Shown: piece by piece, positions 1 to 64,000 of the stretch | Numbering within the stretch: position 1 is the stretch's first letter | Layout of the letters: each line of letters begins with the position of its first letter | DNA from: Microlunatus soli | GTDB lineage: Bacteria > Actinomycetota > Actinomycetes > Propionibacteriales > Propionibacteriaceae | Direction of reading: 5' to 3' | DNA length: 64,000 nt | Assembly: GCF_900105385.1 (NCBI RefSeq) | Contig: NZ_LT629772.1 | Location: 2,108,001-2,172,000, forward strand | Notes under the pieces: generated by a model | The model's input: the letters and a program-made list of their open reading frames with translations, nothing else | Databases searched by the model: none | Told to the model about the DNA's origin: nothing | Translations under genes and position numbers: made by a program

Positions 1-1814
<1,814 letters not shown>

Positions 1815-1829
<15 letters not shown>

Positions 1830-1865
1830 GGGGTCAGCTGGTTGTAAGGGTCAGTTGGTTGTAAG
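1815..1865. repeat. Three tandem copies of a ~17-bp unit across a stop codon
   Basis: Units GTCAGTTGGTTGTAAGG (1815-1831), GTCAGCTGGTTGTAAGG (1833-1849) and GTCAGTTGGTTGTAAG (1850-1865) follow one another. The first contains the last codons and TAA stop of the CPBP gene, so later copies repeat the gene end outside the reading frame. Replication slippage is the simplest origin. Confidence 0.8.
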
Positions 1866-2036
1866 TGGTTCGGAGCCTGTCGAAGATCGACCAGGTCCGG
1901 CGGGACCACCGGACGACCGGGCTCAGCCGGCGAAGGGTAGACGGGCCCCCTCCGTACGTCGCCATTCCGGCGGTCGGCCGGAATGATGCGCTGCCGAGCT
2001 TGACCGCGACGGTGCGCGACGTGCTGGACTCGCTTC

Positions 2037-3032
2037 ATGACCGAAGCGCAGAACCTGCCAGGTCGGCGATCCGACGTATCGTCGCCGAACGGGTACGACC
2101 CGAGACAGTGGGCGGTGCACACCGCGTATTCCGATCCCGGTCCGTATGCCGACCTCCTGCTGGCCGTGCCTGCGCAGATCGAAAAGCTGTCCGCCGTGGC
2201 TCGGAACCTGATCATCCACTATCGGGCTTCAGGCCTGAAGTTACCCGAGGAGACCAGGGACGACATCGATGCCCGGTGGATCGCAGCGATCCTCGATCTT
2301 GATCAACAGCGGCATCCGCAACCGCTGGACGTCGAGCGCGATCCGATCTCCAAGGTCCAGGGCTGCTGTCGCGATCACTCCCTGTTCAGCGTCGCCGTGC
2401 TGCGTCAGCACGGCGTGCCGGCAAGGCTCCGGTACGGCTTCGCGCACTACTTCCACCAGGACTACGGCGCCGACCATGTGATCGTGGAGATCTGGCTGTC
2501 GGAGGAGATGCGCTGGTTGCGTTTCGATCCGGAAGTCGGCGAGCCGATGGAACGGTTGACCACTCCTCAGGACATCCCGCACGGTCCCGACGCACCCTTC
2601 ACCACCGCGGCCGAGTGCTGGTTGGCATACCGGGCCGGGACGATCGATCCACGGACCTACGGTGCCGGTCCGGGTGTCGGCGTCGGCGGTGCTTGGTACA
2701 TGCAGGGGGCGGTCTTCTACGATGCGGCGTTCCGAGCGGGGCACGAGTTGCTGGTCTGGGACACGTGGCCGGGAATGAGCTCACCGGACGGCGTCACCAC
2801 AGCTGAGGCCCGACTCGCCGATGAACTGTCCGCGTTGATCGTCGCTGCCGACTCCGGCGATGCCGACGCCGAGCGTCAGCTGATCGAGCGGATGCGCTCG
2901 GATCCGACCGTCGGGCCGGGCACGAGCGTGCGCACCATGTCCCCGCGCGGAGATCCCGCGCGCACCACCGATCTGACCAGGCGTCCCGGCACCAGGGGCA
3001 CGCGATCGACGGGCCGTCGACAGGCTCAGTGA
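2037..3032 (+). CDS. Transglutaminase-like (papain-fold) domain protein
   Basis: A 331-residue soluble protein with a transglutaminase-like catalytic core. The triad candidates are Cys111 in GCCRDHSLF, His147 in YGADHVIVEIW and Asp164 in RFDPE, in the right order and spacing. The family includes proteases and peptide-modifying enzymes, so the reaction cannot be fixed from sequence. No signal peptide or membrane segment is visible. The last ~45 residues are Arg/Thr/Pro-rich and look disordered. The end of the gene contains TCGACAGGCTC (3017-3027), the inverse of GAGCCTGTCGA at 1873-1883 upstream. Transcribed alone, convergent with proline dehydrogenase, whose stop is 7 bp away. Confidence 0.8.
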   Translation: MTEAQNLPGRRSDVSSPNGYDPRQWAVHTAYSDPGPYADLLLAVPAQIEKLSAVARNLIIHYRASGLKLPEETRDDIDARWIAAILDLDQQRHPQPLDVERDPISKVQGCCRDHSLFSVAVLRQHGVPARLRYGFAHYFHQDYGADHVIVEIWLSEEMRWLRFDPEVGEPMERLTTPQDIPHGPDAPFTTAAECWLAYRAGTIDPRTYGAGPGVGVGGAWYMQGAVFYDAAFRAGHELLVWDTWPGMSSPDGVTTAEARLADELSALIVAADSGDADAERQLIERMRSDPTVGPGTSVRTMSPRGDPARTTDLTRRPGTRGTRSTGRRQAQ

Positions 3033-3039
3033 TCTTCGG

Positions 3040-4014
3040 TCAGCGGCGCGACGGGATGGCGGAGTGTCGAGCGGTGGGGCCGTTGACGACCCGGTGCGTG
3101 ACGGCACCGGCGAGCAGGAAGAGGTTGGCGGGGCGTTCGGCCAGTCGGCGGACCAGATAGCCGTACCAATCCGACCCGTACGGGAGGTAGACGCGGACCC
3201 GATGTCCCTTGTGCAGCAGGCGTTCCTGCTCGGCGACGCCGATCCCGTACAGCATCTGGAACTCAAGATCGCCCGGCTTGCGGGCGGCCTTGATCGCCAG
3301 CGTCTCGGCGATCGCAGTGAGCCGGCGGTCGTGGGTGGCGATCATCGGATAGCCGTCGCCCTCGATCAAGATCTTCAGGCAGCGTACGAAGGCCTTGTCG
3401 ATCTCGTGCCGGTCGGTGTGCGCGACATCGTGTGATTCGGAATAGGCCCCCTTGACCAGCCGGACCCGGGAGCCGGCCTCGGCCAGCCGGCGGCAGTCCT
3501 CCTCGGTCCGCCGCAGGTAGGACTGCAGCACGACGCCGAGGTCACCGAAGTCCTTGCGGAGTTCGGATACCGCCTCCAGGGTGGCGTCGGTCTTGGAGTG
3601 ATCCTCCATGTCGATGGTGACCGCGGTGCCGGCGTCTCGGGCGGCCTGACAGATCCGTCTGGCGTTGGCCACGGCGCGGGCGTTGCCGTCGTCGGCAAGG
3701 TCCTGACCGATCGCCGACAACTTGACCGACACCTCGGCCTGCTCGGCCAGTCCCGCGACCCGGAGTTGATCAAGGAGATCGACGTAGGCCTGTGCGGCCT
3801 GGTCGGCCAATTCGACCGAGGTGCAGTCCTCACCGAGATGATCAATGGTCACGGTGCGCCCGGTCTGCTGCAGCCCGCGGGTGGTACCGATCGCATCGGC
3901 CGACGCCTCGCCGGCGACGAAGGCCTTGACCAGTTCCCTGGTCGGCGGGAAGCCGATGATCAACTTCTTCACCGACGCGTTCCGCGACACACCGAGCAGT
4001 GCCTCTCGCAACAT
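3040..4014 (-). CDS. Proline dehydrogenase
   Basis: Flavoenzyme oxidising L-proline to pyrroline-5-carboxylate, normally passing electrons to the respiratory chain. It is 324 residues, the size of the monofunctional enzyme rather than bifunctional PutA. The C-terminal signature YLPYGSDWYGYLVRRLAERP is the conserved proline-binding helix, and LVKGAYSE and the TIM-barrel motif SVKLSAIGQ are also present. ATG 4014 is preceded by a good AAGGAGG ribosome site about 6 bases away. The upstream same-strand gene (4149-5060) is a sugar-phosphate-isomerase-like protein, an arrangement I associate with actinobacteria. No P5C dehydrogenase is in the window. Confidence 0.92.
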   Translation of the reverse strand: MLREALLGVSRNASVKKLIIGFPPTRELVKAFVAGEASADAIGTTRGLQQTGRTVTIDHLGEDCTSVELADQAAQAYVDLLDQLRVAGLAEQAEVSVKLSAIGQDLADDGNARAVANARRICQAARDAGTAVTIDMEDHSKTDATLEAVSELRKDFGDLGVVLQSYLRRTEEDCRRLAEAGSRVRLVKGAYSESHDVAHTDRHEIDKAFVRCLKILIEGDGYPMIATHDRRLTAIAETLAIKAARKPGDLEFQMLYGIGVAEQERLLHKGHRVRVYLPYGSDWYGYLVRRLAERPANLFLLAGAVTHRVVNGPTARHSAIPSRR

Positions 4015-4148
4015 CCGCCACCCTCCTTCACCGTCACCACCGACGATGGTGCCCCATGTCGTCCGGCCAGATTAGACGACGCGGGGCCGTCGAGGGACTC
4101 GGCCGTCCCGCCGATATCCGAGCGGGACGTGGCGCAGCCCGAACGAGG

Positions 4149-5060
4149 TCAGGACAGCACGTCGGCGGTGCCGGCGGTGTCGCCGGCGAAGGCCGGCAGC
4201 GCGGCTCGTTCGAGGTGCATCCGGGCAAAGGCGAGGGACTCCGACAGATCGATCTCCCGCTGGGCGCGGGTCCCGCTGCGGCGGGAGTTGACCTCGAGCA
4301 CGACGTGACCGGAGAAGCCGCTGCCGACCAGGTGCTGCAGCACCGCGCCGGCATGCTGATTGCCGCGGCCGGGCACCAGGTGCTCGTCCTTCATCGAACC
4401 GGTGCCATCGGTCAGGTGCACGTGGCCCAGCCGATCGCCCCAGGTCTTGGCCAGCTCCAGCGACTGCTGGCCGGCGGTCGAGGCGTGGGAGAAGTCCAGG
4501 GTGAGGTCCTCGTACTCGAGCTCACTGGGGTCCCACTGCGGCAGGTAGGCCTTCATCTCGGTGCCGGCGATCCGCCAGGGATACATGTTCTCCAGGCAGA
4601 ACCGGACGCCGCTGCGGTCCGACAGGTCACGCAGCCGCGACACGAAATCACGGGCGTATTCGCGTTGCCAGCGGAACGGCGGGTGCACCACGACCACATC
4701 GGCATCGAGTTGCCGGGCGGCCTTGGCCGATCGCTCCAGCTTGGCCCAGTTGTCGTTGCCCCAGATGTGCTGACTGATCAGCAGGCAGGGCGCATGCACC
4801 GACAGCACCGGGATCTGGTGGTAGTCGCGCAGCTTCTGGACCGCGTCGATGTCGGTCGAGACCGGGTCGATACCGACCATCAACTCGATTCCGTCGTAGC
4901 CCAGTCGGCCGGCGAGTTCGAACGCACTGGAGGTGGTTTCGGGGTAGACCGAGGAGGTCGAGAGCCCGACCTGGACCGGCGTCCGCGGCTGGCTTGGGTT
5001 GTCTGACACAACCTCCAATGTAGTGCGACCCGGGGCAGCCGAGCACAGGTTCGCGGTCAC
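4149..5060 (-). CDS. Sugar phosphate isomerase/epimerase-like TIM-barrel protein
   Basis: About 303 residues of the xylose-isomerase-like/AP-endonuclease-2 TIM-barrel superfamily. Visible metal-binding style motifs are GYDGIELMVG, SVHAPCLL, VVVHPPFRWQ, FCLENMYPW, LTLDFSHAS, GHVHLTDG and HVVLEVNSR. The last (Glu) together with the His/Asp residues would hold divalent metal. The substrate cannot be told. It precedes proline dehydrogenase by 134 bp on the same strand and may be co-transcribed. The start is uncertain: GTG 5060 is used here, with in-frame TTG and GTG codons about 45-51 bases further in, just after a GGAGG. Confidence 0.78.
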   Translation of the reverse strand: MTANLCSAAPGRTTLEVVSDNPSQPRTPVQVGLSTSSVYPETTSSAFELAGRLGYDGIELMVGIDPVSTDIDAVQKLRDYHQIPVLSVHAPCLLISQHIWGNDNWAKLERSAKAARQLDADVVVVHPPFRWQREYARDFVSRLRDLSDRSGVRFCLENMYPWRIAGTEMKAYLPQWDPSELEYEDLTLDFSHASTAGQQSLELAKTWGDRLGHVHLTDGTGSMKDEHLVPGRGNQHAGAVLQHLVGSGFSGHVVLEVNSRRSGTRAQREIDLSESLAFARMHLERAALPAFAGDTAGTADVLS

Positions 5061-5220
5061 GCTCCGGTGTCGGTCAGGGTCGGATCAGGTCCGAATCAGC
5101 GCTCGGCAAGGGTGACCGAAGCCGGATCGGGCCGACAGCGCGGCCCGCGTTCGGCATTCCACGGCGCGCGAACGGTACGGCGCCGCACGATCGGGCGAAC
5201 CAGGCGCGTAGGCTGCCGCC

Positions 5221-5991
5221 GTGCCGGAAGTCATGATGGGTTTTCCCCGGGCGTATGCAGAATTCACCAACCCGGAAGACGACACGGAGGTGTACCGGCT
5301 CGACCTGACCTGGCTCACCTCCCGCTGGGAATGCATCTTCGGTGCCGGGTGTCCCGGGATCTACGCCGATGCGCCGGAGAACGGCTGCTGCACGCTGGGT
5401 GCGCATTTCGCCGACGCCGACGACGAGAAGCGGGTCAAGAAGGCGGTCAAGCAGCTCACGCCGGATCTGTGGGAGCACTACAAAGAGGGCAAGAAGCGTG
5501 GCTGGGTCGAGTTGGAGGACGACGACACCGTCTCCCCCGGCGAGGAGCCCGATCGCAAGACCCGGGTCGTCGACGGGGCCTGCATCTTTCACAACAGCAA
5601 GGATTTCCCGGGCGGCTACGGATGTGCGCTGCACCATCTGGCCAACAAGCAGGGCCGGCACTTCCACGAGACCAAACCCGACGTCTGCTGGCAGCTGCCG
5701 ATCCGCCGGCAGTTCCGCGAGGTCGAGCGCACCGACGGGACCAACTACACCGAGGTCAGCATCGGTGAGTACTCCCGGGACGGGTGGGGTCCGGGCGGTC
5801 ACGACCTGGACTGGTACTGCACGGCCAACACCGAGGCACACCACGGTCGCGAACCGGTCTACGTCAACAACAAGCCCGAGTTGGTGGCGCTGATGGGCAA
5901 GAAGGGCTACCAACTGCTCAAGCAGTACTGCGAGGAGTTCGAGTCCCGCCGCGGCACTCTGCTCCGGCATCCCGCCGACCCCGCCGACTGA
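5221..5991 (+). CDS. Conserved cysteine-rich protein, function unknown
   Basis: A 256-residue soluble protein starting with GTG 5221. It carries spaced cysteines (CIFGAGCPGIY, GCCTLGAHF, ACIFHNSKDFPGGYGCALHH, DVCWQLP, DWYCTAN) and histidines, resembling the layout of YkgJ/DUF3109-type zinc- or iron-chelating cysteine-cluster proteins. I recognise it as a conserved actinobacterial hypothetical but cannot give a role. The middle is highly charged (EDDDTVSPGEEPD). Its C-terminus is followed after 8 bp by the second TTCCCGCGCA inverted repeat. Confidence 0.7.
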   Translation: MPEVMMGFPRAYAEFTNPEDDTEVYRLDLTWLTSRWECIFGAGCPGIYADAPENGCCTLGAHFADADDEKRVKKAVKQLTPDLWEHYKEGKKRGWVELEDDDTVSPGEEPDRKTRVVDGACIFHNSKDFPGGYGCALHHLANKQGRHFHETKPDVCWQLPIRRQFREVERTDGTNYTEVSIGEYSRDGWGPGGHDLDWYCTANTEAHHGREPVYVNNKPELVALMGKKGYQLLKQYCEEFESRRGTLLRHPADPAD

Positions 5992-5998
5992 AACCGAC

Positions 5999-6068
5999 GT
6001 TCCCGCGCAGGTTTGACGTTCCCGCGCAGGTTCTATCCCGCGCTGGACGGTCGAAAGTGCGCGGGAAC
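5999..6068. repeat. TTCCCGCGCA intergenic inverted repeat, copy 2
   Basis: Direct words GTTCCCGCGCAGGTTTGAC (5999-6017) and GTTCCCGCGCAGGTTC (6018-6033) are followed by inverted GTCGAAAGTGCGCGGGAAC (6050-6068). Compare 925-994, which has the same order of two direct words and one inverted word. Here it lies between two co-directional genes. Confidence 0.7.
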
Positions 6069-6136
6069 GAGGGGTGGGCGGCACTCGGGCGGCACCCGGG
6101 TGTGCGGGTGGGAGCATCGTCGGGCAGCATGTCGGT

Positions 6137-6793
6137 ATGAAACTCGATCACCTCTCGTTCGCAGCCGGCCCCGAAGGCGCAGCCGCCACCGCCGAGCGAC
6201 TCGGTGACAAGCTTGGGGCACGCTTCGTCGACGGCGGATTCCATCCCCGCTTCGGCACCCGCAACTGGACGCTGCCGATGGCCGGCGACACCTATTTCGA
6301 GGTGGTCGAGGTGCTCGATCACCCGGCAGCCGACAAGGCCCCCTTCGGTCAGGCGGTCCGCGCCCGGTCGTCCGACGGCGGCGGCTGGCTCGGCTGGGTG
6401 GTCCGGGTGGACGATCTCGGCCCGGTGGAGCAGCGGCTGGGCCGCGAGGCCGTCCCCGGCAATCGACACCTGCCGACCGGCGAAGAGCTCTCCTGGAAGC
6501 AGATCGGCGTCAAGGGCCTGCAGGCCGATCCGCAGCTGCCGTTCTTCGTGCACTGGCTGAGCGACATGGGGCTGCACCCCTCCAAGCAGTACGCCGATGA
6601 TGCGCCATCGGAGCCGGTGATCCGGCTGACCGGCCTGGAGATCGCCGGCGATCCGGATCGGGTGAACGACTGGATGGGCGGCGACGCCGACGGCGCGCTG
6701 CCCGAGGTCGACATCTCCTGGTCCGCACCGAACGGCCAGCCGGGCGTGCTGGCGGCAACCTTCCAGACTCCCGCCGGCGAAGTCCGGCTGTAA
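6137..6793 (+). CDS. Glyoxalase-like (VOC-fold) domain protein
   Basis: A 218-residue protein beginning MKLDHLSFAAG, the typical first strand of a vicinal-oxygen-chelate domain. I chose ATG 6137 because the upstream in-frame codons fall in the intergenic inverted repeat. It resembles the Glyoxalase_3 type, in which one long chain contains both beta-alpha-beta modules. FEVVEVLDH in the first half and VEQRLG are visible; the metal ligands cannot be assigned with certainty. Its stop is 3 bp from the aminotransferase gene start, so the two are probably translated from one message. Confidence 0.75.
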   Translation: MKLDHLSFAAGPEGAAATAERLGDKLGARFVDGGFHPRFGTRNWTLPMAGDTYFEVVEVLDHPAADKAPFGQAVRARSSDGGGWLGWVVRVDDLGPVEQRLGREAVPGNRHLPTGEELSWKQIGVKGLQADPQLPFFVHWLSDMGLHPSKQYADDAPSEPVIRLTGLEIAGDPDRVNDWMGGDADGALPEVDISWSAPNGQPGVLAATFQTPAGEVRL

Positions 6794-6796
6794 ACG

Positions 6797-7864
6797 ATGC
6801 CGCCACAGATCCGGTCGGCCATCGCGTCCGTTCCGCCCTATCGGCCGGGCAAGCCCGCACCATCGGGACCGGGCGGAGTCTCGTTCAAGCTGTCCAGCAA
6901 CGAGAACCCCTATCCCCCGTTGCCCGGCGTGTTGGCCGCCACCCAGGCGGCCTGTGAGCGGATGAACCGCTACCCGGACATGGCGAACTCGGAGCTGATC
7001 GTCGCACTGGCCGACAAACATCAGGTCGGTGAGGATCAGCTCGCCATCGGCACCGGGTCGGTCGCCGTGCTCTACAACCTGCTGCAGGCCCTGGCCGGCG
7101 AGGGCGACGAGGTCGTCTATCCGTGGCGCAGCTTCGAGGCCTACCCGATCGCGGTCCAGCTCACCGGTGCCCGCAGCGTCCAGGTGCCCAACGGACCGGA
7201 CGCCGGACATGATCTCGAGGCACTTCGTCGCGCGGTCACGCCGGCCACCAAAGTGATCATGGTCTGTACGCCCAACAATCCGACCGGACCGATCGTCGAC
7301 CATGATCGACTCGCGGCCTTCATCGACGACGTGCCCGACCACATCATGATCGTCATCGACGAGGCCTACGTCGAATTCGGCACTGCCCCCAACCGCGCTC
7401 GTGGGCTGGAGTTGATCGGGCCGAACGTCGCCTCACTGCGGACCTTCTCCAAGGCCTACGGGCTGGCCGGATTCCGGGTCGGCTACTGCGTCGCCGACCC
7501 TGCGATCGCCGGTGCGGTCCGAGCGGCGTCCGCGCCGTTCGGAGTGTCGTTGCCGGCCCAGGCCGCGGCCGTCGCCTCGTTGGCGGCCGAGGACGAGCTG
7601 TTGCACCGGGTCCAGGAGTTGATCAAGGAACGGGACACGCTCGCCGACGGCCTTCGGCAGCTCGGCCTGACCGTGCCGGACAGCCAGTCCAACTTCGTTT
7701 GGCTGGCCGCCGGCGACCGGACCGCCGACTGGGCGCAGCAGTTCACCGCCGCCGGATTGATGGTCCGCCCGTTCGTCGACGCCCCCGATGCCGGCCTGCG
7801 GATCACCGTCGGCGAGCCGGAGGCGAATCGCCTGGTGCTCCGCACCGCCGCCGAGCTGGTCTAG
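6797..7864 (+). CDS. hisC: Histidinol-phosphate / aromatic amino acid aminotransferase
   Basis: PLP-dependent fold-type I aminotransferase, 355 residues, the size of HisC2/Pat proteins. Key features are SSNENPYPPLP near the N-terminus, CTPNNPTG (substrate/PLP Asn), VIDEAYVEF (PLP Asp and Tyr) and the PLP-lysine motif TFSKAYGLAGFRVGY (Lys at about 219). It converts imidazole-acetol phosphate to histidinol phosphate, or prephenate/phenylpyruvate in the Pat branch. No other his genes are near, so the aromatic-transaminase role is as likely as histidine synthesis. Begins 3 bp after the glyoxalase-like gene. Confidence 0.88.
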   Translation: MPPQIRSAIASVPPYRPGKPAPSGPGGVSFKLSSNENPYPPLPGVLAATQAACERMNRYPDMANSELIVALADKHQVGEDQLAIGTGSVAVLYNLLQALAGEGDEVVYPWRSFEAYPIAVQLTGARSVQVPNGPDAGHDLEALRRAVTPATKVIMVCTPNNPTGPIVDHDRLAAFIDDVPDHIMIVIDEAYVEFGTAPNRARGLELIGPNVASLRTFSKAYGLAGFRVGYCVADPAIAGAVRAASAPFGVSLPAQAAAVASLAAEDELLHRVQELIKERDTLADGLRQLGLTVPDSQSNFVWLAAGDRTADWAQQFTAAGLMVRPFVDAPDAGLRITVGEPEANRLVLRTAAELV

Positions 7865-8087
7865 TTCACGGCCGCCTCCGCACGATCCCGCTCCGAACCC
7901 CGTTCTGAGACGGCCTGCAGACAAGTACAGGTTAAGCGCTATACCATCTGTGCACACGAGAGCCTGGTGGCAACGCAGCACCCGGTGTGAACCCCTCGCG
8001 CGTGGACGGTCTGCCGATCACAGCCGGGGGCCGGGCGGTTGTCGCCTCGTGCTCTGACAAAGATGTCGGGCGAGGAGTTGGGCGAAG

Positions 8088-10202
8088 ATGAACAGATCTC
8101 GGGTGACCCGCCGTGGTTTTCTCTACGGGTCGGCGGTGTTGGCCGGCGGCGCCGCGCTGCAGGCCTGCACGGGAAGCACTGACTCGACCAGCGGGTCCGG
8201 TGCCAGCAGCAGCTCGGCGGCAAAGGGGTCGGCAACCAAGCCGATCGCCGCGCCGGGTAAATATCAACAGTCACCGACCCTGGACGGCAAAGGACTGTCA
8301 CCGGTCGCGGAGCGGCTGCCGGACAATCCGTACGTGATCCCGCACAAGTGGGTGAAGGCGGGCAAGTACGGCGGCAAGCTGAACATGAACGTGTTGTCCA
8401 CCCAGGGCGCCACCAGCGCAGACTCCGACCGCGAGTTCTTCTACGGCCACTCGCCGCTGCGCTATCTGAATGACGGTCAGGACATCGGCCCCGGGCTGGT
8501 CGAGAGCTGGGAATCCAACGACGACGCGAGCGAGTGGACGTTCCACTTCCGCAAGGGACTCAGGTGGTCCGACGGCAAACCGTGGACGACGGACAACATC
8601 ATGTTCTGGTGGGACGACCTGGTGCTCCCTCAGAAGATGGCACAGACGCCGCCGGACGAGGCGCGTTCCGGGAAGGGCACCCTGGCCACGTTCGATGCGG
8701 TCGACGACTTCACGTTGAAACTGAAATTCGACGCGCCCGCACCGCTGACCGCCGACCGGCTGGCCACCTGGGTGAACGGCAACATCGGCAAGAACGGCGC
8801 GGCCTGGATGATGCCGAGTCACTACCTGAAGCAGTTCCATCCCAAGTACAACAAGAAGGTGCCCGACGACTGGGACACCGTCGGCGGGCTGATGGAGTCC
8901 AAGGCCGACTGGCACCGCAATCCCGACTGCCCGACCATGATCGGCTTCCGGTGCAAGTCGTTCGACTCCAACAAGGGCGTCGTCCTCGAACGCAACCCGT
9001 ACTACTGGTGTGTGATGCCCAACGGTGATCAACTTCCGTATCTGGACGAGATCCAGTTCACCGTGGTGACCGACGCCGAAGCCGGAAAACTGCAACTCCA
9101 GCAGGGATCGGTCGACTACTGCCACGGCGCCTTCAATCAGATCAGCCTGAACGACGTCGAGGGCCTGCGGAAGAGCGCGGCCAAGGCCGAGACCGAAGTG
9201 ATCTTGTGGGACAGCGGATCGGGCACCGGTTCGATGCTGTTCTTCAACTACGACTACTACGACGACGACATCCGGAAGATCATCCGCGAGCCCAAGTTCC
9301 GTCAGGCGGTCTCGCACGCCTTCAACCGAGAGGCGCTGCGCAAGGCGCTCTACTTCAACACCGGGGAGGCCACCACCGGCACGATGAGCCCGAAGGCGAG
9401 CGAGTATCGGACCGGCGCCGAGGGCAAGAAGATCTACAACCAGTGGCGCGACTCCTACGTCGAGTACAACCCCGACAAGGCCAAGAAGCTGCTGGACGAG
9501 ATCGGCCTGAAGGCCGGCAGCGACGGCATCCGGACCCTGCCGAACGGCAAACCGCTGAAACTGCGGCTGGACTACCAGGCCGACGAGTCGGCCGAGCATC
9601 TGACCAAGGACAAGCAACTGGTCTCCGACCTCAAGGCGGTCGGGCTGAAGATGCCGATGAATCCGGTGCCGCCGCAGAGCTTCGGTGACGAGTGGTCAGC
9701 CGGCAAGCTGATGACGCACAGCAACTGGGAGGCCAGCGACGGCTCCAACCATCTGGTGTACCCGCCGTGGCTGGTGCCGATCGAGTCGGCCCGCTGGGCA
9801 CCGCTGCAGGGGCGGTGGTACTCGTTGCTCGGCACCAAGACCAATGCGACCGAGAGCAACCTCGCGCCGTGGAAGCGGCATCCGCCGCGGATGGAGCCGG
9901 AAGCCGACGGACCGATCAAGAAGCTCTGGGATCTCTACGATCAGAGCAAGATCGAACCCGACGAGACCAAGCGGACCCAGCTGGTCTGGGAGATGATCAA
10001 GATCCACATCACCGACGGCCCGTTCTTCATGGGGTGTGTGGCCAACTTCCCGCAGGTCGTGGTGGTGAAGAAGGCGCTGCGCAACGTGCCCCGACGGAAC
10101 AATCTGGCCCTGAACGGCTACGTCAACACCTGGGCGCACCCGGTGCCGGCCGTCTACGATCCGGAGTGCTACTACTGGGAGGATCCGGACCAGCACACGT
10201 GA
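8088..10202 (+). CDS. Tat-exported lipoprotein, extracellular solute-binding protein family 5
   Basis: A 704-residue peptide/opine-type binding lipoprotein. The N-terminus has a twin-arginine motif (TRRGFL, Arg8-Arg9), a hydrophobic core and lipobox LQAC with Cys27, then a Ser/Gly linker. The mature part has the family-5 signature spread over FHFRKGLRWSDGKPWT, FRQAVSHAFNREALRKA and the DPDQ-like tail. A GAGGAG lies 10-15 bases before ATG 8088. No permease or ATPase is adjacent, so this is an orphan binding protein that must share a transporter encoded elsewhere or act as a sensor. The 223-bp upstream gap contains a possible -10 (TATACC near 7940). Confidence 0.88.
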   Translation: MNRSRVTRRGFLYGSAVLAGGAALQACTGSTDSTSGSGASSSSAAKGSATKPIAAPGKYQQSPTLDGKGLSPVAERLPDNPYVIPHKWVKAGKYGGKLNMNVLSTQGATSADSDREFFYGHSPLRYLNDGQDIGPGLVESWESNDDASEWTFHFRKGLRWSDGKPWTTDNIMFWWDDLVLPQKMAQTPPDEARSGKGTLATFDAVDDFTLKLKFDAPAPLTADRLATWVNGNIGKNGAAWMMPSHYLKQFHPKYNKKVPDDWDTVGGLMESKADWHRNPDCPTMIGFRCKSFDSNKGVVLERNPYYWCVMPNGDQLPYLDEIQFTVVTDAEAGKLQLQQGSVDYCHGAFNQISLNDVEGLRKSAAKAETEVILWDSGSGTGSMLFFNYDYYDDDIRKIIREPKFRQAVSHAFNREALRKALYFNTGEATTGTMSPKASEYRTGAEGKKIYNQWRDSYVEYNPDKAKKLLDEIGLKAGSDGIRTLPNGKPLKLRLDYQADESAEHLTKDKQLVSDLKAVGLKMPMNPVPPQSFGDEWSAGKLMTHSNWEASDGSNHLVYPPWLVPIESARWAPLQGRWYSLLGTKTNATESNLAPWKRHPPRMEPEADGPIKKLWDLYDQSKIEPDETKRTQLVWEMIKIHITDGPFFMGCVANFPQVVVVKKALRNVPRRNNLALNGYVNTWAHPVPAVYDPECYYWEDPDQHT

Positions 10203-10207
10203 GGTGG

Positions 10208-10229
10208 GCCGGGTCCGGCATGGCCCGGC
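10208..10229. terminator. Possible bidirectional hairpin between convergent genes
   Basis: GCCGGG (10208-10213) pairs with CCCGGC (10224-10229) across a 10-base loop in the 35-bp gap between the binding-protein gene and the convergent small gene. No T-run follows, which is common for high-GC actinobacterial terminators; support is only the position and the stem. Confidence 0.35.
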
Positions 10230-10237
10230 TCCTGGGG

Positions 10238-10609
10238 TCAGACGGGCCAGTCCAGTTGCGATTCGGGAACCGCCAGCCGGCGTCCGAACTCGACGGCTTC
10301 GGCCCGACCGGCGTGATCACCGCGCGGGTAGTGGAAGACCCGCCCGGGGAAGATCACGTACACGTCGGTGTCGGTCCGGTAGTCGGCGTACCAGCCCGGC
10401 CGGTCGAGCACCTCCGACAACGACCCGGCGAGATCCTCTGCGTCGGCGGGATCGACCTCGATGTCCAGCAGCGTCCAGATCGGCGGCTGCTCGGCGCTGG
10501 TGCCGTCCGGCCGGACCCGACGGATCCGGGTCACGGTCATCCTCGCGTCGAGGACCGGGCCGACTTGGAGACTCTCGGCGATCAGCACGCCGACATAGCG
10601 AGTGGGCAT
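10238..10609 (-). CDS. Conserved hypothetical protein
   Basis: A 123-residue acidic soluble protein starting with ATG 10609. It begins MPTRYVGVLIAESLQVG, and its centre has WTLLDIEVDPADAEDLAGSL and GWYADYRTDTDVYVIFPGRVF. These look like a small alpha/beta domain recurring in actinobacteria, but I cannot attach a function. No catalytic or metal motif is evident. It is convergent with the binding-protein gene and divergent from the AraC regulator. Confidence 0.65.
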   Translation of the reverse strand: MPTRYVGVLIAESLQVGPVLDARMTVTRIRRVRPDGTSAEQPPIWTLLDIEVDPADAEDLAGSLSEVLDRPGWYADYRTDTDVYVIFPGRVFHYPRGDHAGRAEAVEFGRRLAVPESQLDWPV

Positions 10610-10728
10610 GCCCGAGACGGTAGCGGCGAGCGCCGACAGCGACCGGCCATCGACGCTCCGACCACCCGCCGGGCAACGCCGCCGACGGAACGGCCGTGGA
10701 TGGCAGCCCTGGGTGCAAGGATGACGGC

Positions 10729-11655
10729 GTGCAGACCCCAGGCGCCCGCGTCCGACCGGCTCGCGGCCGCTCCACCGGTGAACCCGTGTACCCGGGGACG
10801 GTGGGCAACGACGACCGGGCCGGCGGCTACGACGAGCCTGGCACGTACGACGAACAGCTGCCTCATCCGGACCTGCGGCATGCCGTCCGGACGGTGTGGA
10901 TCCAACGGGTCGCCGCCGACGGCGCGGTGCAGCGCCATCTGCCGACCGGAGGCATCGAACTGCAGGCCACCCTCGGCCGTCCGATCCGGCTGCTCGGCCC
11001 GCTGACCTGCGCCCGGGTCGAGCCGCTCGAACCCGGGGCGATCATCATCGGCATCCGCTTCTGGCCCGGTGCGTTCGCTCCGCTGTCGGCAGTCCCGGCC
11101 CGGGAGCTGACCGACCAGGTGGTGCCGCTGGCGCAATTGTGGGGCGGATCGGCGGTCCGATTGGGTGATCAACTCGCGCGGTCCGGCCGGGCGGACCGCG
11201 CGTTGCAGCTGCTGCAGGACACGGTGATCAGTCGGCTTCGCCGAGCGCCGACGGCAGACCGCTTGATCACCGAGGCCGTCCGGCGACTGATGCCGTGGCG
11301 ACCGGCGGCGGTGGCAACGATCGCGAGCGAGCTGTCGATCTCGGAGAGCCAGCTGCGCCGACGCTTCGATCGAGGGATCGGGACGAGCCCGAAGACCCTG
11401 CAGCGCACCTTGCGGCTGCAGGGCTATCTGTCGCTGGCGCAAGCGGGCGCGGACGATGCCCGGACGCTGCGGGTGACCGATCTCGCCGCACGCGTCGGCT
11501 ACACCGACCAGCCGCACCTGACCCACGAGTGCATGCGGCTGACCGGCGTCACGCCACGACGGTTGCTGGGCACGGATCGCGACCGCTGCGGCTGCGGACA
11601 CGACCATGCCGCCTCCTATCGGCCGTTCCTCGGCGGGATACCGCAACCGCGCTGA
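10729..11655 (+). CDS. AraC-family transcriptional regulator
   Basis: About 308 residues with a C-terminal AraC/XylS double helix-turn-helix. Recognition helices lie in VATIASELSISESQLRRRFD and VTDLAARVGYTDQPHLTHEC, ending GVTPRRLLG. The N-terminal half resembles the regulatory domain of the family with an NVRxVWIQRV-like opening. GTG 10729 is preferred over GTG 10696 because AAGG lies about 9 bases upstream and the earlier start adds residues with no homology-like character. The C-terminus carries a CGCGHDH cluster that could bind metal. The target may be the downstream epimerase gene, but nothing in the sequence proves it. Confidence 0.82.
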   Translation: MQTPGARVRPARGRSTGEPVYPGTVGNDDRAGGYDEPGTYDEQLPHPDLRHAVRTVWIQRVAADGAVQRHLPTGGIELQATLGRPIRLLGPLTCARVEPLEPGAIIIGIRFWPGAFAPLSAVPARELTDQVVPLAQLWGGSAVRLGDQLARSGRADRALQLLQDTVISRLRRAPTADRLITEAVRRLMPWRPAAVATIASELSISESQLRRRFDRGIGTSPKTLQRTLRLQGYLSLAQAGADDARTLRVTDLAARVGYTDQPHLTHECMRLTGVTPRRLLGTDRDRCGCGHDHAASYRPFLGGIPQPR

Positions 11656-11816
11656 CTCCGGTGGTTCCAGGCCGAGCGCTCATCCTGGCTGCGCGGTGCC
11701 CGGGGAAGAGCGCGGCCTCGGGACAAGCGCGGCCTCGGGACGAGCGCGGCCCGGCCGCCGCAGGATGCGCGATCAATACAAGAGATCGACCGTCGGCCAC
11801 CCCTACGGTCATCCTC

Positions 11817-12737
11817 ATGATCTTGATCACCGGAGGATTCGGCACGATCGGCGCACAGACCGCACGAGCACTGTCCGACCTGGGACGCGAAGTCGTGATC
11901 ACCTGCTTCCGCCGGACGGAGCGGCCGAGCTTCCTGTCCGACCGGGTCGTGGTCGAGCAACTCGACATCACCGACGCCGACAGCCTGCTCGAGCTCGGCA
12001 ACCGTCATCGGATCAGCGATATCGTCCACCTGGCCGGCACACTGCCCGGGGACGACCCGGTCGCGTTCTTCCGCAACGAGACGACCGGAATGCTCAATGT
12101 GATCAACGCCGCGCGGACCTGGGGCGTCGACCGGCTCGCCACCGCCAGCAGCCTCGGTGTCTACGCCGGCCGGGCCGAGAACCCTTGGCACGAAGATCTT
12201 TCGCTGCCCACGGTGCCGTCGCCCCATCTCATCGTCGGCTTCAAGAAGGCCGCCGAACCGATCCTGCTCAACGCGCTGCAGGGCACCTCGGTCCGGCCGA
12301 TCGTGCTCCGGATCGGCAGCGTCTGGGGACCCCTGTTCGACCCGTACTCGCCGTTCATCGGCGCGGTGACCGCCATCAGTGCGCTGTTGCGCGGCGAGCA
12401 ACCGGCGCCGTTCCCGGCCGACGCCGGCGGCGACATCTGCTACTCCGTCGATGCCGGCCGAGCGATCGCCGGCCTGATCACGACCGACACGTTGCGGCAC
12501 CAGGTCTACAACGTCTCCAGCGGGCGGCCGTACACCTACCGGGAGCTGGCCGAAGCGTTGCGGGACGTCCGGCCCGACCTCCGGCTCCCGCTGACGGAGC
12601 CGCGGGGCGGTCGAGCTCAGGCCGATCCCTACCTCGACATCGGCCGGCTGCGGGCCGATACCGGATTCGCCCCGGCCTTCGATCTGCGAGCGGCGGTCGC
12701 CGACTACCTGCAGTGGCGGGCCGACAATCCCCGCTGA
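11817..12737 (+). CDS. NAD(P)-dependent epimerase/dehydratase (extended SDR)
   Basis: A 306-residue Rossmann enzyme. The cofactor loop is MILITGGFGTIGAQTARAL, followed by LDITDAD and HLAGT. The catalytic Ser sits in ATASSLGVYAGR. The usual YxxxK appears as VGFKKAAEP, where the tyrosine is replaced by phenylalanine, so activity may be altered. The C-terminal half (YNVSSGRPYTYRELAEAL) is the substrate domain typical of nucleotide-sugar epimerase relatives. I start it at ATG 11817; an in-frame extension upstream overlaps the AraC gene and has no Rossmann character. Substrate is unknown. Confidence 0.8.
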   Translation: MILITGGFGTIGAQTARALSDLGREVVITCFRRTERPSFLSDRVVVEQLDITDADSLLELGNRHRISDIVHLAGTLPGDDPVAFFRNETTGMLNVINAARTWGVDRLATASSLGVYAGRAENPWHEDLSLPTVPSPHLIVGFKKAAEPILLNALQGTSVRPIVLRIGSVWGPLFDPYSPFIGAVTAISALLRGEQPAPFPADAGGDICYSVDAGRAIAGLITTDTLRHQVYNVSSGRPYTYRELAEALRDVRPDLRLPLTEPRGGRAQADPYLDIGRLRADTGFAPAFDLRAAVADYLQWRADNPR

Positions 12738-12820
12738 CCGAGATCAGTCGGCGAACCGGCTCGGGTCGACACGGGGCGTCCAGCGCGGGAGTGTCGGAAC
12801 CAATGTCTAGATTGCTCGTC

Positions 12821-14344
12821 ATGGCCAAGACGAAGAACCGACCCGGATATCACTGCACCGAGTGCGGCTGGACCTCGGCGAAGTGGGTCGGTCGCTGCGG
12901 CGAGTGTCAGACCTGGGGCAGCGTCGTCGAGGAGGGCGCGCCCAAGCTGCAGCAGGTGCAGTCCCAGGTGCCGGAGTCCAAGGCGATGCCGATCGGACAG
13001 GTCAGCGCTCGGGCGGCGACCCGGGCCAAGACCGGCGTCGGCGAGCTGGACCGGGTGCTCGGCGACGGCCTGGTCCCGGGCGCGGTGGTGCTGCTGGCCG
13101 GCGAGCCCGGCGTCGGCAAGTCCACGCTGCTGCTGGAGGTCGCGGCCCGGTGGGCCAAGGCCGGACGGCGCACGTTGTACGTGACCGGCGAGGAGTCCGC
13201 TGCCCAGGTCAGGCTGCGCGCCGGCCGCACCGACGCCCTGGCCGACGAGCTCTACCTGGCCGCAGAGACCGACCTCGGCACCGTGCTCGGTCACATCGAG
13301 GAGACCCAGCCGTCGCTGATGGTGCTGGACTCGGTGCAGACCGTCGGGACCGCGGAGGCCGACGGCTCCCCCGGCGGCCCGAGTCAGGTCCGGGAGGTGA
13401 CCGCCGCGCTGGTCCGGGTCGCCAAGCGACGCGGGATGGCGGTGGTGATCGTCGGCCACGTCACCAAGGACGGTGCGATCGCCGGGCCGCGGCTGCTGGA
13501 GCATCTGGTCGACGTCGTGCTCGCCTTCGAGGGCGACAAGAATTCCGGTTTCCGGATGGTGCGGGCGACCAAGAACAGATTCGGCCCGGCCGACGAGGTC
13601 GGCTGTTTCGAGATGGCAGAGAACGGCATCGTCGAGGTGCCGGATCCGTCCGGCTTGTTCACCTCCCGGCACGAGGAGCCGGTGTCCGGGACCTGCGTCA
13701 CGGTCACCCTGGAGGGCAAGCGGCCGCTGCTCGCGGAGCTGCAGGGGTTGGCGGTGCCGAGCGCACTGGACAATCCGCGCCGGACCACTCACGGCATCGA
13801 GCACAGTCGGCTGGCGATGCTGTTGGCGGTCCTGCAACGTCGCGCATCGATCCGGATGTACACCCACGACGTGTACGCCTCGACCGTCGGCGGAGCCCGA
13901 GTGATCGATCCGGGAGCCGACCTGGCGATCGCGCTGTCCATCGTCTCCAGCGTGCTGGACCGGCCGCTGCCTCGGACGCTGGTGGCGATCGGCGAGGTCG
14001 GCCTGGCCGGTGAGTTGCGCCGGGTGCCGGGCACCGATCGACGGGTCGCCGAGGCGGCCCGACTCGGGTTCAGCCATGCGATCGTCCCGGCCGAGCCGCG
14101 CAGCACCCGGCCGGAGCCGACGGCGCCGAGCGACCCGGCCGATCCAGACAAGATGCAGATCCTCCGTCCGGCCACCCTGCGGGAGGCCCTGGACATGCTG
14201 GACCTGGTCCGTCGTCCGGCCGACGGTTCGGAAGGGCCGCGTCGCACGTCGCGTCAGGCCGACCGGCCCCGGCAGTCGGGCTCGTCCTCGGAGGAGTTCA
14301 CGATGCCCGACGACGACGAATTGCAACGGATCTTCGACCTCTGA
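12821..14344 (+). CDS. radA: DNA repair protein RadA
   Basis: RecA-like ATPase that drives branch migration during homologous recombination. It has 507 residues: an N-terminal C4 zinc finger (Cys12, 15, 26 and 29 in CTECGWTSAKWVGRCGEC), Walker A GEPGVGKST, the RadA-specific KNRFG motif, and a C-terminal Lon-like domain (DVYASTVGGARVIDPGADLA). ATG 12821 gives the canonical MAKTK start; an in-frame ATG at 12803 would add six residues. The tail after the Lon-like domain is a longer acidic/Ser-rich extension ending in DDELQRIFDL. Confidence 0.96.
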   Translation: MAKTKNRPGYHCTECGWTSAKWVGRCGECQTWGSVVEEGAPKLQQVQSQVPESKAMPIGQVSARAATRAKTGVGELDRVLGDGLVPGAVVLLAGEPGVGKSTLLLEVAARWAKAGRRTLYVTGEESAAQVRLRAGRTDALADELYLAAETDLGTVLGHIEETQPSLMVLDSVQTVGTAEADGSPGGPSQVREVTAALVRVAKRRGMAVVIVGHVTKDGAIAGPRLLEHLVDVVLAFEGDKNSGFRMVRATKNRFGPADEVGCFEMAENGIVEVPDPSGLFTSRHEEPVSGTCVTVTLEGKRPLLAELQGLAVPSALDNPRRTTHGIEHSRLAMLLAVLQRRASIRMYTHDVYASTVGGARVIDPGADLAIALSIVSSVLDRPLPRTLVAIGEVGLAGELRRVPGTDRRVAEAARLGFSHAIVPAEPRSTRPEPTAPSDPADPDKMQILRPATLREALDMLDLVRRPADGSEGPRRTSRQADRPRQSGSSSEEFTMPDDDELQRIFDL

Positions 14345-14373
14345 GGTGCTGCAGCCGAGTGGCCGTCGCCGGT

Positions 14374-14388
14374 CGGCAGCCGCTGCCG
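14374..14388. terminator. Possible radA terminator hairpin
   Basis: CGGCAGC (14374-14380) and GCTGCCG (14382-14388) form a tight G/C stem 30 bp after the radA stop and just before the end of the leftward pseudogene. It could stop transcription from both sides. No T-run follows. Confidence 0.4.
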
Positions 14389-14389
14389 C

Positions 14390-15228
14390 TCAGACGGTGA
14401 GCAGCACCTTGGTCGCGCGCCGCTCGTCCATCGCCCGGTAGCCGTCGGCCGCCCGATCCAACGGCAGCGTCAGGTCGAACACCGCACCGGCGTCGATCTG
14501 CCCGTTCATGATCAGGTCGATCAGCTCCGGCAGGAATCGGCGAACCGGCGCCGGGCCGCCGTGCAGATGGACGCCGGAGAAGAACAGCTCCGTGCCGTCC
14601 AGGGCGACGCCATGGGTGACGCCGACGTAGCCGACGTGCCCACCCGGATCTGCTCGGCCGTCGGTCGGGCTCCGGTGGCGACCAGGGTGCCGTCGGCCAG
14701 CGGGATCCGGGCGCGTTCGGCCTAGGGTGTGTCTCTTAAATCGCGTGGGAGCGAGCAGGTGCGCGGTCGAGTGCCTCGGCGCGGCCGGCGAGGGAGGCAT
14801 ATCGGGATATGTCGACCGAGTCCGGCCACGGCGAGGTGCCGATCGCGTGCCGCGCAGCCCCGCGAGATTTAAGAGACACACCCTAAGGTGCCGATCGACC
14901 CGATCGGGACGTTGTGCACGCAGCGGCTCTGATAGCCGGCCCGGCAGATCTCACAGCTGTTGTCGGAGGCGAAGAACGAGCCGACGACGAAGTCACCGAC
15001 CGTGACGTTGTTGGCCGCGGCACCGACCTGTTCGACGAAGCCGACGTACTCGTGTCCCATCGGTGTCGGCTCGGTCACCGGGTCGATGCCCCAGTACGGC
15101 CACAGATCCGAGCCGCAGATGCAGCTCGCGGCGATCCGGATGATCGCGTCGGTCGGTTCGATGATCTCCGGCTCCGGGCGGTCCTCGACCCGGACGTCAC
15201 CGGCGGAATGGAGAACAACTCCACGCAT
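14390..15228 (-). pseudogene. Zn-dependent alcohol dehydrogenase, disrupted by a MITE and internal deletion
   Basis: The 5' part (15228 back to ~14886) encodes the GroES-like domain of a medium-chain dehydrogenase: MRGVVLHSAGDVRVEDRPEP, zinc-site CICGSDLWPYWG, GHEYVGFVE and the start of the structural zinc loop (CEICRAGYQSRC). A 159-bp element then interrupts it. Beyond that, ERARIPLADGTLVATGARPT is readable in one frame. It is joined out of frame to the extreme C-terminal piece (GGHVGYVGVTHGVALDGTEL through DERRATKVLLTV). The entire Rossmann core, roughly 120-130 residues by comparison with the family, is missing. The gene is dead. Confidence 0.88.
14725..14883. mobile_element. 159-bp MITE with perfect 18-bp terminal inverted repeats
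   Basis: GGGTGTGTCTCTTAAATC (14725-14742) is exactly inverted at 14866-14883, and both arms continue into a GCG. TA dinucleotides flank both ends (14723-14724 and 14884-14885), consistent with a TA target duplication. The interior has no coding capacity for a transposase and includes a CATATCGGGATATG palindrome-like core. The size, perfect ends and location inside a dehydrogenase gene identify a non-autonomous element. The parental transposase family (IS630-like from TA, or IS5-like from the end sequence) cannot be settled here. Confidence 0.85.
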
Positions 15229-15314
15229 GGCTGATCACTCCTGCACTCGTTGGTTTCTGGGATTGCTTTTCTTTGATTTCGGGACGACCGGTGCCCCGGG
15301 TGCGTCCTGTCGGT

Positions 15315-16559
15315 TCAGCCGACGCCGACGCCCGACACCTCGATACGGCGCGACGAACGCGTCCTGTTCGGCCGAGCCAGAGTCACGAACGCGATGGCCG
15401 CGAGCAGGATCGCCAACGAGGTCACCACGCCGAGCGGCAGGATGGTCGCGGCACCGGCGATGCCCACGAACGGCGCTGCGACGCCACCGAAGGCGTACCG
15501 GGCCATGCCGAGCAGCGACGACGCCGTGCCGGCGAGCTGCGGATAATCGGCCAAGGCGATCGTCGTTGTCGGCGGTGTGCTGGCAGCAACCCCGCCGACC
15601 ATGATCAACAGCGAGATGATCACCACCGGCAACGGTAGCGCGACGAGCCCGCAGGCCAGCAGCCCGAGCGCACCGGCGCCGGCCATCGCCAGCCCGACGG
15701 CCAGTGTCCCGGTCACGCTCCAGTGCTCGACGAGCCGGCCGGCGAGGTAGCCGAAGAGCATGAAGCCGGCCGAATTCAGGCCGAAGGCGAGCGCGTACTG
15801 CTGGGGCGACAATCCGTAGATCCCTTGCAGCACATAGGTTGCGCCACTGAGATAGCCGAAGATCGCCGCCGTGGCGAAGCCCTGGGTGAGGACGGCGCCG
15901 ACGAACCGGCGGTCGTCGAGCAGTGTTCGGAAATGCCGCCCGATCTGGCCGAAGCCGCCGACGGTGCGGCGATCGGTCGGCAACGTCTCGCGATAGACGA
16001 CGGCGATCACGGCAATGATCACCGCACCGAGCGCGGCCAGGAACACGAACAGCCCGCGCCAATCGGTGATCCGGGAGAGTTGGCCGCCGAGCTGCGGGCC
16101 GATGATCGCGGCGAGTCCACCGATCACCGTCAACCGACCGTAGAACCGGATCAGCGCGTTGCCGGTGTAGATGTCACGTCCGGCCGCTTGTGCGATGACG
16201 ATGCCGGCACCACCGGCGATCCCCTGCACCAGCCGGGCGATGATCAGCGACTCGATGCTCGGGCTGACGGCGCACAACAGGGAGGCAACGACGTAGCCGA
16301 TCACACCGACATAGAGCGGCCGGGACCGGCCGAAGCGATCCGACAACGGGCCAGTGATCAACTGTCCGAGCGCCAACCCGATCAAGCAGGCGGTGACCGT
16401 CAGTTGCGCGGTGGAGGTTGCCGCGTCCAGTTGCCGGGTGAGCGCCGGCAGTGCCGGTAGGTAGAGGTCCATCGACACCGGACCGAACACCGTGAGCACC
16501 AGCAGCAGGACCGGCAGCAGGCGGCTTCGGGCGCGAAACGCCGGTGGAGAGGTTTGCAC
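15315..16559 (-). CDS. MFS multidrug efflux transporter, Bcr/CflA type
   Basis: A 414-residue, 12-helix major facilitator. The opening LLLVLTVFGPVSMDLYLPALP is characteristic of the Bcr/CflA drug:proton antiporter subfamily, and GPLSDRFGRSRPLYVG is the MFS motif A between helices 2 and 3. I use GTG 16559 as start: GGAG lies 5 bases upstream and it leaves a 102-bp divergent promoter region; a TTG at 16631 is also in frame. It is divergent from an MmyB-like regulator (16662), the likely controller of the pump. Substrate unknown. Confidence 0.85.
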   Translation of the reverse strand: MQTSPPAFRARSRLLPVLLLVLTVFGPVSMDLYLPALPALTRQLDAATSTAQLTVTACLIGLALGQLITGPLSDRFGRSRPLYVGVIGYVVASLLCAVSPSIESLIIARLVQGIAGGAGIVIAQAAGRDIYTGNALIRFYGRLTVIGGLAAIIGPQLGGQLSRITDWRGLFVFLAALGAVIIAVIAVVYRETLPTDRRTVGGFGQIGRHFRTLLDDRRFVGAVLTQGFATAAIFGYLSGATYVLQGIYGLSPQQYALAFGLNSAGFMLFGYLAGRLVEHWSVTGTLAVGLAMAGAGALGLLACGLVALPLPVVIISLLIMVGGVAASTPPTTTIALADYPQLAGTASSLLGMARYAFGGVAAPFVGIAGAATILPLGVVTSLAILLAAIAFVTLARPNRTRSSRRIEVSGVGVG

Positions 16560-16661
16560 GAACTCCAGTAGAGAGCGTTTCGGCACCCAGCGGGAGGCCC
16601 TGTCGATCGGTGTACCGCCAGGGCACCCCAACCGAGCCGAACGGGACCTATTCTCGGGAAC

Positions 16662-17588
16662 ATGGACACCCGACGGCTGGACAATCGCGCCGAGGTCCGC
16701 GAATTCCTGATGTCACGGCGGGCCAAGATCAGTCCGGCACAGGCCGGGCTGCCGGCCGGCGGGAATCGGCGGGTCGCCGGCCTCCGCCGCAACGAGGTCG
16801 CCATCCTGGCCGGCGTCAGCGTCGAGTACTACGCCAAGCTCGAGCGGGGCGCCATTGCCGGTGCCTCGGCGGCGGTATTGGACGCCATCGCCGACGCGCT
16901 GCAGCTCAACGACACCGAGCGAGCACACCTTTTCGATCTTGCTCGGGCTGCCGACGGCATCCCCACTTCGGGTCGGTCCCGGCGCCGCACCGCCGGCACC
17001 GCGGGTCAGCCCGCGTCCCGGCCGAGCCTGCAGTGGGCGTTGTCCTCGATCACCGACGGCATCGCGTTCGTCCGCAACCAGCAGCAGGACCTGCTGGCGA
17101 CCAACCCGATCGGCCGCGTCTTCTATTCACCGGTCGTCGGCGAGGGTGGCCGTACGCCCAATCTGGCCCGTTTCCAGTTCCTCGACCCGGCGTCGCGGGA
17201 CTTCTACCCCGATTGGGATCTGTTCGCCGAGATGTGCGTCGCGATCATTCGCCGCGAGGCCGGCCGCGATCCCCACGACCGCGGGTTGCAGGAACTCGTC
17301 GGCGAGTTGTCCACCCGGAGCGAGACCTTCCGCCGGTTGTGGGGTGCCCATGACGTCCGCACCCACGGCGCCGGCACCAAACGGTTCAATCATCCCGAGG
17401 TCGGCGAGATGGTGCTGTCCTATGAGGAACTGGCCGTCACCGCAGAACCGGGCGTGGTGATGTTGATCTACACCGCCGAGCCCGGCTCGCCGACGGCGGA
17501 GAAGCTGCGACTGCTCGCCTCGTTGGCCGCCGAGCAGTCTCCGGCGCAGCTGCTCCGACAGGAGTCGGGCGTCGACCGCGACGGGTGA
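16662..17588 (+). CDS. XRE/MmyB-like transcriptional regulator
   Basis: A 308-residue regulator with an N-terminal helix-turn-helix (VAGLRRNEVAILAGVSVEYY, then AKLERG) and a C-terminal MmyB-like PAS-type ligand domain (LLATNPIGRVFYSP, FRRLWGAHDV, FNHPEVGEMVLSYEEL). This family normally controls a divergent oxidoreductase or transporter gene; here that is the MFS pump. TATTCT at 16649-16654 would place the transcription start at about 16661, so the message may be leaderless from ATG 16662. Confidence 0.85.
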   Translation: MDTRRLDNRAEVREFLMSRRAKISPAQAGLPAGGNRRVAGLRRNEVAILAGVSVEYYAKLERGAIAGASAAVLDAIADALQLNDTERAHLFDLARAADGIPTSGRSRRRTAGTAGQPASRPSLQWALSSITDGIAFVRNQQQDLLATNPIGRVFYSPVVGEGGRTPNLARFQFLDPASRDFYPDWDLFAEMCVAIIRREAGRDPHDRGLQELVGELSTRSETFRRLWGAHDVRTHGAGTKRFNHPEVGEMVLSYEELAVTAEPGVVMLIYTAEPGSPTAEKLRLLASLAAEQSPAQLLRQESGVDRDG

Positions 17589-17627
17589 TCGCGCCGTCGG
17601 CAGCTGATCGCGAGACGAAGGGTGAGA

Positions 17628-17729
17628 TGATCAATCCCTCGGTCGGGGTCCGCCGCGACGTTGATCATCTGCCAAGGTGATCATCTGCGAAAGTGATCAT
17701 TGCACGGTTGATGACGGCGACGTTGATCA
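17628..17729. repeat. Cluster of five TGATCA palindromes in imperfect tandem units
   Basis: TGATCA occurs at 17628, 17662, 17678, 17694 and 17724 within 102 bp, the middle copies spaced 16 bp apart in units resembling GTGATCATCTGCGAAA. The stretch fills the gap between two convergent genes, so a promoter operator role is unlikely. A repeat-expansion or terminator role is possible. Confidence 0.75.
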
Positions 17730-17773
17730 TTTGCGAGCCCGGACGTGGGGGGTTGCCTGGCCGGATCGACGGA

Positions 17774-19141
17774 TCAGCAGCGCTTCTTGACCTCGGCACG
17801 GCAGACGTCACTCCCGGGTCCGCCGTCGGCAGTGTCGTTGCCCTTGCCGCCGGTCAGCTTGTCGTTTCCCTTGCTGCCGTACATCGTGTCGTCGTCCGCG
17901 CCGCCGTAGAAGACGTCGCGATGCGGTCCGCCTCGGAAGGTGTCCTTCCACCGCGGCCATTCGGTGGCCCGGTAGACCTGCAGCCCGCCGAACGAGACTG
18001 TCGCCTTGCGGTGGGTGCAGTGCAACGTCCCTGCTGCCACATCCACTGTCGAGCTGCAGTCCCAGCTCATCGTGTCGGTCCCGCTCTCCCCGAGGAACTG
18101 CGCGGTGATCGGACCGGTCGCGATCGGATCCTCCTCCACCTCTCCGTGGGTCAGCAATCGGAACCGGTCGTCACCCGGACCGCCGTCGACCTCCACTCCC
18201 CGACCGGCCTGCACCAGCATCGTGTCCCGCCCGTGCCCGAGCCGGATGACGCCGCCCTGCTTGTCGGCCCGATAATCGACGCGGTCGTCGCCGGACCCTG
18301 CCGACACCTCGGAGTCTCCGCCAGTGACGACGATCTCGTCCGCTCCGCCCTTGGCATCAACCCGGCTGTCGTGGCCGCCGACTGAGATGAAGTCCGAATG
18401 CCGGCTGCCGGTGATGTCGGCGGGGCTCTGCGCCCAGAAGCTCTCGACATCAAAGAAGTGATCACTCGGACCTCCGGCCGATGCCCGACCGGTCCCCTTC
18501 GCCAGATCGACGTCGACTGCGACACCGTCGATTTTCAGCGCGTCCCCTCCAGAACCTGCGCGAATCGTGTCTGTGCCGGCGCTGGCAGCCTTGCTCAAGA
18601 TCGACACCGACACGATGTCCGACCCGGCACCTGCATCCACCGTGTCCGCCGGGTCCTCGGTCACCCTTTCATGATCAAAGTCGAGCTGATCCGGATAGAT
18701 CTCGTCATTGCCGGCCAGCCCCGTGATCTGATCGCTGCCCGGGCCGCCGAAGATGATGTCGTTCTTCTCCGACCCGGCCAGGCTGTCATCACCCACCCCG
18801 CCGACGATCTTGGCCGAGGCCGTCACTGCCGAAGCCGACACCCAGTCGTCGCCCGCGCCCCCGATGACCTGACTACCGTGCCCTCCGACGCAGATGGTGT
18901 CGTCGCCACCCTTGGCGTCATAGGTGAACCACGCGGATCCCTTCAGCACAACGACATCATCGCCTGCCGTGCCGTAGTGGGTCGTGAAGTCGTCGTCCTC
19001 GTCGATCATCTGGGTGACCGGCTTGCCGTGGCAGAGGTCCTCGGCCTGGGCGACCGGCGTTCCTCCCGAACCGATGACGCCTACTGCGAGCGCGCCGGCG
19101 GCCAGCAGCCCTGTTCCGATGCGTACCCGGTTGATCTTCAT
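17774..19141 (-). CDS. Secreted RTX-like (hemolysin-type calcium-binding repeat) protein
   Basis: A 455-residue exported protein. The signal peptide is at 1-33 (hydrophobic GLLAAGALAVGVIGSGG, cleavage near AQA-ED). The body is a beta-roll of glycine/aspartate repeats such as GGAGDDWV, GGVGDDSLAGS, GGPGSDQITGLAGNDEIY and, at the C-terminus, GGADDDTMYGSKGNDKLTGG then KGNDTADGGPGSD. These repeats bind calcium after secretion. There is no recognisable toxin or enzyme domain and no type I secretion gene nearby; the Sec signal suggests ordinary export. A GAGGAAG ribosome site precedes ATG 19141. It ends in VCRAEVKKRC with a terminal cysteine. Confidence 0.85.
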   Translation of the reverse strand: MKINRVRIGTGLLAAGALAVGVIGSGGTPVAQAEDLCHGKPVTQMIDEDDDFTTHYGTAGDDVVVLKGSAWFTYDAKGGDDTICVGGHGSQVIGGAGDDWVSASAVTASAKIVGGVGDDSLAGSEKNDIIFGGPGSDQITGLAGNDEIYPDQLDFDHERVTEDPADTVDAGAGSDIVSVSILSKAASAGTDTIRAGSGGDALKIDGVAVDVDLAKGTGRASAGGPSDHFFDVESFWAQSPADITGSRHSDFISVGGHDSRVDAKGGADEIVVTGGDSEVSAGSGDDRVDYRADKQGGVIRLGHGRDTMLVQAGRGVEVDGGPGDDRFRLLTHGEVEEDPIATGPITAQFLGESGTDTMSWDCSSTVDVAAGTLHCTHRKATVSFGGLQVYRATEWPRWKDTFRGGPHRDVFYGGADDDTMYGSKGNDKLTGGKGNDTADGGPGSDVCRAEVKKRC

Positions 19142-19432
19142 CGCTTCCTCTCGACGCGTCGCGAGCGGCCGTCCAGCCGGTTGCCAGATCCGGATCGTGT
19201 CACGGATCGATCGATGATCATCGGCCTTTTGAACGAGGTCGAATCACCGAGCAAGTGGGCGGCACTCCTCGGCGCGGCAGGGTGCGCGATCGCCGAGCTC
19301 CAGCCGGACAGGTGCTTTCCGAGGCCGCTGACCTGACGCGTGCTCACCGCGGCTCGTCGGGCGCATCTGGGAGGCCGATAAATGATTCCCAGCGCCAACG
19401 GGCCGCCGGCTGTCCTGTGTCATCATTTGGCC

Positions 19433-19939
19433 ATGCACACCACCGCCACCGTCGGCGGCGTCCACGGACACTCTCCGCCTCACTGGCTGCGCGGAGTCAT
19501 CGTGCTAACCATCATCTTGATCACGATCACGACCGCCGGTGCTTGGAGTCTCGGATACCGGCTCAACCTGCAGACAGCCTCAGTTCCGATCCCGGCATCC
19601 ACCGCGAGCCCTGAGACCGTCGTTCGCACCTACGTTCGTGCCTTCAACCACCGCGACTTCAACACTCTGGCCGCCCTTTACCCCCACGAGCAACGCCTGT
19701 ACAAGGCCGAACGCCACCGGGTCATCGGCACCATGAGCGACGTCAAGATCATCAGAAGTCGGTACGACACCAGCTACGGAAGGCAAAGCCCCTATTGGGC
19801 GATCGACGTCGAACTCAATTACACCGGCCTCCGTGGCGCCGACATCGCCTACCAGCCAGGACCGAACGCGTGGACCTACTACCTCGAACGCAGCGGCCCC
19901 CGCCACGCCTGGAGAATTGCGGATCACGGCGCCGGCTAG
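19433..19939 (+). CDS. Small membrane-anchored protein with NTF2-like domain
   Basis: About 168 residues. One transmembrane segment (GVIVLTIILITITTAGAWSL) follows a short His-rich N-terminus. The extracytoplasmic part begins ETVVRTYVRAFNHRDFNTLA, the first helices of a cone-shaped NTF2/DUF4829-like fold, and ends WRIADHGAG. Such domains usually bind small ligands or act as accessory modules. I start at ATG 19433; the in-frame upstream extension has no ribosome site. Function unknown. Confidence 0.65.
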   Translation: MHTTATVGGVHGHSPPHWLRGVIVLTIILITITTAGAWSLGYRLNLQTASVPIPASTASPETVVRTYVRAFNHRDFNTLAALYPHEQRLYKAERHRVIGTMSDVKIIRSRYDTSYGRQSPYWAIDVELNYTGLRGADIAYQPGPNAWTYYLERSGPRHAWRIADHGAG

Positions 19940-19994
19940 CTGGGCGCGAAGCTGGCAGTGGCAACCGGCTCGAGCGCACAGCGTGCGTGACGCA

Positions 19995-20459
19995 TCACGT
20001 GCAGTTGGCGCTCGAGCTCGAGATCTGGACGTACCAGACCGGTTCGAACCCCATCACCATGCCGATGTTCCCGGCGGGGATGCAGAAGAGCTGGTTCCGG
20101 TTCCGGCCGAGGAATCGGATCGTCCATCCGCCCGTCTGTCGGTTGTTGACGTGGCCGTAACCGTGCCAGTCGGCCACGGAGTACGTCCCCGCCTTGGTGA
20201 ACAGGAACTCGCGCATCGGGCAGTTCTGCCAGTCGGTCGGCCGCATCCCTTGGCAGTGCGGCACCTTGACACAGGCGTAGGAGGTGTAACAGCCGGGGAA
20301 CGAGGTGTCGACCTCGTTGTTCGTCCGCACTGCTGGCGAGACCGTCGGGTAGTAGGTGTAGCCCCTAGCGTGGGCAGGGCTGGTCGGCCCAAGGGTCAGC
20401 AGGATGGTCGCCAGCAGGGCTTCGGCCGCGCCGATGCGACCAATGACATGTGATTTCAT
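19995..20459 (-). CDS. Small secreted cysteine-containing protein, unknown function
   Basis: A 154-residue protein with a Sec signal peptide (AAEALLATILLTLGPTSPAHA, cleaved near AHA-RG). The mature part is rich in Tyr, Trp and Cys: GCYTSYACVKVPHCQ, NCPMREF, LFCIPAGN and SANCT. Six cysteines suggest three disulfides in an extracellular fold. Positions such as GTYSVADWHGYGHVNNRQ recall secreted actinobacterial hypotheticals. No enzyme motif is visible. Confidence 0.6.
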   Translation of the reverse strand: MKSHVIGRIGAAEALLATILLTLGPTSPAHARGYTYYPTVSPAVRTNNEVDTSFPGCYTSYACVKVPHCQGMRPTDWQNCPMREFLFTKAGTYSVADWHGYGHVNNRQTGGWTIRFLGRNRNQLFCIPAGNIGMVMGFEPVWYVQISSSSANCT

Positions 20460-20941
20460 GCCGGCCAGCCAACCGGCTCACTCATTCATGTCGCCTTCAG
20501 ATGGCTTTCACGCACCGTCGATGACCCGAGAACAATCGGCTCCCAAACGGCACTGAACGGCCCTATCGACCGGGCGACACCGAGCTGGGAGCCGATTCTT
20601 CTCGCCGTGCCCGCCGAAGGCTGCTCACCGCGGCCGACACGACACTTGCGGCACGGCCGCAGGCACTGACGAGCTTGTCGAAATCGGCTGATGATCGACC
20701 GCTCATCCGCAGCGTAGTTCGACAAACGCGTCCGGCTGCAACATGGTCGTCGATCCTGCGCGGCCCTGAGGATCCCGACGACGATCCGTCAGTGATCATG
20801 CTCTTCGAGTCACCGATGACCCCACGTTCCCTGTTGCGTACGAGGCGCCCATGCGGGCATCGGAGCCGGGCGGGGCAACCGGACACCCACTCACGCCGCA
20901 GCCCAGAGCGGCGGCTGCTGTCCCGGTGGTGGAACGGCGGA
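20460..20941. other. 482-bp intergenic stretch left of the IS30 element
   Basis: No convincing gene. Both strands have open frames here (for example minus 20563-21108), but they run into the insertion element, have no ribosome site and read as low-complexity Arg/Ser. No stable terminal repeat or tRNA was seen. It may be decayed sequence bordering the insertion. Confidence 0.5.
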
Positions 20942-22162
20942 TTCTGGCGGTCAGCGCAACAGCAGCGGTCCGATTTCTTCGATTGGCTTACGGTAACCCA
21001 GTCGTTTGCGGGGCCGATCGTTGAGTTCGGCGGCGATCGCGTTGAGGTCGGCCTCGCTGTGCACCGACAGGTCGCTGCCCTTCGGCAGGTACTGCCGCAG
21101 CAGCCCATTTGTGTTCTCGTTGACCGGCCGTTGCCAGGGGGTGTGTGGGTCAGCGAAGTAGATGTCGATACCGGTCGCGGCCTTGACCTGTTCCCAGTCC
21201 GTCATCTCGGGGCCCTGGTCCCAGGTCAACGAGTGCCGCAGCGCTACCGGTAGCTGGTGGAGCTTGCGCGTCAACGCTTTCTGCAGGTGCTCGGGTCGGT
21301 AGCCATCGGGCAGGTGGACCAAGATCGTGTAGTTGGTGCAGCGGTCGACCAGGGTGCCCACTGCGGAGGCATTGCGGCGACCGATGATCAAGTCGCCTTC
21401 CAGATGGCCGGGCACGGCACGATCATTGGCATCGATTGGCCGTTTGGAGATGTTGATCATGTTTGGGATCCGGTTCTTCCGTTGACCGGCCTTGCGGCAG
21501 GGCTTGCGCAGTGCCCGGCCGGTGCGCAGACACCGACTTACCTGCTGCTCCAGGCCGCCGCGGGACGGCACATACACCGACTGGTAGATACTCTCCGGGC
21601 TCACCCGCATCTGAGGATCATCGCCGAACTCGACTCGGAGCCGGCCGACGATCTGCTCCGGTGAGTACTTCTTCTTCAAGTCGGCCTGTACCCGGTCCCG
21701 CAGCCGCGGGTTGGTGGCCAACTTGGCCGGCTTGGGGCGGCTGGCTCGCTGGTAGGCGCGGGCGTGGGCACTGCTGGCCCGATAGCGGCCGTCTGGTTCG
21801 GCGTTGCGACGCAACTCCCGACTGATCGTGGCCGGTGAACGTTCCAATGCGGCTGCGATCTGCCGGATACCCTCGCCCCGGCCGTGACGCACGGCGATGT
21901 CTTCTCGTTCGACGAACGTCAGACAGCGTCCCTTCAGGTTCCGGCCACGCCGCGGGCGAATCCCGCCGCAGCGGGCCAGCCACCGCGAACCGGTGCGACG
22001 GTCGACACCGGCCTCGATCACCGCGCTGGTGAAGAACGCACCGTTGGCCATCGCTTCCCAGAACCCCTGATGAATCTCCGGAACCATCCGGACAGAGAAC
22101 ATCACCATCAACACCACGCCTCTCATTTCCAAGAGACCGGGGTGTTGCGATCACTGCTAGAA
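20942..22162 (-). mobile_element. IS30-family insertion sequence, ~1221 bp
   Basis: Imperfect terminal inverted repeats bracket the transposase gene: TTCTGGCGGTCAGCGCAAC at 20942-20960 and GTTGCGATCACTGCTAGAA at 22144-22162, matching at 15 of 19 positions when inverted. The transposase stop codon (20951-20953) lies inside the left repeat, as is usual for compact insertion sequences. A clear target-site duplication is not visible at the flanks. The element looks intact and may be active. Confidence 0.85.
20951..22126 (-). CDS. IS30-family transposase
   Basis: A 391-residue DDE transposase. The N-terminal DNA-binding part includes the IS30 helix-turn-helix (GIRQIAAALERSPATISREL). Catalytic motifs are GHLEGDLIIGRRNASAVGTL (first Asp), SLTWDQGPEMTDW (second Asp) and PVNENTNGLLRQYLPKGSDL (Glu), with the family-typical FADPHTPWQRPVNENTNG signature. 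ATG 22126 is used; a TTG two codons earlier is also in frame. The chain appears full length with no frameshift. Confidence 0.93.
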   Translation of the reverse strand: MRGVVLMVMFSVRMVPEIHQGFWEAMANGAFFTSAVIEAGVDRRTGSRWLARCGGIRPRRGRNLKGRCLTFVEREDIAVRHGRGEGIRQIAAALERSPATISRELRRNAEPDGRYRASSAHARAYQRASRPKPAKLATNPRLRDRVQADLKKKYSPEQIVGRLRVEFGDDPQMRVSPESIYQSVYVPSRGGLEQQVSRCLRTGRALRKPCRKAGQRKNRIPNMINISKRPIDANDRAVPGHLEGDLIIGRRNASAVGTLVDRCTNYTILVHLPDGYRPEHLQKALTRKLHQLPVALRHSLTWDQGPEMTDWEQVKAATGIDIYFADPHTPWQRPVNENTNGLLRQYLPKGSDLSVHSEADLNAIAAELNDRPRKRLGYRKPIEEIGPLLLR

Positions 22163-22307
22163 CCCAAGGAACGGCTTTCGGGCGGCCTTCCCACAGTCGT
22201 ACGGACACGCCAATCAGCTTGCACCCGGCCGACGTGGACGTCGTCTTGCAGCCAACTGGCGCTCGCGCAACTATTCAACGGTGGGGTACGGAGGGAGGTG
22301 GAAACTG

Positions 22308-22514
22308 ATGCGGAAGCCGTTGGAGCGCCACGATCGTGAGCGTGGCGATCGTGCGGCGATCATCGTTGGCGGCACTGGAATCGGTGTCGCCGTGCTCGGC
22401 GGACTCGTGTGTATCGCGATCGGACGCACTGACAAGCTGTGGTACTCGCTCGTCTTACTCGTCATCGGGTTCGTGATTCTGCTACCGGGACTCTGGGGCC
22501 GCCATCGGCGGTGA
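22308..22514 (+). CDS. Small two-helix membrane protein
   Basis: 68 residues from ATG 22308, with a strong GAGGGAGG ribosome site at 22291-22298. A charged N-terminus (MRKPLERHDRERGDR) leads to two hydrophobic segments (AAIIVGGTGIGVAVLGGLVC and WYSLVLLVIGFVILLPGLW) and ends GRHRR. This is a helical hairpin with basic ends, cytoplasmic on both sides by the positive-inside rule. It resembles DUF-type small actinobacterial membrane proteins; function unknown. Confidence 0.65.
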   Translation: MRKPLERHDRERGDRAAIIVGGTGIGVAVLGGLVCIAIGRTDKLWYSLVLLVIGFVILLPGLWGRHRR

Positions 22515-22545
22515 CGGGGTGACTGCCCGTGCGGCGATCGTCTGT

Positions 22546-22583
22546 GACACACCGGTTCGAGGCTCAGACCGGTGCCCAGTGTC
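22546..22583. terminator. Hairpin between convergent genes
   Basis: CACCGGT (22550-22556) pairs with ACCGGTG (22568-22574); outer GACAC and GTGTC can extend the stem. It fills the 70-bp gap between the small membrane protein gene and the convergent lipoprotein gene, so it could terminate both. Confidence 0.45.
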
Positions 22584-22584
22584 G

Positions 22585-24111
22585 TTATAGCTGTCGGGTG
22601 ATTCCCCAGAGTCCTAAATGCCATCCGGGGCCGAATGAGGTGGGCATGATCTTGATCCCTGACGCGGTGTAGATGTACTCGTTCTGCTGTGTGAGGGGCA
22701 AGACCACCTTGTCCTCAGCCGCGCGGGTCTGCAACGCGGTCAGCGCCGAGCTCGCGGCCTGTGGCCCACCGGTGCGGACTTGGTCGTCGGCTTGGCGAAT
22801 GGTGGCTGCCGAGGATCGGAGGGGCTCCTCCAGCAATGGTTGCAGCCAGCTGATCGCGGTCGGCGTCCAGGCTTTGCGGTCCTCGAGCTGGAGGTCGGCA
22901 TCGTGATCATCGGCACGGATTTGGACGCTCAATCCGCCGGTGGCTTCCAGCTGGTTGCGGAGTTGATCGGCGGTTCGCTTGCCGTCGGCAACGCTGGGAT
23001 CGAAGCCTAGTGTGAGCGGGATGAGGTTCGCCCAGGTGATCGTGGCGTGCGGTCGGCCGCCCACCGGGAAGGCGGCTCGGTGCCCCGGGATCTGCGGAGG
23101 CACCAGGGAGTCCAGGGTGCGGTCTTCTTGGAGAGTGTCGGCGACCGCTGCCCGGAGTGCGCGATTGTTACGGTGGTCTGAGCCGGGGTTCCATCGCAGC
23201 TGTTGGACCCGAGCTCCGGGAAGGACCTGTTGGCTGAAGCCTGCCGCGGTCGTCCTGTTGGTCGAGACCTGGACCTGGTTTGCCAGTCGCGACAGCGCAG
23301 CAGGGGACAGGCCGCGCCACACCAGGTCGGCGCGGTGATCGTTCATGGCTGACTCGACGCTGGCCGAATCGGGCTCGGTCAGCACCTGTAACGCTGAGAG
23401 CTGGGCTGGTGTGCGGCCCTGGTACCTATCGAAGCGCGCTAGCTTGAGCCGATTGTTCTCCAGCGCGGTGACCCGGAACGGGCCCGAGCCGACGATGGGA
23501 GCGTTCCGGGCCTGGATCGCGTCGGAACTGTAGACCGTGTGGTCCACGATCGACGCTGCCGGCCCGGCCAGAGCCCAACCGAACTGCTTGTCATAGCGAC
23601 GGAGCACGAAGCGGACCGTCCTCGCATCGGGAGTTTCGATCCGTTGCACCGAATCCAATGCTGAAGCAGAAGAGCCAGGAACGGCGAGCCTGATGGCTCT
23701 ATCGATGCTGAACTTCACGTCCGCCGAAGTCAGCGGATGCCCGTTGGAGAAGGTCAGATCCGGCCGCAGCGTGCAGACGAAGGCACTCGTCGACGGGAAC
23801 GAACATTCCTGGGCCAGATCGGGTTTATAGGCCCAGACTCCGGGAGCGACCTGCGACTGGCCAGGTAGCGACGTTGTGAGCCGCTGGAACACATTCTCGA
23901 CCAAGATCATCGAACCCTGATCAGATACCGCCGCAGGATCAACCACTGTGATCCGGTCGGTGGTCATCACCGTGAACGGACGCTGCAGCGCTGAAGCCGA
24001 AGGGGCTGGAACATTCCTAATCCTCGCGGAACAACCTGCGGAAGCCAGCAACACCAACACCACAACGGCAACCCCGAACCAGACTCGGTAACCCGGCCGG
24101 CTCACGATCAT
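22585..24111 (-). CDS. Solute-binding lipoprotein, ABC family 5-like, orphan
   Basis: About 508 residues. A hydrophobic signal (VAVVVLVLLASAGC) ends in lipobox SAGC with Cys27, anchoring the protein outside the membrane. The mature protein has peptide-binding-protein order: VDPAAVSDQGSMILVENVFQ, DLTFSNGHPLTSADVKFSID, SGPFRVTALENNRLKLARFD and a C-terminal GLWGITRQL. ATG 24111 fits the signal peptide best; GTG 24144 is an alternative start. No permease or ATPase lies nearby, the second such orphan in the window. Sequence drift from the family suggests a specialised ligand. Confidence 0.8.
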   Translation of the reverse strand: MIVSRPGYRVWFGVAVVVLVLLASAGCSARIRNVPAPSASALQRPFTVMTTDRITVVDPAAVSDQGSMILVENVFQRLTTSLPGQSQVAPGVWAYKPDLAQECSFPSTSAFVCTLRPDLTFSNGHPLTSADVKFSIDRAIRLAVPGSSASALDSVQRIETPDARTVRFVLRRYDKQFGWALAGPAASIVDHTVYSSDAIQARNAPIVGSGPFRVTALENNRLKLARFDRYQGRTPAQLSALQVLTEPDSASVESAMNDHRADLVWRGLSPAALSRLANQVQVSTNRTTAAGFSQQVLPGARVQQLRWNPGSDHRNNRALRAAVADTLQEDRTLDSLVPPQIPGHRAAFPVGGRPHATITWANLIPLTLGFDPSVADGKRTADQLRNQLEATGGLSVQIRADDHDADLQLEDRKAWTPTAISWLQPLLEEPLRSSAATIRQADDQVRTGGPQAASSALTALQTRAAEDKVVLPLTQQNEYIYTASGIKIMPTSFGPGWHLGLWGITRQL

Positions 24112-24925
24112 GCGAACATCCTGCCACCGTCTAGTGCACTTCACCTCAACGCAGTTTCCACATCACGGGGTGCCCGGTCAGCGATCCCTTGTGACACAGG
24201 TTGCCCCTTATCGCCCCGGGCACCTGCGGGCGTACGACGGTGTCCGTCAGGGAAGGGCTATCGGGACGGTACTTGCTCTCGGGGGAGCAAATCAGAGCAT
24301 CGACGCGGGGATTGGGTGGATTTCGGTGTGAACTCGAGGCCAAAGTCCACCCGCTGGCGGCTTCCTCGGTGCTCTGCCAGTGCTGCCCGATCGTGAATCG
24401 CCCCTAGCGGCCGCGAGCCACGCAATTCGCGATCTCAGCGGGTCCGATGCGGAGGCCCGCCCGCTCAGGTGGTCGGTCTGGACGGGAATGAGATCGTGAT
24501 TTGCAGGGTTCTCCGGCAGCACCGATGAACGATCCCTCGGGGGCGGCTGAACTCGTGCTCGAGGTGTTCCCGCGGGAACACCGCCGGCTGTCAAACCGGC
24601 GAATCTCGGTGCTCGGCCCGGGTGATCGATCCTGTCCGGGCTCCGGGGCGCACGGATTGTCAGTCGGCCCATGGACAGGTCTCGGGACCTGCGGCGAGCA
24701 GCTGTGCTGAATCACCGTCTACGCGGCGGCGGCAGCCGGCCGAGCGGACCTTACGACCGCGTTGTTCAACAATCCTTGCGCTCTTGTCAATCATTCGGCG
24801 ATCTCGCCAGTGCTGCTCGAACGGACACCCCTTCGAAGATTTCTTGACCTTTGTGGCAACAAAACGGGACGCGGACGACTCTCTCTGTGCAGAACACCTT
24901 GTCCGCAGCTACCGAAGGATCAACG
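24112..24925. other. 814-bp intergenic stretch with a perfect 20-bp palindrome
   Basis: No gene could be supported on either strand; the short frames have poor starts and no domain character. The notable feature is the palindrome at 24563-24582. The last ~100 bases before 24926 are AT-richer (around TTGACCTTTGTGGCAACAAA) and may hold the promoter of the next gene. Confidence 0.5.
24563..24582. promoter_or_regulatory. Perfect 20-bp palindrome, operator-like
   Basis: GGTGTTCCCGCGGGAACACC reads the same on both strands with no loop, the form of a dimeric repressor site. It stands alone in the intergenic stretch, about 345 bp before ATG 24926 and about 450 bp from the lipoprotein start. What binds it is unknown. 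Confidence 0.45.
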
Positions 24926-25591
24926 ATGAACACCCGCGATAACCACACCAACCGCTCCACGCGTCGCGCTCCGATCGCCCTCACCGCCCTGGCCGGCGCA
25001 GCGGTGGCAGCCACCGCCGTGATCGGGCTGACCGTTTCGCCGGCACAGGCCGACGGGCTGTCCGACAATCTGTTCGGAGACCACGGCCAGCCCCAGACCT
25101 CGATGCACGAGAAGCATGCCGCCGAGGGCCAGGTCCGGGCGACCGACGACGTCAACGTCCGCCGCGCGCCGTCGACCAAGGCAGCGCGGACCGGCGGTGT
25201 GGTCCAGGCAGGCGAGACGGTGCCGTCCACCTGCAAGCTGCCCGGCAGCGGTGTCGACGGCACCCGTACCTGGTATCGACTGCCGGGTGAGGGCAAGGAG
25301 TACGTCTCGGGACGCTACGTGAAGGAGATCGACAAGGTCGCCGACTGCAAGGGCGGCAACGATCCGAACGCGGTCTACATCACCAAGCGCACCTGGACCT
25401 TCAGCGGTCCGAACACCAGCGACCACGCCACGCTGCCAGCCCTGCAGCCGGGAACCCGGATGCATGTCACCTGCTACCTCGATGCCGACCGGGTCGCCGG
25501 GAAGACCGCCTGGTACCTCGTCGACAACGACGAGTGGTTGCCCGCCAACGGCGTCGACCTCGATGGTTCCCAGCCGCAATACTGCAGCTGA
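24926..25591 (+). CDS. Secreted protein with bacterial SH3-like domain
   Basis: A 221-residue exported protein from ATG 24926. The signal peptide has a long hydrophobic core (IALTALAGAAVAATAVIGLT) and a probable cut after AQA. The mature protein contains a variant SH3b-like segment, VRATDDVNVRRAPSTKAART, GGVVQAGETVPSTCK and TWYRLPGEGKEYVSGRYVKE, the usual pattern of a cell-wall-binding or peptidoglycan-associated module. Four cysteines in the second half (DCKGG, VTCYLD, QYCS) likely form disulfides. Enzymatic domains are absent. Confidence 0.72.
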   Translation: MNTRDNHTNRSTRRAPIALTALAGAAVAATAVIGLTVSPAQADGLSDNLFGDHGQPQTSMHEKHAAEGQVRATDDVNVRRAPSTKAARTGGVVQAGETVPSTCKLPGSGVDGTRTWYRLPGEGKEYVSGRYVKEIDKVADCKGGNDPNAVYITKRTWTFSGPNTSDHATLPALQPGTRMHVTCYLDADRVAGKTAWYLVDNDEWLPANGVDLDGSQPQYCS

Positions 25592-25733
25592 CCAGGACTG
25601 GAGTGCAGCCGAGCAGGATGCCGTCACGTCGGGTGGCGCATCCTGCTCGCGGCCACCACGGCAGCACTCCTAGCTGGAACGGGGCTCGTATCCGGAAACG
25701 GGGCTCGAATCGGGACGACTGCGCGCAGCGGCT

Positions 25734-25879
25734 ATGCTTGTGCCTTCAACTCGTCAGGTTCCTGCCGCGGGTTGTCCGCACGTCGTAGCAGCTCTGAGTG
25801 TGCTCCGTGCGTAACCAGCCGGACACATCCGGCCACCGGTTGTCGGCGGGGCATGTCTCACAGAATGCGTAATCCTTGA
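25734..25879 (+). promoter_or_regulatory. Candidate leader with upstream small ORFs before the helicase
   Basis: Two short frames lie between the secreted-protein gene and the helicase. One has 26 codons (25734-25814, beginning MLVPSTRQVPAAG). The other has only four codons (ATG CGT AAT CCT TGA, 25865-25879), and its stop overlaps the TTG start of the helicase. CCGG-containing short stems lie between them. The arrangement would suit translational coupling or attenuation, but no transcript evidence is available. Confidence 0.3.
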
Positions 25880-27438
25880 CTTCTTTCACCACGCTCGGCG
25901 TGCCCGCACGCCTGGCTGATGTCCTCAACACGCTCCAATTCGATACCCCGACCCCGATCCAGCAGGCCACCCTGCCCGACTCGCTCGCGGGTCGCGACAT
26001 CCTCGGCCGAGGCCGTACGGGATCGGGTAAGACCTTGGCCTTCCTGCTGCCGCTGGTCGCCCGGCTGACCGGCGGCAAGCGGGCCCGGTCCGGAGCGCCG
26101 CGAGCCTTGATCCTGGCGCCGACCCGGGAGCTCGTCGCCCAGATCGACGAGGCACTGCGACCGCTCGCGCAGGCGGCCAAGCTGTCGTCGCGGACCGTGT
26201 TCGGCGGCGTCGGCCAGGGGCCGCAGGTCGCCGCGCTCAAACGCGGCACCGACATCATCGTCGCCTGCCCCGGCCGTCTGGAAGACCTGATCGAACAGGG
26301 CCACTGCACGCTGGCCGACATCGAGATCACAGTGCTCGACGAAGCCGATCACATGGCCGACCTCGGTTTCCTGCCCAGCGTCCGGCGACTGCTCGGGCGG
26401 ACTCCGTCGGGCGGCCAGCGGATGTTGTTCTCCGCCACCTTGGACAAGGCGATCGACTCGCTGGTCAAGCAGTTCCTGACCGACCCGCGGGTGCATCAGG
26501 CCGATTCGGTGCAGGCTCCGGTCAGCACCATGTCGCACCACGTCCTGCAGGTCGCCCGGGAGTCCCGGCTGCCGGTGCTGGTCGACCTGACCAGTGCCCC
26601 CGGACGGACCGTGGTCTTCACCCGCACCAAGTACGGCGCGAAGTCGCTGGCCAAGCAGCTCAATCGCAATGGTGTCCCGGCCGTCGAGTTGCACGGCAAC
26701 CTCAGCCAGAACGCCCGGACCCGTAACCTCGACGCCTTCCACACCGGCCGAGCCACCGCCCTGGTGGCCACCGACATCGCGGCTCGCGGCATCCATGTCG
26801 ACGATGTCGCCTTGGTGATCCACGCCGATCCGCCGGTCGACCACAAGGCCTATCTGCACCGGTCCGGTCGGACGGCGCGGGCCGGCAACTCCGGCACCGT
26901 CGTCACGCTGTCGATGGCCGACCAGGCCCAGGAGGTCCGGCAGCTGACCCGCGCCGCGGGCATCAAGCCGACCATCACCAAGATCAACTCCACCGACGAC
27001 CCCGTGCTCGGACAACTCGCCCCCGGCACACGGGTGATCGCCGACCAGGCCGAGATCGCGGCACTGGCTGCCGTGGCGCCGACCGCGCAGGCCAACGGTG
27101 CCTCTCGTTCGGGCGGGCGGTCCCGGTCCGGCGGCAACTCCCGGCCAGCTGGCGGCTCTCGCTCCGACGGACGCGCCAGAGGTCAGGGCGGCCGGCGGCA
27201 GCAGGACAACCGTCGACCGGCCAGGGCCGAGGCCGACGGTGGACAACCGAACGGCTCCGGCGGACGGCGACGTCGTCGGCGCAGCGCCGGCAGCTCCGGC
27301 AACGGTTCGAACCGACCGGAAGGATCGGGCCGGCAGCGGTCCAGCAGCTCCGATGGCCGGGACGGCCGGAGCCGGTCGGCGTCGCCGACGTCCTCGCGTC
27401 CGCACAGTGCCGCGGCCTTCAGCGCCGGTCGGCGCTGA
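25876..27438 (+). CDS. DEAD-box ATP-dependent RNA helicase
   Basis: A 520-residue RhlE/CshA-like RNA helicase that remodels RNA in ribosome assembly, decay or cold adaptation. Motifs in order: Q motif (FDTPTPIQQATLP), Walker A GRGRTGSGKT, PTRELVAQI, DEAD (VLDEADHMADLGF), SAT (LFSATLD), VFTRT, ATDIAARGIHVDDV and LHRSGRTARAG. The last ~110 residues are a Gly/Arg/Ser-rich RNA-binding tail. Start is TTG 25876, which gives the usual MTSFTTLGVP beginning. The upstream leader has small ORFs, and a strong stem follows the gene. Confidence 0.95.
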   Translation: MTSFTTLGVPARLADVLNTLQFDTPTPIQQATLPDSLAGRDILGRGRTGSGKTLAFLLPLVARLTGGKRARSGAPRALILAPTRELVAQIDEALRPLAQAAKLSSRTVFGGVGQGPQVAALKRGTDIIVACPGRLEDLIEQGHCTLADIEITVLDEADHMADLGFLPSVRRLLGRTPSGGQRMLFSATLDKAIDSLVKQFLTDPRVHQADSVQAPVSTMSHHVLQVARESRLPVLVDLTSAPGRTVVFTRTKYGAKSLAKQLNRNGVPAVELHGNLSQNARTRNLDAFHTGRATALVATDIAARGIHVDDVALVIHADPPVDHKAYLHRSGRTARAGNSGTVVTLSMADQAQEVRQLTRAAGIKPTITKINSTDDPVLGQLAPGTRVIADQAEIAALAAVAPTAQANGASRSGGRSRSGGNSRPAGGSRSDGRARGQGGRRQQDNRRPARAEADGGQPNGSGGRRRRRRSAGSSGNGSNRPEGSGRQRSSSSDGRDGRSRSASPTSSRPHSAAAFSAGRR

Positions 27439-27453
27439 CCCGCAGCCGATGAT

Positions 27454-27495
27454 CAGGTCCGGATCCGTCGCACGATCGCCATGGGTCCGGACCTG
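27454..27495. terminator. Helicase terminator hairpin
   Basis: CAGGTCCGGA (27454-27463) is perfectly inverted as TCCGGACCTG (27486-27495) with a 22-base loop, 15 bp after the helicase stop; TTCTC follows. It lies between convergent genes and could stop both. Confidence 0.5.
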
Positions 27496-27510
27496 TTCTC
27501 GTGTCGCCGC

Positions 27511-27581
27511 GTCGATGATCACCATCGAATGTCGGCGACGCTGACCCCGTCGCACCGGCGGCACCGGCTCCGTCCGACGGT
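27511..27581. repeat. ~70-bp direct repeat, copy A
   Basis: Closely matches 29501-29572, with GTCGGCGACGCTGA (27531 on) and GTCGCACCGGCGGCACC shared exactly and one single-base indel. Copy A lies just past the helicase terminator and beside the stop of the SDR gene. With copy B it brackets the SDR plus regulator pair. Confidence 0.8.
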
Positions 27582-27587
27582 GTGCGG

Positions 27588-28340
27588 TCAGACCTGGCCG
27601 TAGCCACCGTCGACCTGGTAGTCGGCGCCCGTGACATGCGACGCCGCGTCGGAGGCGAGGAACGCGATGACCGCGGCGACCTCGTCCGGCGTGGCCGGCC
27701 TCGTCATCGGTGTACCGGTGCCCATCCGGGCGATGAACTCCGCTCGCTGTTCCTCGGTCGGAGCGAGTGTGGCGAGCGCCGGGGTGTCGGTGGGACCGGG
27801 GCTGGCGACGTTGACGCGGATCCCACGCGGGGCGAGTTCGAGAGCCCAGGTGCGGGCGAACGCGCGGACGGCTGCTTTCGAACCGGCGTAGACGCTTTGG
27901 CGTGGTGATGCCTTGTGGGCAGCCATCGACCCGACGAGGACGACGGATGCGCCGTCGACGAGCAACGGCAACGCTTTCTGTACCGTGCTGATCGTTCCCC
28001 TGACATTCAGGTCGAACACGGTCGAGATCGTCTCCTGCGTGATCTCGCCGAGAGCGGCGGGAACGATCGTTGCGGCGTTGGCGACGAGGACGTCGAGCCG
28101 GCCGCTGCGTTCGCCGACCTCGGCGTACAGACGGGCCAGGTCCGCCGAGCACCCGGAATCCGCGACGATGCCGACAACGTCCCCGGAGAGTGTCGCGACT
28201 GCTGCGTCGAGTCGGGCCCGGTCGCGACCCGTGACGTAGACGGTCGCGCCGCCCCCAGCGAACCTGGCGGCGGCGGCCAGGCCGATGCCTGCACTCGCTC
28301 CCGTGATCACGACCGCCTTGCCGTCGAATACGCCGTGCAT
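27588..28340 (-). CDS. Short-chain dehydrogenase/reductase
   Basis: A 250-residue classical SDR. Cofactor loop VVITGASAGIGLAAAARFAG, NAAT, catalytic Ser in LVGSMAAHKAS, YAGSK (Tyr and Lys) and the C-terminal VTGADYQVDGGYGQV are all in place, so it should be active. The Arg after the cofactor strand (TGRDRARLD) suggests NADP(H). Divergent from an MmyB-like regulator at 28469, a pairing typical of these regulators; the 128-bp gap between would hold both promoters. Confidence 0.9.
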   Translation of the reverse strand: MHGVFDGKAVVITGASAGIGLAAAARFAGGGATVYVTGRDRARLDAAVATLSGDVVGIVADSGCSADLARLYAEVGERSGRLDVLVANAATIVPAALGEITQETISTVFDLNVRGTISTVQKALPLLVDGASVVLVGSMAAHKASPRQSVYAGSKAAVRAFARTWALELAPRGIRVNVASPGPTDTPALATLAPTEEQRAEFIARMGTGTPMTRPATPDEVAAVIAFLASDAASHVTGADYQVDGGYGQV

Positions 28341-28468
28341 GAGACTCCTCGCCGATTGTCACCCATCACCAACATGTCGAGCTTGGCAGCCGCCGTCTGC
28401 CCTACCCGAGATCCTGTCGATGCTGGTACCGCCACCACCTGGCTACGGCCCTGCAGCAGAATGGTTCG

Positions 28469-29332
28469 GTGACCACCGATAGCCGCAGGGCTGAGCTGGG
28501 AGCGTTTCTGCGTTCGCGCCGAGAGCGGATGACACCGGAACGGGCGGGCATTCCCCGTGCCGGGCGCCGGCGAACGCCTGGCCTGCGCCGCGAGGAGGTC
28601 GCGCAACTCGCCGGCGTCGGTGTGACCTGGTACACCTGGCTTGAACAGGGGCGGCCCATCAACGCGAGTACGCAGGTGCTGGACGCCGTCGGCCGGATCC
28701 TGGAACTGGACCCGGCCGAACGCGATCACGTCCGTCGGCTGTCCGGGAACGCTCCCCTCCCGACAGACTCGACGATGGCCGAAGGCGCCGGGACGCCGGC
28801 CGACATCGACACGCTGGCCGACGTCGACACGCTCCTGCAGGCAGTGGAGCCATTACCTGCCGTACTGGTGAACGACCGCACCGACATCGTCCGATGGAAC
28901 GAGACCTACCGAACGGTCAATCCCGGTCTGATCGCCGCCGATCCCCACCGACGGAACACCGTGTGGGACCTGTTCGTCGGCGACCGAGGCCGTGGTGGAG
29001 CGATCATCGACGGTGACGAGCGCGCGAGCCAGGTCGTCGCTGCATTCCGATACCGCTACGGTCACCACATCGACGACCCCGCCTGGCGCGGCCTCATCGA
29101 CCGGCTCTGCCGGGCGAGCCCGCCGTTCGCGCGGCTCTGGGCGACGAAGGACGTCGCCCGCCCCGGCCTGTGCAACAAGGTGCATTCCGTCCCCGGCGTC
29201 GGCACGGTGACCCTTCGCCCCACCGGCATGGAACTCACCGATCGGCCAGGGCTTCGCCTCGTCGTCTATACGCCCGCCGACGACCAGAGCCGCGAACGCC
29301 TCGACAGGCTTCTCCATCGGGCCTCCGCCTGA
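28469..29332 (+). CDS. XRE/MmyB-like transcriptional regulator
   Basis: A 287-residue regulator starting with GTG 28469. The DNA-binding part is RRRTPGLRREEVAQLAGVGV followed by TWYTWLEQGR, and the ligand-binding MmyB domain begins at PAVLVNDRTDIVRWNETYRT and includes FARLWATKDV and VPGVGTVTLRPTGMEL. It shares family and layout with the regulator at 16662. It is divergent from the SDR gene, which it likely controls. The pair is bracketed by the direct repeats at 27511 and 29501. Confidence 0.85.
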   Translation: MTTDSRRAELGAFLRSRRERMTPERAGIPRAGRRRTPGLRREEVAQLAGVGVTWYTWLEQGRPINASTQVLDAVGRILELDPAERDHVRRLSGNAPLPTDSTMAEGAGTPADIDTLADVDTLLQAVEPLPAVLVNDRTDIVRWNETYRTVNPGLIAADPHRRNTVWDLFVGDRGRGGAIIDGDERASQVVAAFRYRYGHHIDDPAWRGLIDRLCRASPPFARLWATKDVARPGLCNKVHSVPGVGTVTLRPTGMELTDRPGLRLVVYTPADDQSRERLDRLLHRASA

Positions 29333-29500
29333 CCGCAAACAGGAGAGGACATTTCGCACCCACGGTTGAAATCCCTTGTGCGACATCGATTCAAAGCACA
29401 ACCGGCGCCGGTGAAGCCCGTCCCGAGAACGGATGCGGACGGGTCGGATCCACGACCGGTCCGAGGTTTGCACCGGCTGCTGCCGATTCGGTCCGGCCGT

Positions 29501-29572
29501 GACGATGATCAACACCGATCGTCGGCGACGCTGATTTTGGGTCGCACCGGCGGCACCTGCTCCGTACGATGA
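29501..29572. repeat. ~70-bp direct repeat, copy B (overlaps proS promoter)
   Basis: Second copy of the 27511-27581 sequence, in the same orientation, ending in the TACGAT of the proposed proS promoter. In copy A the equivalent positions read TCCGAC, so the -10 hexamer exists only here. Confidence 0.8.
29565..29570 (+). promoter_or_regulatory. proS -10 hexamer, predicted leaderless start
   Basis: TACGAT ends 6 bases before ATG 29577, so transcription would begin at or beside the A of the start codon. No ribosome site precedes the ATG, which fits a leaderless message, common in actinobacteria. Confidence 0.45.
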
Positions 29573-29576
29573 TCGG

Positions 29577-31001
29577 ATGTCCCGAACCGTACTGACGCCG
29601 CGCGCCGAGGACTTCCCGCGCTGGTACCAGGATCTGATCACCAAGGCCGAGCTGGCCGACAACGGCCCCGTGCGCGGGACCATGGTGATCCGACCGTGGG
29701 GCTACGGGATCTGGGAGCGGATGCAGGCCGGGATGGATTCCCGGATCAAGGCGGCCGGTGCCGCGAACGCGTACTTCCCGCTGTTCATCCCGCAGTCCTA
29801 TCTGCAGCGGGAAGCCGAGCATGTCGAGGGCTTCTCCCCCGAGCTCGCCGTCGTCACGCACGCCGGCGGCAAGGATCTGGAGGAGCCGATCGTGGTGCGG
29901 CCGACCAGCGAGACGATGGTCGGCGAATACCTGTCCAAGTGGATCAACTCCCATCGCGATCTACCGCTGCTGCTCAATCAGTGGGCCAATGTCGTGCGCT
30001 GGGAGCTACGGCCGCGACTGTTCCTGCGGACCAGCGAATTCCTTTGGCAGGAAGGGCATACCGCGCATGCCGACGAGCAGGACGCGGCGGCGTACGCCCG
30101 CCGGATCCTGCATGAGGTGTACGCCGATTTCATGCGCACCGAGCTGGCGATCCCGGTCGTCCCCGGCCGCAAGACCCGGCACGAACGGTTTGCCGGCGCG
30201 GTCAACACGATGACGCTGGAAGCCATGATGGGTGACGGCAAGGCCCTGCAGATGGGCACCAGCCATGAGTTCGGCCAGAATTTCGCCCGCGCCTTCGACA
30301 TCACCTACACCGATGCCGAGCAACACAGCCGGCTGGCCTGGACCACCTCGTGGGGTTCGTCGACCCGGATGCTCGGCGGATTGATCATGGCCCACGGTGA
30401 CGACGCGGGCCTGCGCCTTCCGCCGTCGCTGGCACCGATCCAGGTCGTGGTCAGTGTGGTCCGCGACGACGACGAGGGAAGGCCGGTGTCGGTCGCTCGC
30501 GGGTTGGTCGAGGAGTTGATCACCGGCGGCATCCGCGCCGAGCTCGACGACCGGGTCGACATCCCCTTCGGTCGCCGGGCCGTCGACCACGAGTTGAAGG
30601 GGATCCCGGTGCGGCTCGAGATCGGGCCCCGGGACCTGGCCGAGGACCGCGTCACACTGGTCCGCCGGATCTCTTCGGGCAAACAACCGCACCCGATCGA
30701 CGGCGTGCTGCCGGCGATCACCACCGCCCTGGCTGAGGACCAACACCTGTTGTACAGCGAAGCAGAGACCCGGCGGGAGGAACGGACCGCCGACGTGACC
30801 GGTCTGGACGAGGCCCGGGAGGCCGCCCGCACCGGCTGGGCCAGGATCCCGTGGCGTTCGGTCGGCGACCGCGGTGAGGCCGAGCTCGGCGAGAGCGGTA
30901 TCACCGTACGCTGTCTGGTGCTGCCGGACGGTGCGGTGCCGGACACCGACGACCCCGCCGTCGAACCGGACCTGATCGCGGTCGTCGGACGGTCGTACTG
31001 A
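29577..31001 (+). CDS. proS: Prolyl-tRNA synthetase, eukaryote/archaeal-like short type
   Basis: Class II aminoacyl-tRNA synthetase that charges tRNA-Pro; 474 residues, the length of the form lacking the bacterial INS editing insertion. Motif 1 region (MVIRPWGYGIWERMQAGMDS), motif 2 FLRTSEFLWQEGHTAH and motif 3 GGLIMAHGDDAGLRLPP are clear, and the chain ends in Tyr (VVGRSY) as in this subtype. ATG 29577 directly follows the promoter hexamer. Followed 121 bp later by disA, which has its own TACGAT promoter. Confidence 0.95.
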   Translation: MSRTVLTPRAEDFPRWYQDLITKAELADNGPVRGTMVIRPWGYGIWERMQAGMDSRIKAAGAANAYFPLFIPQSYLQREAEHVEGFSPELAVVTHAGGKDLEEPIVVRPTSETMVGEYLSKWINSHRDLPLLLNQWANVVRWELRPRLFLRTSEFLWQEGHTAHADEQDAAAYARRILHEVYADFMRTELAIPVVPGRKTRHERFAGAVNTMTLEAMMGDGKALQMGTSHEFGQNFARAFDITYTDAEQHSRLAWTTSWGSSTRMLGGLIMAHGDDAGLRLPPSLAPIQVVVSVVRDDDEGRPVSVARGLVEELITGGIRAELDDRVDIPFGRRAVDHELKGIPVRLEIGPRDLAEDRVTLVRRISSGKQPHPIDGVLPAITTALAEDQHLLYSEAETRREERTADVTGLDEAREAARTGWARIPWRSVGDRGEAELGESGITVRCLVLPDGAVPDTDDPAVEPDLIAVVGRSY

Positions 31002-31070
31002 TGGTTCGACCGCCGTCGGCTGGGGCCGATCTGAGACGGCTGGATTTGAGATCGGACCGCACCGGTCCCG

Positions 31071-31076
31071 TACGAT
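31071..31076 (+). promoter_or_regulatory. disA -10 hexamer
   Basis: TACGAT in a GTCCCGTACGATGACG context like that before proS (GCTCCGTACGATGATC). The predicted start near 31083 lies downstream of the ATG at 31075, so that ATG would not be on the message; GTG 31123 becomes the natural disA start. Confidence 0.4.
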
Positions 31077-31122
31077 GACGCGATCATTGACTGACGACGA
31101 CCGACGACAACAGGGAGAATTC

Positions 31123-32187
31123 GTGGCACCCGATCCGGCGCACCGTGACCGGGAACTGAGCTACCTCGCTCTGCTGGCACCGGGCACCCCGCTGCGGGAC
31201 GGTTTCGAACGGATCCTCCGGGGCCGTACCGGTGCATTGGTCATCCTCGGCGACACGGCACAGGTGTTCGAGCTGTGCAGCGGCGGTTTCGAGCTGGACG
31301 TGCCCTACACCCCCACCGCGTTGCGTGAGCTGTCCAAGATGGATGGCGGCATCGTGATGACCAGCGCGCTGGACCGGATCGTCCGGGCCGGCGTGCAGTT
31401 CGTACCCGATCCGCAGCTGGAAACGGTGGAGACCGGGACCCGGCACCGCACCGCAGACCGGATGTCGCGACAGACCGGCGTCCCGGTGGCAACGGTATCG
31501 GCGTCGATGTCGACGATCGCACTGTTCATCGACGGCACCCGCCGACCGCTGCAGACCTCCGAACAGATCATGACCCGCGCCAACCAGGCGGTGCAGACTC
31601 TGGAGCGCTACCGCGAACGTCTGTGGCAGGTGACCGCTCGGCTGTCCGCGCTGGAGGTCGAGGACCAGGTGACGATCAAGGATCTCGCCCTGGTCGCCCA
31701 ACGCTGGGAGATGATCCGGCGACTGCAGCAGGAACTCGGCGACTACGTCATCGAGCTCGGCACCGACGGCCGACTGCTCAACCTCCAACTGCACGAGCTC
31801 GGCGCCGGACTGGACGACCTGCGCGAGCTCCTCGAGCTGGACTATCACGACAACGAGGGTGCGACCTTCACCCTTGCTCCGCTGACCGAACTGAGCACCG
31901 CCCGGCTGCTCGAACCGCTCGATGTCGCCCGCGGTGTCGGCTTCGTCAACCAGCATCTGGACACCCGGATCAGCGCCCGGGGCTTCCGGCAATTGGCACA
32001 GATCAACCGGCTACCGGCCGCCTACATCTCCCGGCTGGTTGATCATTTCGGCAACCTCCAGGGGGTCTTCGGCGCCACCACGACCGAGTTGCAGGAGGTC
32101 GAGGGAGTCGGCGAGAGCCGGGCCCGGATCATCCGCGAGGGTCTCACCCGGCTGGCCGAATCGGTCTACTCCGAACACCTCGGCTGA
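31123..32187 (+). CDS. disA: DNA-integrity scanning diadenylate cyclase DisA
   Basis: Synthesises the second messenger c-di-AMP from two ATP and scans DNA for branched intermediates; forms an octamer. About 354 residues: the N-terminal DAC domain contains SKMDGGIVM (the DGA motif, here DGG) and GTRHRTADR (RHR motif); a helical linker follows, and the C-terminal HhH domain has LQEVEGVGESRARIIREGL. The start is GTG 31123, with CAGGGAG about 8 bases upstream; ATG 31075, 16 codons earlier, overlaps the promoter hexamer. An HNH nuclease gene follows after 12 bp, so the two are probably one operon. Confidence 0.95.
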   Translation: MAPDPAHRDRELSYLALLAPGTPLRDGFERILRGRTGALVILGDTAQVFELCSGGFELDVPYTPTALRELSKMDGGIVMTSALDRIVRAGVQFVPDPQLETVETGTRHRTADRMSRQTGVPVATVSASMSTIALFIDGTRRPLQTSEQIMTRANQAVQTLERYRERLWQVTARLSALEVEDQVTIKDLALVAQRWEMIRRLQQELGDYVIELGTDGRLLNLQLHELGAGLDDLRELLELDYHDNEGATFTLAPLTELSTARLLEPLDVARGVGFVNQHLDTRISARGFRQLAQINRLPAAYISRLVDHFGNLQGVFGATTTELQEVEGVGESRARIIREGLTRLAESVYSEHLG

Positions 32188-32199
32188 TCAACGACCGAC

Positions 32200-33285
32200 G
32201 TGCCAGCAGATCCTGCGGAGGCCCGCTACCGGTCCGGCGGCGACAACCGGATGTTGCTCTTCGGACTCTGGCGTGCGCACAAGCTGCGTTGCTATTGGTG
32301 TGACGAGCTCAAGGAGTTCCGCGAACTGCAGGTCGATCACATCCTGCCGCGGTCGGCAACCGACGAGGCAGCTGCCTTGTTGGCAGCAGAGCTCGGCCAG
32401 GCCGACCCCTACGATGTCCACGACCTCTACAACCTGGCGCCGATCTGTGGCCCGTGCAACAACGAGAAGCTGCATCACGATTTCACCGAGACACCCCGGA
32501 TTCTTTCCCGCTTGAGGCGGGCGCGGAGTGTGCGGCCCGCAGTGGTCAATCACGTGAAGGTTCTCTTGCGCAGCAGGGATCTCAGCGAGTTGCTGCTGCA
32601 GTTGCAGAATTTCGATCTCCGAGCTGGACGAGACGATGTGGCCGCCCTTGCGCCACTGTTCGTGGAGCGCCTTGCCGCGGTCGATCCCGGACTGATCCGC
32701 TATCCCCTCCGACAACGGCTACGGCTGGCGCAGGGCGGCCGGGCCGGCTGTCCCGTTCTGCTGGACCTCGACGTCACCGACTCCGAGCGGCGCCAGTTGG
32801 AGGCCCTCGCGCAGTTCAGTTCGCCGATCGAGACGTGGCTGGAGGCGTTGTGGACCGATTTCGGTGACAACTTCGACGCGTTGGTGCAGAACGGAATCGA
32901 CGAGGTCGAGAACGCTGCCGATCGCCAGGTCGAGCCCTTTGCCCGGGTGGGGGTGGCGAATTACTCCCTTGCACCCGATGATCTGATCATCCACGTCGTC
33001 GCGGTGAAGCTGTACCTCGACGACGAACTCACACTCTGCATGCAGGGAGACCTCGAGGCCCGGATCTCCGGATCCGGTGTGTTGCCTCGCGGCGACGGGG
33101 TGGGGTTGGAGGACTTCCTCGTCGATGCACTGTGCACCACATCGTTCAGTGCCGAGCTGTCCGCGGACTTCGGCAGCTCCACCTCAGCGGCAACGGCGTC
33201 GGCCGGCGATTTCGAAGCCGGCAGCTGGCTGGTCGAGTTGTACGACCCGGACCTGCCGTCGGCCGCCGAACTCGAGCAGATTTGA
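32200..33285 (+). CDS. HNH endonuclease with uncharacterised C-terminal domain
   Basis: 361 residues from GTG 32200. The N-terminal ~95 residues are a complete HNH nuclease: C31-x2-C34, the DH pair (Asp46-His47 in QVDHILPRS), Asn78 in LYNLAP and C83-x2-C86-N-x2-K. The remaining ~265 residues are acidic and of no family I recognise. They include an Asp/Glu-rich centre (WTDFGDNFDALVQNGIDEVE) and a region (DDLIIHVVAVKLYLDDELTL) that may be a beta-domain for binding or self-association. Position 12 bp after disA suggests co-expression. Restriction, DNA repair or defence roles are all possible. Confidence 0.82.
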   Translation: MPADPAEARYRSGGDNRMLLFGLWRAHKLRCYWCDELKEFRELQVDHILPRSATDEAAALLAAELGQADPYDVHDLYNLAPICGPCNNEKLHHDFTETPRILSRLRRARSVRPAVVNHVKVLLRSRDLSELLLQLQNFDLRAGRDDVAALAPLFVERLAAVDPGLIRYPLRQRLRLAQGGRAGCPVLLDLDVTDSERRQLEALAQFSSPIETWLEALWTDFGDNFDALVQNGIDEVENAADRQVEPFARVGVANYSLAPDDLIIHVVAVKLYLDDELTLCMQGDLEARISGSGVLPRGDGVGLEDFLVDALCTTSFSAELSADFGSSTSAATASAGDFEAGSWLVELYDPDLPSAAELEQI

Positions 33286-33334
33286 CCGGCCCCGCCGAAG
33301 CACCGGAGGTCGTGGCCGGGTCAGCGGCGCAACC

Positions 33335-34213
33335 TCACTCCAGGACCAACAACCACTGAACGGGCTTGGCACCCTGGTAACTGGCGGTCGCGTAGTAGTA
33401 GCCCGGCTGCGGTGTCTCCGAACGGGCCTTGCATTCCTTGCCCTGTTGGGATCGCTTGCCGTCCCAGGTGATCTTCCAGGTGGTGTCCTGCTCCGGCTTC
33501 AGCGTCGTGCGATGGTCACGGACCAGCTTGGCGCAGTCGTCGGTGGACCAGATCCGATCACTGCCGGAGTAGATCTTCAGTTCGAAGTCGTCGGCGTTGA
33601 GATCCAGGGCGCAGGACTTGTCGTCGCCGTTGATCACCGACACGGCGAAGTCGACGTCCTTGCCGATCGCCACATGGTGCTTCTCGCCCCGCAGGGTCGT
33701 CCGCAGCTTGCTCGGTTTGCAGGCGGCCGCGACCGGCTCCTTCTTGGTCTCGGCGCTCTTCTTGGCGTCTGCGCTCTTGTCCGCATCGGGGCTCTTCTTG
33801 CTGTCCGCGTCCTTCTTGCTGGCGGGGTCCTTCTTGTCGGAGTCCTGCTCGGCGTCTGCGCTGGAACTGCTGGACGGTTTGCTGCTCGCCGAATTCTTGG
33901 CCGTGGCCTTCGGATCTGCCTGATCGGTGGAATCGGCGCTGGACCGGTTGCTGGCGGAGGTCTTCGAACTCGGTGACGGCTTGGCCGATGCCGAGGTGCT
34001 GGGCAAGCCCGACGGGCTCGCGGCCTTGGTCGCGGGGGCGGCCGACGACGACGGCGAACTTCCCGGCGCAGCCTGTCCCGGGCTGCCGCCCAGATTGAAC
34101 AGGAACACCAGCACGATGATCAACAGCACCAACAGCGCGCCCACCACCAGGGCTCGCCTCATCCAGTACGTCTCCGGCGATTCCGGACCCACCGGACGCA
34201 TGACGCCACTCAT
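33335..34213 (-). CDS. Membrane-anchored protein with Ser/Lys-rich linker, unknown function
   Basis: 292 residues from ATG 34213. One transmembrane helix (RALVVGALLVLLIIVLVFLF) near residue 20 is followed by ~135 residues of low-complexity Ser/Ala/Pro and then Lys/Asp/Ser repeats (DKKDPASKKDADSKKSPDAD), which would span the cell wall. The C-terminal ~110 residues (KLRTTLRGEKHHVAIGKDVD to the end, with three cysteines) form an extracellular beta domain resembling immunoglobulin-like folds. The longer frame upstream of 34213 is antisense to mutY. Function unknown. Confidence 0.72.
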   Translation of the reverse strand: MSGVMRPVGPESPETYWMRRALVVGALLVLLIIVLVFLFNLGGSPGQAAPGSSPSSSAAPATKAASPSGLPSTSASAKPSPSSKTSASNRSSADSTDQADPKATAKNSASSKPSSSSSADAEQDSDKKDPASKKDADSKKSPDADKSADAKKSAETKKEPVAAACKPSKLRTTLRGEKHHVAIGKDVDFAVSVINGDDKSCALDLNADDFELKIYSGSDRIWSTDDCAKLVRDHRTTLKPEQDTTWKITWDGKRSQQGKECKARSETPQPGYYYATASYQGAKPVQWLLVLE

Positions 34214-34300
34214 ACTCCGACGATAGGCAGCGTCCGGCGCTCCGCTTCGATGCCACGCCGGTGGGCTGCCCGGTTCCGGCCTACGGCTACGGTGTCGATC

Positions 34301-35191
34301 GTGGATCCCGCCGCCCTCGATCACGCCGCCGTCGTGACCAAGACCTTGCGCTGGTACGGCCACGCGGCCCGGGACCTGCCCTGGCGTCGGTCCGAGGCGA
34401 CGCCGTGGTCGATCATGATCAGCGAGTTCATGCTGCAGCAGACCCCGGTGGCGCGGGTACTGCAGCCGTGGCAGCAGTGGGTCGAGCGCTGGCCGACCCC
34501 GGCAGCGCTGGCCGATGCGCCGAGCGGCGAGGCGGTTCGTGCCTGGGGCCGGCTCGGCTACCCGCGCCGTGCGCTGCGGCTGCATCGTGCCGCGACCGCC
34601 ATCCGTGACGACCACGACGGTGAAGTGCCCGCCGACTATCACATCCTGCTCGGCCTGCCCGGGGTCGGCAGCTACACCGCGGCGGCGATCGCCAGCTTCG
34701 CCTATCGGCGCCGGCACGTCGTGCTGGACACCAACGTCCGCCGGGTCCAGACCAGGGTGGCGCTCGGCGCCGCCTATCCGCATCCGTCGGCAACGGCCGC
34801 CGACCGTGCCCTGGGCGAGGAATTCCTGCCGAGCAAGGCAGAACGGGCCGCACGCTGGGCGGTGGCCTCGATGGAACTCGGCGCCCTGATCTGTACGGCG
34901 CGGTCGCCGCGGTGTGACGCCTGCCCGGTCCGCAGCCATTGCTCCTGGTATGCGGCCGGCCGACCGGATTGGGATGGCCCGCCGCGGATCGCCCAGCGCT
35001 ACGAGGGCACCGACCGGCAGTGCCGTGGCGCCCTGCTGGGCATCCTGCGGTCGTCCGACGACGCCGTCGGTGCCGAGGACCTGCTGCAGCACTGGCCGGA
35101 TCGGCGGCAGGCCGAACGGGCCCGCGACTCGCTGCTGGCCGATGGTCTGATGATCGTCGCCGGCGACGATCGGTACGCCCTGCCCGGCTGA
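34301..35191 (+). CDS. mutY: A/G-specific adenine glycosylase
   Basis: Base-excision enzyme that removes adenine opposite 8-oxoguanine. 296 residues from GTG 34301. HhH-GPD features: catalytic Glu42 in MISEFMLQQTPV, HhH loop LGLPGVGSYTAAAI, catalytic Asp143 in VVLDTNVRRV, and a [4Fe-4S] loop Cys198-x6-Cys205-x2-Cys208-x5-Cys214. The NUDIX-like C-terminal domain that recognises 8-oxoG in E. coli MutY is absent, as in other short actinobacterial forms. GTG 34301 is preferred over the start 51 bases earlier, which lacks homology-like residues. Confidence 0.93.
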   Translation: MDPAALDHAAVVTKTLRWYGHAARDLPWRRSEATPWSIMISEFMLQQTPVARVLQPWQQWVERWPTPAALADAPSGEAVRAWGRLGYPRRALRLHRAATAIRDDHDGEVPADYHILLGLPGVGSYTAAAIASFAYRRRHVVLDTNVRRVQTRVALGAAYPHPSATAADRALGEEFLPSKAERAARWAVASMELGALICTARSPRCDACPVRSHCSWYAAGRPDWDGPPRIAQRYEGTDRQCRGALLGILRSSDDAVGAEDLLQHWPDRRQAERARDSLLADGLMIVAGDDRYALPG

Positions 35192-35254
35192 TCCCACCCG
35201 GCAGATCCCTACCCTGCAACCGGACAAACCTGGACGGTCCGTAAGTTGGATGCC

Positions 35255-36085
35255 ATGACCACTACTGCTCCCACCGTCGATCTCGTCCATGGCGCCCGGA
35301 TGCCGGTCCTGGGGTTGGGCACCTCCCCGATGAACGACGCCGACACGGCCGCTGCGGTCCGGACGGCGTTGCAGACCGGCTACCGCCTCATCGACACCGC
35401 CGAGAACTACCGCAACGAGGTCGGCGTCGGCCAGGGCATCAAGGATGCTGCGGTCGCCCGCGACGAGCTCTTCATCACCAGTAAGTTCAACCGTGAGTGG
35501 CACAGCGTCGACGGCGTCCGGAAGGCCTTCGACAATTCGATTGCCAAGATCGGTGTCGACTATCTCGATCTGCTGCTGATCCATTGGCCCAATCCCGACC
35601 AGGACCGTTACGTCGATGCCTGGAAGGGTCTGGTCAAGCTGCTCGAGGACGGTGCCGTGAAGGCGATCGGCACCTCCAACTTCAAGCCCGCGCACCTGGA
35701 CCGGATCATCGATGCGACCGGCGTCGTACCCGACGTCAACCAGATCAATCTCAACCCGTACACGACTCGCGACGCGACCGTCGCCTACGACCGCGAACAC
35801 AAGATCATCACCGAGGCCTGGAGTCCGCTCAAACCGGCCGACATCCTGTCCGAGCCGGTGATCACCGCGCTGGCCGCGCAGTATCAGCGCAGCCCCGGAC
35901 AGATCGTGCTCCGCTGGCACACCCAACTCGGGCTGGTCACAGTCCCGAAGTCGTCCTCGCCGGAACGGCTCCGGGACAACATCTCGATCTTCGACTTCGA
36001 GCTGACCGACCAGGAACTGGCATCGATCAGCGCGTTGGACAAGGGCGAGGACCACATCGCCGACTCCGACAAGACCGGTCACTGA
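35255..36085 (+). CDS. Aldo/keto reductase
   Basis: 276-residue NADPH-dependent TIM-barrel reductase from ATG 35255. Catalytic tetrad: Asp and Tyr in YRLIDTAENYRNE, Lys in LFITSKF and His in LLLIHWPNP. Further motifs are KAIGTSNFKPAHL, the cofactor-binding TVPKSSSPERLRDNI and the 2,5-diketo-gluconate-reductase-like VLRWHTQ. The substrate is unknown: this group reduces aldehydes, sugars and keto acids. A stem (36122-36143) follows 36 bp after the stop. Confidence 0.9.
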   Translation: MTTTAPTVDLVHGARMPVLGLGTSPMNDADTAAAVRTALQTGYRLIDTAENYRNEVGVGQGIKDAAVARDELFITSKFNREWHSVDGVRKAFDNSIAKIGVDYLDLLLIHWPNPDQDRYVDAWKGLVKLLEDGAVKAIGTSNFKPAHLDRIIDATGVVPDVNQINLNPYTTRDATVAYDREHKIITEAWSPLKPADILSEPVITALAAQYQRSPGQIVLRWHTQLGLVTVPKSSSPERLRDNISIFDFELTDQELASISALDKGEDHIADSDKTGH

Positions 36086-36121
36086 TCATCCCGCCCCATG
36101 ATCATCCCGGCTGGGCGTTCC

Positions 36122-36143
36122 CGCACCGGCTTCATCCGGTGCG
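36122..36143. terminator. Hairpin after the aldo/keto reductase gene
   Basis: CGCACCGG (36122-36129) is perfectly inverted as CCGGTGCG (36136-36143) with a six-base loop CTTCAT. It lies between co-directional genes and may end the reductase transcript. Confidence 0.45.
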
Positions 36144-36203
36144 TGGCCCGGGACGTCGCCGGATCGCGAACGCTGACCCATCACCGAAGAGAGGCGGAAC
36201 GCC

Positions 36204-37232
36204 GTGGCTGTTGAGAATCCGTTCGGCACCAGGCTGCCGTTGATCGGTGCACCGATGGCGGGCGGCCCGACCACGCCTGCGCTGGTCCGGGCGGCCCATG
36301 ACGCAGGCGGCATCGGGTTCCTCGCTGCCGGCTACCAGACGCCGGAATCGCTGGCGGCGCAGCTGACCGAGCTGGACGACATCGCATTCGGCGTCAACCT
36401 GTTCCGTTCCGGCGCCAGCGGGATCACTGCCGAGGACTACCGCCGCTATGCCGACGAACTGGCGCCCGAGGCCGAACGGTTGGGCGTCCGGCTCGACCGG
36501 GAAACGATCATCGATGATGATGATCATTGGGCGGACAAGATCAGCTTGCTGGTGCGGCGACCGGTGCCGTACGTCTCGGTCACCTTCGGGCTGCCACCGG
36601 CCGAGGACGTCGCCGCCCTGCAGCGGGTCGGGACCTCGGTGTTGATCACCGTGACCACCGTCGAGGAGGCCCGGGCCGCGGCAGCGATCGGTGCCGACAT
36701 CCTGATCGCCCAGGGCAGTGCCGCCGGAGGACACAGCGCCACCCACGATCCGCGGCGCCCGATCACCGACACCCCGACCGCCGACCTGACCGCTGCCGTG
36801 ATCGCCGCGACCGGCCTGCCCACGGTCGCAACCGGTGGTGTCGACGGTCCCGCCGCCGTCCGTTCCCTGCTCGATGCCGGCGCCGTCGCGGTCGCGATCG
36901 GAACCCTGCTGTTGCGGACCGACGAGAGCGGCACGGCTGCGCTGCATCGGCGGGCCCTGGCCGATCCGGCATTCACCGAAACGGTGATCACGCACGCCTT
37001 CACCGGCCGCCCGGCCCGAGCCCTGCGCAACGTTTTCATCGATGCCCACCAGAGCACGGCGCCGTACGGCTACCCGGCTCTGCACCACCTGACCCGGGAA
37101 TTCCGCAAGGCGGCAGCGGCGGCCGGCGATCCGCAGACGCTGCATCTGTGGGCGGGCACCGGCTACCGCAACGCACCCACCGGGCCCGCGGCTGCGGTCT
37201 TCCAGCACCTGTCCGCTGCACCGAACCGCTGA
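36204..37232 (+). CDS. Nitronate monooxygenase-family flavoprotein
   Basis: 342 residues, GTG start at 36204 with AGAGAGGCGG upstream. A TIM-barrel FMN enzyme of the 2-nitropropane-dioxygenase/NMO family: opening LPLIGAPMAGG, AHDAGGIGFLAAGY, SVTFGLP, AQGSAAGGHSA (catalytic His), VATGGVDG and IGTLLLRTDES. It oxidises nitronates such as propionate-3-nitronate, although many family members have other substrates. No partner gene clarifies the role. Confidence 0.85.
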   Translation: MAVENPFGTRLPLIGAPMAGGPTTPALVRAAHDAGGIGFLAAGYQTPESLAAQLTELDDIAFGVNLFRSGASGITAEDYRRYADELAPEAERLGVRLDRETIIDDDDHWADKISLLVRRPVPYVSVTFGLPPAEDVAALQRVGTSVLITVTTVEEARAAAAIGADILIAQGSAAGGHSATHDPRRPITDTPTADLTAAVIAATGLPTVATGGVDGPAAVRSLLDAGAVAVAIGTLLLRTDESGTAALHRRALADPAFTETVITHAFTGRPARALRNVFIDAHQSTAPYGYPALHHLTREFRKAAAAAGDPQTLHLWAGTGYRNAPTGPAAAVFQHLSAAPNR

Positions 37233-37385
37233 CCGGTGATCGGCCCGGATCCTTCCGCACTGAAACCGCCGCACGGCCCGGCGGCCCCATCGGCATCTGA
37301 CCGCCGGCCGAACTACATCGGTCCACGGTCTTCGTCCTCGCACAGATCCTTGCGGTCACAGCCATCCGCTCCGCACGCTGGACCG

Positions 37386-37568
37386 ATGACATCCAGGACC
37401 TTCGAGCTGACCGTGACCGTCGACGCCGAGGAGGACGACGCCGACGGGCTTGCGGCGCTGCCGATCACAGCGATCAAGCGAACCGTCGCGGCCGCTCTGA
37501 CCGAGGAACTCGAACCATTGCAGGACGAAAGCACCGGCGTCTGTTACTTCGTGACCGCAGTTCGCTGA
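37386..37568 (+). CDS. Small conserved-looking protein, unknown function
   Basis: 60 residues from ATG 37386: MTSRTFELTVTVDAEEDDAD and so on, an acidic beta-alpha-beta-type small domain. A weak ribosome site and no strong homology; supported mainly by its good codon pattern and position between two genes. Convergent with the DoxX gene. Confidence 0.45.
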   Translation: MTSRTFELTVTVDAEEDDADGLAALPITAIKRTVAAALTEELEPLQDESTGVCYFVTAVR

Positions 37569-37755
37569 CGCCGCACCCGCGATGCCTCTGAGCCCTTCAC
37601 GGCCGAGAACGCTCCCTGCAGGCGCGGATGCCGGCCGGAACGCGCGCCGATGCCCGCATGACGCCGCGGCGATCATTCGCTCGTCGGGTCCGGCCCGCGA
37701 CCCGGTCGGCACCGTTCCGGATCTGTGTACGACCGGGCCGGCACAACTTCTCCGA

Positions 37756-38220
37756 TCAGGCGCCGACCGGAGCCTCGCTCCGAGCTGCCGAGCGCCGCCG
37801 CAGGCCGTGCGCCGCCAGCGCGTCCACCGCGATCCGTCCCGGTCCGGTGAAGGCGTAGATCAGCGCGGTAGCACCGAGCAGCAGCACGAACTCGTACCCG
37901 CCGTCGCTACTGAAGAACCCGTTCGGCCCGTGGATCAGGACGATCGCGCCGATCATGTCGAGGGCGAACAACACCGCGATCGGTCGGGTCAGGAAGCCGA
38001 GGATGAAGGCCGCGCTGCCGAGCACCTCCAGCAGGATCACCAGTGCCGCGCTGACCTCGGGCATCGGCGCACCGATCTTGGTGAACATCCCGGTGACACC
38101 GCCGTACCCCATGTCGTGGAACTTCTGCCAGCCGTGCATCAGCATCGTGCCGCCGATCGCGACCCGGCCGATCAGCAACCCGACATCGGGCGCGATCGAA
38201 CGCCTCTGGGCAGGACTCAT
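37756..38220 (-). CDS. DoxX-family membrane protein
   Basis: 154 residues, four transmembrane helices, from ATG 38220. Typical DoxX features: LLIGRVAIGGTMLMHGWQKF (helix 1 ending HGWQKF), ALVILLEVLGSAAFILGFLT and NGFFSSDGGYEFVLLLGATA. DoxX proteins are small integral-membrane components linked to redox control. A divergent methyltransferase-like gene starts at 38364. Confidence 0.85.
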   Translation of the reverse strand: MSPAQRRSIAPDVGLLIGRVAIGGTMLMHGWQKFHDMGYGGVTGMFTKIGAPMPEVSAALVILLEVLGSAAFILGFLTRPIAVLFALDMIGAIVLIHGPNGFFSSDGGYEFVLLLGATALIYAFTGPGRIAVDALAAHGLRRRSAARSEAPVGA

Positions 38221-38363
38221 GATGTCTCCTCATTAGTTGACTGCTCAACAGTCGGTCCCAACGACCCACCAGCCCGGATTGTTCCCGAACGCTTCCCGTG
38301 AACGACCGTGTCGCGTTCAAATGCGTGGCAACGGTCACGGCGCCGGCCGTAGGGTCACAGGTC

Positions 38364-38936
38364 ATGGCGCGACACGCGTTCCATGGTGCGGCTGACCGCT
38401 TCGCGGTGACGGCCGACTTCGTCGCGGAACGATTCCCCGACGCTCGCTTCGTCGCCGATGTCGCCGGCGGTCAGGGCATGCTGGCTCGATTGCTGCGCAA
38501 GCGCTACAACATCGACACCGACGTCATCGACCCGCGCGGATGGACGCTGAAGGGTGTCTCCAGCCAGGTCACCGAGTACGCCGCCGAGATGGCCGGCTAC
38601 TACGACCTGGTCGTCGGTCTCCATCCCGACCAGGCACTCCGGCCGGTCGTCGACTCCGCCAGGACGGTTCCGGTCATCGTGTTGCCGTGCTGCAACTTCT
38701 GGTCCGCCGACCACCGCCTCGGTCGTGCCGCCCTGCTGGCAGCGATCACCGACCATCACGGTGCGCTCGGCGGCGCTGTCGAGTCGATCACCCTGTCCTT
38801 CGACGGTCCGATGAACCGCGGATTGGTCCTGCTCCCACCACCTCGACCGCCAGACGCTGACCCGTCAGTTCCTCCCCGACACGCCGGGCGTGTCGGGGAG
38901 GAACTGACGGGTCAGCGTCTGGCGGAGGTGAAGTGA
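38364..38936 (+). CDS. SAM-dependent methyltransferase-like protein
   Basis: About 190 residues from ATG 38364. The Rossmann SAM-binding motif is VADVAGGQGMLARLL, followed by DTDVIDPRGW, YDLVVGLHPDQALRPVV and VPVIVLPCCNFWSADH, a layout of small class I methyltransferases. The substrate is unknown. The last ~30 residues (from PPPRPPDADPS to AEVK) are encoded by a perfect inverted repeat (38847-38925), so the true C-terminus may have been replaced or extended by that element. Confidence 0.7.
   Translation: MARHAFHGAADRFAVTADFVAERFPDARFVADVAGGQGMLARLLRKRYNIDTDVIDPRGWTLKGVSSQVTEYAAEMAGYYDLVVGLHPDQALRPVVDSARTVPVIVLPCCNFWSADHRLGRAALLAAITDHHGALGGAVESITLSFDGPMNRGLVLLPPPRPPDADPSVPPRHAGRVGEELTGQRLAEVK
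38847..38925. repeat. Perfect inverted repeat, 39-bp arms, 1-nt centre
   Basis: Left arm 38847-38885 (starts CCGCCAGACGCTGACCCGTC) and right arm 38887-38925 (ends TCAGCGTCTGGCGG) are exact reverse complements. The structure covers the last codons of the methyltransferase-like gene, whose stop (38934-38936) follows. As RNA it would be a ~39-bp hairpin. No T-run follows it. Confidence 0.9.
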
Positions 38937-38964
38937 TCCTTGTCGGCGGTCCGGTCGGGGTGCC

Positions 38965-39348
38965 ATGTTGATCTTGACCACAGATCGTCTTCAGGTGTGG
39001 CGGTTCGAGCCGTCCGACGTGGACAATCTCACCACGCTCTACGCCGATCCGGCGGTGATGCTGTACGAAGCTGCCGGCGCTGCCCTGCGGTCGGCGTTCG
39101 ATGATCATGGTGCGGCGTGTGTCGTCGCCACCACAATGGCGGTGAATCGCCGGTCCCGTGGAATCTTGGAGACGTTGGGATTCCGACATACCCGAACGGT
39201 CCATCTGGACTGGGAGTCGCCATTGCCGGGCGCCGAATCGGGCGAGGTGATCTACGAGCGGGAGCGCGATGTCAACTCAACTTCCACAGCGCATCGGCAA
39301 GATCATCCAGCGATTCGGCCTGCTGAGCAAGATCACGAACACCGCTGA
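38965..39348 (+). pseudogene. GNAT acetyltransferase remnant with internal deletion
   Basis: The frame begins with a typical GNAT N-terminus (LILTTDRLQVWRFEPSDVDN, LADP) and then passes within ~10 residues to the C-terminal half (SAFDDHGAACVVATTMAVNR, GILETLGFRHTRTVHLDW). The central acetyl-CoA-binding portion (strand 4 and the Q/RxxGxG/A loop), about 60-70 residues by comparison with the family, is missing. The frame then reads through into the end of the convergent phosphotransferase gene. Not expected to be functional. Confidence 0.8.
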
Positions 39349-40186
39349 ACAGGTCGAATTCGTGCATCAGCGCAGCCTGCATCGCATGCCGGGCAAAATC
39401 CTCGTCCGCCGGCCAGCCGTATCCCTCCAGGAAGCTGCCGAGCAGCCGCCGATCGGCCCCGAACGCGCCGAGGTGCAGGGCGCCGAGCTCGTAGAACGGG
39501 TCGGTGATCATCGCGTCGCCCCAGTCGATCAGTCCGACCAGGCGGTCACCGTCGAGGAAGATGTGGTCCTCGGTGATGTCGCCATGCACCAGGACGGGAT
39601 CGGCAGGTCGATAGCCGGCGATGTATTCCGGGATCTGATCGAGCAACCGTTCCGGGAGCACCTTCCACCGGCGTTGCCGATCGACCGTGTCCGTCCGGTG
39701 TTCGGCCAACCAGTCACCGTGCAGCTGCGACGGAGAGACGGCCGGGCAGCCGTGCACAAGCCTGACCTGTCTGCCCAGCTGGACGGCGACGTTCATCCGA
39801 TCGCGAGTCGCCAGATCGGAGTCCCGCCACGCCTCGCCCGACAGTCGTTCACTGATCAGGAACGGCCAGTCGTCGGAGTTGCCGGGAAACAGCTGTCCGG
39901 TCGCGACGATCTTGGGCGCGCGGATCCACCGCTGGGCGTGGATCGCTTCATTGGCGGCGATCTCCGCTGCCACCGATCGGCGCCAGCCGCCGAAGTGTCC
40001 GAACAGCTTGATCACCAGCGATGTCCCGACCAGGGTCGGATAGGTGCCGGTGAACCCGCTGACCAACGGCTCGATCGGCAGGCCAGCGCGTGCCAGGGCC
40101 AGCTCCGCGTATGGCCGCCAGTGATCGGCATCACCGAGCAGCGCACCGTAGTCCCTGGTGGCGTCGAAGACGGGCGGTGCGAGCAC
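39272..40186 (-). CDS. Aminoglycoside phosphotransferase (APH)-fold kinase
   Basis: 304 residues from ATG 40186. The C-lobe has the APH Brenner motif VLVHGDITEDHIFLD (catalytic Asp in HGD; His in place of the usual Asn) and LIDWGDAMITDP (metal Asp). N-lobe ATP-binding: GTSLVIKLFGHFGGWRRS. The family phosphorylates aminoglycosides, macrolides or small metabolites, so a resistance role is only a possibility. Followed 62 bp away by a second APH-fold gene on the same strand, but the two share little beyond motifs. Confidence 0.85.
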   Translation of the reverse strand: MLAPPVFDATRDYGALLGDADHWRPYAELALARAGLPIEPLVSGFTGTYPTLVGTSLVIKLFGHFGGWRRSVAAEIAANEAIHAQRWIRAPKIVATGQLFPGNSDDWPFLISERLSGEAWRDSDLATRDRMNVAVQLGRQVRLVHGCPAVSPSQLHGDWLAEHRTDTVDRQRRWKVLPERLLDQIPEYIAGYRPADPVLVHGDITEDHIFLDGDRLVGLIDWGDAMITDPFYELGALHLGAFGADRRLLGSFLEGYGWPADEDFARHAMQAALMHEFDLFSGVRDLAQQAESLDDLADALWKLS

Positions 40187-40248
40187 AGGCCAACTCTGAA
40201 CTCCGGCAGTGCCCTACGCAACCGGGTTTCACCGGCAGCGGCGTACGG

Positions 40249-41205
40249 TCACGACCCGACGCCAAGGTGCCGGGCCGTGTCGGCGAGGGCGGTGAATCCT
40301 GCCTCCACCCAGCCTTCGGCCAGCGAAGCCGTGCCCTGGGTCAACGGCTTGGTGATCAGGTGGAAGTGCAGGTTGTCGATCCTGGCCAGCAGGCCGAGCC
40401 ACGGCAGCGCATCCAGCTCCACGGCGGGCAACGACCGAACAGCGGTGTAGCCGTCGAGGAACGCGTCGGCATGGTCGGTGGACATCGCTCCGGTCAGGTC
40501 CTCGATCTGCCATCCGGGCCCGGCAAGATCAAGATCATAGAAGCGGACCTCGTTGCCGACGAGGTGCAGATTGTCCAGGGACGGATCACCGTGTAGCACT
40601 CCCCGATGCAGGCCGCGCCCGGCAAGCGTCGCCAGCGCGTCTCCGGCTGCTGCAGCACAGCTGTCCACCAAGCGTCGACGTACCGGATCGTCAGCCAGTG
40701 CGGCAGCAACCTGGGCAGGCTCGTCACCGGTTCTGACCTGGCGACGCGCATAGCTGCAGGTGAAGGTGTCGGCGACCTGGTGGAGATGCGCGAGACTCCC
40801 GCCGACGCGGCGATAGAGATCGTCGGTCCAGGGCGGCTCGGGTTTCGCGCCGGGAAGCCATTCGGTGAGCGCGAAGGCACGCTGCCCCTCCGGCGCGTCG
40901 ATGACTCCGACCGTGTCCCCACCATGCAGCGGGATCACGTCGGGCACCTGCACCCCGGACGCCACGAGATGCCGGGCCAGTTCCTGTTCCCACCGGACCT
41001 CGTCGGCGGAGAAGCGACCACAGCCGTAGATCTTCAGTGCATAGGCCCCTTCGCCGGCGTCGATCCGGTAGACGTCGTTGGTGAACGAACGAATCAGAAC
41101 AGCCTTGCACGGGCCGAGTGGATAGTGATCACGAATCAGCTCCCGTACGGTCTCGACCGTCGGCAGCGACCGCACCCAGCTGGGCCTCTGTTGATCCACC
41201 TGCAC
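40249..41205 (-). CDS. APH-fold kinase (phosphotransferase)
   Basis: About 318 residues from GTG 41205; an alternative GTG is two codons downstream. N-lobe: FTNDVYRIDAGEGAYALKIY with the ATP Lys. C-lobe: GVLHGDPSLDNLHLVG (catalytic Asp and the conserved Asn) and FYDLDLAGPGWQIEDL (metal Asp). Layout resembles choline/ethanolamine kinase- or homoserine-kinase-like APH relatives (SrkA-type). The gene and the neighbouring APH gene both read leftward. The divergent HIT-family gene starts at 41287. Confidence 0.82.
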   Translation of the reverse strand: MQVDQQRPSWVRSLPTVETVRELIRDHYPLGPCKAVLIRSFTNDVYRIDAGEGAYALKIYGCGRFSADEVRWEQELARHLVASGVQVPDVIPLHGGDTVGVIDAPEGQRAFALTEWLPGAKPEPPWTDDLYRRVGGSLAHLHQVADTFTCSYARRQVRTGDEPAQVAAALADDPVRRRLVDSCAAAAGDALATLAGRGLHRGVLHGDPSLDNLHLVGNEVRFYDLDLAGPGWQIEDLTGAMSTDHADAFLDGYTAVRSLPAVELDALPWLGLLARIDNLHFHLITKPLTQGTASLAEGWVEAGFTALADTARHLGVGS

Positions 41206-41286
41206 CCGGTTCAATCTACTGGCGTTATCCCGCGGGACCTGTGCAAGGATGCAGCACCGTGTCCCCGATCTCGCGGCGGTGAACAG

Positions 41287-41847
41287 ATGAGCCATGATGC
41301 CGACTCCTACGGTTTCTGTCCCCGAACCCGAGCCTCGGAGGATGAGCTTGCTCGTTGGAAGGAGCGACGGCGGATCGTCGGCGAGCGGGTGGCTGATCTC
41401 AACGCCCGCGGCATCTGCTACCAGTGCCGCGAATTGGCGACCGGCGATGTTCTCGGCCCGCAGCACCTGATCATCGACGAGCCCGATGTCCGTGTCGTCC
41501 TGGCCTCGGATCCACGATCGCCCGGACACACCATCGTCGTCTGGAAACCCCACGCCCACGACTTCACCGAACTCGACGACGACGCGACCGCGCGCCTGTT
41601 CAGCGTCTGCCGGGACGCCGCTCATGCGTTGCAGACTGCGATCAGCGGCGTCGAGCGGGTCTATCAGGTGACGATGTGCGACGGTCCGGTCAACCATCTC
41701 CATGTCCAGCTGATACCGAGGTATGCCGGCTCGCCGATCGGTTCCCGTCGGCTGATCGATCCGCGCGGCCCGGTCCTCGACGGTGACCTCCTTGCCGGAG
41801 CCATCGCAACGGCCTACGAGGACACCGTGGGCGACGGCGGACCGTGA
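41287..41847 (+). CDS. HIT-like nucleotide hydrolase/transferase
   Basis: 186 residues from ATG 41287. Core: HLIIDEPDVRVVLASDPRSP, then GHTIVVWKPHAHDFTELD and the catalytic strand GPVNHLHVQLIPRYAG. The motif is H-x-H-x-Q rather than H-x-H-x-H, like the GalT/Ap4A-phosphorylase branch, where the first His is the nucleophile and Gln replaces the third His. Two cysteine residues (ICYQCRE) upstream might bind zinc. It cleaves or transfers nucleoside phosphates; the physiological substrate is unknown. Confidence 0.8.
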   Translation: MSHDADSYGFCPRTRASEDELARWKERRRIVGERVADLNARGICYQCRELATGDVLGPQHLIIDEPDVRVVLASDPRSPGHTIVVWKPHAHDFTELDDDATARLFSVCRDAAHALQTAISGVERVYQVTMCDGPVNHLHVQLIPRYAGSPIGSRRLIDPRGPVLDGDLLAGAIATAYEDTVGDGGP

Positions 41848-41971
41848 CCTGCCATCTCGCACAGCGGCAGCAACCTCGGGCCTGCGCCGGCGCCGCGACC
41901 AAACCGACCCCGACGGCCACATCCCAGCACGTGTTGCCATATCGCCTTCAGAACGCGACCTGTAGGGACTT

Positions 41972-42244
41972 ATGGCAGCAGGTGATACGAAACGTCCGCA
42001 AAGGATGAGCGAGTCCGTCGGTGTCAGCCACGCCACGCTGGTCCGTCACTTCGGCAGCAAGGAGAAGTTGATCGCCGAGATCGACCCCGACGACCCGGAC
42101 CTCCTGCGTACGGTGCGGCGGCAGACAACCTCCCCCAGACAGGCTCAGGAATCGTCGAACGGAGACCGCCCTCCGGACGCGATGAAGTCGTCGATCGCAT
42201 GCTCCAGGACCGGCAACGGGACGCTCCCGAGGGACAGCACCTGA
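41972..42244 (+). pseudogene. TetR-family regulator remnant
   Basis: A short frame from ATG 41972 contains ESVGVSHATLVRHFGSKEKL and IAEI, the recognition helix and following helix of a TetR DNA-binding domain. The first ~15 residues lack the usual TetR helix 1 and nothing of the ligand-binding domain follows. The frame continues into the 3' end of the convergent peptidase gene, which may have been brought in by the same rearrangement. Confidence 0.6.
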
Positions 42245-43836
42245 TCATGGAAATTCGGCAGCGCGAAACGGTCCCCCAGCGTTCGCTCGGCCCGCTGCCG
42301 CAACTCCATGATCTTCTGCATGCCGAGGTAGTACGCAGTCGCCTGGCCCGGCCAGGCGATGTAACGGTCGACCTCGGTGACGATCTCGTGCTCGCTGATC
42401 GCCGTGTTGTCCCGCAGGTAGGCCTGAGCCTCGTCCCGCGACCAACCGAGGGCGTGCATGCCCGGATCGATCACCAGCCGGACCGCTCGCCACATCTGGT
42501 AGCTCAGCATCCCCATCATCTCGAACGGCGTGTCATACATCCCCATCTCGACGCCGAGCCGTTCGGTGTACAGCGCCCAGCCCTCGCCGAAGGCGGAGAT
42601 GTACTCCTTGCGCCGGAAGTCCGGCAGGTCGGTCATCTCCAACGCGAACGGGATCTGGAAGGCATGGCCGGGCGCCGCTTCGTGCAACGTCAGCGCCGGG
42701 ATCGAGTAGAGCGGCCGGGCCGGAAGGTTGTAGGTGTTCAGGATGTAGCGATGCGGCCCGCCCCGTCCGAAGGTGTAGAAGGGCGCCAGGTCCGGCGGCG
42801 GCTCCTCGATGCCGAATCGCATCCGGGGCAGCCGCCCGAAGTAGTGATGCGCGATGCCGTCGAACTTCTTGGCCTGCCAGGCGGCGAACTGCAGCAAGGC
42901 GGTCGCCGTCGTCGCGTAGAAGCTCGGATCGGTGCGCATGTGGCGCAACATCGCGTCGGCGTCCAGGAAGCCTGCACCGGCAGCGATCTCGGCCATCTCT
43001 GCACGGATCGCCGCCACGGCGTCAAGGCCGACCTGATGGATCTGCTGAGCGGTCAGCTCGGTCGTCGCATACTCACGGAGCAGGGCGGCGTACCAAGCCT
43101 CCCCGTCCGGTTGCTGGTGGGCAGCCAGCGCCGTCGGCAACGCCGGGAAGTATTCGTCGATGAAGAAGTCCAGCAGTGATCGATATGCGGGCATCACCTC
43201 CTGTTCGATCACCTGGCCGCCGGTCTTGATCAACGCTTCATGATCAGCAGCGGCCGGCAACGTGTCGAAGGGTGCGAAGAAGGCGCAGTCGGTCGCCGAC
43301 GATGCCTCGGCGACGGACCGGATCGTCGCCTCCCGCCCGACCATCGAGATCTGCGCCGGACCGAATCCGCGTCGTACGCCGGCCCGCATGTTCTCGATCT
43401 GCTGCTGGATGTAACGCGGAATCTGCCGAAGCCAGGCGGTGTAGGCCTCGGCCTCCTCGGCCGACCCGAGACGGCGTCGCGCCTGACCGGTCAGCTCCAT
43501 CCAGAAGGCGGAGTCGGCGTTGGCCGGGCGCTCGTACATCCGGAACCGCTGTTGATCGACCAGGGTGCGGATCTGATAGCGGTAGACGTCGAAGTCCGCC
43601 GCCTGTCGTCCGGTGAGCAGTGATCGATCGATCCGGTCCAGCCGGTCCAGCACCTGCTGCCAGTAGTCCTGTCGACGTCGTTGAGCTTGCGGTCCGACGT
43701 CGGGCAATCGTGGATCGAGCGGCTCCTCCAGCGCCGACATCGATTGGTCGCCCAGTTCCACGGCCCGCCAGACCGCCTCCTCGGTGTAGATCGAACCGAA
43801 CTGCTGGTAGGCGGTATCAGCATCCTGCGCGGTCAT
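42145..43836 (-). CDS. DUF885-family zinc metallopeptidase
   Basis: 563 residues, cytosolic-looking, no signal peptide. The catalytic zinc motif is HEAAPGH (in PALTLHEAAPGHAFQIPFAL), followed downstream by EGWALYTERLG and QATAYYLGMQKIMELR, all standard for DUF885. Characterised or predicted members act as carboxypeptidases or aminopeptidases on small peptides. ATG 43836 overlaps the stop of the upstream S10 gene by four bases (ATGA), so it is translationally coupled at the end of the ABC-peptidase operon. Confidence 0.9.
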   Translation of the reverse strand: MTAQDADTAYQQFGSIYTEEAVWRAVELGDQSMSALEEPLDPRLPDVGPQAQRRRQDYWQQVLDRLDRIDRSLLTGRQAADFDVYRYQIRTLVDQQRFRMYERPANADSAFWMELTGQARRRLGSAEEAEAYTAWLRQIPRYIQQQIENMRAGVRRGFGPAQISMVGREATIRSVAEASSATDCAFFAPFDTLPAAADHEALIKTGGQVIEQEVMPAYRSLLDFFIDEYFPALPTALAAHQQPDGEAWYAALLREYATTELTAQQIHQVGLDAVAAIRAEMAEIAAGAGFLDADAMLRHMRTDPSFYATTATALLQFAAWQAKKFDGIAHHYFGRLPRMRFGIEEPPPDLAPFYTFGRGGPHRYILNTYNLPARPLYSIPALTLHEAAPGHAFQIPFALEMTDLPDFRRKEYISAFGEGWALYTERLGVEMGMYDTPFEMMGMLSYQMWRAVRLVIDPGMHALGWSRDEAQAYLRDNTAISEHEIVTEVDRYIAWPGQATAYYLGMQKIMELRQRAERTLGDRFALPNFHDQVLSLGSVPLPVLEHAIDDFIASGGRSPFDDS

Positions 43837-45371
43837 CGCTGCACACTCCCCGGGACGTTGGCGATCACGAAGTCGGCGATGTCCCGCGACTGCGCGATCC
43901 GGGATTCCTCATGGACATACGTCATGTGGCCTGCCGGATAGTAGCGGCGGACGACACGATCGGTGATCTCGGTCGGTACGTCCAGATGATCAAGAACATA
44001 CTCCGAGGCGGAGAACGGTGTCGCGCCGTCGTAGTAGCCGAAGCCGACGTAGACGCCCATGTCCGGGTTGGCCCGCAGCGCCGCGCTGAGCTCTTCGGTG
44101 GCGGTGACACCGCGTCCCTCGAATTCCCTGTACGACCATGGCTGCACCCGACCGGAGAGGATCTCGTAGGCCAGGTCGGAGGTGAATCCCAGCTCACCAC
44201 GGACGTAGGCGTTGAAGGCAGCTGTGTAGGGGAAGAAGATGAACATGTGCGACGGATCGACCTCTTGGACCTCATTGTTGAGATCGGCAGGGGCCATCGT
44301 GAATCTGGTGTCCAACCGGCCGGTGTCGAGCCCGCGGTCGCGGAGCAGTTCGGCGAAGAAGCGCCGGTGCTCGATCCGGAATCGGGCCCGTCGGATGTAG
44401 CCGGCGTCCAGCCCGATCAGCTCCGACATGTCCTCGGCCAGGGCCTGTTGATCTTCCTCCGACAGTCGCGACCCCAGTGCCAGCGACGAAGCATAGGTCG
44501 TGGCGGCGAAGTCCCGAGCACGCTCGATCCGTTGCTCCACCTCGTCGGTACCGAGCCCTTGGTGGTAGGCGGCGGTGGCGGCGTAGGTCGGCAGGTAGTG
44601 CAGATAGGGAAGATCGTTTCCGCGGGTGAAACGGATCGTTGCGAAGTCGAGCACCGCGGAGATCAGGATGATGCCGTTCAGAGCGATGCCGTGCCGAGCC
44701 ACCAGATGGCCGGCCAGTGATGCAGCGCGCGTCGTGCCGTACGACTCGCCGGCCAGGAATTTGGGTGACAGCCAGCGTTGATGCCGTCCGAGCCAGATCC
44801 TGATCACTTCACCGACCAGGTCGCGGTCCCGGGTGTAGCCGTGATACTCGGTCGGCGATCCACCCACCACCGCCCGGGTGTAGCCGGTGGTCATCGGGTC
44901 GATGAAGACCAGATCGGCGTAGCGCAGCAGGGATTCGGGATTGTCGACCAGACCGTACGGCGCCGGTTGCGGATCGTCGACGTCGCCGGACAGCACGCGT
45001 CGCGGACCGAAGATGCCCAGGTGCAGCCAGACCGAGCTCGACCCCGGTCCGCCGTTGAAGGCGAAGACGACCGGCCGGTCGGTCCCGGCGTCCTTGGCCA
45101 GATACGACGTCACGAAGACCTCGGCCTTCGGCTTGACGCCGGCGAACTTCTCCTCCTCGACGGTCTCCTCACCGACCACCATCGTCCCGGTGATCGCCTG
45201 ATACTCCATCGCCCAGTCGGGACCGGTCAGTGTGTGATCGGTGCTGATCAGGTGATCGGTCGGGTCGGCCGCTCCGGCGCGATCGGTGCTGTCCGGCGCC
45301 TCCCGCCGTTCGGTCCGGTCGTCGGCGGGAGTCTGGCTGCTGGCGGGGTCTGCACCACGTTGGGTGGACAC
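43833..45371 (-). CDS. S10 serine carboxypeptidase-like protein
   Basis: 512 residues from GTG 45371, with an AGGAAAGGA ribosome site. Alpha/beta-hydrolase of peptidase family S10: oxyanion region FNGGPGSSSVWLHLG, nucleophile Ser in AGESYGTTRA, catalytic Asp region GVYVGFGYYDGATP and His in PAGHMTYVHEES. No signal peptide is present, so it probably acts in the cytoplasm on imported peptides, releasing C-terminal residues including proline-adjacent ones in this family. It sits between the ABC ATPase and the DUF885 peptidase on one leftward message. Confidence 0.92.
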   Translation of the reverse strand: MSTQRGADPASSQTPADDRTERREAPDSTDRAGAADPTDHLISTDHTLTGPDWAMEYQAITGTMVVGEETVEEEKFAGVKPKAEVFVTSYLAKDAGTDRPVVFAFNGGPGSSSVWLHLGIFGPRRVLSGDVDDPQPAPYGLVDNPESLLRYADLVFIDPMTTGYTRAVVGGSPTEYHGYTRDRDLVGEVIRIWLGRHQRWLSPKFLAGESYGTTRAASLAGHLVARHGIALNGIILISAVLDFATIRFTRGNDLPYLHYLPTYAATAAYHQGLGTDEVEQRIERARDFAATTYASSLALGSRLSEEDQQALAEDMSELIGLDAGYIRRARFRIEHRRFFAELLRDRGLDTGRLDTRFTMAPADLNNEVQEVDPSHMFIFFPYTAAFNAYVRGELGFTSDLAYEILSGRVQPWSYREFEGRGVTATEELSAALRANPDMGVYVGFGYYDGATPFSASEYVLDHLDVPTEITDRVVRRYYPAGHMTYVHEESRIAQSRDIADFVIANVPGSVQR

Positions 45372-45435
45372 TGCTACATCCTTTCCTGATCGGGGTTTTG
45401 GGCGTCAATGCGATCGGACGGGAACGGCAGGAGCT

Positions 45436-46314
45436 TCAGCCGAACTCGATCCGGGGAACTGCACTCAGCAGTGTCCTGGTGTAGTCGTCCTGCGGGTCGG
45501 TGAAGATCTGCTCCCGGGTACCGAGTTCGACCAGCCCACCGCGCTGCATCACCGCAACCCGGTGCGCGATCTGCCGGACGACGGCGAGGTCGTGGGTGAT
45601 GAACACGTAGCTGAAGCCTTCGTCGGCCTGCAGGTCCTTGAGCAGATCGATCACCTGCGCCTGCACCGAGACGTCCAATGCCGAGACCGCCTCGTCGCAG
45701 ATCACGATCTTCGGTCGGACCGAGATCGCGCGCGCGATCCCGATCCGCTGTGCCTGTCCGCCGGAGAACTGTGCCGGATGTCGGGACGCGTGATCGGGAT
45801 TCAGCCCGACCCGCTCCATCAGCTGCTGGGCATAGGCCCGATGGTTGCCGCCGGCCGGGGCCGGCAGTCGCTGGTAACGCAACGGTGCGGTGATGATGTC
45901 CGCGGCGGTGTGCCGGGGATTGAGCGAGGAGTAGGGGTCCTGGAAGACGACCTGGACCGCCCGCCGGAAGGACTGCAGGGCAGCGCCGGAGGCCTTCGTG
46001 ACGTCGACCCCGTCCAACTCGACGGTGCCGGACGTCGGCTCGATCAGCCGAGCGATCATCCGGGCTGTCGTCGACTTGCCGCTGCCCGACTCCCCTACCA
46101 GGGCGAGGGTTTCACCGCGGAGCAGGTCGAAGCTCACTCCGTCCACGGCACGGAAGCGGGACTTCTGTCTGATCAGCACGCCGCCGCCCCGGGTGTCGAA
46201 CTCCTTGGTCAAATCCAGGGCGGTGAGGATCGGCTGCGCCCCTGGACGCAACCCGGCGTCGCTGTCCGGCAGCCCGGCGGCCGCATCGACGGTGCGCGGT
46301 GTCGACGACGTCAT
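45436..46314 (-). CDS. Oligopeptide ABC transporter ATP-binding protein (DppF/OppF type)
   Basis: 292 residues. Complete ABC ATPase: Walker A GESGSGKST, Q loop VVFQDPYSSLNPRH, signature SGGQAQRIGIARA, Walker B ICDEAVSALDV and H loop FITHDL. The C-terminal DDYTRTLLSAVP is the peptide/nickel-type oligopeptide tail. ATG 46314 overlaps the upstream ATPase stop by four bases. It completes the two-ATPase pair of an oligopeptide importer. It precedes the S10 peptidase gene by 64 bp. Confidence 0.93.
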   Translation of the reverse strand: MTSSTPRTVDAAAGLPDSDAGLRPGAQPILTALDLTKEFDTRGGGVLIRQKSRFRAVDGVSFDLLRGETLALVGESGSGKSTTARMIARLIEPTSGTVELDGVDVTKASGAALQSFRRAVQVVFQDPYSSLNPRHTAADIITAPLRYQRLPAPAGGNHRAYAQQLMERVGLNPDHASRHPAQFSGGQAQRIGIARAISVRPKIVICDEAVSALDVSVQAQVIDLLKDLQADEGFSYVFITHDLAVVRQIAHRVAVMQRGGLVELGTREQIFTDPQDDYTRTLLSAVPRIEFG

Positions 46315-47171
46315 CTCCGATCTGCCCCCGTTCGCGGTGCCGGCAGCTCCGGGAAGTCGTCATCGATCCGCGGTGTCGCGGCGAGCAACATCCGGGTGTA
46401 GTCGGTCTGCGGAACCGTGAAGATCTGCTCCGCGGTGCCCGATTCGACCTGCCGCCCGTCCTTCATCACCACGATGTCATCGGCGATGCCGCTGATCACC
46501 GCCAGGTCGTGGGTGATGAAGAGCATCCCGGCACCGGTGTCACGTTGCAGGTCGGTCAGCAATTGCAGGATCTGCGCCTGGACGGTGACATCCAGCGCTG
46601 TCGTCGGCTCGTCGGCGATGATCAGCTCCGGCTCGCAACACAACGCCATCGCGATCATGATGCGTTGCCGCATCCCGCCGGAGAACTGATGCGGGTAGTG
46701 ATCGATCCGGTGTTCGGCGTCGGCGATGTGGACCCGCTCCATCGCCTCCATTGCGATCTTCCGGGCGGCCGCCATCGAGCCGCCGCGGTGGGCCAGGTAG
46801 GCCTCGGCGATCTGCAGTCCCACGGTGTAGTAGGGATTCAGCGAGGACAACGGGTCCTGGAAGACCATGGCCATCACCTCGCCGCGGAGTCCGCGGAGCT
46901 CGCCGTCGGTCAGTCCGATCAGTTCCCGATCATGCAGCCGGATCGACCCGGTCACCGCAGCACCGGGCGGCAGTAGGCCCATGATCGCCAACGAGGTCAT
47001 CGATTTGCCGGATCCGGACTCCCCGACCAGGCCGACAGTCCGACCGCGATCGATGCCGAAGCCGACATCGTCGACGACGGCGGTCGAGCCGAAGGTCACC
47101 TGCAGCCCGTCGATCGCCAGCAACCGCTCGCCGGTTGCCGCTGCTCCGGATGATCCTGCCGGCGTTGCCAT
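46311..47171 (-). CDS. Oligopeptide ABC transporter ATP-binding protein (DppD/OppD type)
   Basis: 286 residues from ATG 47171. Walker A GESGSGKSM, Q loop MVFQDPLSSLNPYYTVG, signature SGGMRQRIMIAMAL, Walker B IADEPTTALDV and ITHDL. The C-terminal oligopeptide segment QTDYTRMLLAATP is present. The D-type partner of the adjacent F-type ATPase. Its start is 3 bp after the permease stop on the same operon. Confidence 0.93.
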   Translation of the reverse strand: MATPAGSSGAAATGERLLAIDGLQVTFGSTAVVDDVGFGIDRGRTVGLVGESGSGKSMTSLAIMGLLPPGAAVTGSIRLHDRELIGLTDGELRGLRGEVMAMVFQDPLSSLNPYYTVGLQIAEAYLAHRGGSMAAARKIAMEAMERVHIADAEHRIDHYPHQFSGGMRQRIMIAMALCCEPELIIADEPTTALDVTVQAQILQLLTDLQRDTGAGMLFITHDLAVISGIADDIVVMKDGRQVESGTAEQIFTVPQTDYTRMLLAATPRIDDDFPELPAPRTGADRR

Positions 47172-47174
47172 CGC

Positions 47175-48170
47175 TCACACCGCCTTGATCCGGACCCGTG
47201 GGTCCAGGAACTGATAGGCCAGATCGACGATGATGTTGGAGATCACCACGAAGAACGCGGCCAGCAGGGTAACTGCCATGATCACCGGCTGGTCGTTCTT
47301 CCCGATCGCGTCGTAGGCGAGTTTGCCGACCCCGCTCAGGCCGAACACGGTCTCGGTGATCAGCGCGCCACCGAGCAGCGTCGCGATGTCCATTCCGAAG
47401 ATCGTCACGACCGGTGTCAGCGCCGGACGCAGTGCATGCCGGCGCAGGATCAGTCCGGGTGGCAGCCCCTTGGCGCGCGCTGTCCGCAGGAAGTTCTCCG
47501 ACAGCGTGTCGAGCACGTTGGCCCGGGTCAAGCGGGCATACATCGAGGCATACATCAGCGCCAGCACCATCCACGGCATGATGTAGGTCTGGAACCAGTG
47601 CAGCGGGTCGTCGAAGAAGTGCGCTTCGGACGGGAACGGCAGCACCTTCAGCTTGACCACCAGCACATACTGCAGGACCAGAGCGACGAAGTAGTTCGGC
47701 AACGAGATGCCGCCGAGGGCGAACATCATCGCTCCCCGATCCCACCAGGTCCCCTGTTTGATCGCACTGACCAGTCCGGCGACGACTCCGCTCAGCAGCC
47801 AGAGCAGTGCCGCACCCAGCGCGACGGTGACCGAGACCGGGATCCGGTCGGCGATCAGATCGGTCACCGCGGCACGATTCTGGAAGCTGTAGCCCAGACA
47901 GGGGGCGTCGCAGCGGATCAAACCGGCGCCGCTGCCGTAGTCGCGCCCGACGAAGATCCCGGCGACGAAGGTGAGGAACTGCACGGCGAACGGGCGGTCC
48001 AGTCCGAGCTGGGTCCGGATGTTGTCGATCGTCTCCGGGGTGCAGGTCTGCCCGCAGATCAGCACCGCCGGATCAGGGGACAGCTTGAAGAAGATCACGA
48101 AGGTGAAGAACACCACCGCCAGCAGCGTCACCGCCGCGAGCCCGACCCGGCGCACCAGGTAGCCGATCAT
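47175..48170 (-). CDS. Oligopeptide ABC transporter permease (DppB/OppB type)
   Basis: 331 residues with six transmembrane helices, starting MIGYLVRRVGLAAVTLLAVV, the standard DppB N-terminus, and a long external loop between helices 1 and 2. The EAA-loop equivalent is YARLTRANVLDTLSENFLRTARAKGLPPG, with the FGLSGVGKLAYDAIGKND signature near the C-terminus. The ATG at 48170 overlaps the stop of the C-type permease (48167), a coupled pair. Confidence 0.93.
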   Translation of the reverse strand: MIGYLVRRVGLAAVTLLAVVFFTFVIFFKLSPDPAVLICGQTCTPETIDNIRTQLGLDRPFAVQFLTFVAGIFVGRDYGSGAGLIRCDAPCLGYSFQNRAAVTDLIADRIPVSVTVALGAALLWLLSGVVAGLVSAIKQGTWWDRGAMMFALGGISLPNYFVALVLQYVLVVKLKVLPFPSEAHFFDDPLHWFQTYIMPWMVLALMYASMYARLTRANVLDTLSENFLRTARAKGLPPGLILRRHALRPALTPVVTIFGMDIATLLGGALITETVFGLSGVGKLAYDAIGKNDQPVIMAVTLLAAFFVVISNIIVDLAYQFLDPRVRIKAV

Positions 48171-49123
48171 GACAACCCTCCACGCGGGTCGAGGATGCGC
48201 TGCAGTTGATCACCGATCAGTGTGAAGGAGAGTACGGTGAGGAACAGGAACAGACCCGGGATCATGAAGTACGCGGGGTCGACGGTGTACCAGCTGACAG
48301 CCTTGGCGATCATCTGCCCCCAGGACGGCGTCGGCGGGGTCAGACCGATGCCCAGGAAGGACAGTCCGGCCTCGGTGCCGATGTAGGACGGCACCGCCAA
48401 CGTGCTCATCACGATGATCGTTCCGGTCAGATTCGGCAGCAGCTCGGTGAAGATCACCCGCAGTCTGCTGCCGCCGGAGGCGATCGCCGCCTCGACGAAC
48501 TCGCGCTTGCTCAGCGACATCGTCTGGCCGCGGATCACCCGGGCGATGTAGGGCCAGCCGAAGACGCTCAACACACCGACCAGCAACAGCGGCCGGTTGC
48601 TGTCCGGCAGTGCCGACAGCAGGGCGATCATGAAGATCAACGCGGGGAACGCCATCAGAAAGTCCATCAGCCGCGACACGATCTGATCGGCACGGCCACC
48701 GAAGAAGCCGGCGACCATCCCCAGCACGGTGCCGAAGACGGTGGTCAGCACGGTCGCCGACAGCGCGATCGCCATCGATGCCCGAGCGCCATGCACGATC
48801 CGGGCGAAGATGTCTCGCCCGTTCTGCGGTTCGACCCCGAACCAGTGCTCGGCGCTGATCCCGCCGAACGGTCCCTTGGGTAGGCCACCGGTGTTGGCGT
48901 CGATCGCGGCCTGATCGAAGACGTACGGGTCGTGGCCGCTGACGGCGGTGATCAACGGGGCGAAGATCGCCATCAGGATCACCATCGTCAGGAACCCGAA
49001 GCACACCGCCACCGACGGCTTGCTGATCAGCCGTCGGAAGATCCCGGTGCCGCCGGTGCCGCCGGTGCCGCTCGCCGGAGCAGCAGAGCCCCGCTCGGCG
49101 ACCAGTTGCCCCGGGGTGCTCAT
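48167..49123 (-). CDS. Oligopeptide ABC transporter permease (DppC/OppC type)
   Basis: 318 residues, an N-terminal helix then a five-helix permease core. The EAA region SLSKREFVEAAIASGGSRLR and the C-terminal YIGTEAGLSFLGIGLTPPTP and WGQMIAKAV are diagnostic for DppC. The N-terminal ~30 residues are a Gly-rich cytoplasmic stretch. Begins 4 bp after the binding-protein stop and is coupled to the B-type permease by a four-base overlap. Confidence 0.92.
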   Translation of the reverse strand: MSTPGQLVAERGSAAPASGTGGTGGTGIFRRLISKPSVAVCFGFLTMVILMAIFAPLITAVSGHDPYVFDQAAIDANTGGLPKGPFGGISAEHWFGVEPQNGRDIFARIVHGARASMAIALSATVLTTVFGTVLGMVAGFFGGRADQIVSRLMDFLMAFPALIFMIALLSALPDSNRPLLLVGVLSVFGWPYIARVIRGQTMSLSKREFVEAAIASGGSRLRVIFTELLPNLTGTIIVMSTLAVPSYIGTEAGLSFLGIGLTPPTPSWGQMIAKAVSWYTVDPAYFMIPGLFLFLTVLSFTLIGDQLQRILDPRGGLS

Positions 49124-49127
49124 CGGC

Positions 49128-50879
49128 TCATCCCTGCGGATCCTTCAGTCCGACCGAGGTGTAGTCGATGTAACCGGTCTGCGCAGCGTGGGCGAACGCG
49201 CCGCCGACGTTGCTGCCCACCATCTGCAGCGGTGTCTCCCGGACCAGCGGTACCACCGGTGCCTTCTCCATGATCTCCCGATTGAGCTTGGCGTACTCGG
49301 CGTCCTGCTTGTCCAGATCGGAGATCTGAGCGATCTCGTCGATCCGCTTGTTGATCGTCGGATCGTCGAACTGGGAGATGTCCTGATTGCCCTTCGAGGT
49401 GATCGTCCGACCGTCGAAAAGCGTTGTCAGCAAGGGCTGCCCGGACAACCAGGCCGAACACCATCCGGTGATCGCCAGATCGTTCTGCTTGGCGGGTTGG
49501 CCGAGCACGTCGTAGAAGGTGGAGGCGTCGATGACGTTGAGCTTGACGTCGATGCCGACCTTCTTCAGCGACGCCTGCGCGGCCTCGGCCTGCGCCTGCC
49601 ACTTGGGGATTGACCGGACGTCCATCGTCACCGAGAAGCCGTCCGGGTGTCCGGCATCGGCCAGCAGCTTCTTGGCCTTGGCCACGTCCCCGGCCTTGTC
49701 CTTGCTGGGATAGAGATCGAAATCGACGCGGCCCGGCACCTTCGGGGTCAGCATGTCGGTGGCGGGGGTGGCCATCATCGGGCCGCCGGTCGCGGTCACC
49801 ACGCTCTTCTTGTCGATGGCGTAGTTGATCGCCTGTCGCACCGTGAGATCGTCCAACGGTTTCTTGGTGGTGTTCATCGCCATGTACATCGTGCAGGCCG
49901 GGATGTCGTGCACCGTGCGCTGCTTCAACTCCGGTGTCTGGATCCGGGACAGCGACGGCGCCAGCAACGGGTTGGTGCTCGACGCCATCGCGTTCTTGTC
50001 GTCCCCCTCGTCGGAGATCATCCGCTGATCGATGGTGTTCTGATCGACGTTGAACAAGAAGTTGTAGCCGTCCGGGTAGGCCTTGCGAACCGGGTCGCCC
50101 TCGGCCGTCCACTTCGGGTTGCGTTCCAACGCCAGGCTCGTCCCCCGGGCGTAGGACTTGATCTGGTACGGCCCGGACGCGATCGGCTTCTGCCCGATCT
50201 GCTGCGGCGTCTTCACCGCGTCGGCGGGGAACGGGACGAAGGGTCCGGTCGACACCACGTTGGGAAAGGCTGCCAGCGGACGGTTCAAGTGGAAGACGAC
50301 GGTCTTGTCGTCCGGTGTCTCGATCGACTTCAGCCCGTCCGGATCGCTGAAGACGCCCTTGTACTTCGCGGCTCCGTCGACGAAGAGCTTGCCGTATTGA
50401 TTGCCGATCGACAGGGTCGGGTCCAGCGACCGCTCGAAGCCGAACTTCACGTCCTCGGAGGTGATCGGCGACCCGTCGGCGAAGTAGATGTCGTCCCGCA
50501 GGGTGAAGGTCCAGACCTTCGCGTTGTCGCTCGGCTCCCCGGTCGTGGTCGCCAGGTCCGGGACCACCTTCGTGCCACCGTCGCCCGGCTCGTTGGCGTA
50601 CGTGGTGAGGGTGCGGTAGATCAGCCGATAGAAGTTGTTGACGTTGCCGTCGTTGCCGACCGCCGGGTCCAGCGAGGCAAGATCAACATTGCCCAGCACG
50701 GTCACCGTGCCGCCCTTCTGCGGCGTGCCGGTGGTCGCTGCGAAGCCGTTCGCGTCGGTCTGCACCTCGCCGCCACCGCCGGCGGATCCGCCGCCACCAC
50801 AGCCGGACGCCGCACCGGTCAAGATCATCGCGGCGGCCAGCAGCGGGATCCCGGAGCCTTTTCGCTTCGTTGCTCTCAT
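49128..50879 (-). CDS. Oligopeptide ABC transporter substrate-binding lipoprotein
   Basis: 583 residues, family 5 solute-binding lipoprotein. Signal peptide with lipobox ASGC, Cys27, then a Gly-rich linker. Family motifs: DLASLDPAVGNDGNVNNFYR, FTLRDDIYFADGSPITSEDV, IASGPYQIKSY and LDDLTVRQAINYAIDKKSVV. The ATG at 50879 has AGGAG about 10 bases upstream. It is the first gene of a leftward operon (binding protein, two permeases, two ATPases, two peptidases). The ligand is inferred, from the operon and neighbours, to be (hydroxy)proline-containing peptides. Confidence 0.92.
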   Translation of the reverse strand: MRATKRKGSGIPLLAAAMILTGAASGCGGGGSAGGGGEVQTDANGFAATTGTPQKGGTVTVLGNVDLASLDPAVGNDGNVNNFYRLIYRTLTTYANEPGDGGTKVVPDLATTTGEPSDNAKVWTFTLRDDIYFADGSPITSEDVKFGFERSLDPTLSIGNQYGKLFVDGAAKYKGVFSDPDGLKSIETPDDKTVVFHLNRPLAAFPNVVSTGPFVPFPADAVKTPQQIGQKPIASGPYQIKSYARGTSLALERNPKWTAEGDPVRKAYPDGYNFLFNVDQNTIDQRMISDEGDDKNAMASSTNPLLAPSLSRIQTPELKQRTVHDIPACTMYMAMNTTKKPLDDLTVRQAINYAIDKKSVVTATGGPMMATPATDMLTPKVPGRVDFDLYPSKDKAGDVAKAKKLLADAGHPDGFSVTMDVRSIPKWQAQAEAAQASLKKVGIDVKLNVIDASTFYDVLGQPAKQNDLAITGWCSAWLSGQPLLTTLFDGRTITSKGNQDISQFDDPTINKRIDEIAQISDLDKQDAEYAKLNREIMEKAPVVPLVRETPLQMVGSNVGGAFAHAAQTGYIDYTSVGLKDPQG

Positions 50880-50980
50880 CAGTCGCCACTCCTGATCGTT
50901 GAGGTCACGACGGTCGGCGGATCGGCCGGTGCGATGTCTCGGTTGCTGATCGAACACGTCGCAATCGGCACCATGTGCCA

Positions 50981-50990
50981 TGTGATATTG
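50981..50990. promoter_or_regulatory. Candidate GntR operator upstream of the ABC operon
   Basis: TGTGATATTG lies between the leftward binding-protein gene and the GntR gene. Its reverse complement, CAATATCACA, resembles GTAATATGTCACAC, the reverse complement of 51841-51854 before the oxidoreductase gene. Both carry an AATAT plus TCACA core in an otherwise GC-rich setting. Confidence 0.35.
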
Positions 50991-51165
50991 CAGACTAGCG
51001 AGCACGACCGGCGCGACACCAGGGGTCGAAGCGACGTAATCAATCCTTAACGAAGTTCGGAGCTTGCACCGACTCGCCGGTACAGCACCGCCGGCACGGA
51101 GATAATCACCCCAGCGGCGATCGATCGGCCAGCACCAGCGACGGGATCTGTGAGGACGAAGCGAG

Positions 51166-51828
51166 ATGACACCAATCGGCAAACTGCGGCAGGCCTCCAG
51201 CCTGCGGCAACAGGTGGAAGAGGAGATTGCGGCGGCGATCGTGTCCGGCGAGATGGCCCCCGGGGAACTCGTCTCCGCACCCACCCTGGCCGCTCGTTTC
51301 GAGGTGTCGGCAACCCCGGTGCGGGAGGCGATGCTCAACCTGGAGAAGCGGGGGTTCGTGGCCGCCGTCCGCAACAAAGGGTTCCGGGTCACCGAGGTGG
51401 ACCAGGACGCCCTGACCCGACTCGCCCAGGTGCGACATCTGCTCGAACCGGAGGCGATGGCACTGCTGGCGCCGCGCTTCACTCCCGAGATGGCCACCCG
51501 CGCCCGGGCGGTCGCCGACGACATCGTGGCCGGCGCAGCGGGTGAGGACCTGGCGAAGTACCTGACGGCCGACCGCGCCTTCCATCTGTTGCTACTGGAG
51601 TTCCTCGGCAACGGCTATCTGGTCGAGATCGTCGCCGATCTCCGGGAACGCACCCGGCTGGTCGGGCTCACCGACCTGCTGCATACCCGGCGGCTCGAGG
51701 CCTCCGCCGCCGAACATCATCAACTCGTCGACGCCCTCGAAGCGCACGACGCCGACGCCGCCCGGGATCTGATGCATCGACACATCGGTCACGTCACGGG
51801 GTGGTGGTCCGGCGCCGAAGAGCGTTAG
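51166..51828 (+). CDS. GntR-family (FCD) transcriptional regulator
   Basis: 220 residues from ATG 51166. N-terminal winged helix: SLRQQVEEEIAAAIVSGEM, APTLAARFEVSATPVREAML, NLEKRGFVAAV. The C-terminal FCD ligand domain has the metal-type residues in the DRAFHLLLLEFLGNGYLVEI and HHQLVDALEAHDAD helices. FCD regulators commonly respond to carboxylic or amino acids. It lies between the two divergent halves of the (hydroxy)proline region, so it is the obvious local regulator. The next gene begins 33 bp later. Confidence 0.9.
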   Translation: MTPIGKLRQASSLRQQVEEEIAAAIVSGEMAPGELVSAPTLAARFEVSATPVREAMLNLEKRGFVAAVRNKGFRVTEVDQDALTRLAQVRHLLEPEAMALLAPRFTPEMATRARAVADDIVAGAAGEDLAKYLTADRAFHLLLLEFLGNGYLVEIVADLRERTRLVGLTDLLHTRRLEASAAEHHQLVDALEAHDADAARDLMHRHIGHVTGWWSGAEER

Positions 51829-51840
51829 AGTGACCGCGAT

Positions 51841-51857
51841 GTGTGACATATTACTAA
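51841..51857. promoter_or_regulatory. Candidate operator and -10 before the oxidoreductase operon
   Basis: GTGTGACATATTACTAA is AT-rich amid GC-rich sequence and related to the site at 50981. TATTAC (51849-51854) could be the -10, placing the transcription start at about 51861, the GTG of the oxidoreductase. A repressor bound here would cover the promoter. Confidence 0.35.
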
Positions 51858-51860
51858 TCC

Positions 51861-53084
51861 GTGGCGCCTCACCCGGGCCGGTCTGATCCGGTGAGATCGG
51901 GCGAGGTGCAGACCGACGCGATCGTCGTCGGCGCCGGCATCGTCGGCGCCGCGTGCGGCTATGCCCTCGCCCGTTCCGGCTTGGCCGTGACCGTCCTGGA
52001 AGCCGCGGCAGCCGCCAGCGGCACCAGCGGGCAGGGCGAGGGCAATCTGCTGATCTCGGACAAGGAGCCGGGACCGGAGTTGGCACTGGCCCGCTACTCG
52101 CTGGGGTTGTGGGACGCCCTGGAGGAAACCCTCCGCGACCGGCTGCCACCCGGGCTCGGCCCGATCGAGTACGAACGCAAGGGCGGCCTGGTCGTCGCCA
52201 CCACCGACGCCGGTGTCCGACCACTGCTGCGGTTCGCCGCGAGTCAGCGGGCGGCCGGTGTCGACGCCCGACCGATCGATCATGAACACGCTCTGGCCCT
52301 GGAGCCGGCGCTCAACCCCGCCGTGACCGCCGCCGTGCACTATCCCGAGGACGCGCAGGTGCAGCCGGTGATCGCCACCGAGACGTTGCTGGCGGCGGCT
52401 CGCAGCCACGGCGGCCGGACGCTCTTCGGGCAGCGTGTCACCGGCCCGATCCGCGATGCCGGCGGCAGACTGGTCGGCGTCCGAACCGCCACCGGCGAGC
52501 ATCGCGCCGGCCATGTCGTGTTGGCCTGCGGCCCCTGGTCGGGCGCGGTGGCCGATCGGTTCGGAGCCCGGATTCCGGTCGGGCCCCGACGTGGCGTCAT
52601 CCTGGTCACCTCCCGGATGCCGCATCGCATCTTCGGCAAGGTGTACGACGCCGACTACGTCGGGGCCGTGGGTTCGGATGATCAAGATCTGCAGACCTCC
52701 AGCGTGATCGAGTCCACCGCAGCCGGCAATGTGCTGGTCGGATCATCACGTCGGCGCAGCGGCTTCGATCAGAGCTTCGACCTCGAGGCGATCGCCGAGA
52801 TCGCCGCCAAGGCGATCCGGATCTTTCCCTTCCTGGCAACGGCTTCGGTGATTCGCAGCTACGGCGGCTTCAGACCGTTCATGCCCGATCACCTGCCGGC
52901 GATCGGGCCCGATCCGCGGGTCAAGGGGCTCTGGCACGCGACCGGACACGAGGGCGCGGGCATCGGACTCAGCCTCGGCACCGCCGAAATGATCACCGAC
53001 CTGATCACGGGTCGTGAACCGCACCTCGACGCAGCCCCGTTCGATCCGGGCCGTCCGGCCCTGCAGGAGGTGACGTCGGGATGA
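51861..53084 (+). CDS. FAD-dependent oxidoreductase, DAO-fold (D-hydroxyproline dehydrogenase catalytic-type subunit)
   Basis: 407 residues, no signal peptide. FAD-binding GxGxxG in AIVVGAGIVGAACGYALARS, then VTVLEAAA and the DAO-fold C-terminus HATGHEGAGIGLSLGTAEMI. Belongs to the glycine oxidase/D-amino-acid dehydrogenase family. With the small 2Fe-2S protein and the larger flavoprotein that follow, it forms the three-subunit set described for cis-4-hydroxy-D-proline dehydrogenase (lhp system). GTG 51861 is used, with GTG 51891 as an alternative. The stop overlaps the next start. Confidence 0.88.
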   Translation: MAPHPGRSDPVRSGEVQTDAIVVGAGIVGAACGYALARSGLAVTVLEAAAAASGTSGQGEGNLLISDKEPGPELALARYSLGLWDALEETLRDRLPPGLGPIEYERKGGLVVATTDAGVRPLLRFAASQRAAGVDARPIDHEHALALEPALNPAVTAAVHYPEDAQVQPVIATETLLAAARSHGGRTLFGQRVTGPIRDAGGRLVGVRTATGEHRAGHVVLACGPWSGAVADRFGARIPVGPRRGVILVTSRMPHRIFGKVYDADYVGAVGSDDQDLQTSSVIESTAAGNVLVGSSRRRSGFDQSFDLEAIAEIAAKAIRIFPFLATASVIRSYGGFRPFMPDHLPAIGPDPRVKGLWHATGHEGAGIGLSLGTAEMITDLITGREPHLDAAPFDPGRPALQEVTSG

Positions 53085-53383
53085 CTGCACCGGTGCCCGG
53101 TCAGCAGATCACGCTGCGAGTCGACGGGGTCGAGATCACGGCCCGCGACGGGCAGAGCATCGCCGCGGCGATGATGGCCGACGGCCGGGCCTCGTGGCGC
53201 ACGACCGCCGCCGGACGCCGACCCCGCGGCCTGTTCTGCGGTATCGGCGTCTGTTTCGACTGCCTGGTCACGGTCAACGGGGCCCGCGACGTCCGGGCCT
53301 GTCAACGTCCGGCGATCGACGGCGACCTGATCGAGTTCCAGGACGAGGAGCTGCCGGGCCCGGTCGCGAGGGACCTACGGTGA
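53081..53383 (+). CDS. [2Fe-2S]-binding subunit of the D-hydroxyproline-type dehydrogenase
   Basis: 100 residues. A ferredoxin-like small subunit: Cys53, Cys58 and Cys61 in LFCGIGVCFDCLV and Cys74 in VRACQ, i.e. C-x4-C-x2-C-x12-C, typical of the gamma subunit of heterotrimeric sarcosine/D-amino-acid/hydroxyproline oxidoreductases. Start overlaps the previous stop (ATGA at 53081). Its stop (53381-53383) overlaps the GTG start of the flavoprotein at 53380, so all three subunits are coupled. Confidence 0.88.
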   Translation: MTAPVPGQQITLRVDGVEITARDGQSIAAAMMADGRASWRTTAAGRRPRGLFCGIGVCFDCLVTVNGARDVRACQRPAIDGDLIEFQDEELPGPVARDLR

Positions 53384-54840
53384 CGGCCGGCCGGCAGAGC
53401 TCGACACGACGCCGAGTGATCATCATCGGCGCCGGACCGGCCGGGTTGGCTGCTGCCGATGCCGCCCTGCGCCGTGCTGCAGCGATCGTGCTGATCGATT
53501 CCGCGCCGCGGCTCGGTGGCCAGTTCTGGCGGCATCCGTCGCCGACACTGGACGCCGACGAGTCCCTGCAGCACAACTGGTCCCGCTTCACCGATCTACG
53601 GTCCTCGATCCGCGACAACCCGGCGGCCGAGGTGATCACCGAGGGCCAGGTCTGGGCGATCGACCGCGAACCGGGACGACGGACTCCGCGGATCCAGCTG
53701 GCGACCGGACCTGTGGATGGCCCGGGTCGAGAGCTGAGCAGCCTCACCGGCGATGCCGTGGTGCTCGCCACCGGAGCGCACGATCGCACACTTCCCTTCC
53801 CTGGTTGGGATCTTCCGGGTGTGGTCACCGGTGGTGCGGCGCAGGCGATCGCCAAGGCCGATCGGATCAGTGTCGGTGGCCGCGACCGGGCCCGGGTGGT
53901 GGTGGCCGGTGCCGGCCCCTTCCTGCTCCCCGTCGCGACCTCGTTGGCGGCAGTCGGGGCTCGAGTCCTCGGCGTGTACGAGGCTGCGACGATCCGCAGG
54001 ATGTCTCGCGGTTGGCTGCCCCGAGCGCCATGGTTGGCCGGCAAGTCACCGGAACTGACCGGTTACCTCGCCCGGCTCGCCCGGCACCGGATCCCCTACC
54101 ACCCCGGCCACGCGGTGCTCCGAGCCGACGGTGACGATCGAGTCCGTCGGATCACGATCGCCCGGGTGGACGACGATTGGCGACCGGTTGCCGGCACCGA
54201 ACGACAGCTGGAGGTCGACGCTGTCTGCGTCAGCCACGGGTTCACACCCCGGGTCGAGCTGCCGATCGCTGCCGGCTGTCGACTCACCCCGGAACGCTTC
54301 GTCCAGGTCGATGCCGGGCAACGCACATCAGTGGACGACGTGTACGCCGCCGGTGAGATCACCCGGATCGGTGGCGCCGATGCCGCCCTGGTCGAGGGCG
54401 GCATCGCCGGCCACCTTGCCGCCGGCGGTGCCATCAACGACGCCGAACTCGGCGGTCTGTTCGCAGCCAAGCGCCGCCTGGATCGCCTCGCCGACAGCGT
54501 CGACGACGCGCACGGGATCGGCACCGGCTGGACCGACTGGCTGACCGACGAGACGCTCATCTGCCGCTGCGAAGAGGTCACCAACGGCCGTGTCCGCAGC
54601 GCACTGGAGGCGACCGGCTCGCGCGGTCTGCGAGCGGTCAAGCTGAGCACCCGCGCCGGTCTGGGTCCGTGCCAGGGCCGGATCTGCGGACGGACCCTTG
54701 AACAGCTGATCTCGGCCGGCGGACCGTTGACCGACGATGCGGTCATCGACCGACGACCGATCGCGACACCGATCCGATTCGGTGAGCTCGCCCGGCTCAC
54801 CGATGATCAAGAAATCGACAACCAAGGAAGTGACCAGTGA
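53380..54840 (+). CDS. FAD/NAD(P)-binding oxidoreductase, alpha-type subunit with BFD-like domain
   Basis: 486 residues from GTG 53380. N-terminal FAD motif IIIGAGPAGLAAADAAL, second dinucleotide motif VVVAGAGPFLLPVATSLAAV, GEITRIGGADAALVEGGIAG, and a C-terminal bacterioferritin-associated-ferredoxin-like [2Fe-2S] domain with CRCEEVT and GPCQGRICG. This matches the alpha subunit of heterotrimeric D-hydroxyproline/opine-type dehydrogenases, accepting electrons from the catalytic subunit through the small Fe-S protein. Overlaps the deaminase-like gene start at 54837. Confidence 0.9.
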   Translation: MTAGRQSSTRRRVIIIGAGPAGLAAADAALRRAAAIVLIDSAPRLGGQFWRHPSPTLDADESLQHNWSRFTDLRSSIRDNPAAEVITEGQVWAIDREPGRRTPRIQLATGPVDGPGRELSSLTGDAVVLATGAHDRTLPFPGWDLPGVVTGGAAQAIAKADRISVGGRDRARVVVAGAGPFLLPVATSLAAVGARVLGVYEAATIRRMSRGWLPRAPWLAGKSPELTGYLARLARHRIPYHPGHAVLRADGDDRVRRITIARVDDDWRPVAGTERQLEVDAVCVSHGFTPRVELPIAAGCRLTPERFVQVDAGQRTSVDDVYAAGEITRIGGADAALVEGGIAGHLAAGGAINDAELGGLFAAKRRLDRLADSVDDAHGIGTGWTDWLTDETLICRCEEVTNGRVRSALEATGSRGLRAVKLSTRAGLGPCQGRICGRTLEQLISAGGPLTDDAVIDRRPIATPIRFGELARLTDDQEIDNQGSDQ

Positions 54841-55787
54841 CCAAGACAGCTCCCCGCGACCCGAATCTCGGTGGTGTGGTCGTCGCCACCGCCCTGCCCT
54901 ACCGCGAGGACACCTCGGCGCCGGCCGGACTCGCCGTCGACCATGATCGCTTCGCCGAACACTGCAGCTGGCTGCTGGACAACGGCTGCCACGGCGTCGG
55001 TCCGAACGGATCTCTCGGCGAATACTCCTCGCTCACCGACGACGAACGCCGGCGGGTGATCAAGACCGCGGTCGCCGCCGTCGATGACCGCGGCATCGTG
55101 ATCGCCGGCGTCCATGCGCCGGGCTCGCATCTCGCCAGACACTGGGCCGAACTCGCCGCTGAGGACGGTGCCGACGCCGTGCTCTGTCTGCCGCCGACGA
55201 TGTATCGCGCCAGCCACCGACAGATCGTCGAGCACTACACCGAGGTCGCCTCGGTCGGACTGCCGGTGATGATCTACAACAACCCGATCGACACCAAGGT
55301 CGACCTGGTCCCCGAGCTGGTCGCCGAGATCAGCCAGATCGACAATGTCGTTGCGGTGAAGGAATTCTCCGGCGACGTCCGGCGCGCGTTCCGGATCGCC
55401 GAGCTCTGCGACATCGATGTCATCGCCGGTGCCGACGACGTCCTGTTCGAGCTGCTGGTGGACGGTGCGGTGGGCTGGTTCGCCGGCTTCCCGAACGCGT
55501 TCCCCGCCGAGTCGGTCGAGCTGTACGAGCTGGTCCGGGCCGGTCGGATCGACGAGGCCCGAGAGCTCTACCGCAACCTGGTGGCAGTGTTCCGCTGGGA
55601 CTCGCGGACCGAGTTCGTGCAGGCGATCAAGCTCAGCATGGACATGATCGGTCGCTACGGCGGTCCGTGCCGGCCGCCCCGCGGCGCCCTGACCGCCGAG
55701 CACGAGGCCCAGGTGCGGGCCGAGACCGAGCATGCGATCAAGGTGCTCGCCGACCGGACACCGACCGATCTGAGTCCCGTCAAGTGA
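54837..55787 (+). CDS. Dihydrodipicolinate-synthase-family lyase (pyrroline-4-hydroxy-2-carboxylate deaminase candidate)
   Basis: 316 residues, TIM-barrel class I aldolase/deaminase. Schiff-base lysine Lys175 in NVVAVKEFSGD, catalytic Tyr147 in VMIYNNP, and HGVGPNGSLGEYSSLTDDER near the N-terminus. In hydroxyproline pathways the family member (LhpC-type) deaminates delta1-pyrroline-4-hydroxy-2-carboxylate to alpha-ketoglutarate semialdehyde. The position between the dehydrogenase and the epimerase supports that role rather than lysine synthesis. GTG 54837 overlaps the upstream stop. Confidence 0.85.
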   Translation: MTKTAPRDPNLGGVVVATALPYREDTSAPAGLAVDHDRFAEHCSWLLDNGCHGVGPNGSLGEYSSLTDDERRRVIKTAVAAVDDRGIVIAGVHAPGSHLARHWAELAAEDGADAVLCLPPTMYRASHRQIVEHYTEVASVGLPVMIYNNPIDTKVDLVPELVAEISQIDNVVAVKEFSGDVRRAFRIAELCDIDVIAGADDVLFELLVDGAVGWFAGFPNAFPAESVELYELVRAGRIDEARELYRNLVAVFRWDSRTEFVQAIKLSMDMIGRYGGPCRPPRGALTAEHEAQVRAETEHAIKVLADRTPTDLSPVK

Positions 55788-55806
55788 CCTCGCAGGAAGT
55801 GCTGGC

Positions 55807-56808
55807 ATGAGAGCGTCCAAGATCATCCAGGCCATCGACACCCACACCGAAGGAATGCCGACCCGGGTCGTCACCGGCGGCGTCGGCACCATCCCCGGTG
55901 CGACGGCCAACGAGCGCCGGTTGCATTTCATGGAGCACCTTGATCATCTGCGGCACTTCCTGATGGACGAGCCGCGCGGGCACCCGGCTATGAGCGGCGC
56001 GATCCTGCAGCCGTCGACCCGGCCGGATGCCGACTGGGGTGTGGTCTACATCGAGGTCTCCGGCTGCCTGCCGATGTGCGGTCACGGCACCATCGGCGTG
56101 GCCACCGCGCTGGTCGAGGCCGGCATGGTGCCGGTGACCGAACCGGTGACCACCATCAGGCTGGACACCCCGGCCGGCCTGGTGGTGGCCCGGGTCGCGG
56201 TCTCCGACGGACACGCCGATGCGGTGACCATCGAGAACGTTCCGTCCTTCTGCGAACGGCTGGACGCCACGGTCGACGTCCCCGGTTACGGCGTCGTGCC
56301 CTACTCATTGGCCTTCGGTGGCAACTACTATGCGATGGTCGATCTGGACGCCGTCGGGCTGCCCTTCGATCGGGCAAGATCCGACGACATCCTGGCCTGC
56401 GGACTGGCGATCATGGAGGCGATCAACGGCACCGCCCCGCCCAAGCATCCGGAGATCTCCGGTGTCGACCACTGCCACCACGTCGAGTTCATCGCGCCCG
56501 GTTCGAACGCCGTACACTCCCGGCACGCGATGGCGATCCATCCTGGCTGGTTCGACCGATCCCCTTGTGGCACAGGAACCTCGGCACGAATGGCCGAGCT
56601 GTGGGCGCGCGGTGAGCTGGCCCTGGACACCGACTTCGACAACGAGTCCTTCATCGGCGGCCACTTCACCGGTCGGCTGATCGGCGAGACGGCGGTGGGC
56701 GACCGCAAGGCGGTGATCCCGACGATCACCGGACGGGCCTGGGTCAGCGGGCTGAACCAGTATCTGCTGGACCCCAGCGACCCCTTCCCCACCGGCTTCA
56801 TCTTCTGA
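55807..56808 (+). CDS. Proline racemase-family epimerase (4-hydroxyproline 2-epimerase candidate)
   Basis: 333 residues. Both catalytic cysteines are present: Cys91 in MCGHGT and Cys254 in SPCGTGTSA, so this is a two-cysteine racemase/epimerase, not the dehydratase with Thr at the first position. The family interconverts trans-4-hydroxy-L-proline and cis-4-hydroxy-D-proline (LhpA-type), or proline enantiomers. Adjacent dehydrogenase and deaminase genes favour the hydroxyproline substrate. Cytosolic, preceded by AGGAAG, 19 bp after the lyase gene. Confidence 0.9.
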   Translation: MRASKIIQAIDTHTEGMPTRVVTGGVGTIPGATANERRLHFMEHLDHLRHFLMDEPRGHPAMSGAILQPSTRPDADWGVVYIEVSGCLPMCGHGTIGVATALVEAGMVPVTEPVTTIRLDTPAGLVVARVAVSDGHADAVTIENVPSFCERLDATVDVPGYGVVPYSLAFGGNYYAMVDLDAVGLPFDRARSDDILACGLAIMEAINGTAPPKHPEISGVDHCHHVEFIAPGSNAVHSRHAMAIHPGWFDRSPCGTGTSARMAELWARGELALDTDFDNESFIGGHFTGRLIGETAVGDRKAVIPTITGRAWVSGLNQYLLDPSDPFPTGFIF

Positions 56809-56902
56809 ACGATGGCAGGTGCCGATTCTCGGCCGCCGCAGCGCACCTCGTGACCACAACCTCACACACCACGGCTTCACAGCACCACCGATTCACCGCA
56901 GC

Positions 56903-56950
56903 ACGGCAACACAGCAACACGGCAACACGGCAACACGGCAACACGGCAAG
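56903..56950. repeat. 8-bp microsatellite adjoining the permease ribosome site
   Basis: Six units of ACGGCAAC (the second reads ACAGCAAC, the last ACGGCAAG) run directly into the AAGGAG ribosome site (56948-56953) before ATG 56959. Copy-number change would lengthen the untranslated region in 8-base steps without moving the ribosome site relative to the start. Confidence 0.75.
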
Positions 56951-56958
56951 GAGCGACG

Positions 56959-58560
56959 ATGCCCCAAGCAGGTTTCAAACGGCAGGTCTCGATGCTGGAT
57001 CTGACCTTCGTCGGATTCGGCGCGATCTTCGGCTCCGGATGGCTTCTCGCGGCCGGCAAGGTGTCCGGCCTCGCCGGACCGGCGGGCTGGGTGTCCTGGG
57101 TGATCGGCGGCGTCGCCGTGTTGCTGCTCGGTCTGGTGTATGCCGAGCTCGGGGCGGCCGTACCCCGGGCGGGCGGGATCATCCGCTACCCGCTCTACTC
57201 GCACGGCCCACTACTCGGCTACCTGATGGGGTTCATCACGCTGATCGCATTCTCCAGCCTGATCGCAGTCGAGGTCGAGGCGGCACGGGAGTATGCCGCG
57301 TCCTGGTGGCCGGCGCTGACCAGACCGGACTCGACGTCTCCGACCGTGCTCGGCTGGTTCTTCCAGGTGGCGCTGTTGGTGATCTTCTTCCTGCTGAACT
57401 TCTGGACCGTGCGCACCTTCGCCAAGTCCAACACGGTGATCACGATCTTCAAGTTCGTGGTGCCGCTGGTGACCGTGGTCGCGCTGTTCACCGTCTTCAA
57501 GCCGGACAACTTCAGCTCGCACGGTTTCGCGCCGTTCGGAGCCGGCGGGATCCAGGAAGCGGTCGCCGGCGGCGGTGTGATCTTCGCCTACCTCGGCCTG
57601 CAACCGATCGTCAGTATGGCCAGTGAGGCCAAGTCTCCGCAGCGGACGATCCCGGTCGCGTTGATCTTGTCGGTGCTGCTGTCCACCATCGTCTACGTCG
57701 TGCTCCAGGTCGTCTTCATCGGCGCGCTGCCGGCCGACGGGCTCGCCGACGGATGGGCCGCGGTGCCGGACAAGTTCAGTCTGCCGTTCAAGGACATCGC
57801 GCTCGCGGCCGGGATGGGGTGGCTGGTCGTCTTCATCGTGATCGACGCGATGATCTCCCCGTCCGGTACCGGCAACATCTACATGAACTCCACCAGCCGG
57901 GTCGTCTACGGCTGGGCGCGCAACCGGACCCTGTTCGGGGTGTTCGCCAAGATCGACGAACGCTCCGGAATCCCGCGACCGGCGCTGTGGTTGACCCTGG
58001 TGCTGGCGGTCTTCTGGACCCTGCCGTTCCCGTCCTGGGATGTCTTGGTGAACGGCGTTTCCGGGGCACTGATCCTGTCCTACGCGATCGCGCCGATCTC
58101 GGCCGCGGCGTTCCGGCGCCGGTTGCCCGATCTGCATCGTCCGTTCCGGCTCCGCGCGTTTGCGGTGATCGCTCCCGCGTCGTTCGTGATCGCATCGTTC
58201 ATCGTCTACTGGACCGGTTGGAGCACGATCTGGTGGCTGATCGGATCTCAGGTGCTCCTCTTCTGCCTGTACCTGCTGTTCCGCCGCAGGGTGCCGACCG
58301 ACCAGGTGCCCTTCGGTCAGCAGATCCGTTCCTCGGTCTGGCTGATCGCCTACTACATCGCGATGTTGATCATCTCAGCACTCGGCGGGTACGGCGGCCT
58401 GGACCTGCTGCCCGCACCACTGGACCTGATCCTGGTCGGCGTGGCCGCGCTCGGCGGCTACCTGTGGTCGCTGCGCAGCGCACTGCCGGTCACCGAACTC
58501 GACGAGGACGTCGTACAGGACGACACCGACGAAGTCCCCTCGGCCCGCACCCGACAGTGA
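56959..58560 (+). CDS. APC-superfamily amino acid permease
   Basis: 533 residues with about 12 transmembrane helices from ATG 56959 (AAGGAG 5 bases upstream). APC motifs: LDLTFVGFGAIFGSGWLLAA at the N-terminus, LIAFSSLIAVEVEAA in helix 3 and FAYLGLQPIVSMASEAKSPQ in helix 6. The loop and tail end acidic (DEDVVQDDTDEV). Location at the end of the hydroxyproline gene set suggests import of hydroxyproline, proline or a related amino acid, complementing the peptide ABC importer. Confidence 0.9.
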   Translation: MPQAGFKRQVSMLDLTFVGFGAIFGSGWLLAAGKVSGLAGPAGWVSWVIGGVAVLLLGLVYAELGAAVPRAGGIIRYPLYSHGPLLGYLMGFITLIAFSSLIAVEVEAAREYAASWWPALTRPDSTSPTVLGWFFQVALLVIFFLLNFWTVRTFAKSNTVITIFKFVVPLVTVVALFTVFKPDNFSSHGFAPFGAGGIQEAVAGGGVIFAYLGLQPIVSMASEAKSPQRTIPVALILSVLLSTIVYVVLQVVFIGALPADGLADGWAAVPDKFSLPFKDIALAAGMGWLVVFIVIDAMISPSGTGNIYMNSTSRVVYGWARNRTLFGVFAKIDERSGIPRPALWLTLVLAVFWTLPFPSWDVLVNGVSGALILSYAIAPISAAAFRRRLPDLHRPFRLRAFAVIAPASFVIASFIVYWTGWSTIWWLIGSQVLLFCLYLLFRRRVPTDQVPFGQQIRSSVWLIAYYIAMLIISALGGYGGLDLLPAPLDLILVGVAALGGYLWSLRSALPVTELDEDVVQDDTDEVPSARTRQ

Positions 58561-59133
58561 TCACAACGTCGTACGGGTTCCCTCCAGCACCCCGCCGGCC
58601 AGCACGTGTCCGTCGACCACGGCGGGAAGTTGATCAACCTTCCGTAACCGGTCGATCTTGACCGTGCTGTCCAGTGCGTACAGGTGGAAGCGATAGCGGT
58701 GGGTGCCGTGCCCGGGGATCGGACTCGGCCCGAAATAGCGTGGGCGACCCGGACGGTGATGCAGATAGGCGATCCGGCGGTTGCCGGCGGTCAACGCACC
58801 CTCGGACAGCTCCGTCCCGTCCGGCGCGAAGCTGGCGACGGTGTGGATCCCGGGGGCACGAGTAGGCGTGTCGACGTCCTCGATGATCAACAACAGCGCC
58901 TCGGTGCCGGCCGGCAGCTCACTCCACTGCAGCTGCGGTGAGATGTCGTCACCGATCCCGAAGCCGCAGTGCCGGTCGGGGATCACCTCGCCGTCGGCGA
59001 ACGCGGTCGAGGTGAGCTCGATGTGTTGGTCGGTGTGGAACGCCGGCGTCCGGGTGACGCTCAACGCCTCGTCCGGGCGGCGGTCCTTCAGTGCACGTCC
59101 CAGCGGCGCGACCAAGCGCTGCAGCAGACTCAT
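58561..59133 (-). CDS. PEBP (YbhB/YbcL) family protein
   Basis: 190 residues from ATG 59133. Anion-pocket signatures of the phosphatidylethanolamine-binding-protein fold: SPQLQWSELPAGTEALLLII, EDVDTPTRAPGIHTVASF, GPSPIPGHGTHRYRFHLYAL. No signal peptide. Bacterial family members have no agreed function. The stop adjoins the permease stop (convergent), and its ATG overlaps the transporter stop upstream (ATGA). Confidence 0.85.
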   Translation of the reverse strand: MSLLQRLVAPLGRALKDRRPDEALSVTRTPAFHTDQHIELTSTAFADGEVIPDRHCGFGIGDDISPQLQWSELPAGTEALLLIIEDVDTPTRAPGIHTVASFAPDGTELSEGALTAGNRRIAYLHHRPGRPRYFGPSPIPGHGTHRYRFHLYALDSTVKIDRLRKVDQLPAVVDGHVLAGGVLEGTRTTL

Positions 59134-59993
59134 GACGGGCTCCTTCGACGCAACAGACTGGTGGTTCCGACACTGGCAGCGACGATACAGCCGACCGCCA
59201 GCCACTGCGTCGGACGGAGGAACTCGCCGATGATGATCATCGCTGCCAGCGCCGCAGCTGCGGGCTCCAAGCTCATCAGGATCCCGAAGACACCGGCCGG
59301 GATCCGGCGCAGTGCGTTCAACTCCAAGCTGTAGGGAATGACCGAGGACATCAGTCCAACCAACACGCCGGCGATCAGCAGATCCGGCTGCAGCAGCCTG
59401 CTGCCGGCGGCCATGATCGCCGGTACTGCCAATCCGATCGCTCCGACCGAGCCGGCCACTGCCAGCCCCGAGATGCCGGGCCAGCGACGACCGGTCTCCC
59501 GGCTGAGCAGGATGTAGGCGGCCCAACTCGCTGCCGCCAGCAGGGCGAACAGCACACCACCGAGCGTCAGCCCGTGTGGGGTGAAACCGAGCAGTGCGAC
59601 ACCGACGCCCGCCAACAGCACCAGCAGCACGTCCCGCGGCTTGCGCGAGCCGACGATGGCGACCGCCAACGGTCCGAGGAATTCGATGGTGACCGCAACC
59701 CCCAACGGGATCCGCGCCATCGCCTGATAGATCGAGAAGTTCATCACCGCCAGCGCACAACCGAAGCCGACCGCCACCACCATGTCCCGGCGGGTCCGGC
59801 CGCGAAACCGGGGCCGTGCGATCGCCAGCAGGATGACCGCCGTGGTGACCAGCCGCAGCCAGACGAACGCCGTCGGCGGCAACCGGCCGAACATCCCCTT
59901 GGCTGTGGCCGCACCGAGCTGCAGTGAGATGATCCCGGCGATGATCAACAACGGTGCCGGCACCCGCCGAAGGACTCCCGCCAGCCATCTCAC
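59130..59993 (-). CDS. EamA/RhaT-family transporter (DMT superfamily)
   Basis: 287 residues, ten predicted helices in two EamA repeats: the first around LQLGAATAKGMFGRLPPTAF, the second around GVLFALLAAASWAAYILLSR, ending with SLEPAAAALAAMIIIGEFLR and PTQWLAVGCIV. GTG 59993 is used because the longer upstream frame is antisense to the AraC regulator. Such RhtA/YdcZ-like proteins export amino acids or metabolites. Coupled to the PEBP gene by a four-base overlap. Confidence 0.85.
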   Translation of the reverse strand: MRWLAGVLRRVPAPLLIIAGIISLQLGAATAKGMFGRLPPTAFVWLRLVTTAVILLAIARPRFRGRTRRDMVVAVGFGCALAVMNFSIYQAMARIPLGVAVTIEFLGPLAVAIVGSRKPRDVLLVLLAGVGVALLGFTPHGLTLGGVLFALLAAASWAAYILLSRETGRRWPGISGLAVAGSVGAIGLAVPAIMAAGSRLLQPDLLIAGVLVGLMSSVIPYSLELNALRRIPAGVFGILMSLEPAAAALAAMIIIGEFLRPTQWLAVGCIVAASVGTTSLLRRRSPS

Positions 59994-60052
59994 CCGATCA
60001 CCGTAACGACCGCCCCGGCACGGAGTATCCCGAGGGATACGAGCATGTCGGA

Positions 60053-60994
60053 CTACCCGGCCGCCGGCTGTTGGCGGATCCGACGGCGGTAGCGCAGCGG
60101 CGACTCCCCCACCTCGCGCTTGAAGGCCGTACTGAAGGCACTTTCGGAGGCATAGCCCAACTCCGACGCCAGCGATCCGACCCCGACATCGCCGTGCCGC
60201 AGCGCGCGCTGCGCCAGCAGCATCCGCCACCGACTGAGATAGGTCAGCGGCGGGACTCCCGCGACCGTGCGGAAGCGCTCGGCGAAGGAGGTCCGCGACA
60301 TTCCCGCAGCCCGGGCCAGGTCCTCAAGCCCAGCCGGTCTCCCGGGCTCGCCGTGGATGATACTGAGGGCCGGCCGCAGTCGTTCGTCGCTGAGCAGCAG
60401 CAGCCATCCCGGAGGCAGATCGGTCTGCTCGACGTAGGCCCGCAGAACCTCCAGCAGCAGGAGCTGACCGTACTGTCGGATCGCGAAGGCCGAGCCCATC
60501 CTGCTGGCGGTCACCTCGTCGAACAACCGGTCCAGACTGTCCCGCAGGCCGGCCGCGGCTGCGGCCCGGACGTGCGCTACCGGCGGTAGTGCCTGCAGCA
60601 GCAGGGTCCGGCCGGCGTCGTTGAGATCGACCCGGCCGCCGACGATCACGTCGTCGAGGGTGCGGTCGGCGGCGACCAGTCGGGTGGAGGAGAAGTCCGC
60701 CTCCGGCATCACCTCGGGGCGCGCGGCGGTGACTGACCCGTCGACCGCCGTCCGGTCGACAAGCTCCACCCAGTGCCGATCGTTCAGAATGGCGACGTCA
60801 CCGGTCTCGAGGTCGATCGGCGAGTCGAGGCCGTCGGTGAGCAGCCGGGCCCGACCGCAGACAACGGCGACGAACTTCAGCGCGTCCTCGATCGGCGCGT
60901 GCGAGACCCACGGACCACGCGCCGCGAACCCGCCGGACAGCAGACTGCGGACCTCGATGAGGTCGAACACCTCGGACAACTCGTCACGCGCCAT
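60053..60994 (-). CDS. AraC-family regulator with N-terminal cupin
   Basis: 313 residues from ATG 60994. N-terminal cupin_6-type domain (LLSGGFAARGPWVSHAPIED, LETGDVAILNDRHWVEL), C-terminal double helix-turn-helix (GLEDLARAAGMSRTSFAERF, VGSLASELGYASESAFSTAF) ending GESPLRYRRR. Proteins of this layout typically control a divergent oxidoreductase, here the SDR at 61068, from the 73-bp shared promoter region. Confidence 0.9.
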   Translation of the reverse strand: MARDELSEVFDLIEVRSLLSGGFAARGPWVSHAPIEDALKFVAVVCGRARLLTDGLDSPIDLETGDVAILNDRHWVELVDRTAVDGSVTAARPEVMPEADFSSTRLVAADRTLDDVIVGGRVDLNDAGRTLLLQALPPVAHVRAAAAAGLRDSLDRLFDEVTASRMGSAFAIRQYGQLLLLEVLRAYVEQTDLPPGWLLLLSDERLRPALSIIHGEPGRPAGLEDLARAAGMSRTSFAERFRTVAGVPPLTYLSRWRMLLAQRALRHGDVGVGSLASELGYASESAFSTAFKREVGESPLRYRRRIRQQPAAG

Positions 60995-61067
60995 CTCTGT
61001 ACTATCGCGCAAAAAGGGTGGACTTCCAAGTATTCAGAGTTCAGGATGCGCGGCACAGACTGGTGCC

Positions 61068-61829
61068 ATGAGCCAATCAGCAAGCATCCCCGAGACGACC
61101 ACCACAACTGTTCTGATCACCGGCGCCAACAAGGGCCTGGGCTACGAGACGGCGCGCCGGCTGGGCGACCTCGGCTGGCGGGTCTTCCTTGCCGCACGGG
61201 ACGAGACCCGCGGACAGGAAGCCACCGACAAGCTCGCGGCAGCCGGTACGGACGCGATCTTCGTCCCGCTGGACGTCACCTCCGAGGAGTCGGTCGACGC
61301 GGCGGTCAGGCTCGTCGAGCAGCACACCGACCGACTGGACGTCCTGATCAACAATGCCGGCATCACCGGTGAGCAGGTCGGGCCGATGGACAAGGTGATC
61401 ACGCCGGAAGAAACGCTGGCCGAGCACCTCGCTCCGGTCTTCGACGTCAACGTCCTCGGCCCGGTCCGGGTCACCCACGCCTTCCTGCCCTTGCTGCGTG
61501 CAGCATCCGACCCGCGGGTGGTGATGGTCTCCAGCGGCGCCGGGTCGCTGAGCCACGCGACCAACCCGGAGCGCGGCGAGTCCGCGGTGGCGCACCTGAT
61601 GTATCCCACCTCCAAGTCGGCCCTGAACATGCTCACCGTCCAGTACGCCCACGGCATCCCCGACGTCCGCTTCAACCTGGCAGACCCCGGATTCACCTCC
61701 ACCGACCTCAACCACAACCAGGGCACCCAGACCGTCACCGAAGGTACCGATGCCATCGTCGAGTTCGCCACCGCCTCCCCCGGCCCGACCGGGCAGTACC
61801 GGGACCGGCACGGAGTCGTGCCGTGGTGA
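61068..61829 (+). CDS. Short-chain dehydrogenase/reductase
   Basis: 253 residues from ATG 61068. TTVLITGANKGLGYETARRL cofactor loop, VPLDVTSEESV, VLINNAGI and Ser in VVMVSSGAGSL are as expected. The catalytic segment is MYPTSKSALN, where YxxSK gives Tyr and Lys. The C-terminus is short (GQYRDRHGVVPW), without the usual long substrate loop; carbonyl-reductase-like. Stop overlaps the start of the M24-fold gene, so the two are co-translated. Confidence 0.87.
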   Translation: MSQSASIPETTTTTVLITGANKGLGYETARRLGDLGWRVFLAARDETRGQEATDKLAAAGTDAIFVPLDVTSEESVDAAVRLVEQHTDRLDVLINNAGITGEQVGPMDKVITPEETLAEHLAPVFDVNVLGPVRVTHAFLPLLRAASDPRVVMVSSGAGSLSHATNPERGESAVAHLMYPTSKSALNMLTVQYAHGIPDVRFNLADPGFTSTDLNHNQGTQTVTEGTDAIVEFATASPGPTGQYRDRHGVVPW

Positions 61830-63133
61830 CGACCGATTCGGTCCCCGCGCAGGAGACCGGCATCGGGCTCGGTGAGGTACCGACCCTCTCCACAGCCGAG
61901 CGTGATCGGCGTTGGGAACTGGCGCGGACGTTCATGGCCGACGAGGGTTTGGACGCCTTGCTGATCTTCGGCGAACATGAGGACGCCGGACCGGCGCCGT
62001 TCAGCTTCGACACCTGGTTCACCAACGGCAGAGCCGGGACGACCGTCGTCCTTCCTCGCAACGGCGACCCGATCTCGCTGTTCCCGATGGAGATGTTCAG
62101 CAAGGATCATCTCGAAGCGAGCAGCAGAGGCGACACGATCTGGATCCCGCCGCAGAACATTCGGGCCGCCCGTGACTCCGGTGCGATCGTCGGCACGCTG
62201 CGCGAGCTCGGGTTGGCGAAGGCAACGGTCGGTGTTGTCGGTCTGGAGCCCTATCCCCCGTGGCACCCCGAGGGCATCGTGCCCTACCGACTGTGGAGCG
62301 CCGTCCTGGCAGCGCTTCCCGCGGCCCGGTTCAGGCCGGTGGCGATGGCGCTGGCCCGGCTGATGATGCCGTTGAGCGCCGAGGAGATCGCCGTCGTCCG
62401 CCGGTCCGCGAGTATCGGCGACGCGATGGCGCGGGCGATGGTCGACACCGCTGCGGCCGGCGTCGCCGAGAGCGAGGTCTACGCGGCGGGAATGGCGACC
62501 GGGTACGCGCACGGCACGACCCCGGCGGCGATGCACTTCTGGTCCGGGCCGGACCCGCTCGCCTCCGGGCTGCCGCAGTGGAGCTACCGGCCGCAGCCGC
62601 CCCGGAGGCTGGCCGACGGTGATCTGATCTCCGCCGAAGTGTTCAGCAACGTCGGCGGCCGGCACACCCAACACCAGGTCAGCATCACGATCGGCGAACC
62701 ACACCCGGATCTGCAGCGTGCCGCGGCCGTTGCGCGCGCCGGCTACGACGCCGGTCTGGAAGCATTGCGTCCCGGTCGGACCTTCGGCGACGCCGTCGAC
62801 GCCATCCGCAGACCGTACGCCGCCGCCGACGGCTGGGAGTTCGGCCCCGCGATCCACACCCTGAACCCGATGATCGCCGCGAGCGGCTTCCCCGCCGAAG
62901 CCAGCAGGCGGCTGGCCGGAGCGGCCGACTATCCGCCGGAACGCGATCACCCGACGATGGCGAGCGACCTGGAGTTGCGGCCCGGCATGACATTCGCGCT
63001 GGAGCCCAACTATGTCGTCGGGCGACAGTTGGCCTACCTCGGCGGGACGATCATCATCGGTACGGACGAGCCGATCGAGCTCAACCCTTTCACCGCACAA
63101 CTGCTCCGAGCCGCCGGGCGCGCGAGGAGCTGA
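61826..63133 (+). CDS. M24-fold (creatinase/aminopeptidase P-like) protein lacking canonical metal ligands
   Basis: 435 residues from GTG 61826 (or GTG 61823). Two-domain layout: creatinase-like N-domain (LALARTFMADEGLDALLIFG-type opening, FGEHEDAGPAP) and a pita-bread C-domain from ~190. Where active enzymes have the two metal Asp residues, this one reads DLISAEVFSNVGGRHTQHQV; the later His motif reads GPAIHTLNP; the first Glu survives in TFALEPNYVV, and the final Glu is replaced (GGTIIIGTDEP). It may be metal-free, a lyase, or a binding protein. Coupled to the SDR. Confidence 0.78.
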   Translation: MTTDSVPAQETGIGLGEVPTLSTAERDRRWELARTFMADEGLDALLIFGEHEDAGPAPFSFDTWFTNGRAGTTVVLPRNGDPISLFPMEMFSKDHLEASSRGDTIWIPPQNIRAARDSGAIVGTLRELGLAKATVGVVGLEPYPPWHPEGIVPYRLWSAVLAALPAARFRPVAMALARLMMPLSAEEIAVVRRSASIGDAMARAMVDTAAAGVAESEVYAAGMATGYAHGTTPAAMHFWSGPDPLASGLPQWSYRPQPPRRLADGDLISAEVFSNVGGRHTQHQVSITIGEPHPDLQRAAAVARAGYDAGLEALRPGRTFGDAVDAIRRPYAAADGWEFGPAIHTLNPMIAASGFPAEASRRLAGAADYPPERDHPTMASDLELRPGMTFALEPNYVVGRQLAYLGGTIIIGTDEPIELNPFTAQLLRAAGRARS

Positions 63134-63298
63134 CCTAGGAGTTCGCTGAACAATTCGCTCGGCTGCGCGCCACGCTGCACGCACACGGGCGGCGCCGCGC
63201 CCGCTCGACGGGTCCCGGCCCGCCTTCACTCCCGCGACGTGCCCGTACACGCACATCGCGGCGCTCGCGACGAGCCAATTGTTCAGCACACTCCTCGG
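63134..63298. repeat. 165-bp element with 28-bp imperfect terminal inverted repeats
   Basis: Left end 63134-63161 and right end 63271-63298 match inverted at 24 of 28 positions, including an exact GCTGAACAATT core (63145-63155; inverse at 63277-63287). The interior is G/C-rich and partly self-complementary. It begins immediately after the M24 gene stop (63131-63133). MITE-like or a large terminator; it has no coding capacity and no visible target duplication. Confidence 0.75.
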
Positions 63299-63352
63299 CA
63301 TTGCCGACGGGCTAGCGGCTACGGTCCCCCGGTCGCGGTTAGATTGATGATC

Positions 63353-64000
63353 ATGTCCACCTCAGCCGAGTCCACGATCAACGCCTACAACGACAGCTGC
63401 CCCGTCGTCGACTCCGATCTGACCGTGATCAATGCGGTGATCATCGACGGGCTCGGCAACGAGCCGATCCGCGGCGGCGTCCGGATCCGGGACGGGCGGA
63501 TCGTCGAGGTCGGGCCGGATGTGTCGGGCGGGTCGACATCAACAGGTTCCTCGGGTGCCGCCGGCGGTCCGGTGCTGGACGCGGCGGGCGGCAGTGTTCT
63601 TCCGGGCTTGATCGACGCGCACTGTCACGCGTTCGCGACCTATCTGACCGGCAGCGCAGGCATCCCGCTGACCTATGTCGGCATCCACGGCTCACGACGG
63701 TTGACCGCAGCGCTGCGTCGCGGCTTCACCACCGTACGAGATCCGGCCGGCGGCGATCCGGCGTTCGCCCGGGCCGGCCGGGAGGGCCTGTTCGCCGCAC
63801 CGCGCTACCTCTACACCGGCGAACCGCTGAGTCAGACCGGAGGTCATGGCGACCCACGCCCGCCGGAGAGCTCTGCGTGTTTGCACACCTCGGAGGTCGT
63901 CGACGGCGTCGACGCCGTCCGGACTGCTGCCCGGGAGCGCTTCCGGCAGGGTGCGCACGCGATCAAGATCATGACCTCCGGTGGGGTGATCTCGCCGTCC
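63353..64000 (+). CDS. Amidohydrolase (imidazolonepropionase/prolidase-like), cut by window edge
   Basis: The first 216 residues from ATG 63353. Begins with the small beta-sandwich common to amidohydrolases (TVINAVIIDGLGNEPIRGG, VRIRDGRIVEVGPD), then the metal-binding strand GLIDAHCHAFATY (H-x-H) and FTTVRDPAGGDP. AHAIKIMTSGGVISPS contains the carboxylated-lysine region of the family (KIM). The other His and Asp ligands are past the right end. Imidazolonepropionase-like/Xaa-Pro-dipeptidase amidohydrolases fit this order. Confidence 0.88.
   Translation, partial: MSTSAESTINAYNDSCPVVDSDLTVINAVIIDGLGNEPIRGGVRIRDGRIVEVGPDVSGGSTSTGSSGAAGGPVLDAAGGSVLPGLIDAHCHAFATYLTGSAGIPLTYVGIHGSRRLTAALRRGFTTVRDPAGGDPAFARAGREGLFAAPRYLYTGEPLSQTGGHGDPRPPESSACLHTSEVVDGVDAVRTAARERFRQGAHAIKIMTSGGVISPS

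Follow-up and report, generated by a model that had tools for sequence, protein, structure and literature searches.

In Streptomyces coelicolor, HypR represses and hydroxyproline induces a regulon comprising SCO6289–SCO6293 and SCO6294, and deletion of the epimerase gene stops growth on hydroxyproline (PMC6608401). This regulon reaches a protein-degrading enzyme, the M9 collagenase SCO5912, but in contrast to the locus described below, no peptide importer or cytoplasmic peptidase appears in Table 2 of that report, and the neighbouring SCO6295 encodes a multidrug-type ABC protein (PMC6608401). Predicted HypR regulons of Gammaproteobacteria, like the present locus, place peptidases and transport together with hydroxyproline catabolism under one GntR regulator, and include proline (di)peptidases, a proline di/tripeptide permease and collagenases; they belong to another phylum and use PrdP, AmpP and YpdF, with no S10, DUF885 or GH127 protein described in the accessible part of the report (PMC5343134). 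A 21-kb collagen cluster in Colwellia BB5 combines an M9 collagenase, a prolyl aminopeptidase, a hydroxyproline dipeptidase, a transporter, a PPIase and hydroxyproline genes, but relies on MFS/TonB uptake and PutR, and its available description contains no family-5 ABC system (PMC7883544). In the HypBA1/HypBA2/HypAA system of Bifidobacterium longum, a GH127 enzyme works together with an importer for the arabinose chains of hydroxyproline-rich glycoproteins; sugar rather than peptide is imported, and hydroxyproline catabolism is absent from the sections of the paper at hand (PMC7263609). Finally, a survey of 4-hydroxyproline epimerase neighbourhoods found DAO, DHDPS and ALDH genes as neighbours, growth of S. 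lividans on hydroxyproline with induction of these genes, and ABC transporters and peptidases alongside t3HypD members in Bacilli, whereas a set of family-5 ABC importer, prolyl peptidase and GH127 is not described in its available portion (PMC4113996).

We analysed a divergent locus of Microlunatus soli within a 64-kb stretch of contig NZ_LT629772.1 (hereafter the window; the genome is labelled G000). Every gene named in a preliminary description of this DNA is an open frame with fitting domains in a Pfam profile search, and on these grounds the identities proposed for both operons stand. On the forward strand, a HypR-like GntR/FCD regulator (51166–51828; PF00392, PF07729) precedes three subunits of a predicted D-hydroxyproline dehydrogenase: a DAO-type subunit (51861–53084; PF01266; SCO6289 counterpart), whose true start is perhaps slightly downstream, a 2Fe-2S subunit of the Fer2_4 type (53081–53383; PF13510; SCO6290 counterpart) and an FAD/NAD-type subunit with Pyr_redox_2 and Fer2_BFD domains (about 53380–54840, with a deduced start; PF07992, PF04324; SCO6291 counterpart). 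These are followed by a DHDPS-family protein (54837–55787; PF00701; SCO6292 counterpart), a predicted 4-hydroxyproline 2-epimerase of the Pro_racemase family (55807–56808; PF05544, 405 bits) and an APC-family amino acid permease (56959–58560; AA_permease_2, PF13520). On the reverse strand lie a family-5 solute-binding lipoprotein (49131–50879; SBP_bac_5, PF00496, 250.6 bits), BPD_transp_1 permeases of the OppC/DppC type (48167–49123; PF00528) and OppB/DppB type (47175–48170; PF19300, PF00528), ABC ATPases of the OppD/DppD type (46311–47171) and OppF/DppF type (45436–46314), each with PF00005 and an oligo_HPY match slightly below cut-off, an S10-family serine carboxypeptidase-like protein (43833–45371; Peptidase_S10, PF00450, a weak 34.8 bits against a cut-off of 21.9) and a DUF885 putative zinc metallopeptidase (42145–43836; PF05960, 463 bits). 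The family-5 (Opp/Dpp) importer set is complete, with its binding protein, two permeases and two ATPases. Neighbouring genes within the operons overlap by 4 bp or are at most 33 bp apart, except for gaps of 64 bp between the S10 and ATPase genes and 150 bp between the epimerase and permease genes. We consider it probable that the locus is a HypR-type regulon for the consumption of hydroxyproline-containing peptides. The sequence evidence for this reading covers the gene identities, the apparent pocket type of the epimerase, the co-conservation of importer and catabolic core, and operator-like sites.

The order DAO–Fer2–PyrR–DHDPS–epimerase together with a GntR/FCD gene marks the rightward operon as an actinobacterial HypR hydroxyproline operon, and this order, the domains and the type of repressor are those of S. 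coelicolor (PMC6608401). The epimerase retains both catalytic cysteines (MCGH at 90, SPCGTGT at 252), and an alignment of its pocket, scored by the rules of PMC1964878 and PMC4364671, places Ser63 at R1 (MSGAI versus MFGSI in AsProR) and His225 at R2 (HHVEF versus DLVEI in AsProR). According to the accessible part of the first of these sources, Ser or Val rather than Phe at R1 and His rather than Leu or Cys at R2 distinguish such epimerases from proline racemases (PMC1964878); the two cysteines, Ser63 and His225 therefore argue for a hydroxyproline epimerase, and a proline racemase identity for 55807–56808 was rejected on these pocket residues. A pathway for proline or D-proline would find some backing in database matches: the best NCBIfam match is a proline racemase model, although below its cut-off (343 versus 556), the five best solved matches were all deposited as proline racemase, and PRK13971 scores 326 bits, under its curated cut-off of 376. 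Site 5, by alignment with structure 6j7c, which we take to be TlProR, is Ile and fits neither class (rule: Cys/Tyr). Set against the R1 and R2 residues, the DHDPS-family deaminase and the three-subunit dehydrogenase as in SCO6289–SCO6293, a proline pathway nevertheless appears very improbable; in S. coelicolor, the epimerase mutant of this system grew on proline and not on hydroxyproline (PMC6608401). The earlier assignment of the rightward set to the 4-hydroxyproline pathway is thus supported by its match to SCO6289–SCO6293 and by the epimerase pocket. The APC permease likely takes up free (hydroxy)proline, and in Flexivirga (L165) a 69% identical permease adjoins the hydroxyproline core.

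A regulatory link between the two halves is predicted from operator-like sites. Using a PWM trained on sites of the core genes, with binding-protein sites left out, we found only two sites scoring at least 11 in the 64 kb. One (50974–50994, core TGCCATGTGATATTGCA, score 18.9) lies between the importer and the GntR gene, the other (51835–51855, core ATGTGTGACATATTAC, score 19.9) before the dehydrogenase operon; none of 444 null regions scored as high as the first. The S. coelicolor operator TGC(A/C)ATGTCAC resembles the palindrome found here (PMC6608401), but with one mismatch allowed this word occurs once in 64 kb against 2.0 occurrences expected by chance, and weight is therefore placed only on the matrix and on site position. 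Across 1.54 Mb the operator core has 47 matches, compared with 2.6 in block shuffles; 45 of the 47 lie at most 450 bp before a scored gene, and 200 kb of control loci contain no match. Among 80 loci fetched by epimerase similarity, 17 show the binding protein, and in every one of them a site stands at the start of the operon, ahead of either the binding-protein gene itself (12 loci, scores of at least 15) or a GH127 gene upstream of it (5 loci, 12.5–20.9). Sites also precede importers far from the core in G234 (24.2), G314 (19.8) and probably G268 (16.9). In the whole M. soli genome, a pattern written from the two sites of this locus has three matches, two of them these sites, with one match for a backwards control; the third (G000:C1:6505205), located ahead of an MFS transporter gene in the vicinity of an IclR gene, was taken as chance or as the site of another regulator. 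Scans for promoters and terminators gave no more matches than shuffled sequence, and no RNA element exceeded the threshold between 38000 and 62000. Co-regulation of importer and hydroxyproline operon, which the preliminary description had made a check of its proposal, holds at the level of prediction through a common operator.

Co-conservation of the importer with the hydroxyproline core beyond the genus is likewise supported. In the 80 loci, whose rows are related so that counts are not independent, core genes are found at 40% identity or more in 80 (DHDPS), 76 (PyrR), 72 (Fer2) and 70 (DAO) cases. An importer orthologue occurs in 28 of the 80, under 16 of 39 genus labels and in at least four arrangements, and OppB/DppB-type permease orthologues adjoining the core in other genomes are mostly 53–79% identical. 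The fetched stretches of 49 loci contain no Opp-type importer, and several of these carry other transporter types. A scan of 296 genomes of the class detected the binding protein at E ≤ 1e-120 in 10, all of which have the epimerase, compared with 74 of the 296 genomes overall; the two genes lie within 15 kb of each other in 6 of the 10 (hypergeometric P 2e-6 for nine of nine, own genome left out and kinship uncorrected). G006, with an 88% identical epimerase, has the core and, in the stretch taken, no site of at least 11, importer, S10 or DUF885. The closest importers by sequence, in G009 (60%) and G004 (58%), are accompanied by DUF885, but the 19–28 kb examined around them contains neither hydroxyproline genes nor a good operator (in one case a single site of 11.7 lies far upstream, in the other no site reaches 9); a search of G004 for the epimerase at E 1e-60 gave no match, and both share a four-row clade with the binding protein here (support 100/100). 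These cases favour a rival reading, in which Microlunatus has a general oligopeptide importer with DUF885 that is only a neighbour of the hydroxyproline operon and perhaps borrows its promoter region. We regard this as a serious but clearly less probable explanation, since the Microlunatus clade is itself nested in a 100/99 clade in which linkage to hydroxyproline genes prevails among the remaining members (many of the linked rows having been picked for linkage), the downstream importer of M. endophyticus has its own operator (17.4), and one of the two sites in the window precedes the importer.

The closest solved chain to the binding protein is OppA2 (2wok, E 4.9e-76), an oligopeptide-binding protein. 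The alignment places Ala476 where OppA has Asp (GWCSAW versus GWCADY), a position corresponding to OppA Asp419 and DppA Asp408, which presumably bind the alpha-amino group of the peptide. The conserved Asp of peptide importers is thus missing here; it is kept in 24 of 24 aligned orthologues outside Microlunatus and in none of four within it. Its loss would suit a cargo of beta-L-arabino-oligosaccharides or hydroxyproline-arabinosides instead of peptides, as would the ability of family-5 proteins to bind sugars (a mannoside-binding member is among the solved matches), a GH127 gene adjoining the binding protein in all five other genomes of the class with a binding protein at least 51% identical, and the coupling of a GH127 enzyme with an arabinobiose-binding importer in B. 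longum (PMC7263609). We nonetheless judge a sugar cargo rather improbable: the M. soli locus has peptidases and no GH127, the nearest solved structure is that of an oligopeptide binder, other genera retain the Asp, and the importer runs that include GH127 also carry an Xaa-Pro aminopeptidase (M24) and/or an iminopeptidase-like hydrolase after the ATPases. Of the 65 loci whose flanks are complete, 29 have an Opp-type importer and 36 lack one; the hydrolase is present in 19 and 6 of these, respectively (Fisher P 9e-5), and M24 in 19 and 9 (Fisher P 0.002). Seven of these nine importer-less loci are from Glycomyces, with M24 or the hydrolase at the stretch edge, and their importer could therefore sit just outside. 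GH127 is not commoner with the importer (7/29 versus 8/36 without); in all 80 loci, M24 occurs in 29 and GH127 in 15.

The GH127 proteins of the related loci contain the catalytic domain and are nearer to structure 6ex6 (1.9e-101) than to HypBA1 (3wkw, 1.7e-85), with aceric acid hydrolase as best NCBIfam model, far under its cut-off. Because orthologous loci in other genera carry GH127 and prolyl peptidases, we regard plant hydroxyproline-rich glycoproteins as a more likely natural source than collagen, in line with one of the sources first proposed. An M9 collagenase is present in two related loci; a search of the M. soli genome for this family gave no match, but its controls were silent too.

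The two peptidases of the M. soli locus have a narrower distribution. At the level of motifs, the S10 protein has its Ser-Asp-His set (GESYG at 208, YYDGATP at 446, GHM at 481), with no relative among solved structures at E 0.01, and DUF885, for which the Pfam clan is given as Peptidase_MA (PMC12572635, as far as available), has a zinc site (HEAAPGH at 385, EGWA at 418) and relatives of known structure that are all functionally unnamed (3o0y, 3iuk, 3u24). Both look cytoplasmic because no signal peptide is visible by eye. Among 146 relatives, S10 adjoins the epimerase in G007 and the present genome alone, and it does so in none of the 80 named loci; DUF885 is next to the epimerase only in Microlunatus kin, adjoining the regulator in M. 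endophyticus. Judging by this distribution, S10 and DUF885 at the locus are a Microlunatus speciality, and a conserved ABC-S10-DUF885 block, for which a search had been suggested, is not supported; the association of the importer with the core stands. The combination of peptide uptake and hydrolysis with hydroxyproline catabolism is also not wholly new, given the gammaproteobacterial regulons and the Colwellia cluster already in print; in the open PMC literature, as far as its text was available, we found no actinobacterial set of importer, prolyl peptidase, GH127 and hydroxyproline genes.

In the regulon as we picture it, proteases or glycosidases outside the cell would free hydroxyproline peptides, the family-5 importer would carry them in, and cytoplasmic S10 and DUF885 would cut them to amino acids, while the APC permease would supply free imino acid. 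4-Hydroxyproline would be epimerised to the D form and oxidised by the three-subunit dehydrogenase, and the product deaminated to alpha-ketoglutarate semialdehyde. The GntR protein, presumably binding both sites, would keep the two halves repressed as long as neither hydroxyproline nor a product is present. More speculatively, and with little confidence in the scheme as a whole, the actinobacterial HypR regulon may import entire beta-L-arabinosylated hydroxyproline peptides of extensin, with GH127 stripping the sugar inside, M24 and the iminopeptidase-like hydrolase trimming prolines, and hydroxyproline being burned; Microlunatus would have lost the binding protein's anchor for peptide N-termini and the N-terminal peptidases and taken DUF885 and, here, S10, feeding on N-blocked or C-terminally processed peptides. 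The cluster has the look of a route by which hydroxyproline-rich proteins are used as food, earlier known only piecemeal. Within the plant cell wall, hydroxyproline-rich glycoproteins form a tough fraction, and their complete breakdown by soil bacteria is poorly mapped; if correct, a regulon joining import, prolyl peptidases, GH127 and hydroxyproline burning would open this route to experimental testing, provide a subfamily of importers with ligands, and give DUF885 peptidases and actinobacterial cytoplasmic S10 enzymes a candidate role in physiology.

The last enzyme of the pathway, alpha-ketoglutarate semialdehyde dehydrogenase, which would yield alpha-ketoglutarate, is absent from the locus and would be encoded elsewhere, as in S. 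coelicolor (PMC6608401). An aldehyde dehydrogenase was scored in 62 of the 80 related loci, and the best match to this protein in the M. soli genome, at 47%, lies at G000:C1:5120989.

The locus singled out in the preliminary description is a real observation whose logic was well guessed: every gene is present at its given coordinates in the Microlunatus soli genome (one contig, 6.73 Mb), where the window spans G000:C1:2108001-2172000, and the gene packing suggests two operons flanking a GntR/FCD regulator gene (51166-51828). Its reading of the rightward operon (51861-56808) as a hydroxyproline pathway is borne out by gene set and order, as in Streptomyces coelicolor, and by two pocket residues. 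The operon, encoding a three-subunit D-hydroxyproline dehydrogenase (DAO, Fer2, PyrR), a DHDPS-family lyase and the epimerase, corresponds in domains and gene order to SCO6289-SCO6293 with the regulator HypR (SCO6294), as described in PMC6608401. According to the same paper, HypR is a repressor with hydroxyproline as inducer, and S. coelicolor without the epimerase fails to grow on hydroxyproline and keeps its growth on proline. Aligned with the proline racemase AsProR, the epimerase has Ser for Phe at pocket position R1 and His for Leu at R2, residues of a type published as marks of hydroxyproline-type enzymes (PMC1964878, PMC4364671). Site 5 is Ile, found in neither published class, and no NCBIfam model attained its cut-off with this protein. 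The best matches to the epimerase in related genomes are congeneric (G006 88%, G012 87%, G007 86% identical); G012 is taken to be Microlunatus endophyticus (L095, 87%).

The locus holds no semialdehyde dehydrogenase gene. The source genome's best match to the enzyme found in other loci (47% identity) comes after a fumarylacetoacetate-hydrolase-family gene; because this is the arrangement of oxidative pentose routes, the enzyme may be common to both pathways. A gene pair of this kind lies at L193:6623-9356, perhaps belonging to an oxidative pentose route that has alpha-ketoglutarate semialdehyde in common. Four genomes (G003, G014, G017, G019) each carry two extra genes of the epimerase family (38-43% identical and separated by about 4-16 kb), possibly for a trans-3-hydroxyproline pathway. 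In three loci of Microlunatus kin (L063, L065, L095) the gene for a PutA-like fusion of proline dehydrogenase and aldehyde dehydrogenase lies downstream of the epimerase. A second, distant proline-racemase-family gene of the source genome (G000:C1:3427380-3428324; L002, L080) is 29% identical. The 150-bp gap between epimerase and APC permease (56959-58560) contains an 8-bp repeat, CACGGCAA, in seven copies (56894-56949) ending immediately 5' of the permease start; copy-number change could affect permease expression.

Co-conservation of the leftward block was assessed in the best 80 of 399 confirmed relatives from a collection scan with the epimerase, scoring locus genes by tblastn at 40% identity or more, with certain contigs stopping early. 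These loci contain DHDPS (80/80), PyrR (76/80), Fer2 (72/80), DAO (70/80), aldehyde dehydrogenase (62/80) and GntR (61/80). Orthologues of the window's family-5 importer (45436-50879; permease at least 50%, ATPase at least 58% or binding protein at least 44% identical) occur in 28 of the 80 loci and 16 of 39 genus labels, and Opp-type importers of any sort in 31. They lie divergently upstream, co-directionally upstream or directly downstream; the importer of M. endophyticus comes after the PutA-like gene, some 6 kb downstream. In 12 control loci around unlinked S10 genes no importer reached orthologue level (one ATPase at 34%). Among 296 genomes of the class selected independently of linkage, ten have the binding protein at E<=1e-120; all ten have the epimerase, vs 74 of 296 overall, six within 15 kb. 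Looser matches (to E 1e-90) in 31 further genomes coincide with the epimerase in 11 (35% vs 25% overall), so the tie is a property of this subfamily. The proposed conservation of an ABC-S10-DUF885 block beside the core thus holds for the importer and not for the peptidases: an S10 match (window gene 43833-45371) lies near the epimerase match only in the source genome and G007 among 146 relatives' genomes, and DUF885 (42145-43836) beside the core only in these two and M. endophyticus, among 32 relatives' loci and the best 80 of 399. Several loci (L101, L103, L107, L110, L131, L144, L172 and others) have different neighbours next to the core, namely genes for hydantoinase/oxoprolinase A and B and ABC importers of the ribose or branched-chain type; loci of this type lack an Opp-type importer, and some carry the same operator.

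Co-regulation of the two halves is predicted from operator-like sites in the importer-regulator gap (50974-50994, matrix score 18.9) and before the dehydrogenase (51835-51855, 19.9), the only sites scoring at least 11 in the 64-kb window; the highest of 444 null regions scored 15.2. Training of the matrix used 28 sites that precede core or regulator genes and none that precede binding-protein or DUF885 genes. Across the best 80 of 399 loci (1.54 Mb) the 9-bp core, ATRTSAYAT, matches 47 times vs 2.6 in block shuffles, and 45 of the 47 lie no more than 450 bp ahead of a scored gene of the locus; in 32 relatives' loci there are nine in 0.61 Mb vs 1.8. The 200 kb of control loci yielded no core match and one matrix site of at least 11, none of at least 15. 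A binding protein is found in 17 of the best 80 of 399 loci (16 orthologues, one at 28%); a site of at least 15 precedes it in 12, and in the other five a site (12.5-20.9) precedes a GH127 gene before it. Importer and divergent regulator share the site in nine of the 17; in the other eight (M. endophyticus, Microterricola, Actinosynnema, Actinoplanes, Kineosporia, Symbioplanes, two Streptomyces) the binding protein has a site to itself. Of the class-scan genomes with unlinked importers, G234 and G314 have a site, G268 probably has one, and that of G339 is weak (11.1). The motif is similar to the site footprinted in S. coelicolor, although that operator word alone matches the window at chance level.

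Other genera carry different enzymes between importer and core, supported by Pfam checks and counted here in the best 80 of 399 loci: a proline-iminopeptidase-like alpha/beta hydrolase (25 loci, 14 labels; under NCBIfam cut-offs), an M24/AMP_N Xaa-Pro aminopeptidase (29 loci, 16 labels) and GH127 (15 loci, 7 labels). In the 65 of these loci with full flanks, the hydrolase accompanies an Opp-type importer in 19 of 29 vs 6 of 36 without one, and M24 in 19 of 29 vs 9 of 36; GH127 shows no association (7/29 vs 8/36). In all five other class-scan genomes with a binding protein at least 51% identical, GH127 adjoins it, and G342 (L274/L275) holds a single run GH127-importer-hydrolase-M24-GntR-core. 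By eye, the adjoining GH127 proteins have no visible signal peptide. That of L155 best matches structure 6ex6 (E 1.9e-101), then Bifidobacterium longum HypBA1 (3wkw, 1.7e-85); its best NCBIfam model, aceric acid hydrolase, scores far under cut-off. Since HypBA1 cleaves arabinobiose derived from hydroxyproline-linked chains (PMC7263609) and GH127 has been read as an enzyme for arabinose on extensin hydroxyproline (PMC4454575), a plant source is favoured for the GH127 form. Collagen is favoured for the form with an M9 collagenase, Pfam-confirmed between M24 and the dehydrogenase in G413 (L276) and G279 (L278), both with operator-like sites. The window's own locus has neither GH127 nor M9; four GH127-family matches, one weak, lie elsewhere.

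The preliminary description suggested that the combination might be undescribed. For its kind this does not hold: hydroxyproline regulons extending to peptides and parent proteins were predicted in gammaproteobacteria (PMC5343134, PMC7883544) and partly shown by experiment in S. coelicolor. Within the literature searched, the actinobacterial ABC importer arm, its predicted operator, the GH127/M24/hydrolase module and the apparent Microlunatus swap to S10 and DUF885 seem new.

The nearest importers within the genus form free-standing importer-DUF885 operons distant from hydroxyproline genes (G009, L304:3719-10813; G004, L305:9685-16830), which tie DUF885 to oligopeptide import. No good operator was found at either, and for G004 the epimerase gave no match at E 1e-60. 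In the tree, the window's importer groups with these two and M. endophyticus (100/100) inside a larger, mostly linked clade (100/99), whose linked share is inflated by the many rows picked for linkage. From this nesting, the tie to hydroxyproline seems to go back to the ancestor of the larger clade and to have disappeared, or never become established, in some Microlunatus.

These four Microlunatus binding proteins (window's, 49131-50879) lack the Asp of the OppA motif GWCADY, the residue that holds the peptide N-terminus: they have Ala, Gly, Gly and a Thr-Gly stretch. The residue is kept (GWCPD) in 20 of 20 other orthologues of at least 46% identity, several of them close kin, in 4 of 4 at 40-42%, and in paralogues of three of the four genomes. 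With this anchor lost, ordinary peptides may not be ligands of the window's protein. Neither M24 nor the iminopeptidase-like hydrolase adjoins any of the four importers; DUF885 follows three, the window's also with S10. It is a coherent idea that N-terminal anchor and N-terminal exopeptidases may have been lost together in Microlunatus. In M. endophyticus DUF885 lies beside the regulator, and a cyclophilin-type prolyl isomerase gene (L287:5745-6296) closes the importer run; the Colwellia collagen cluster has PPIases too.
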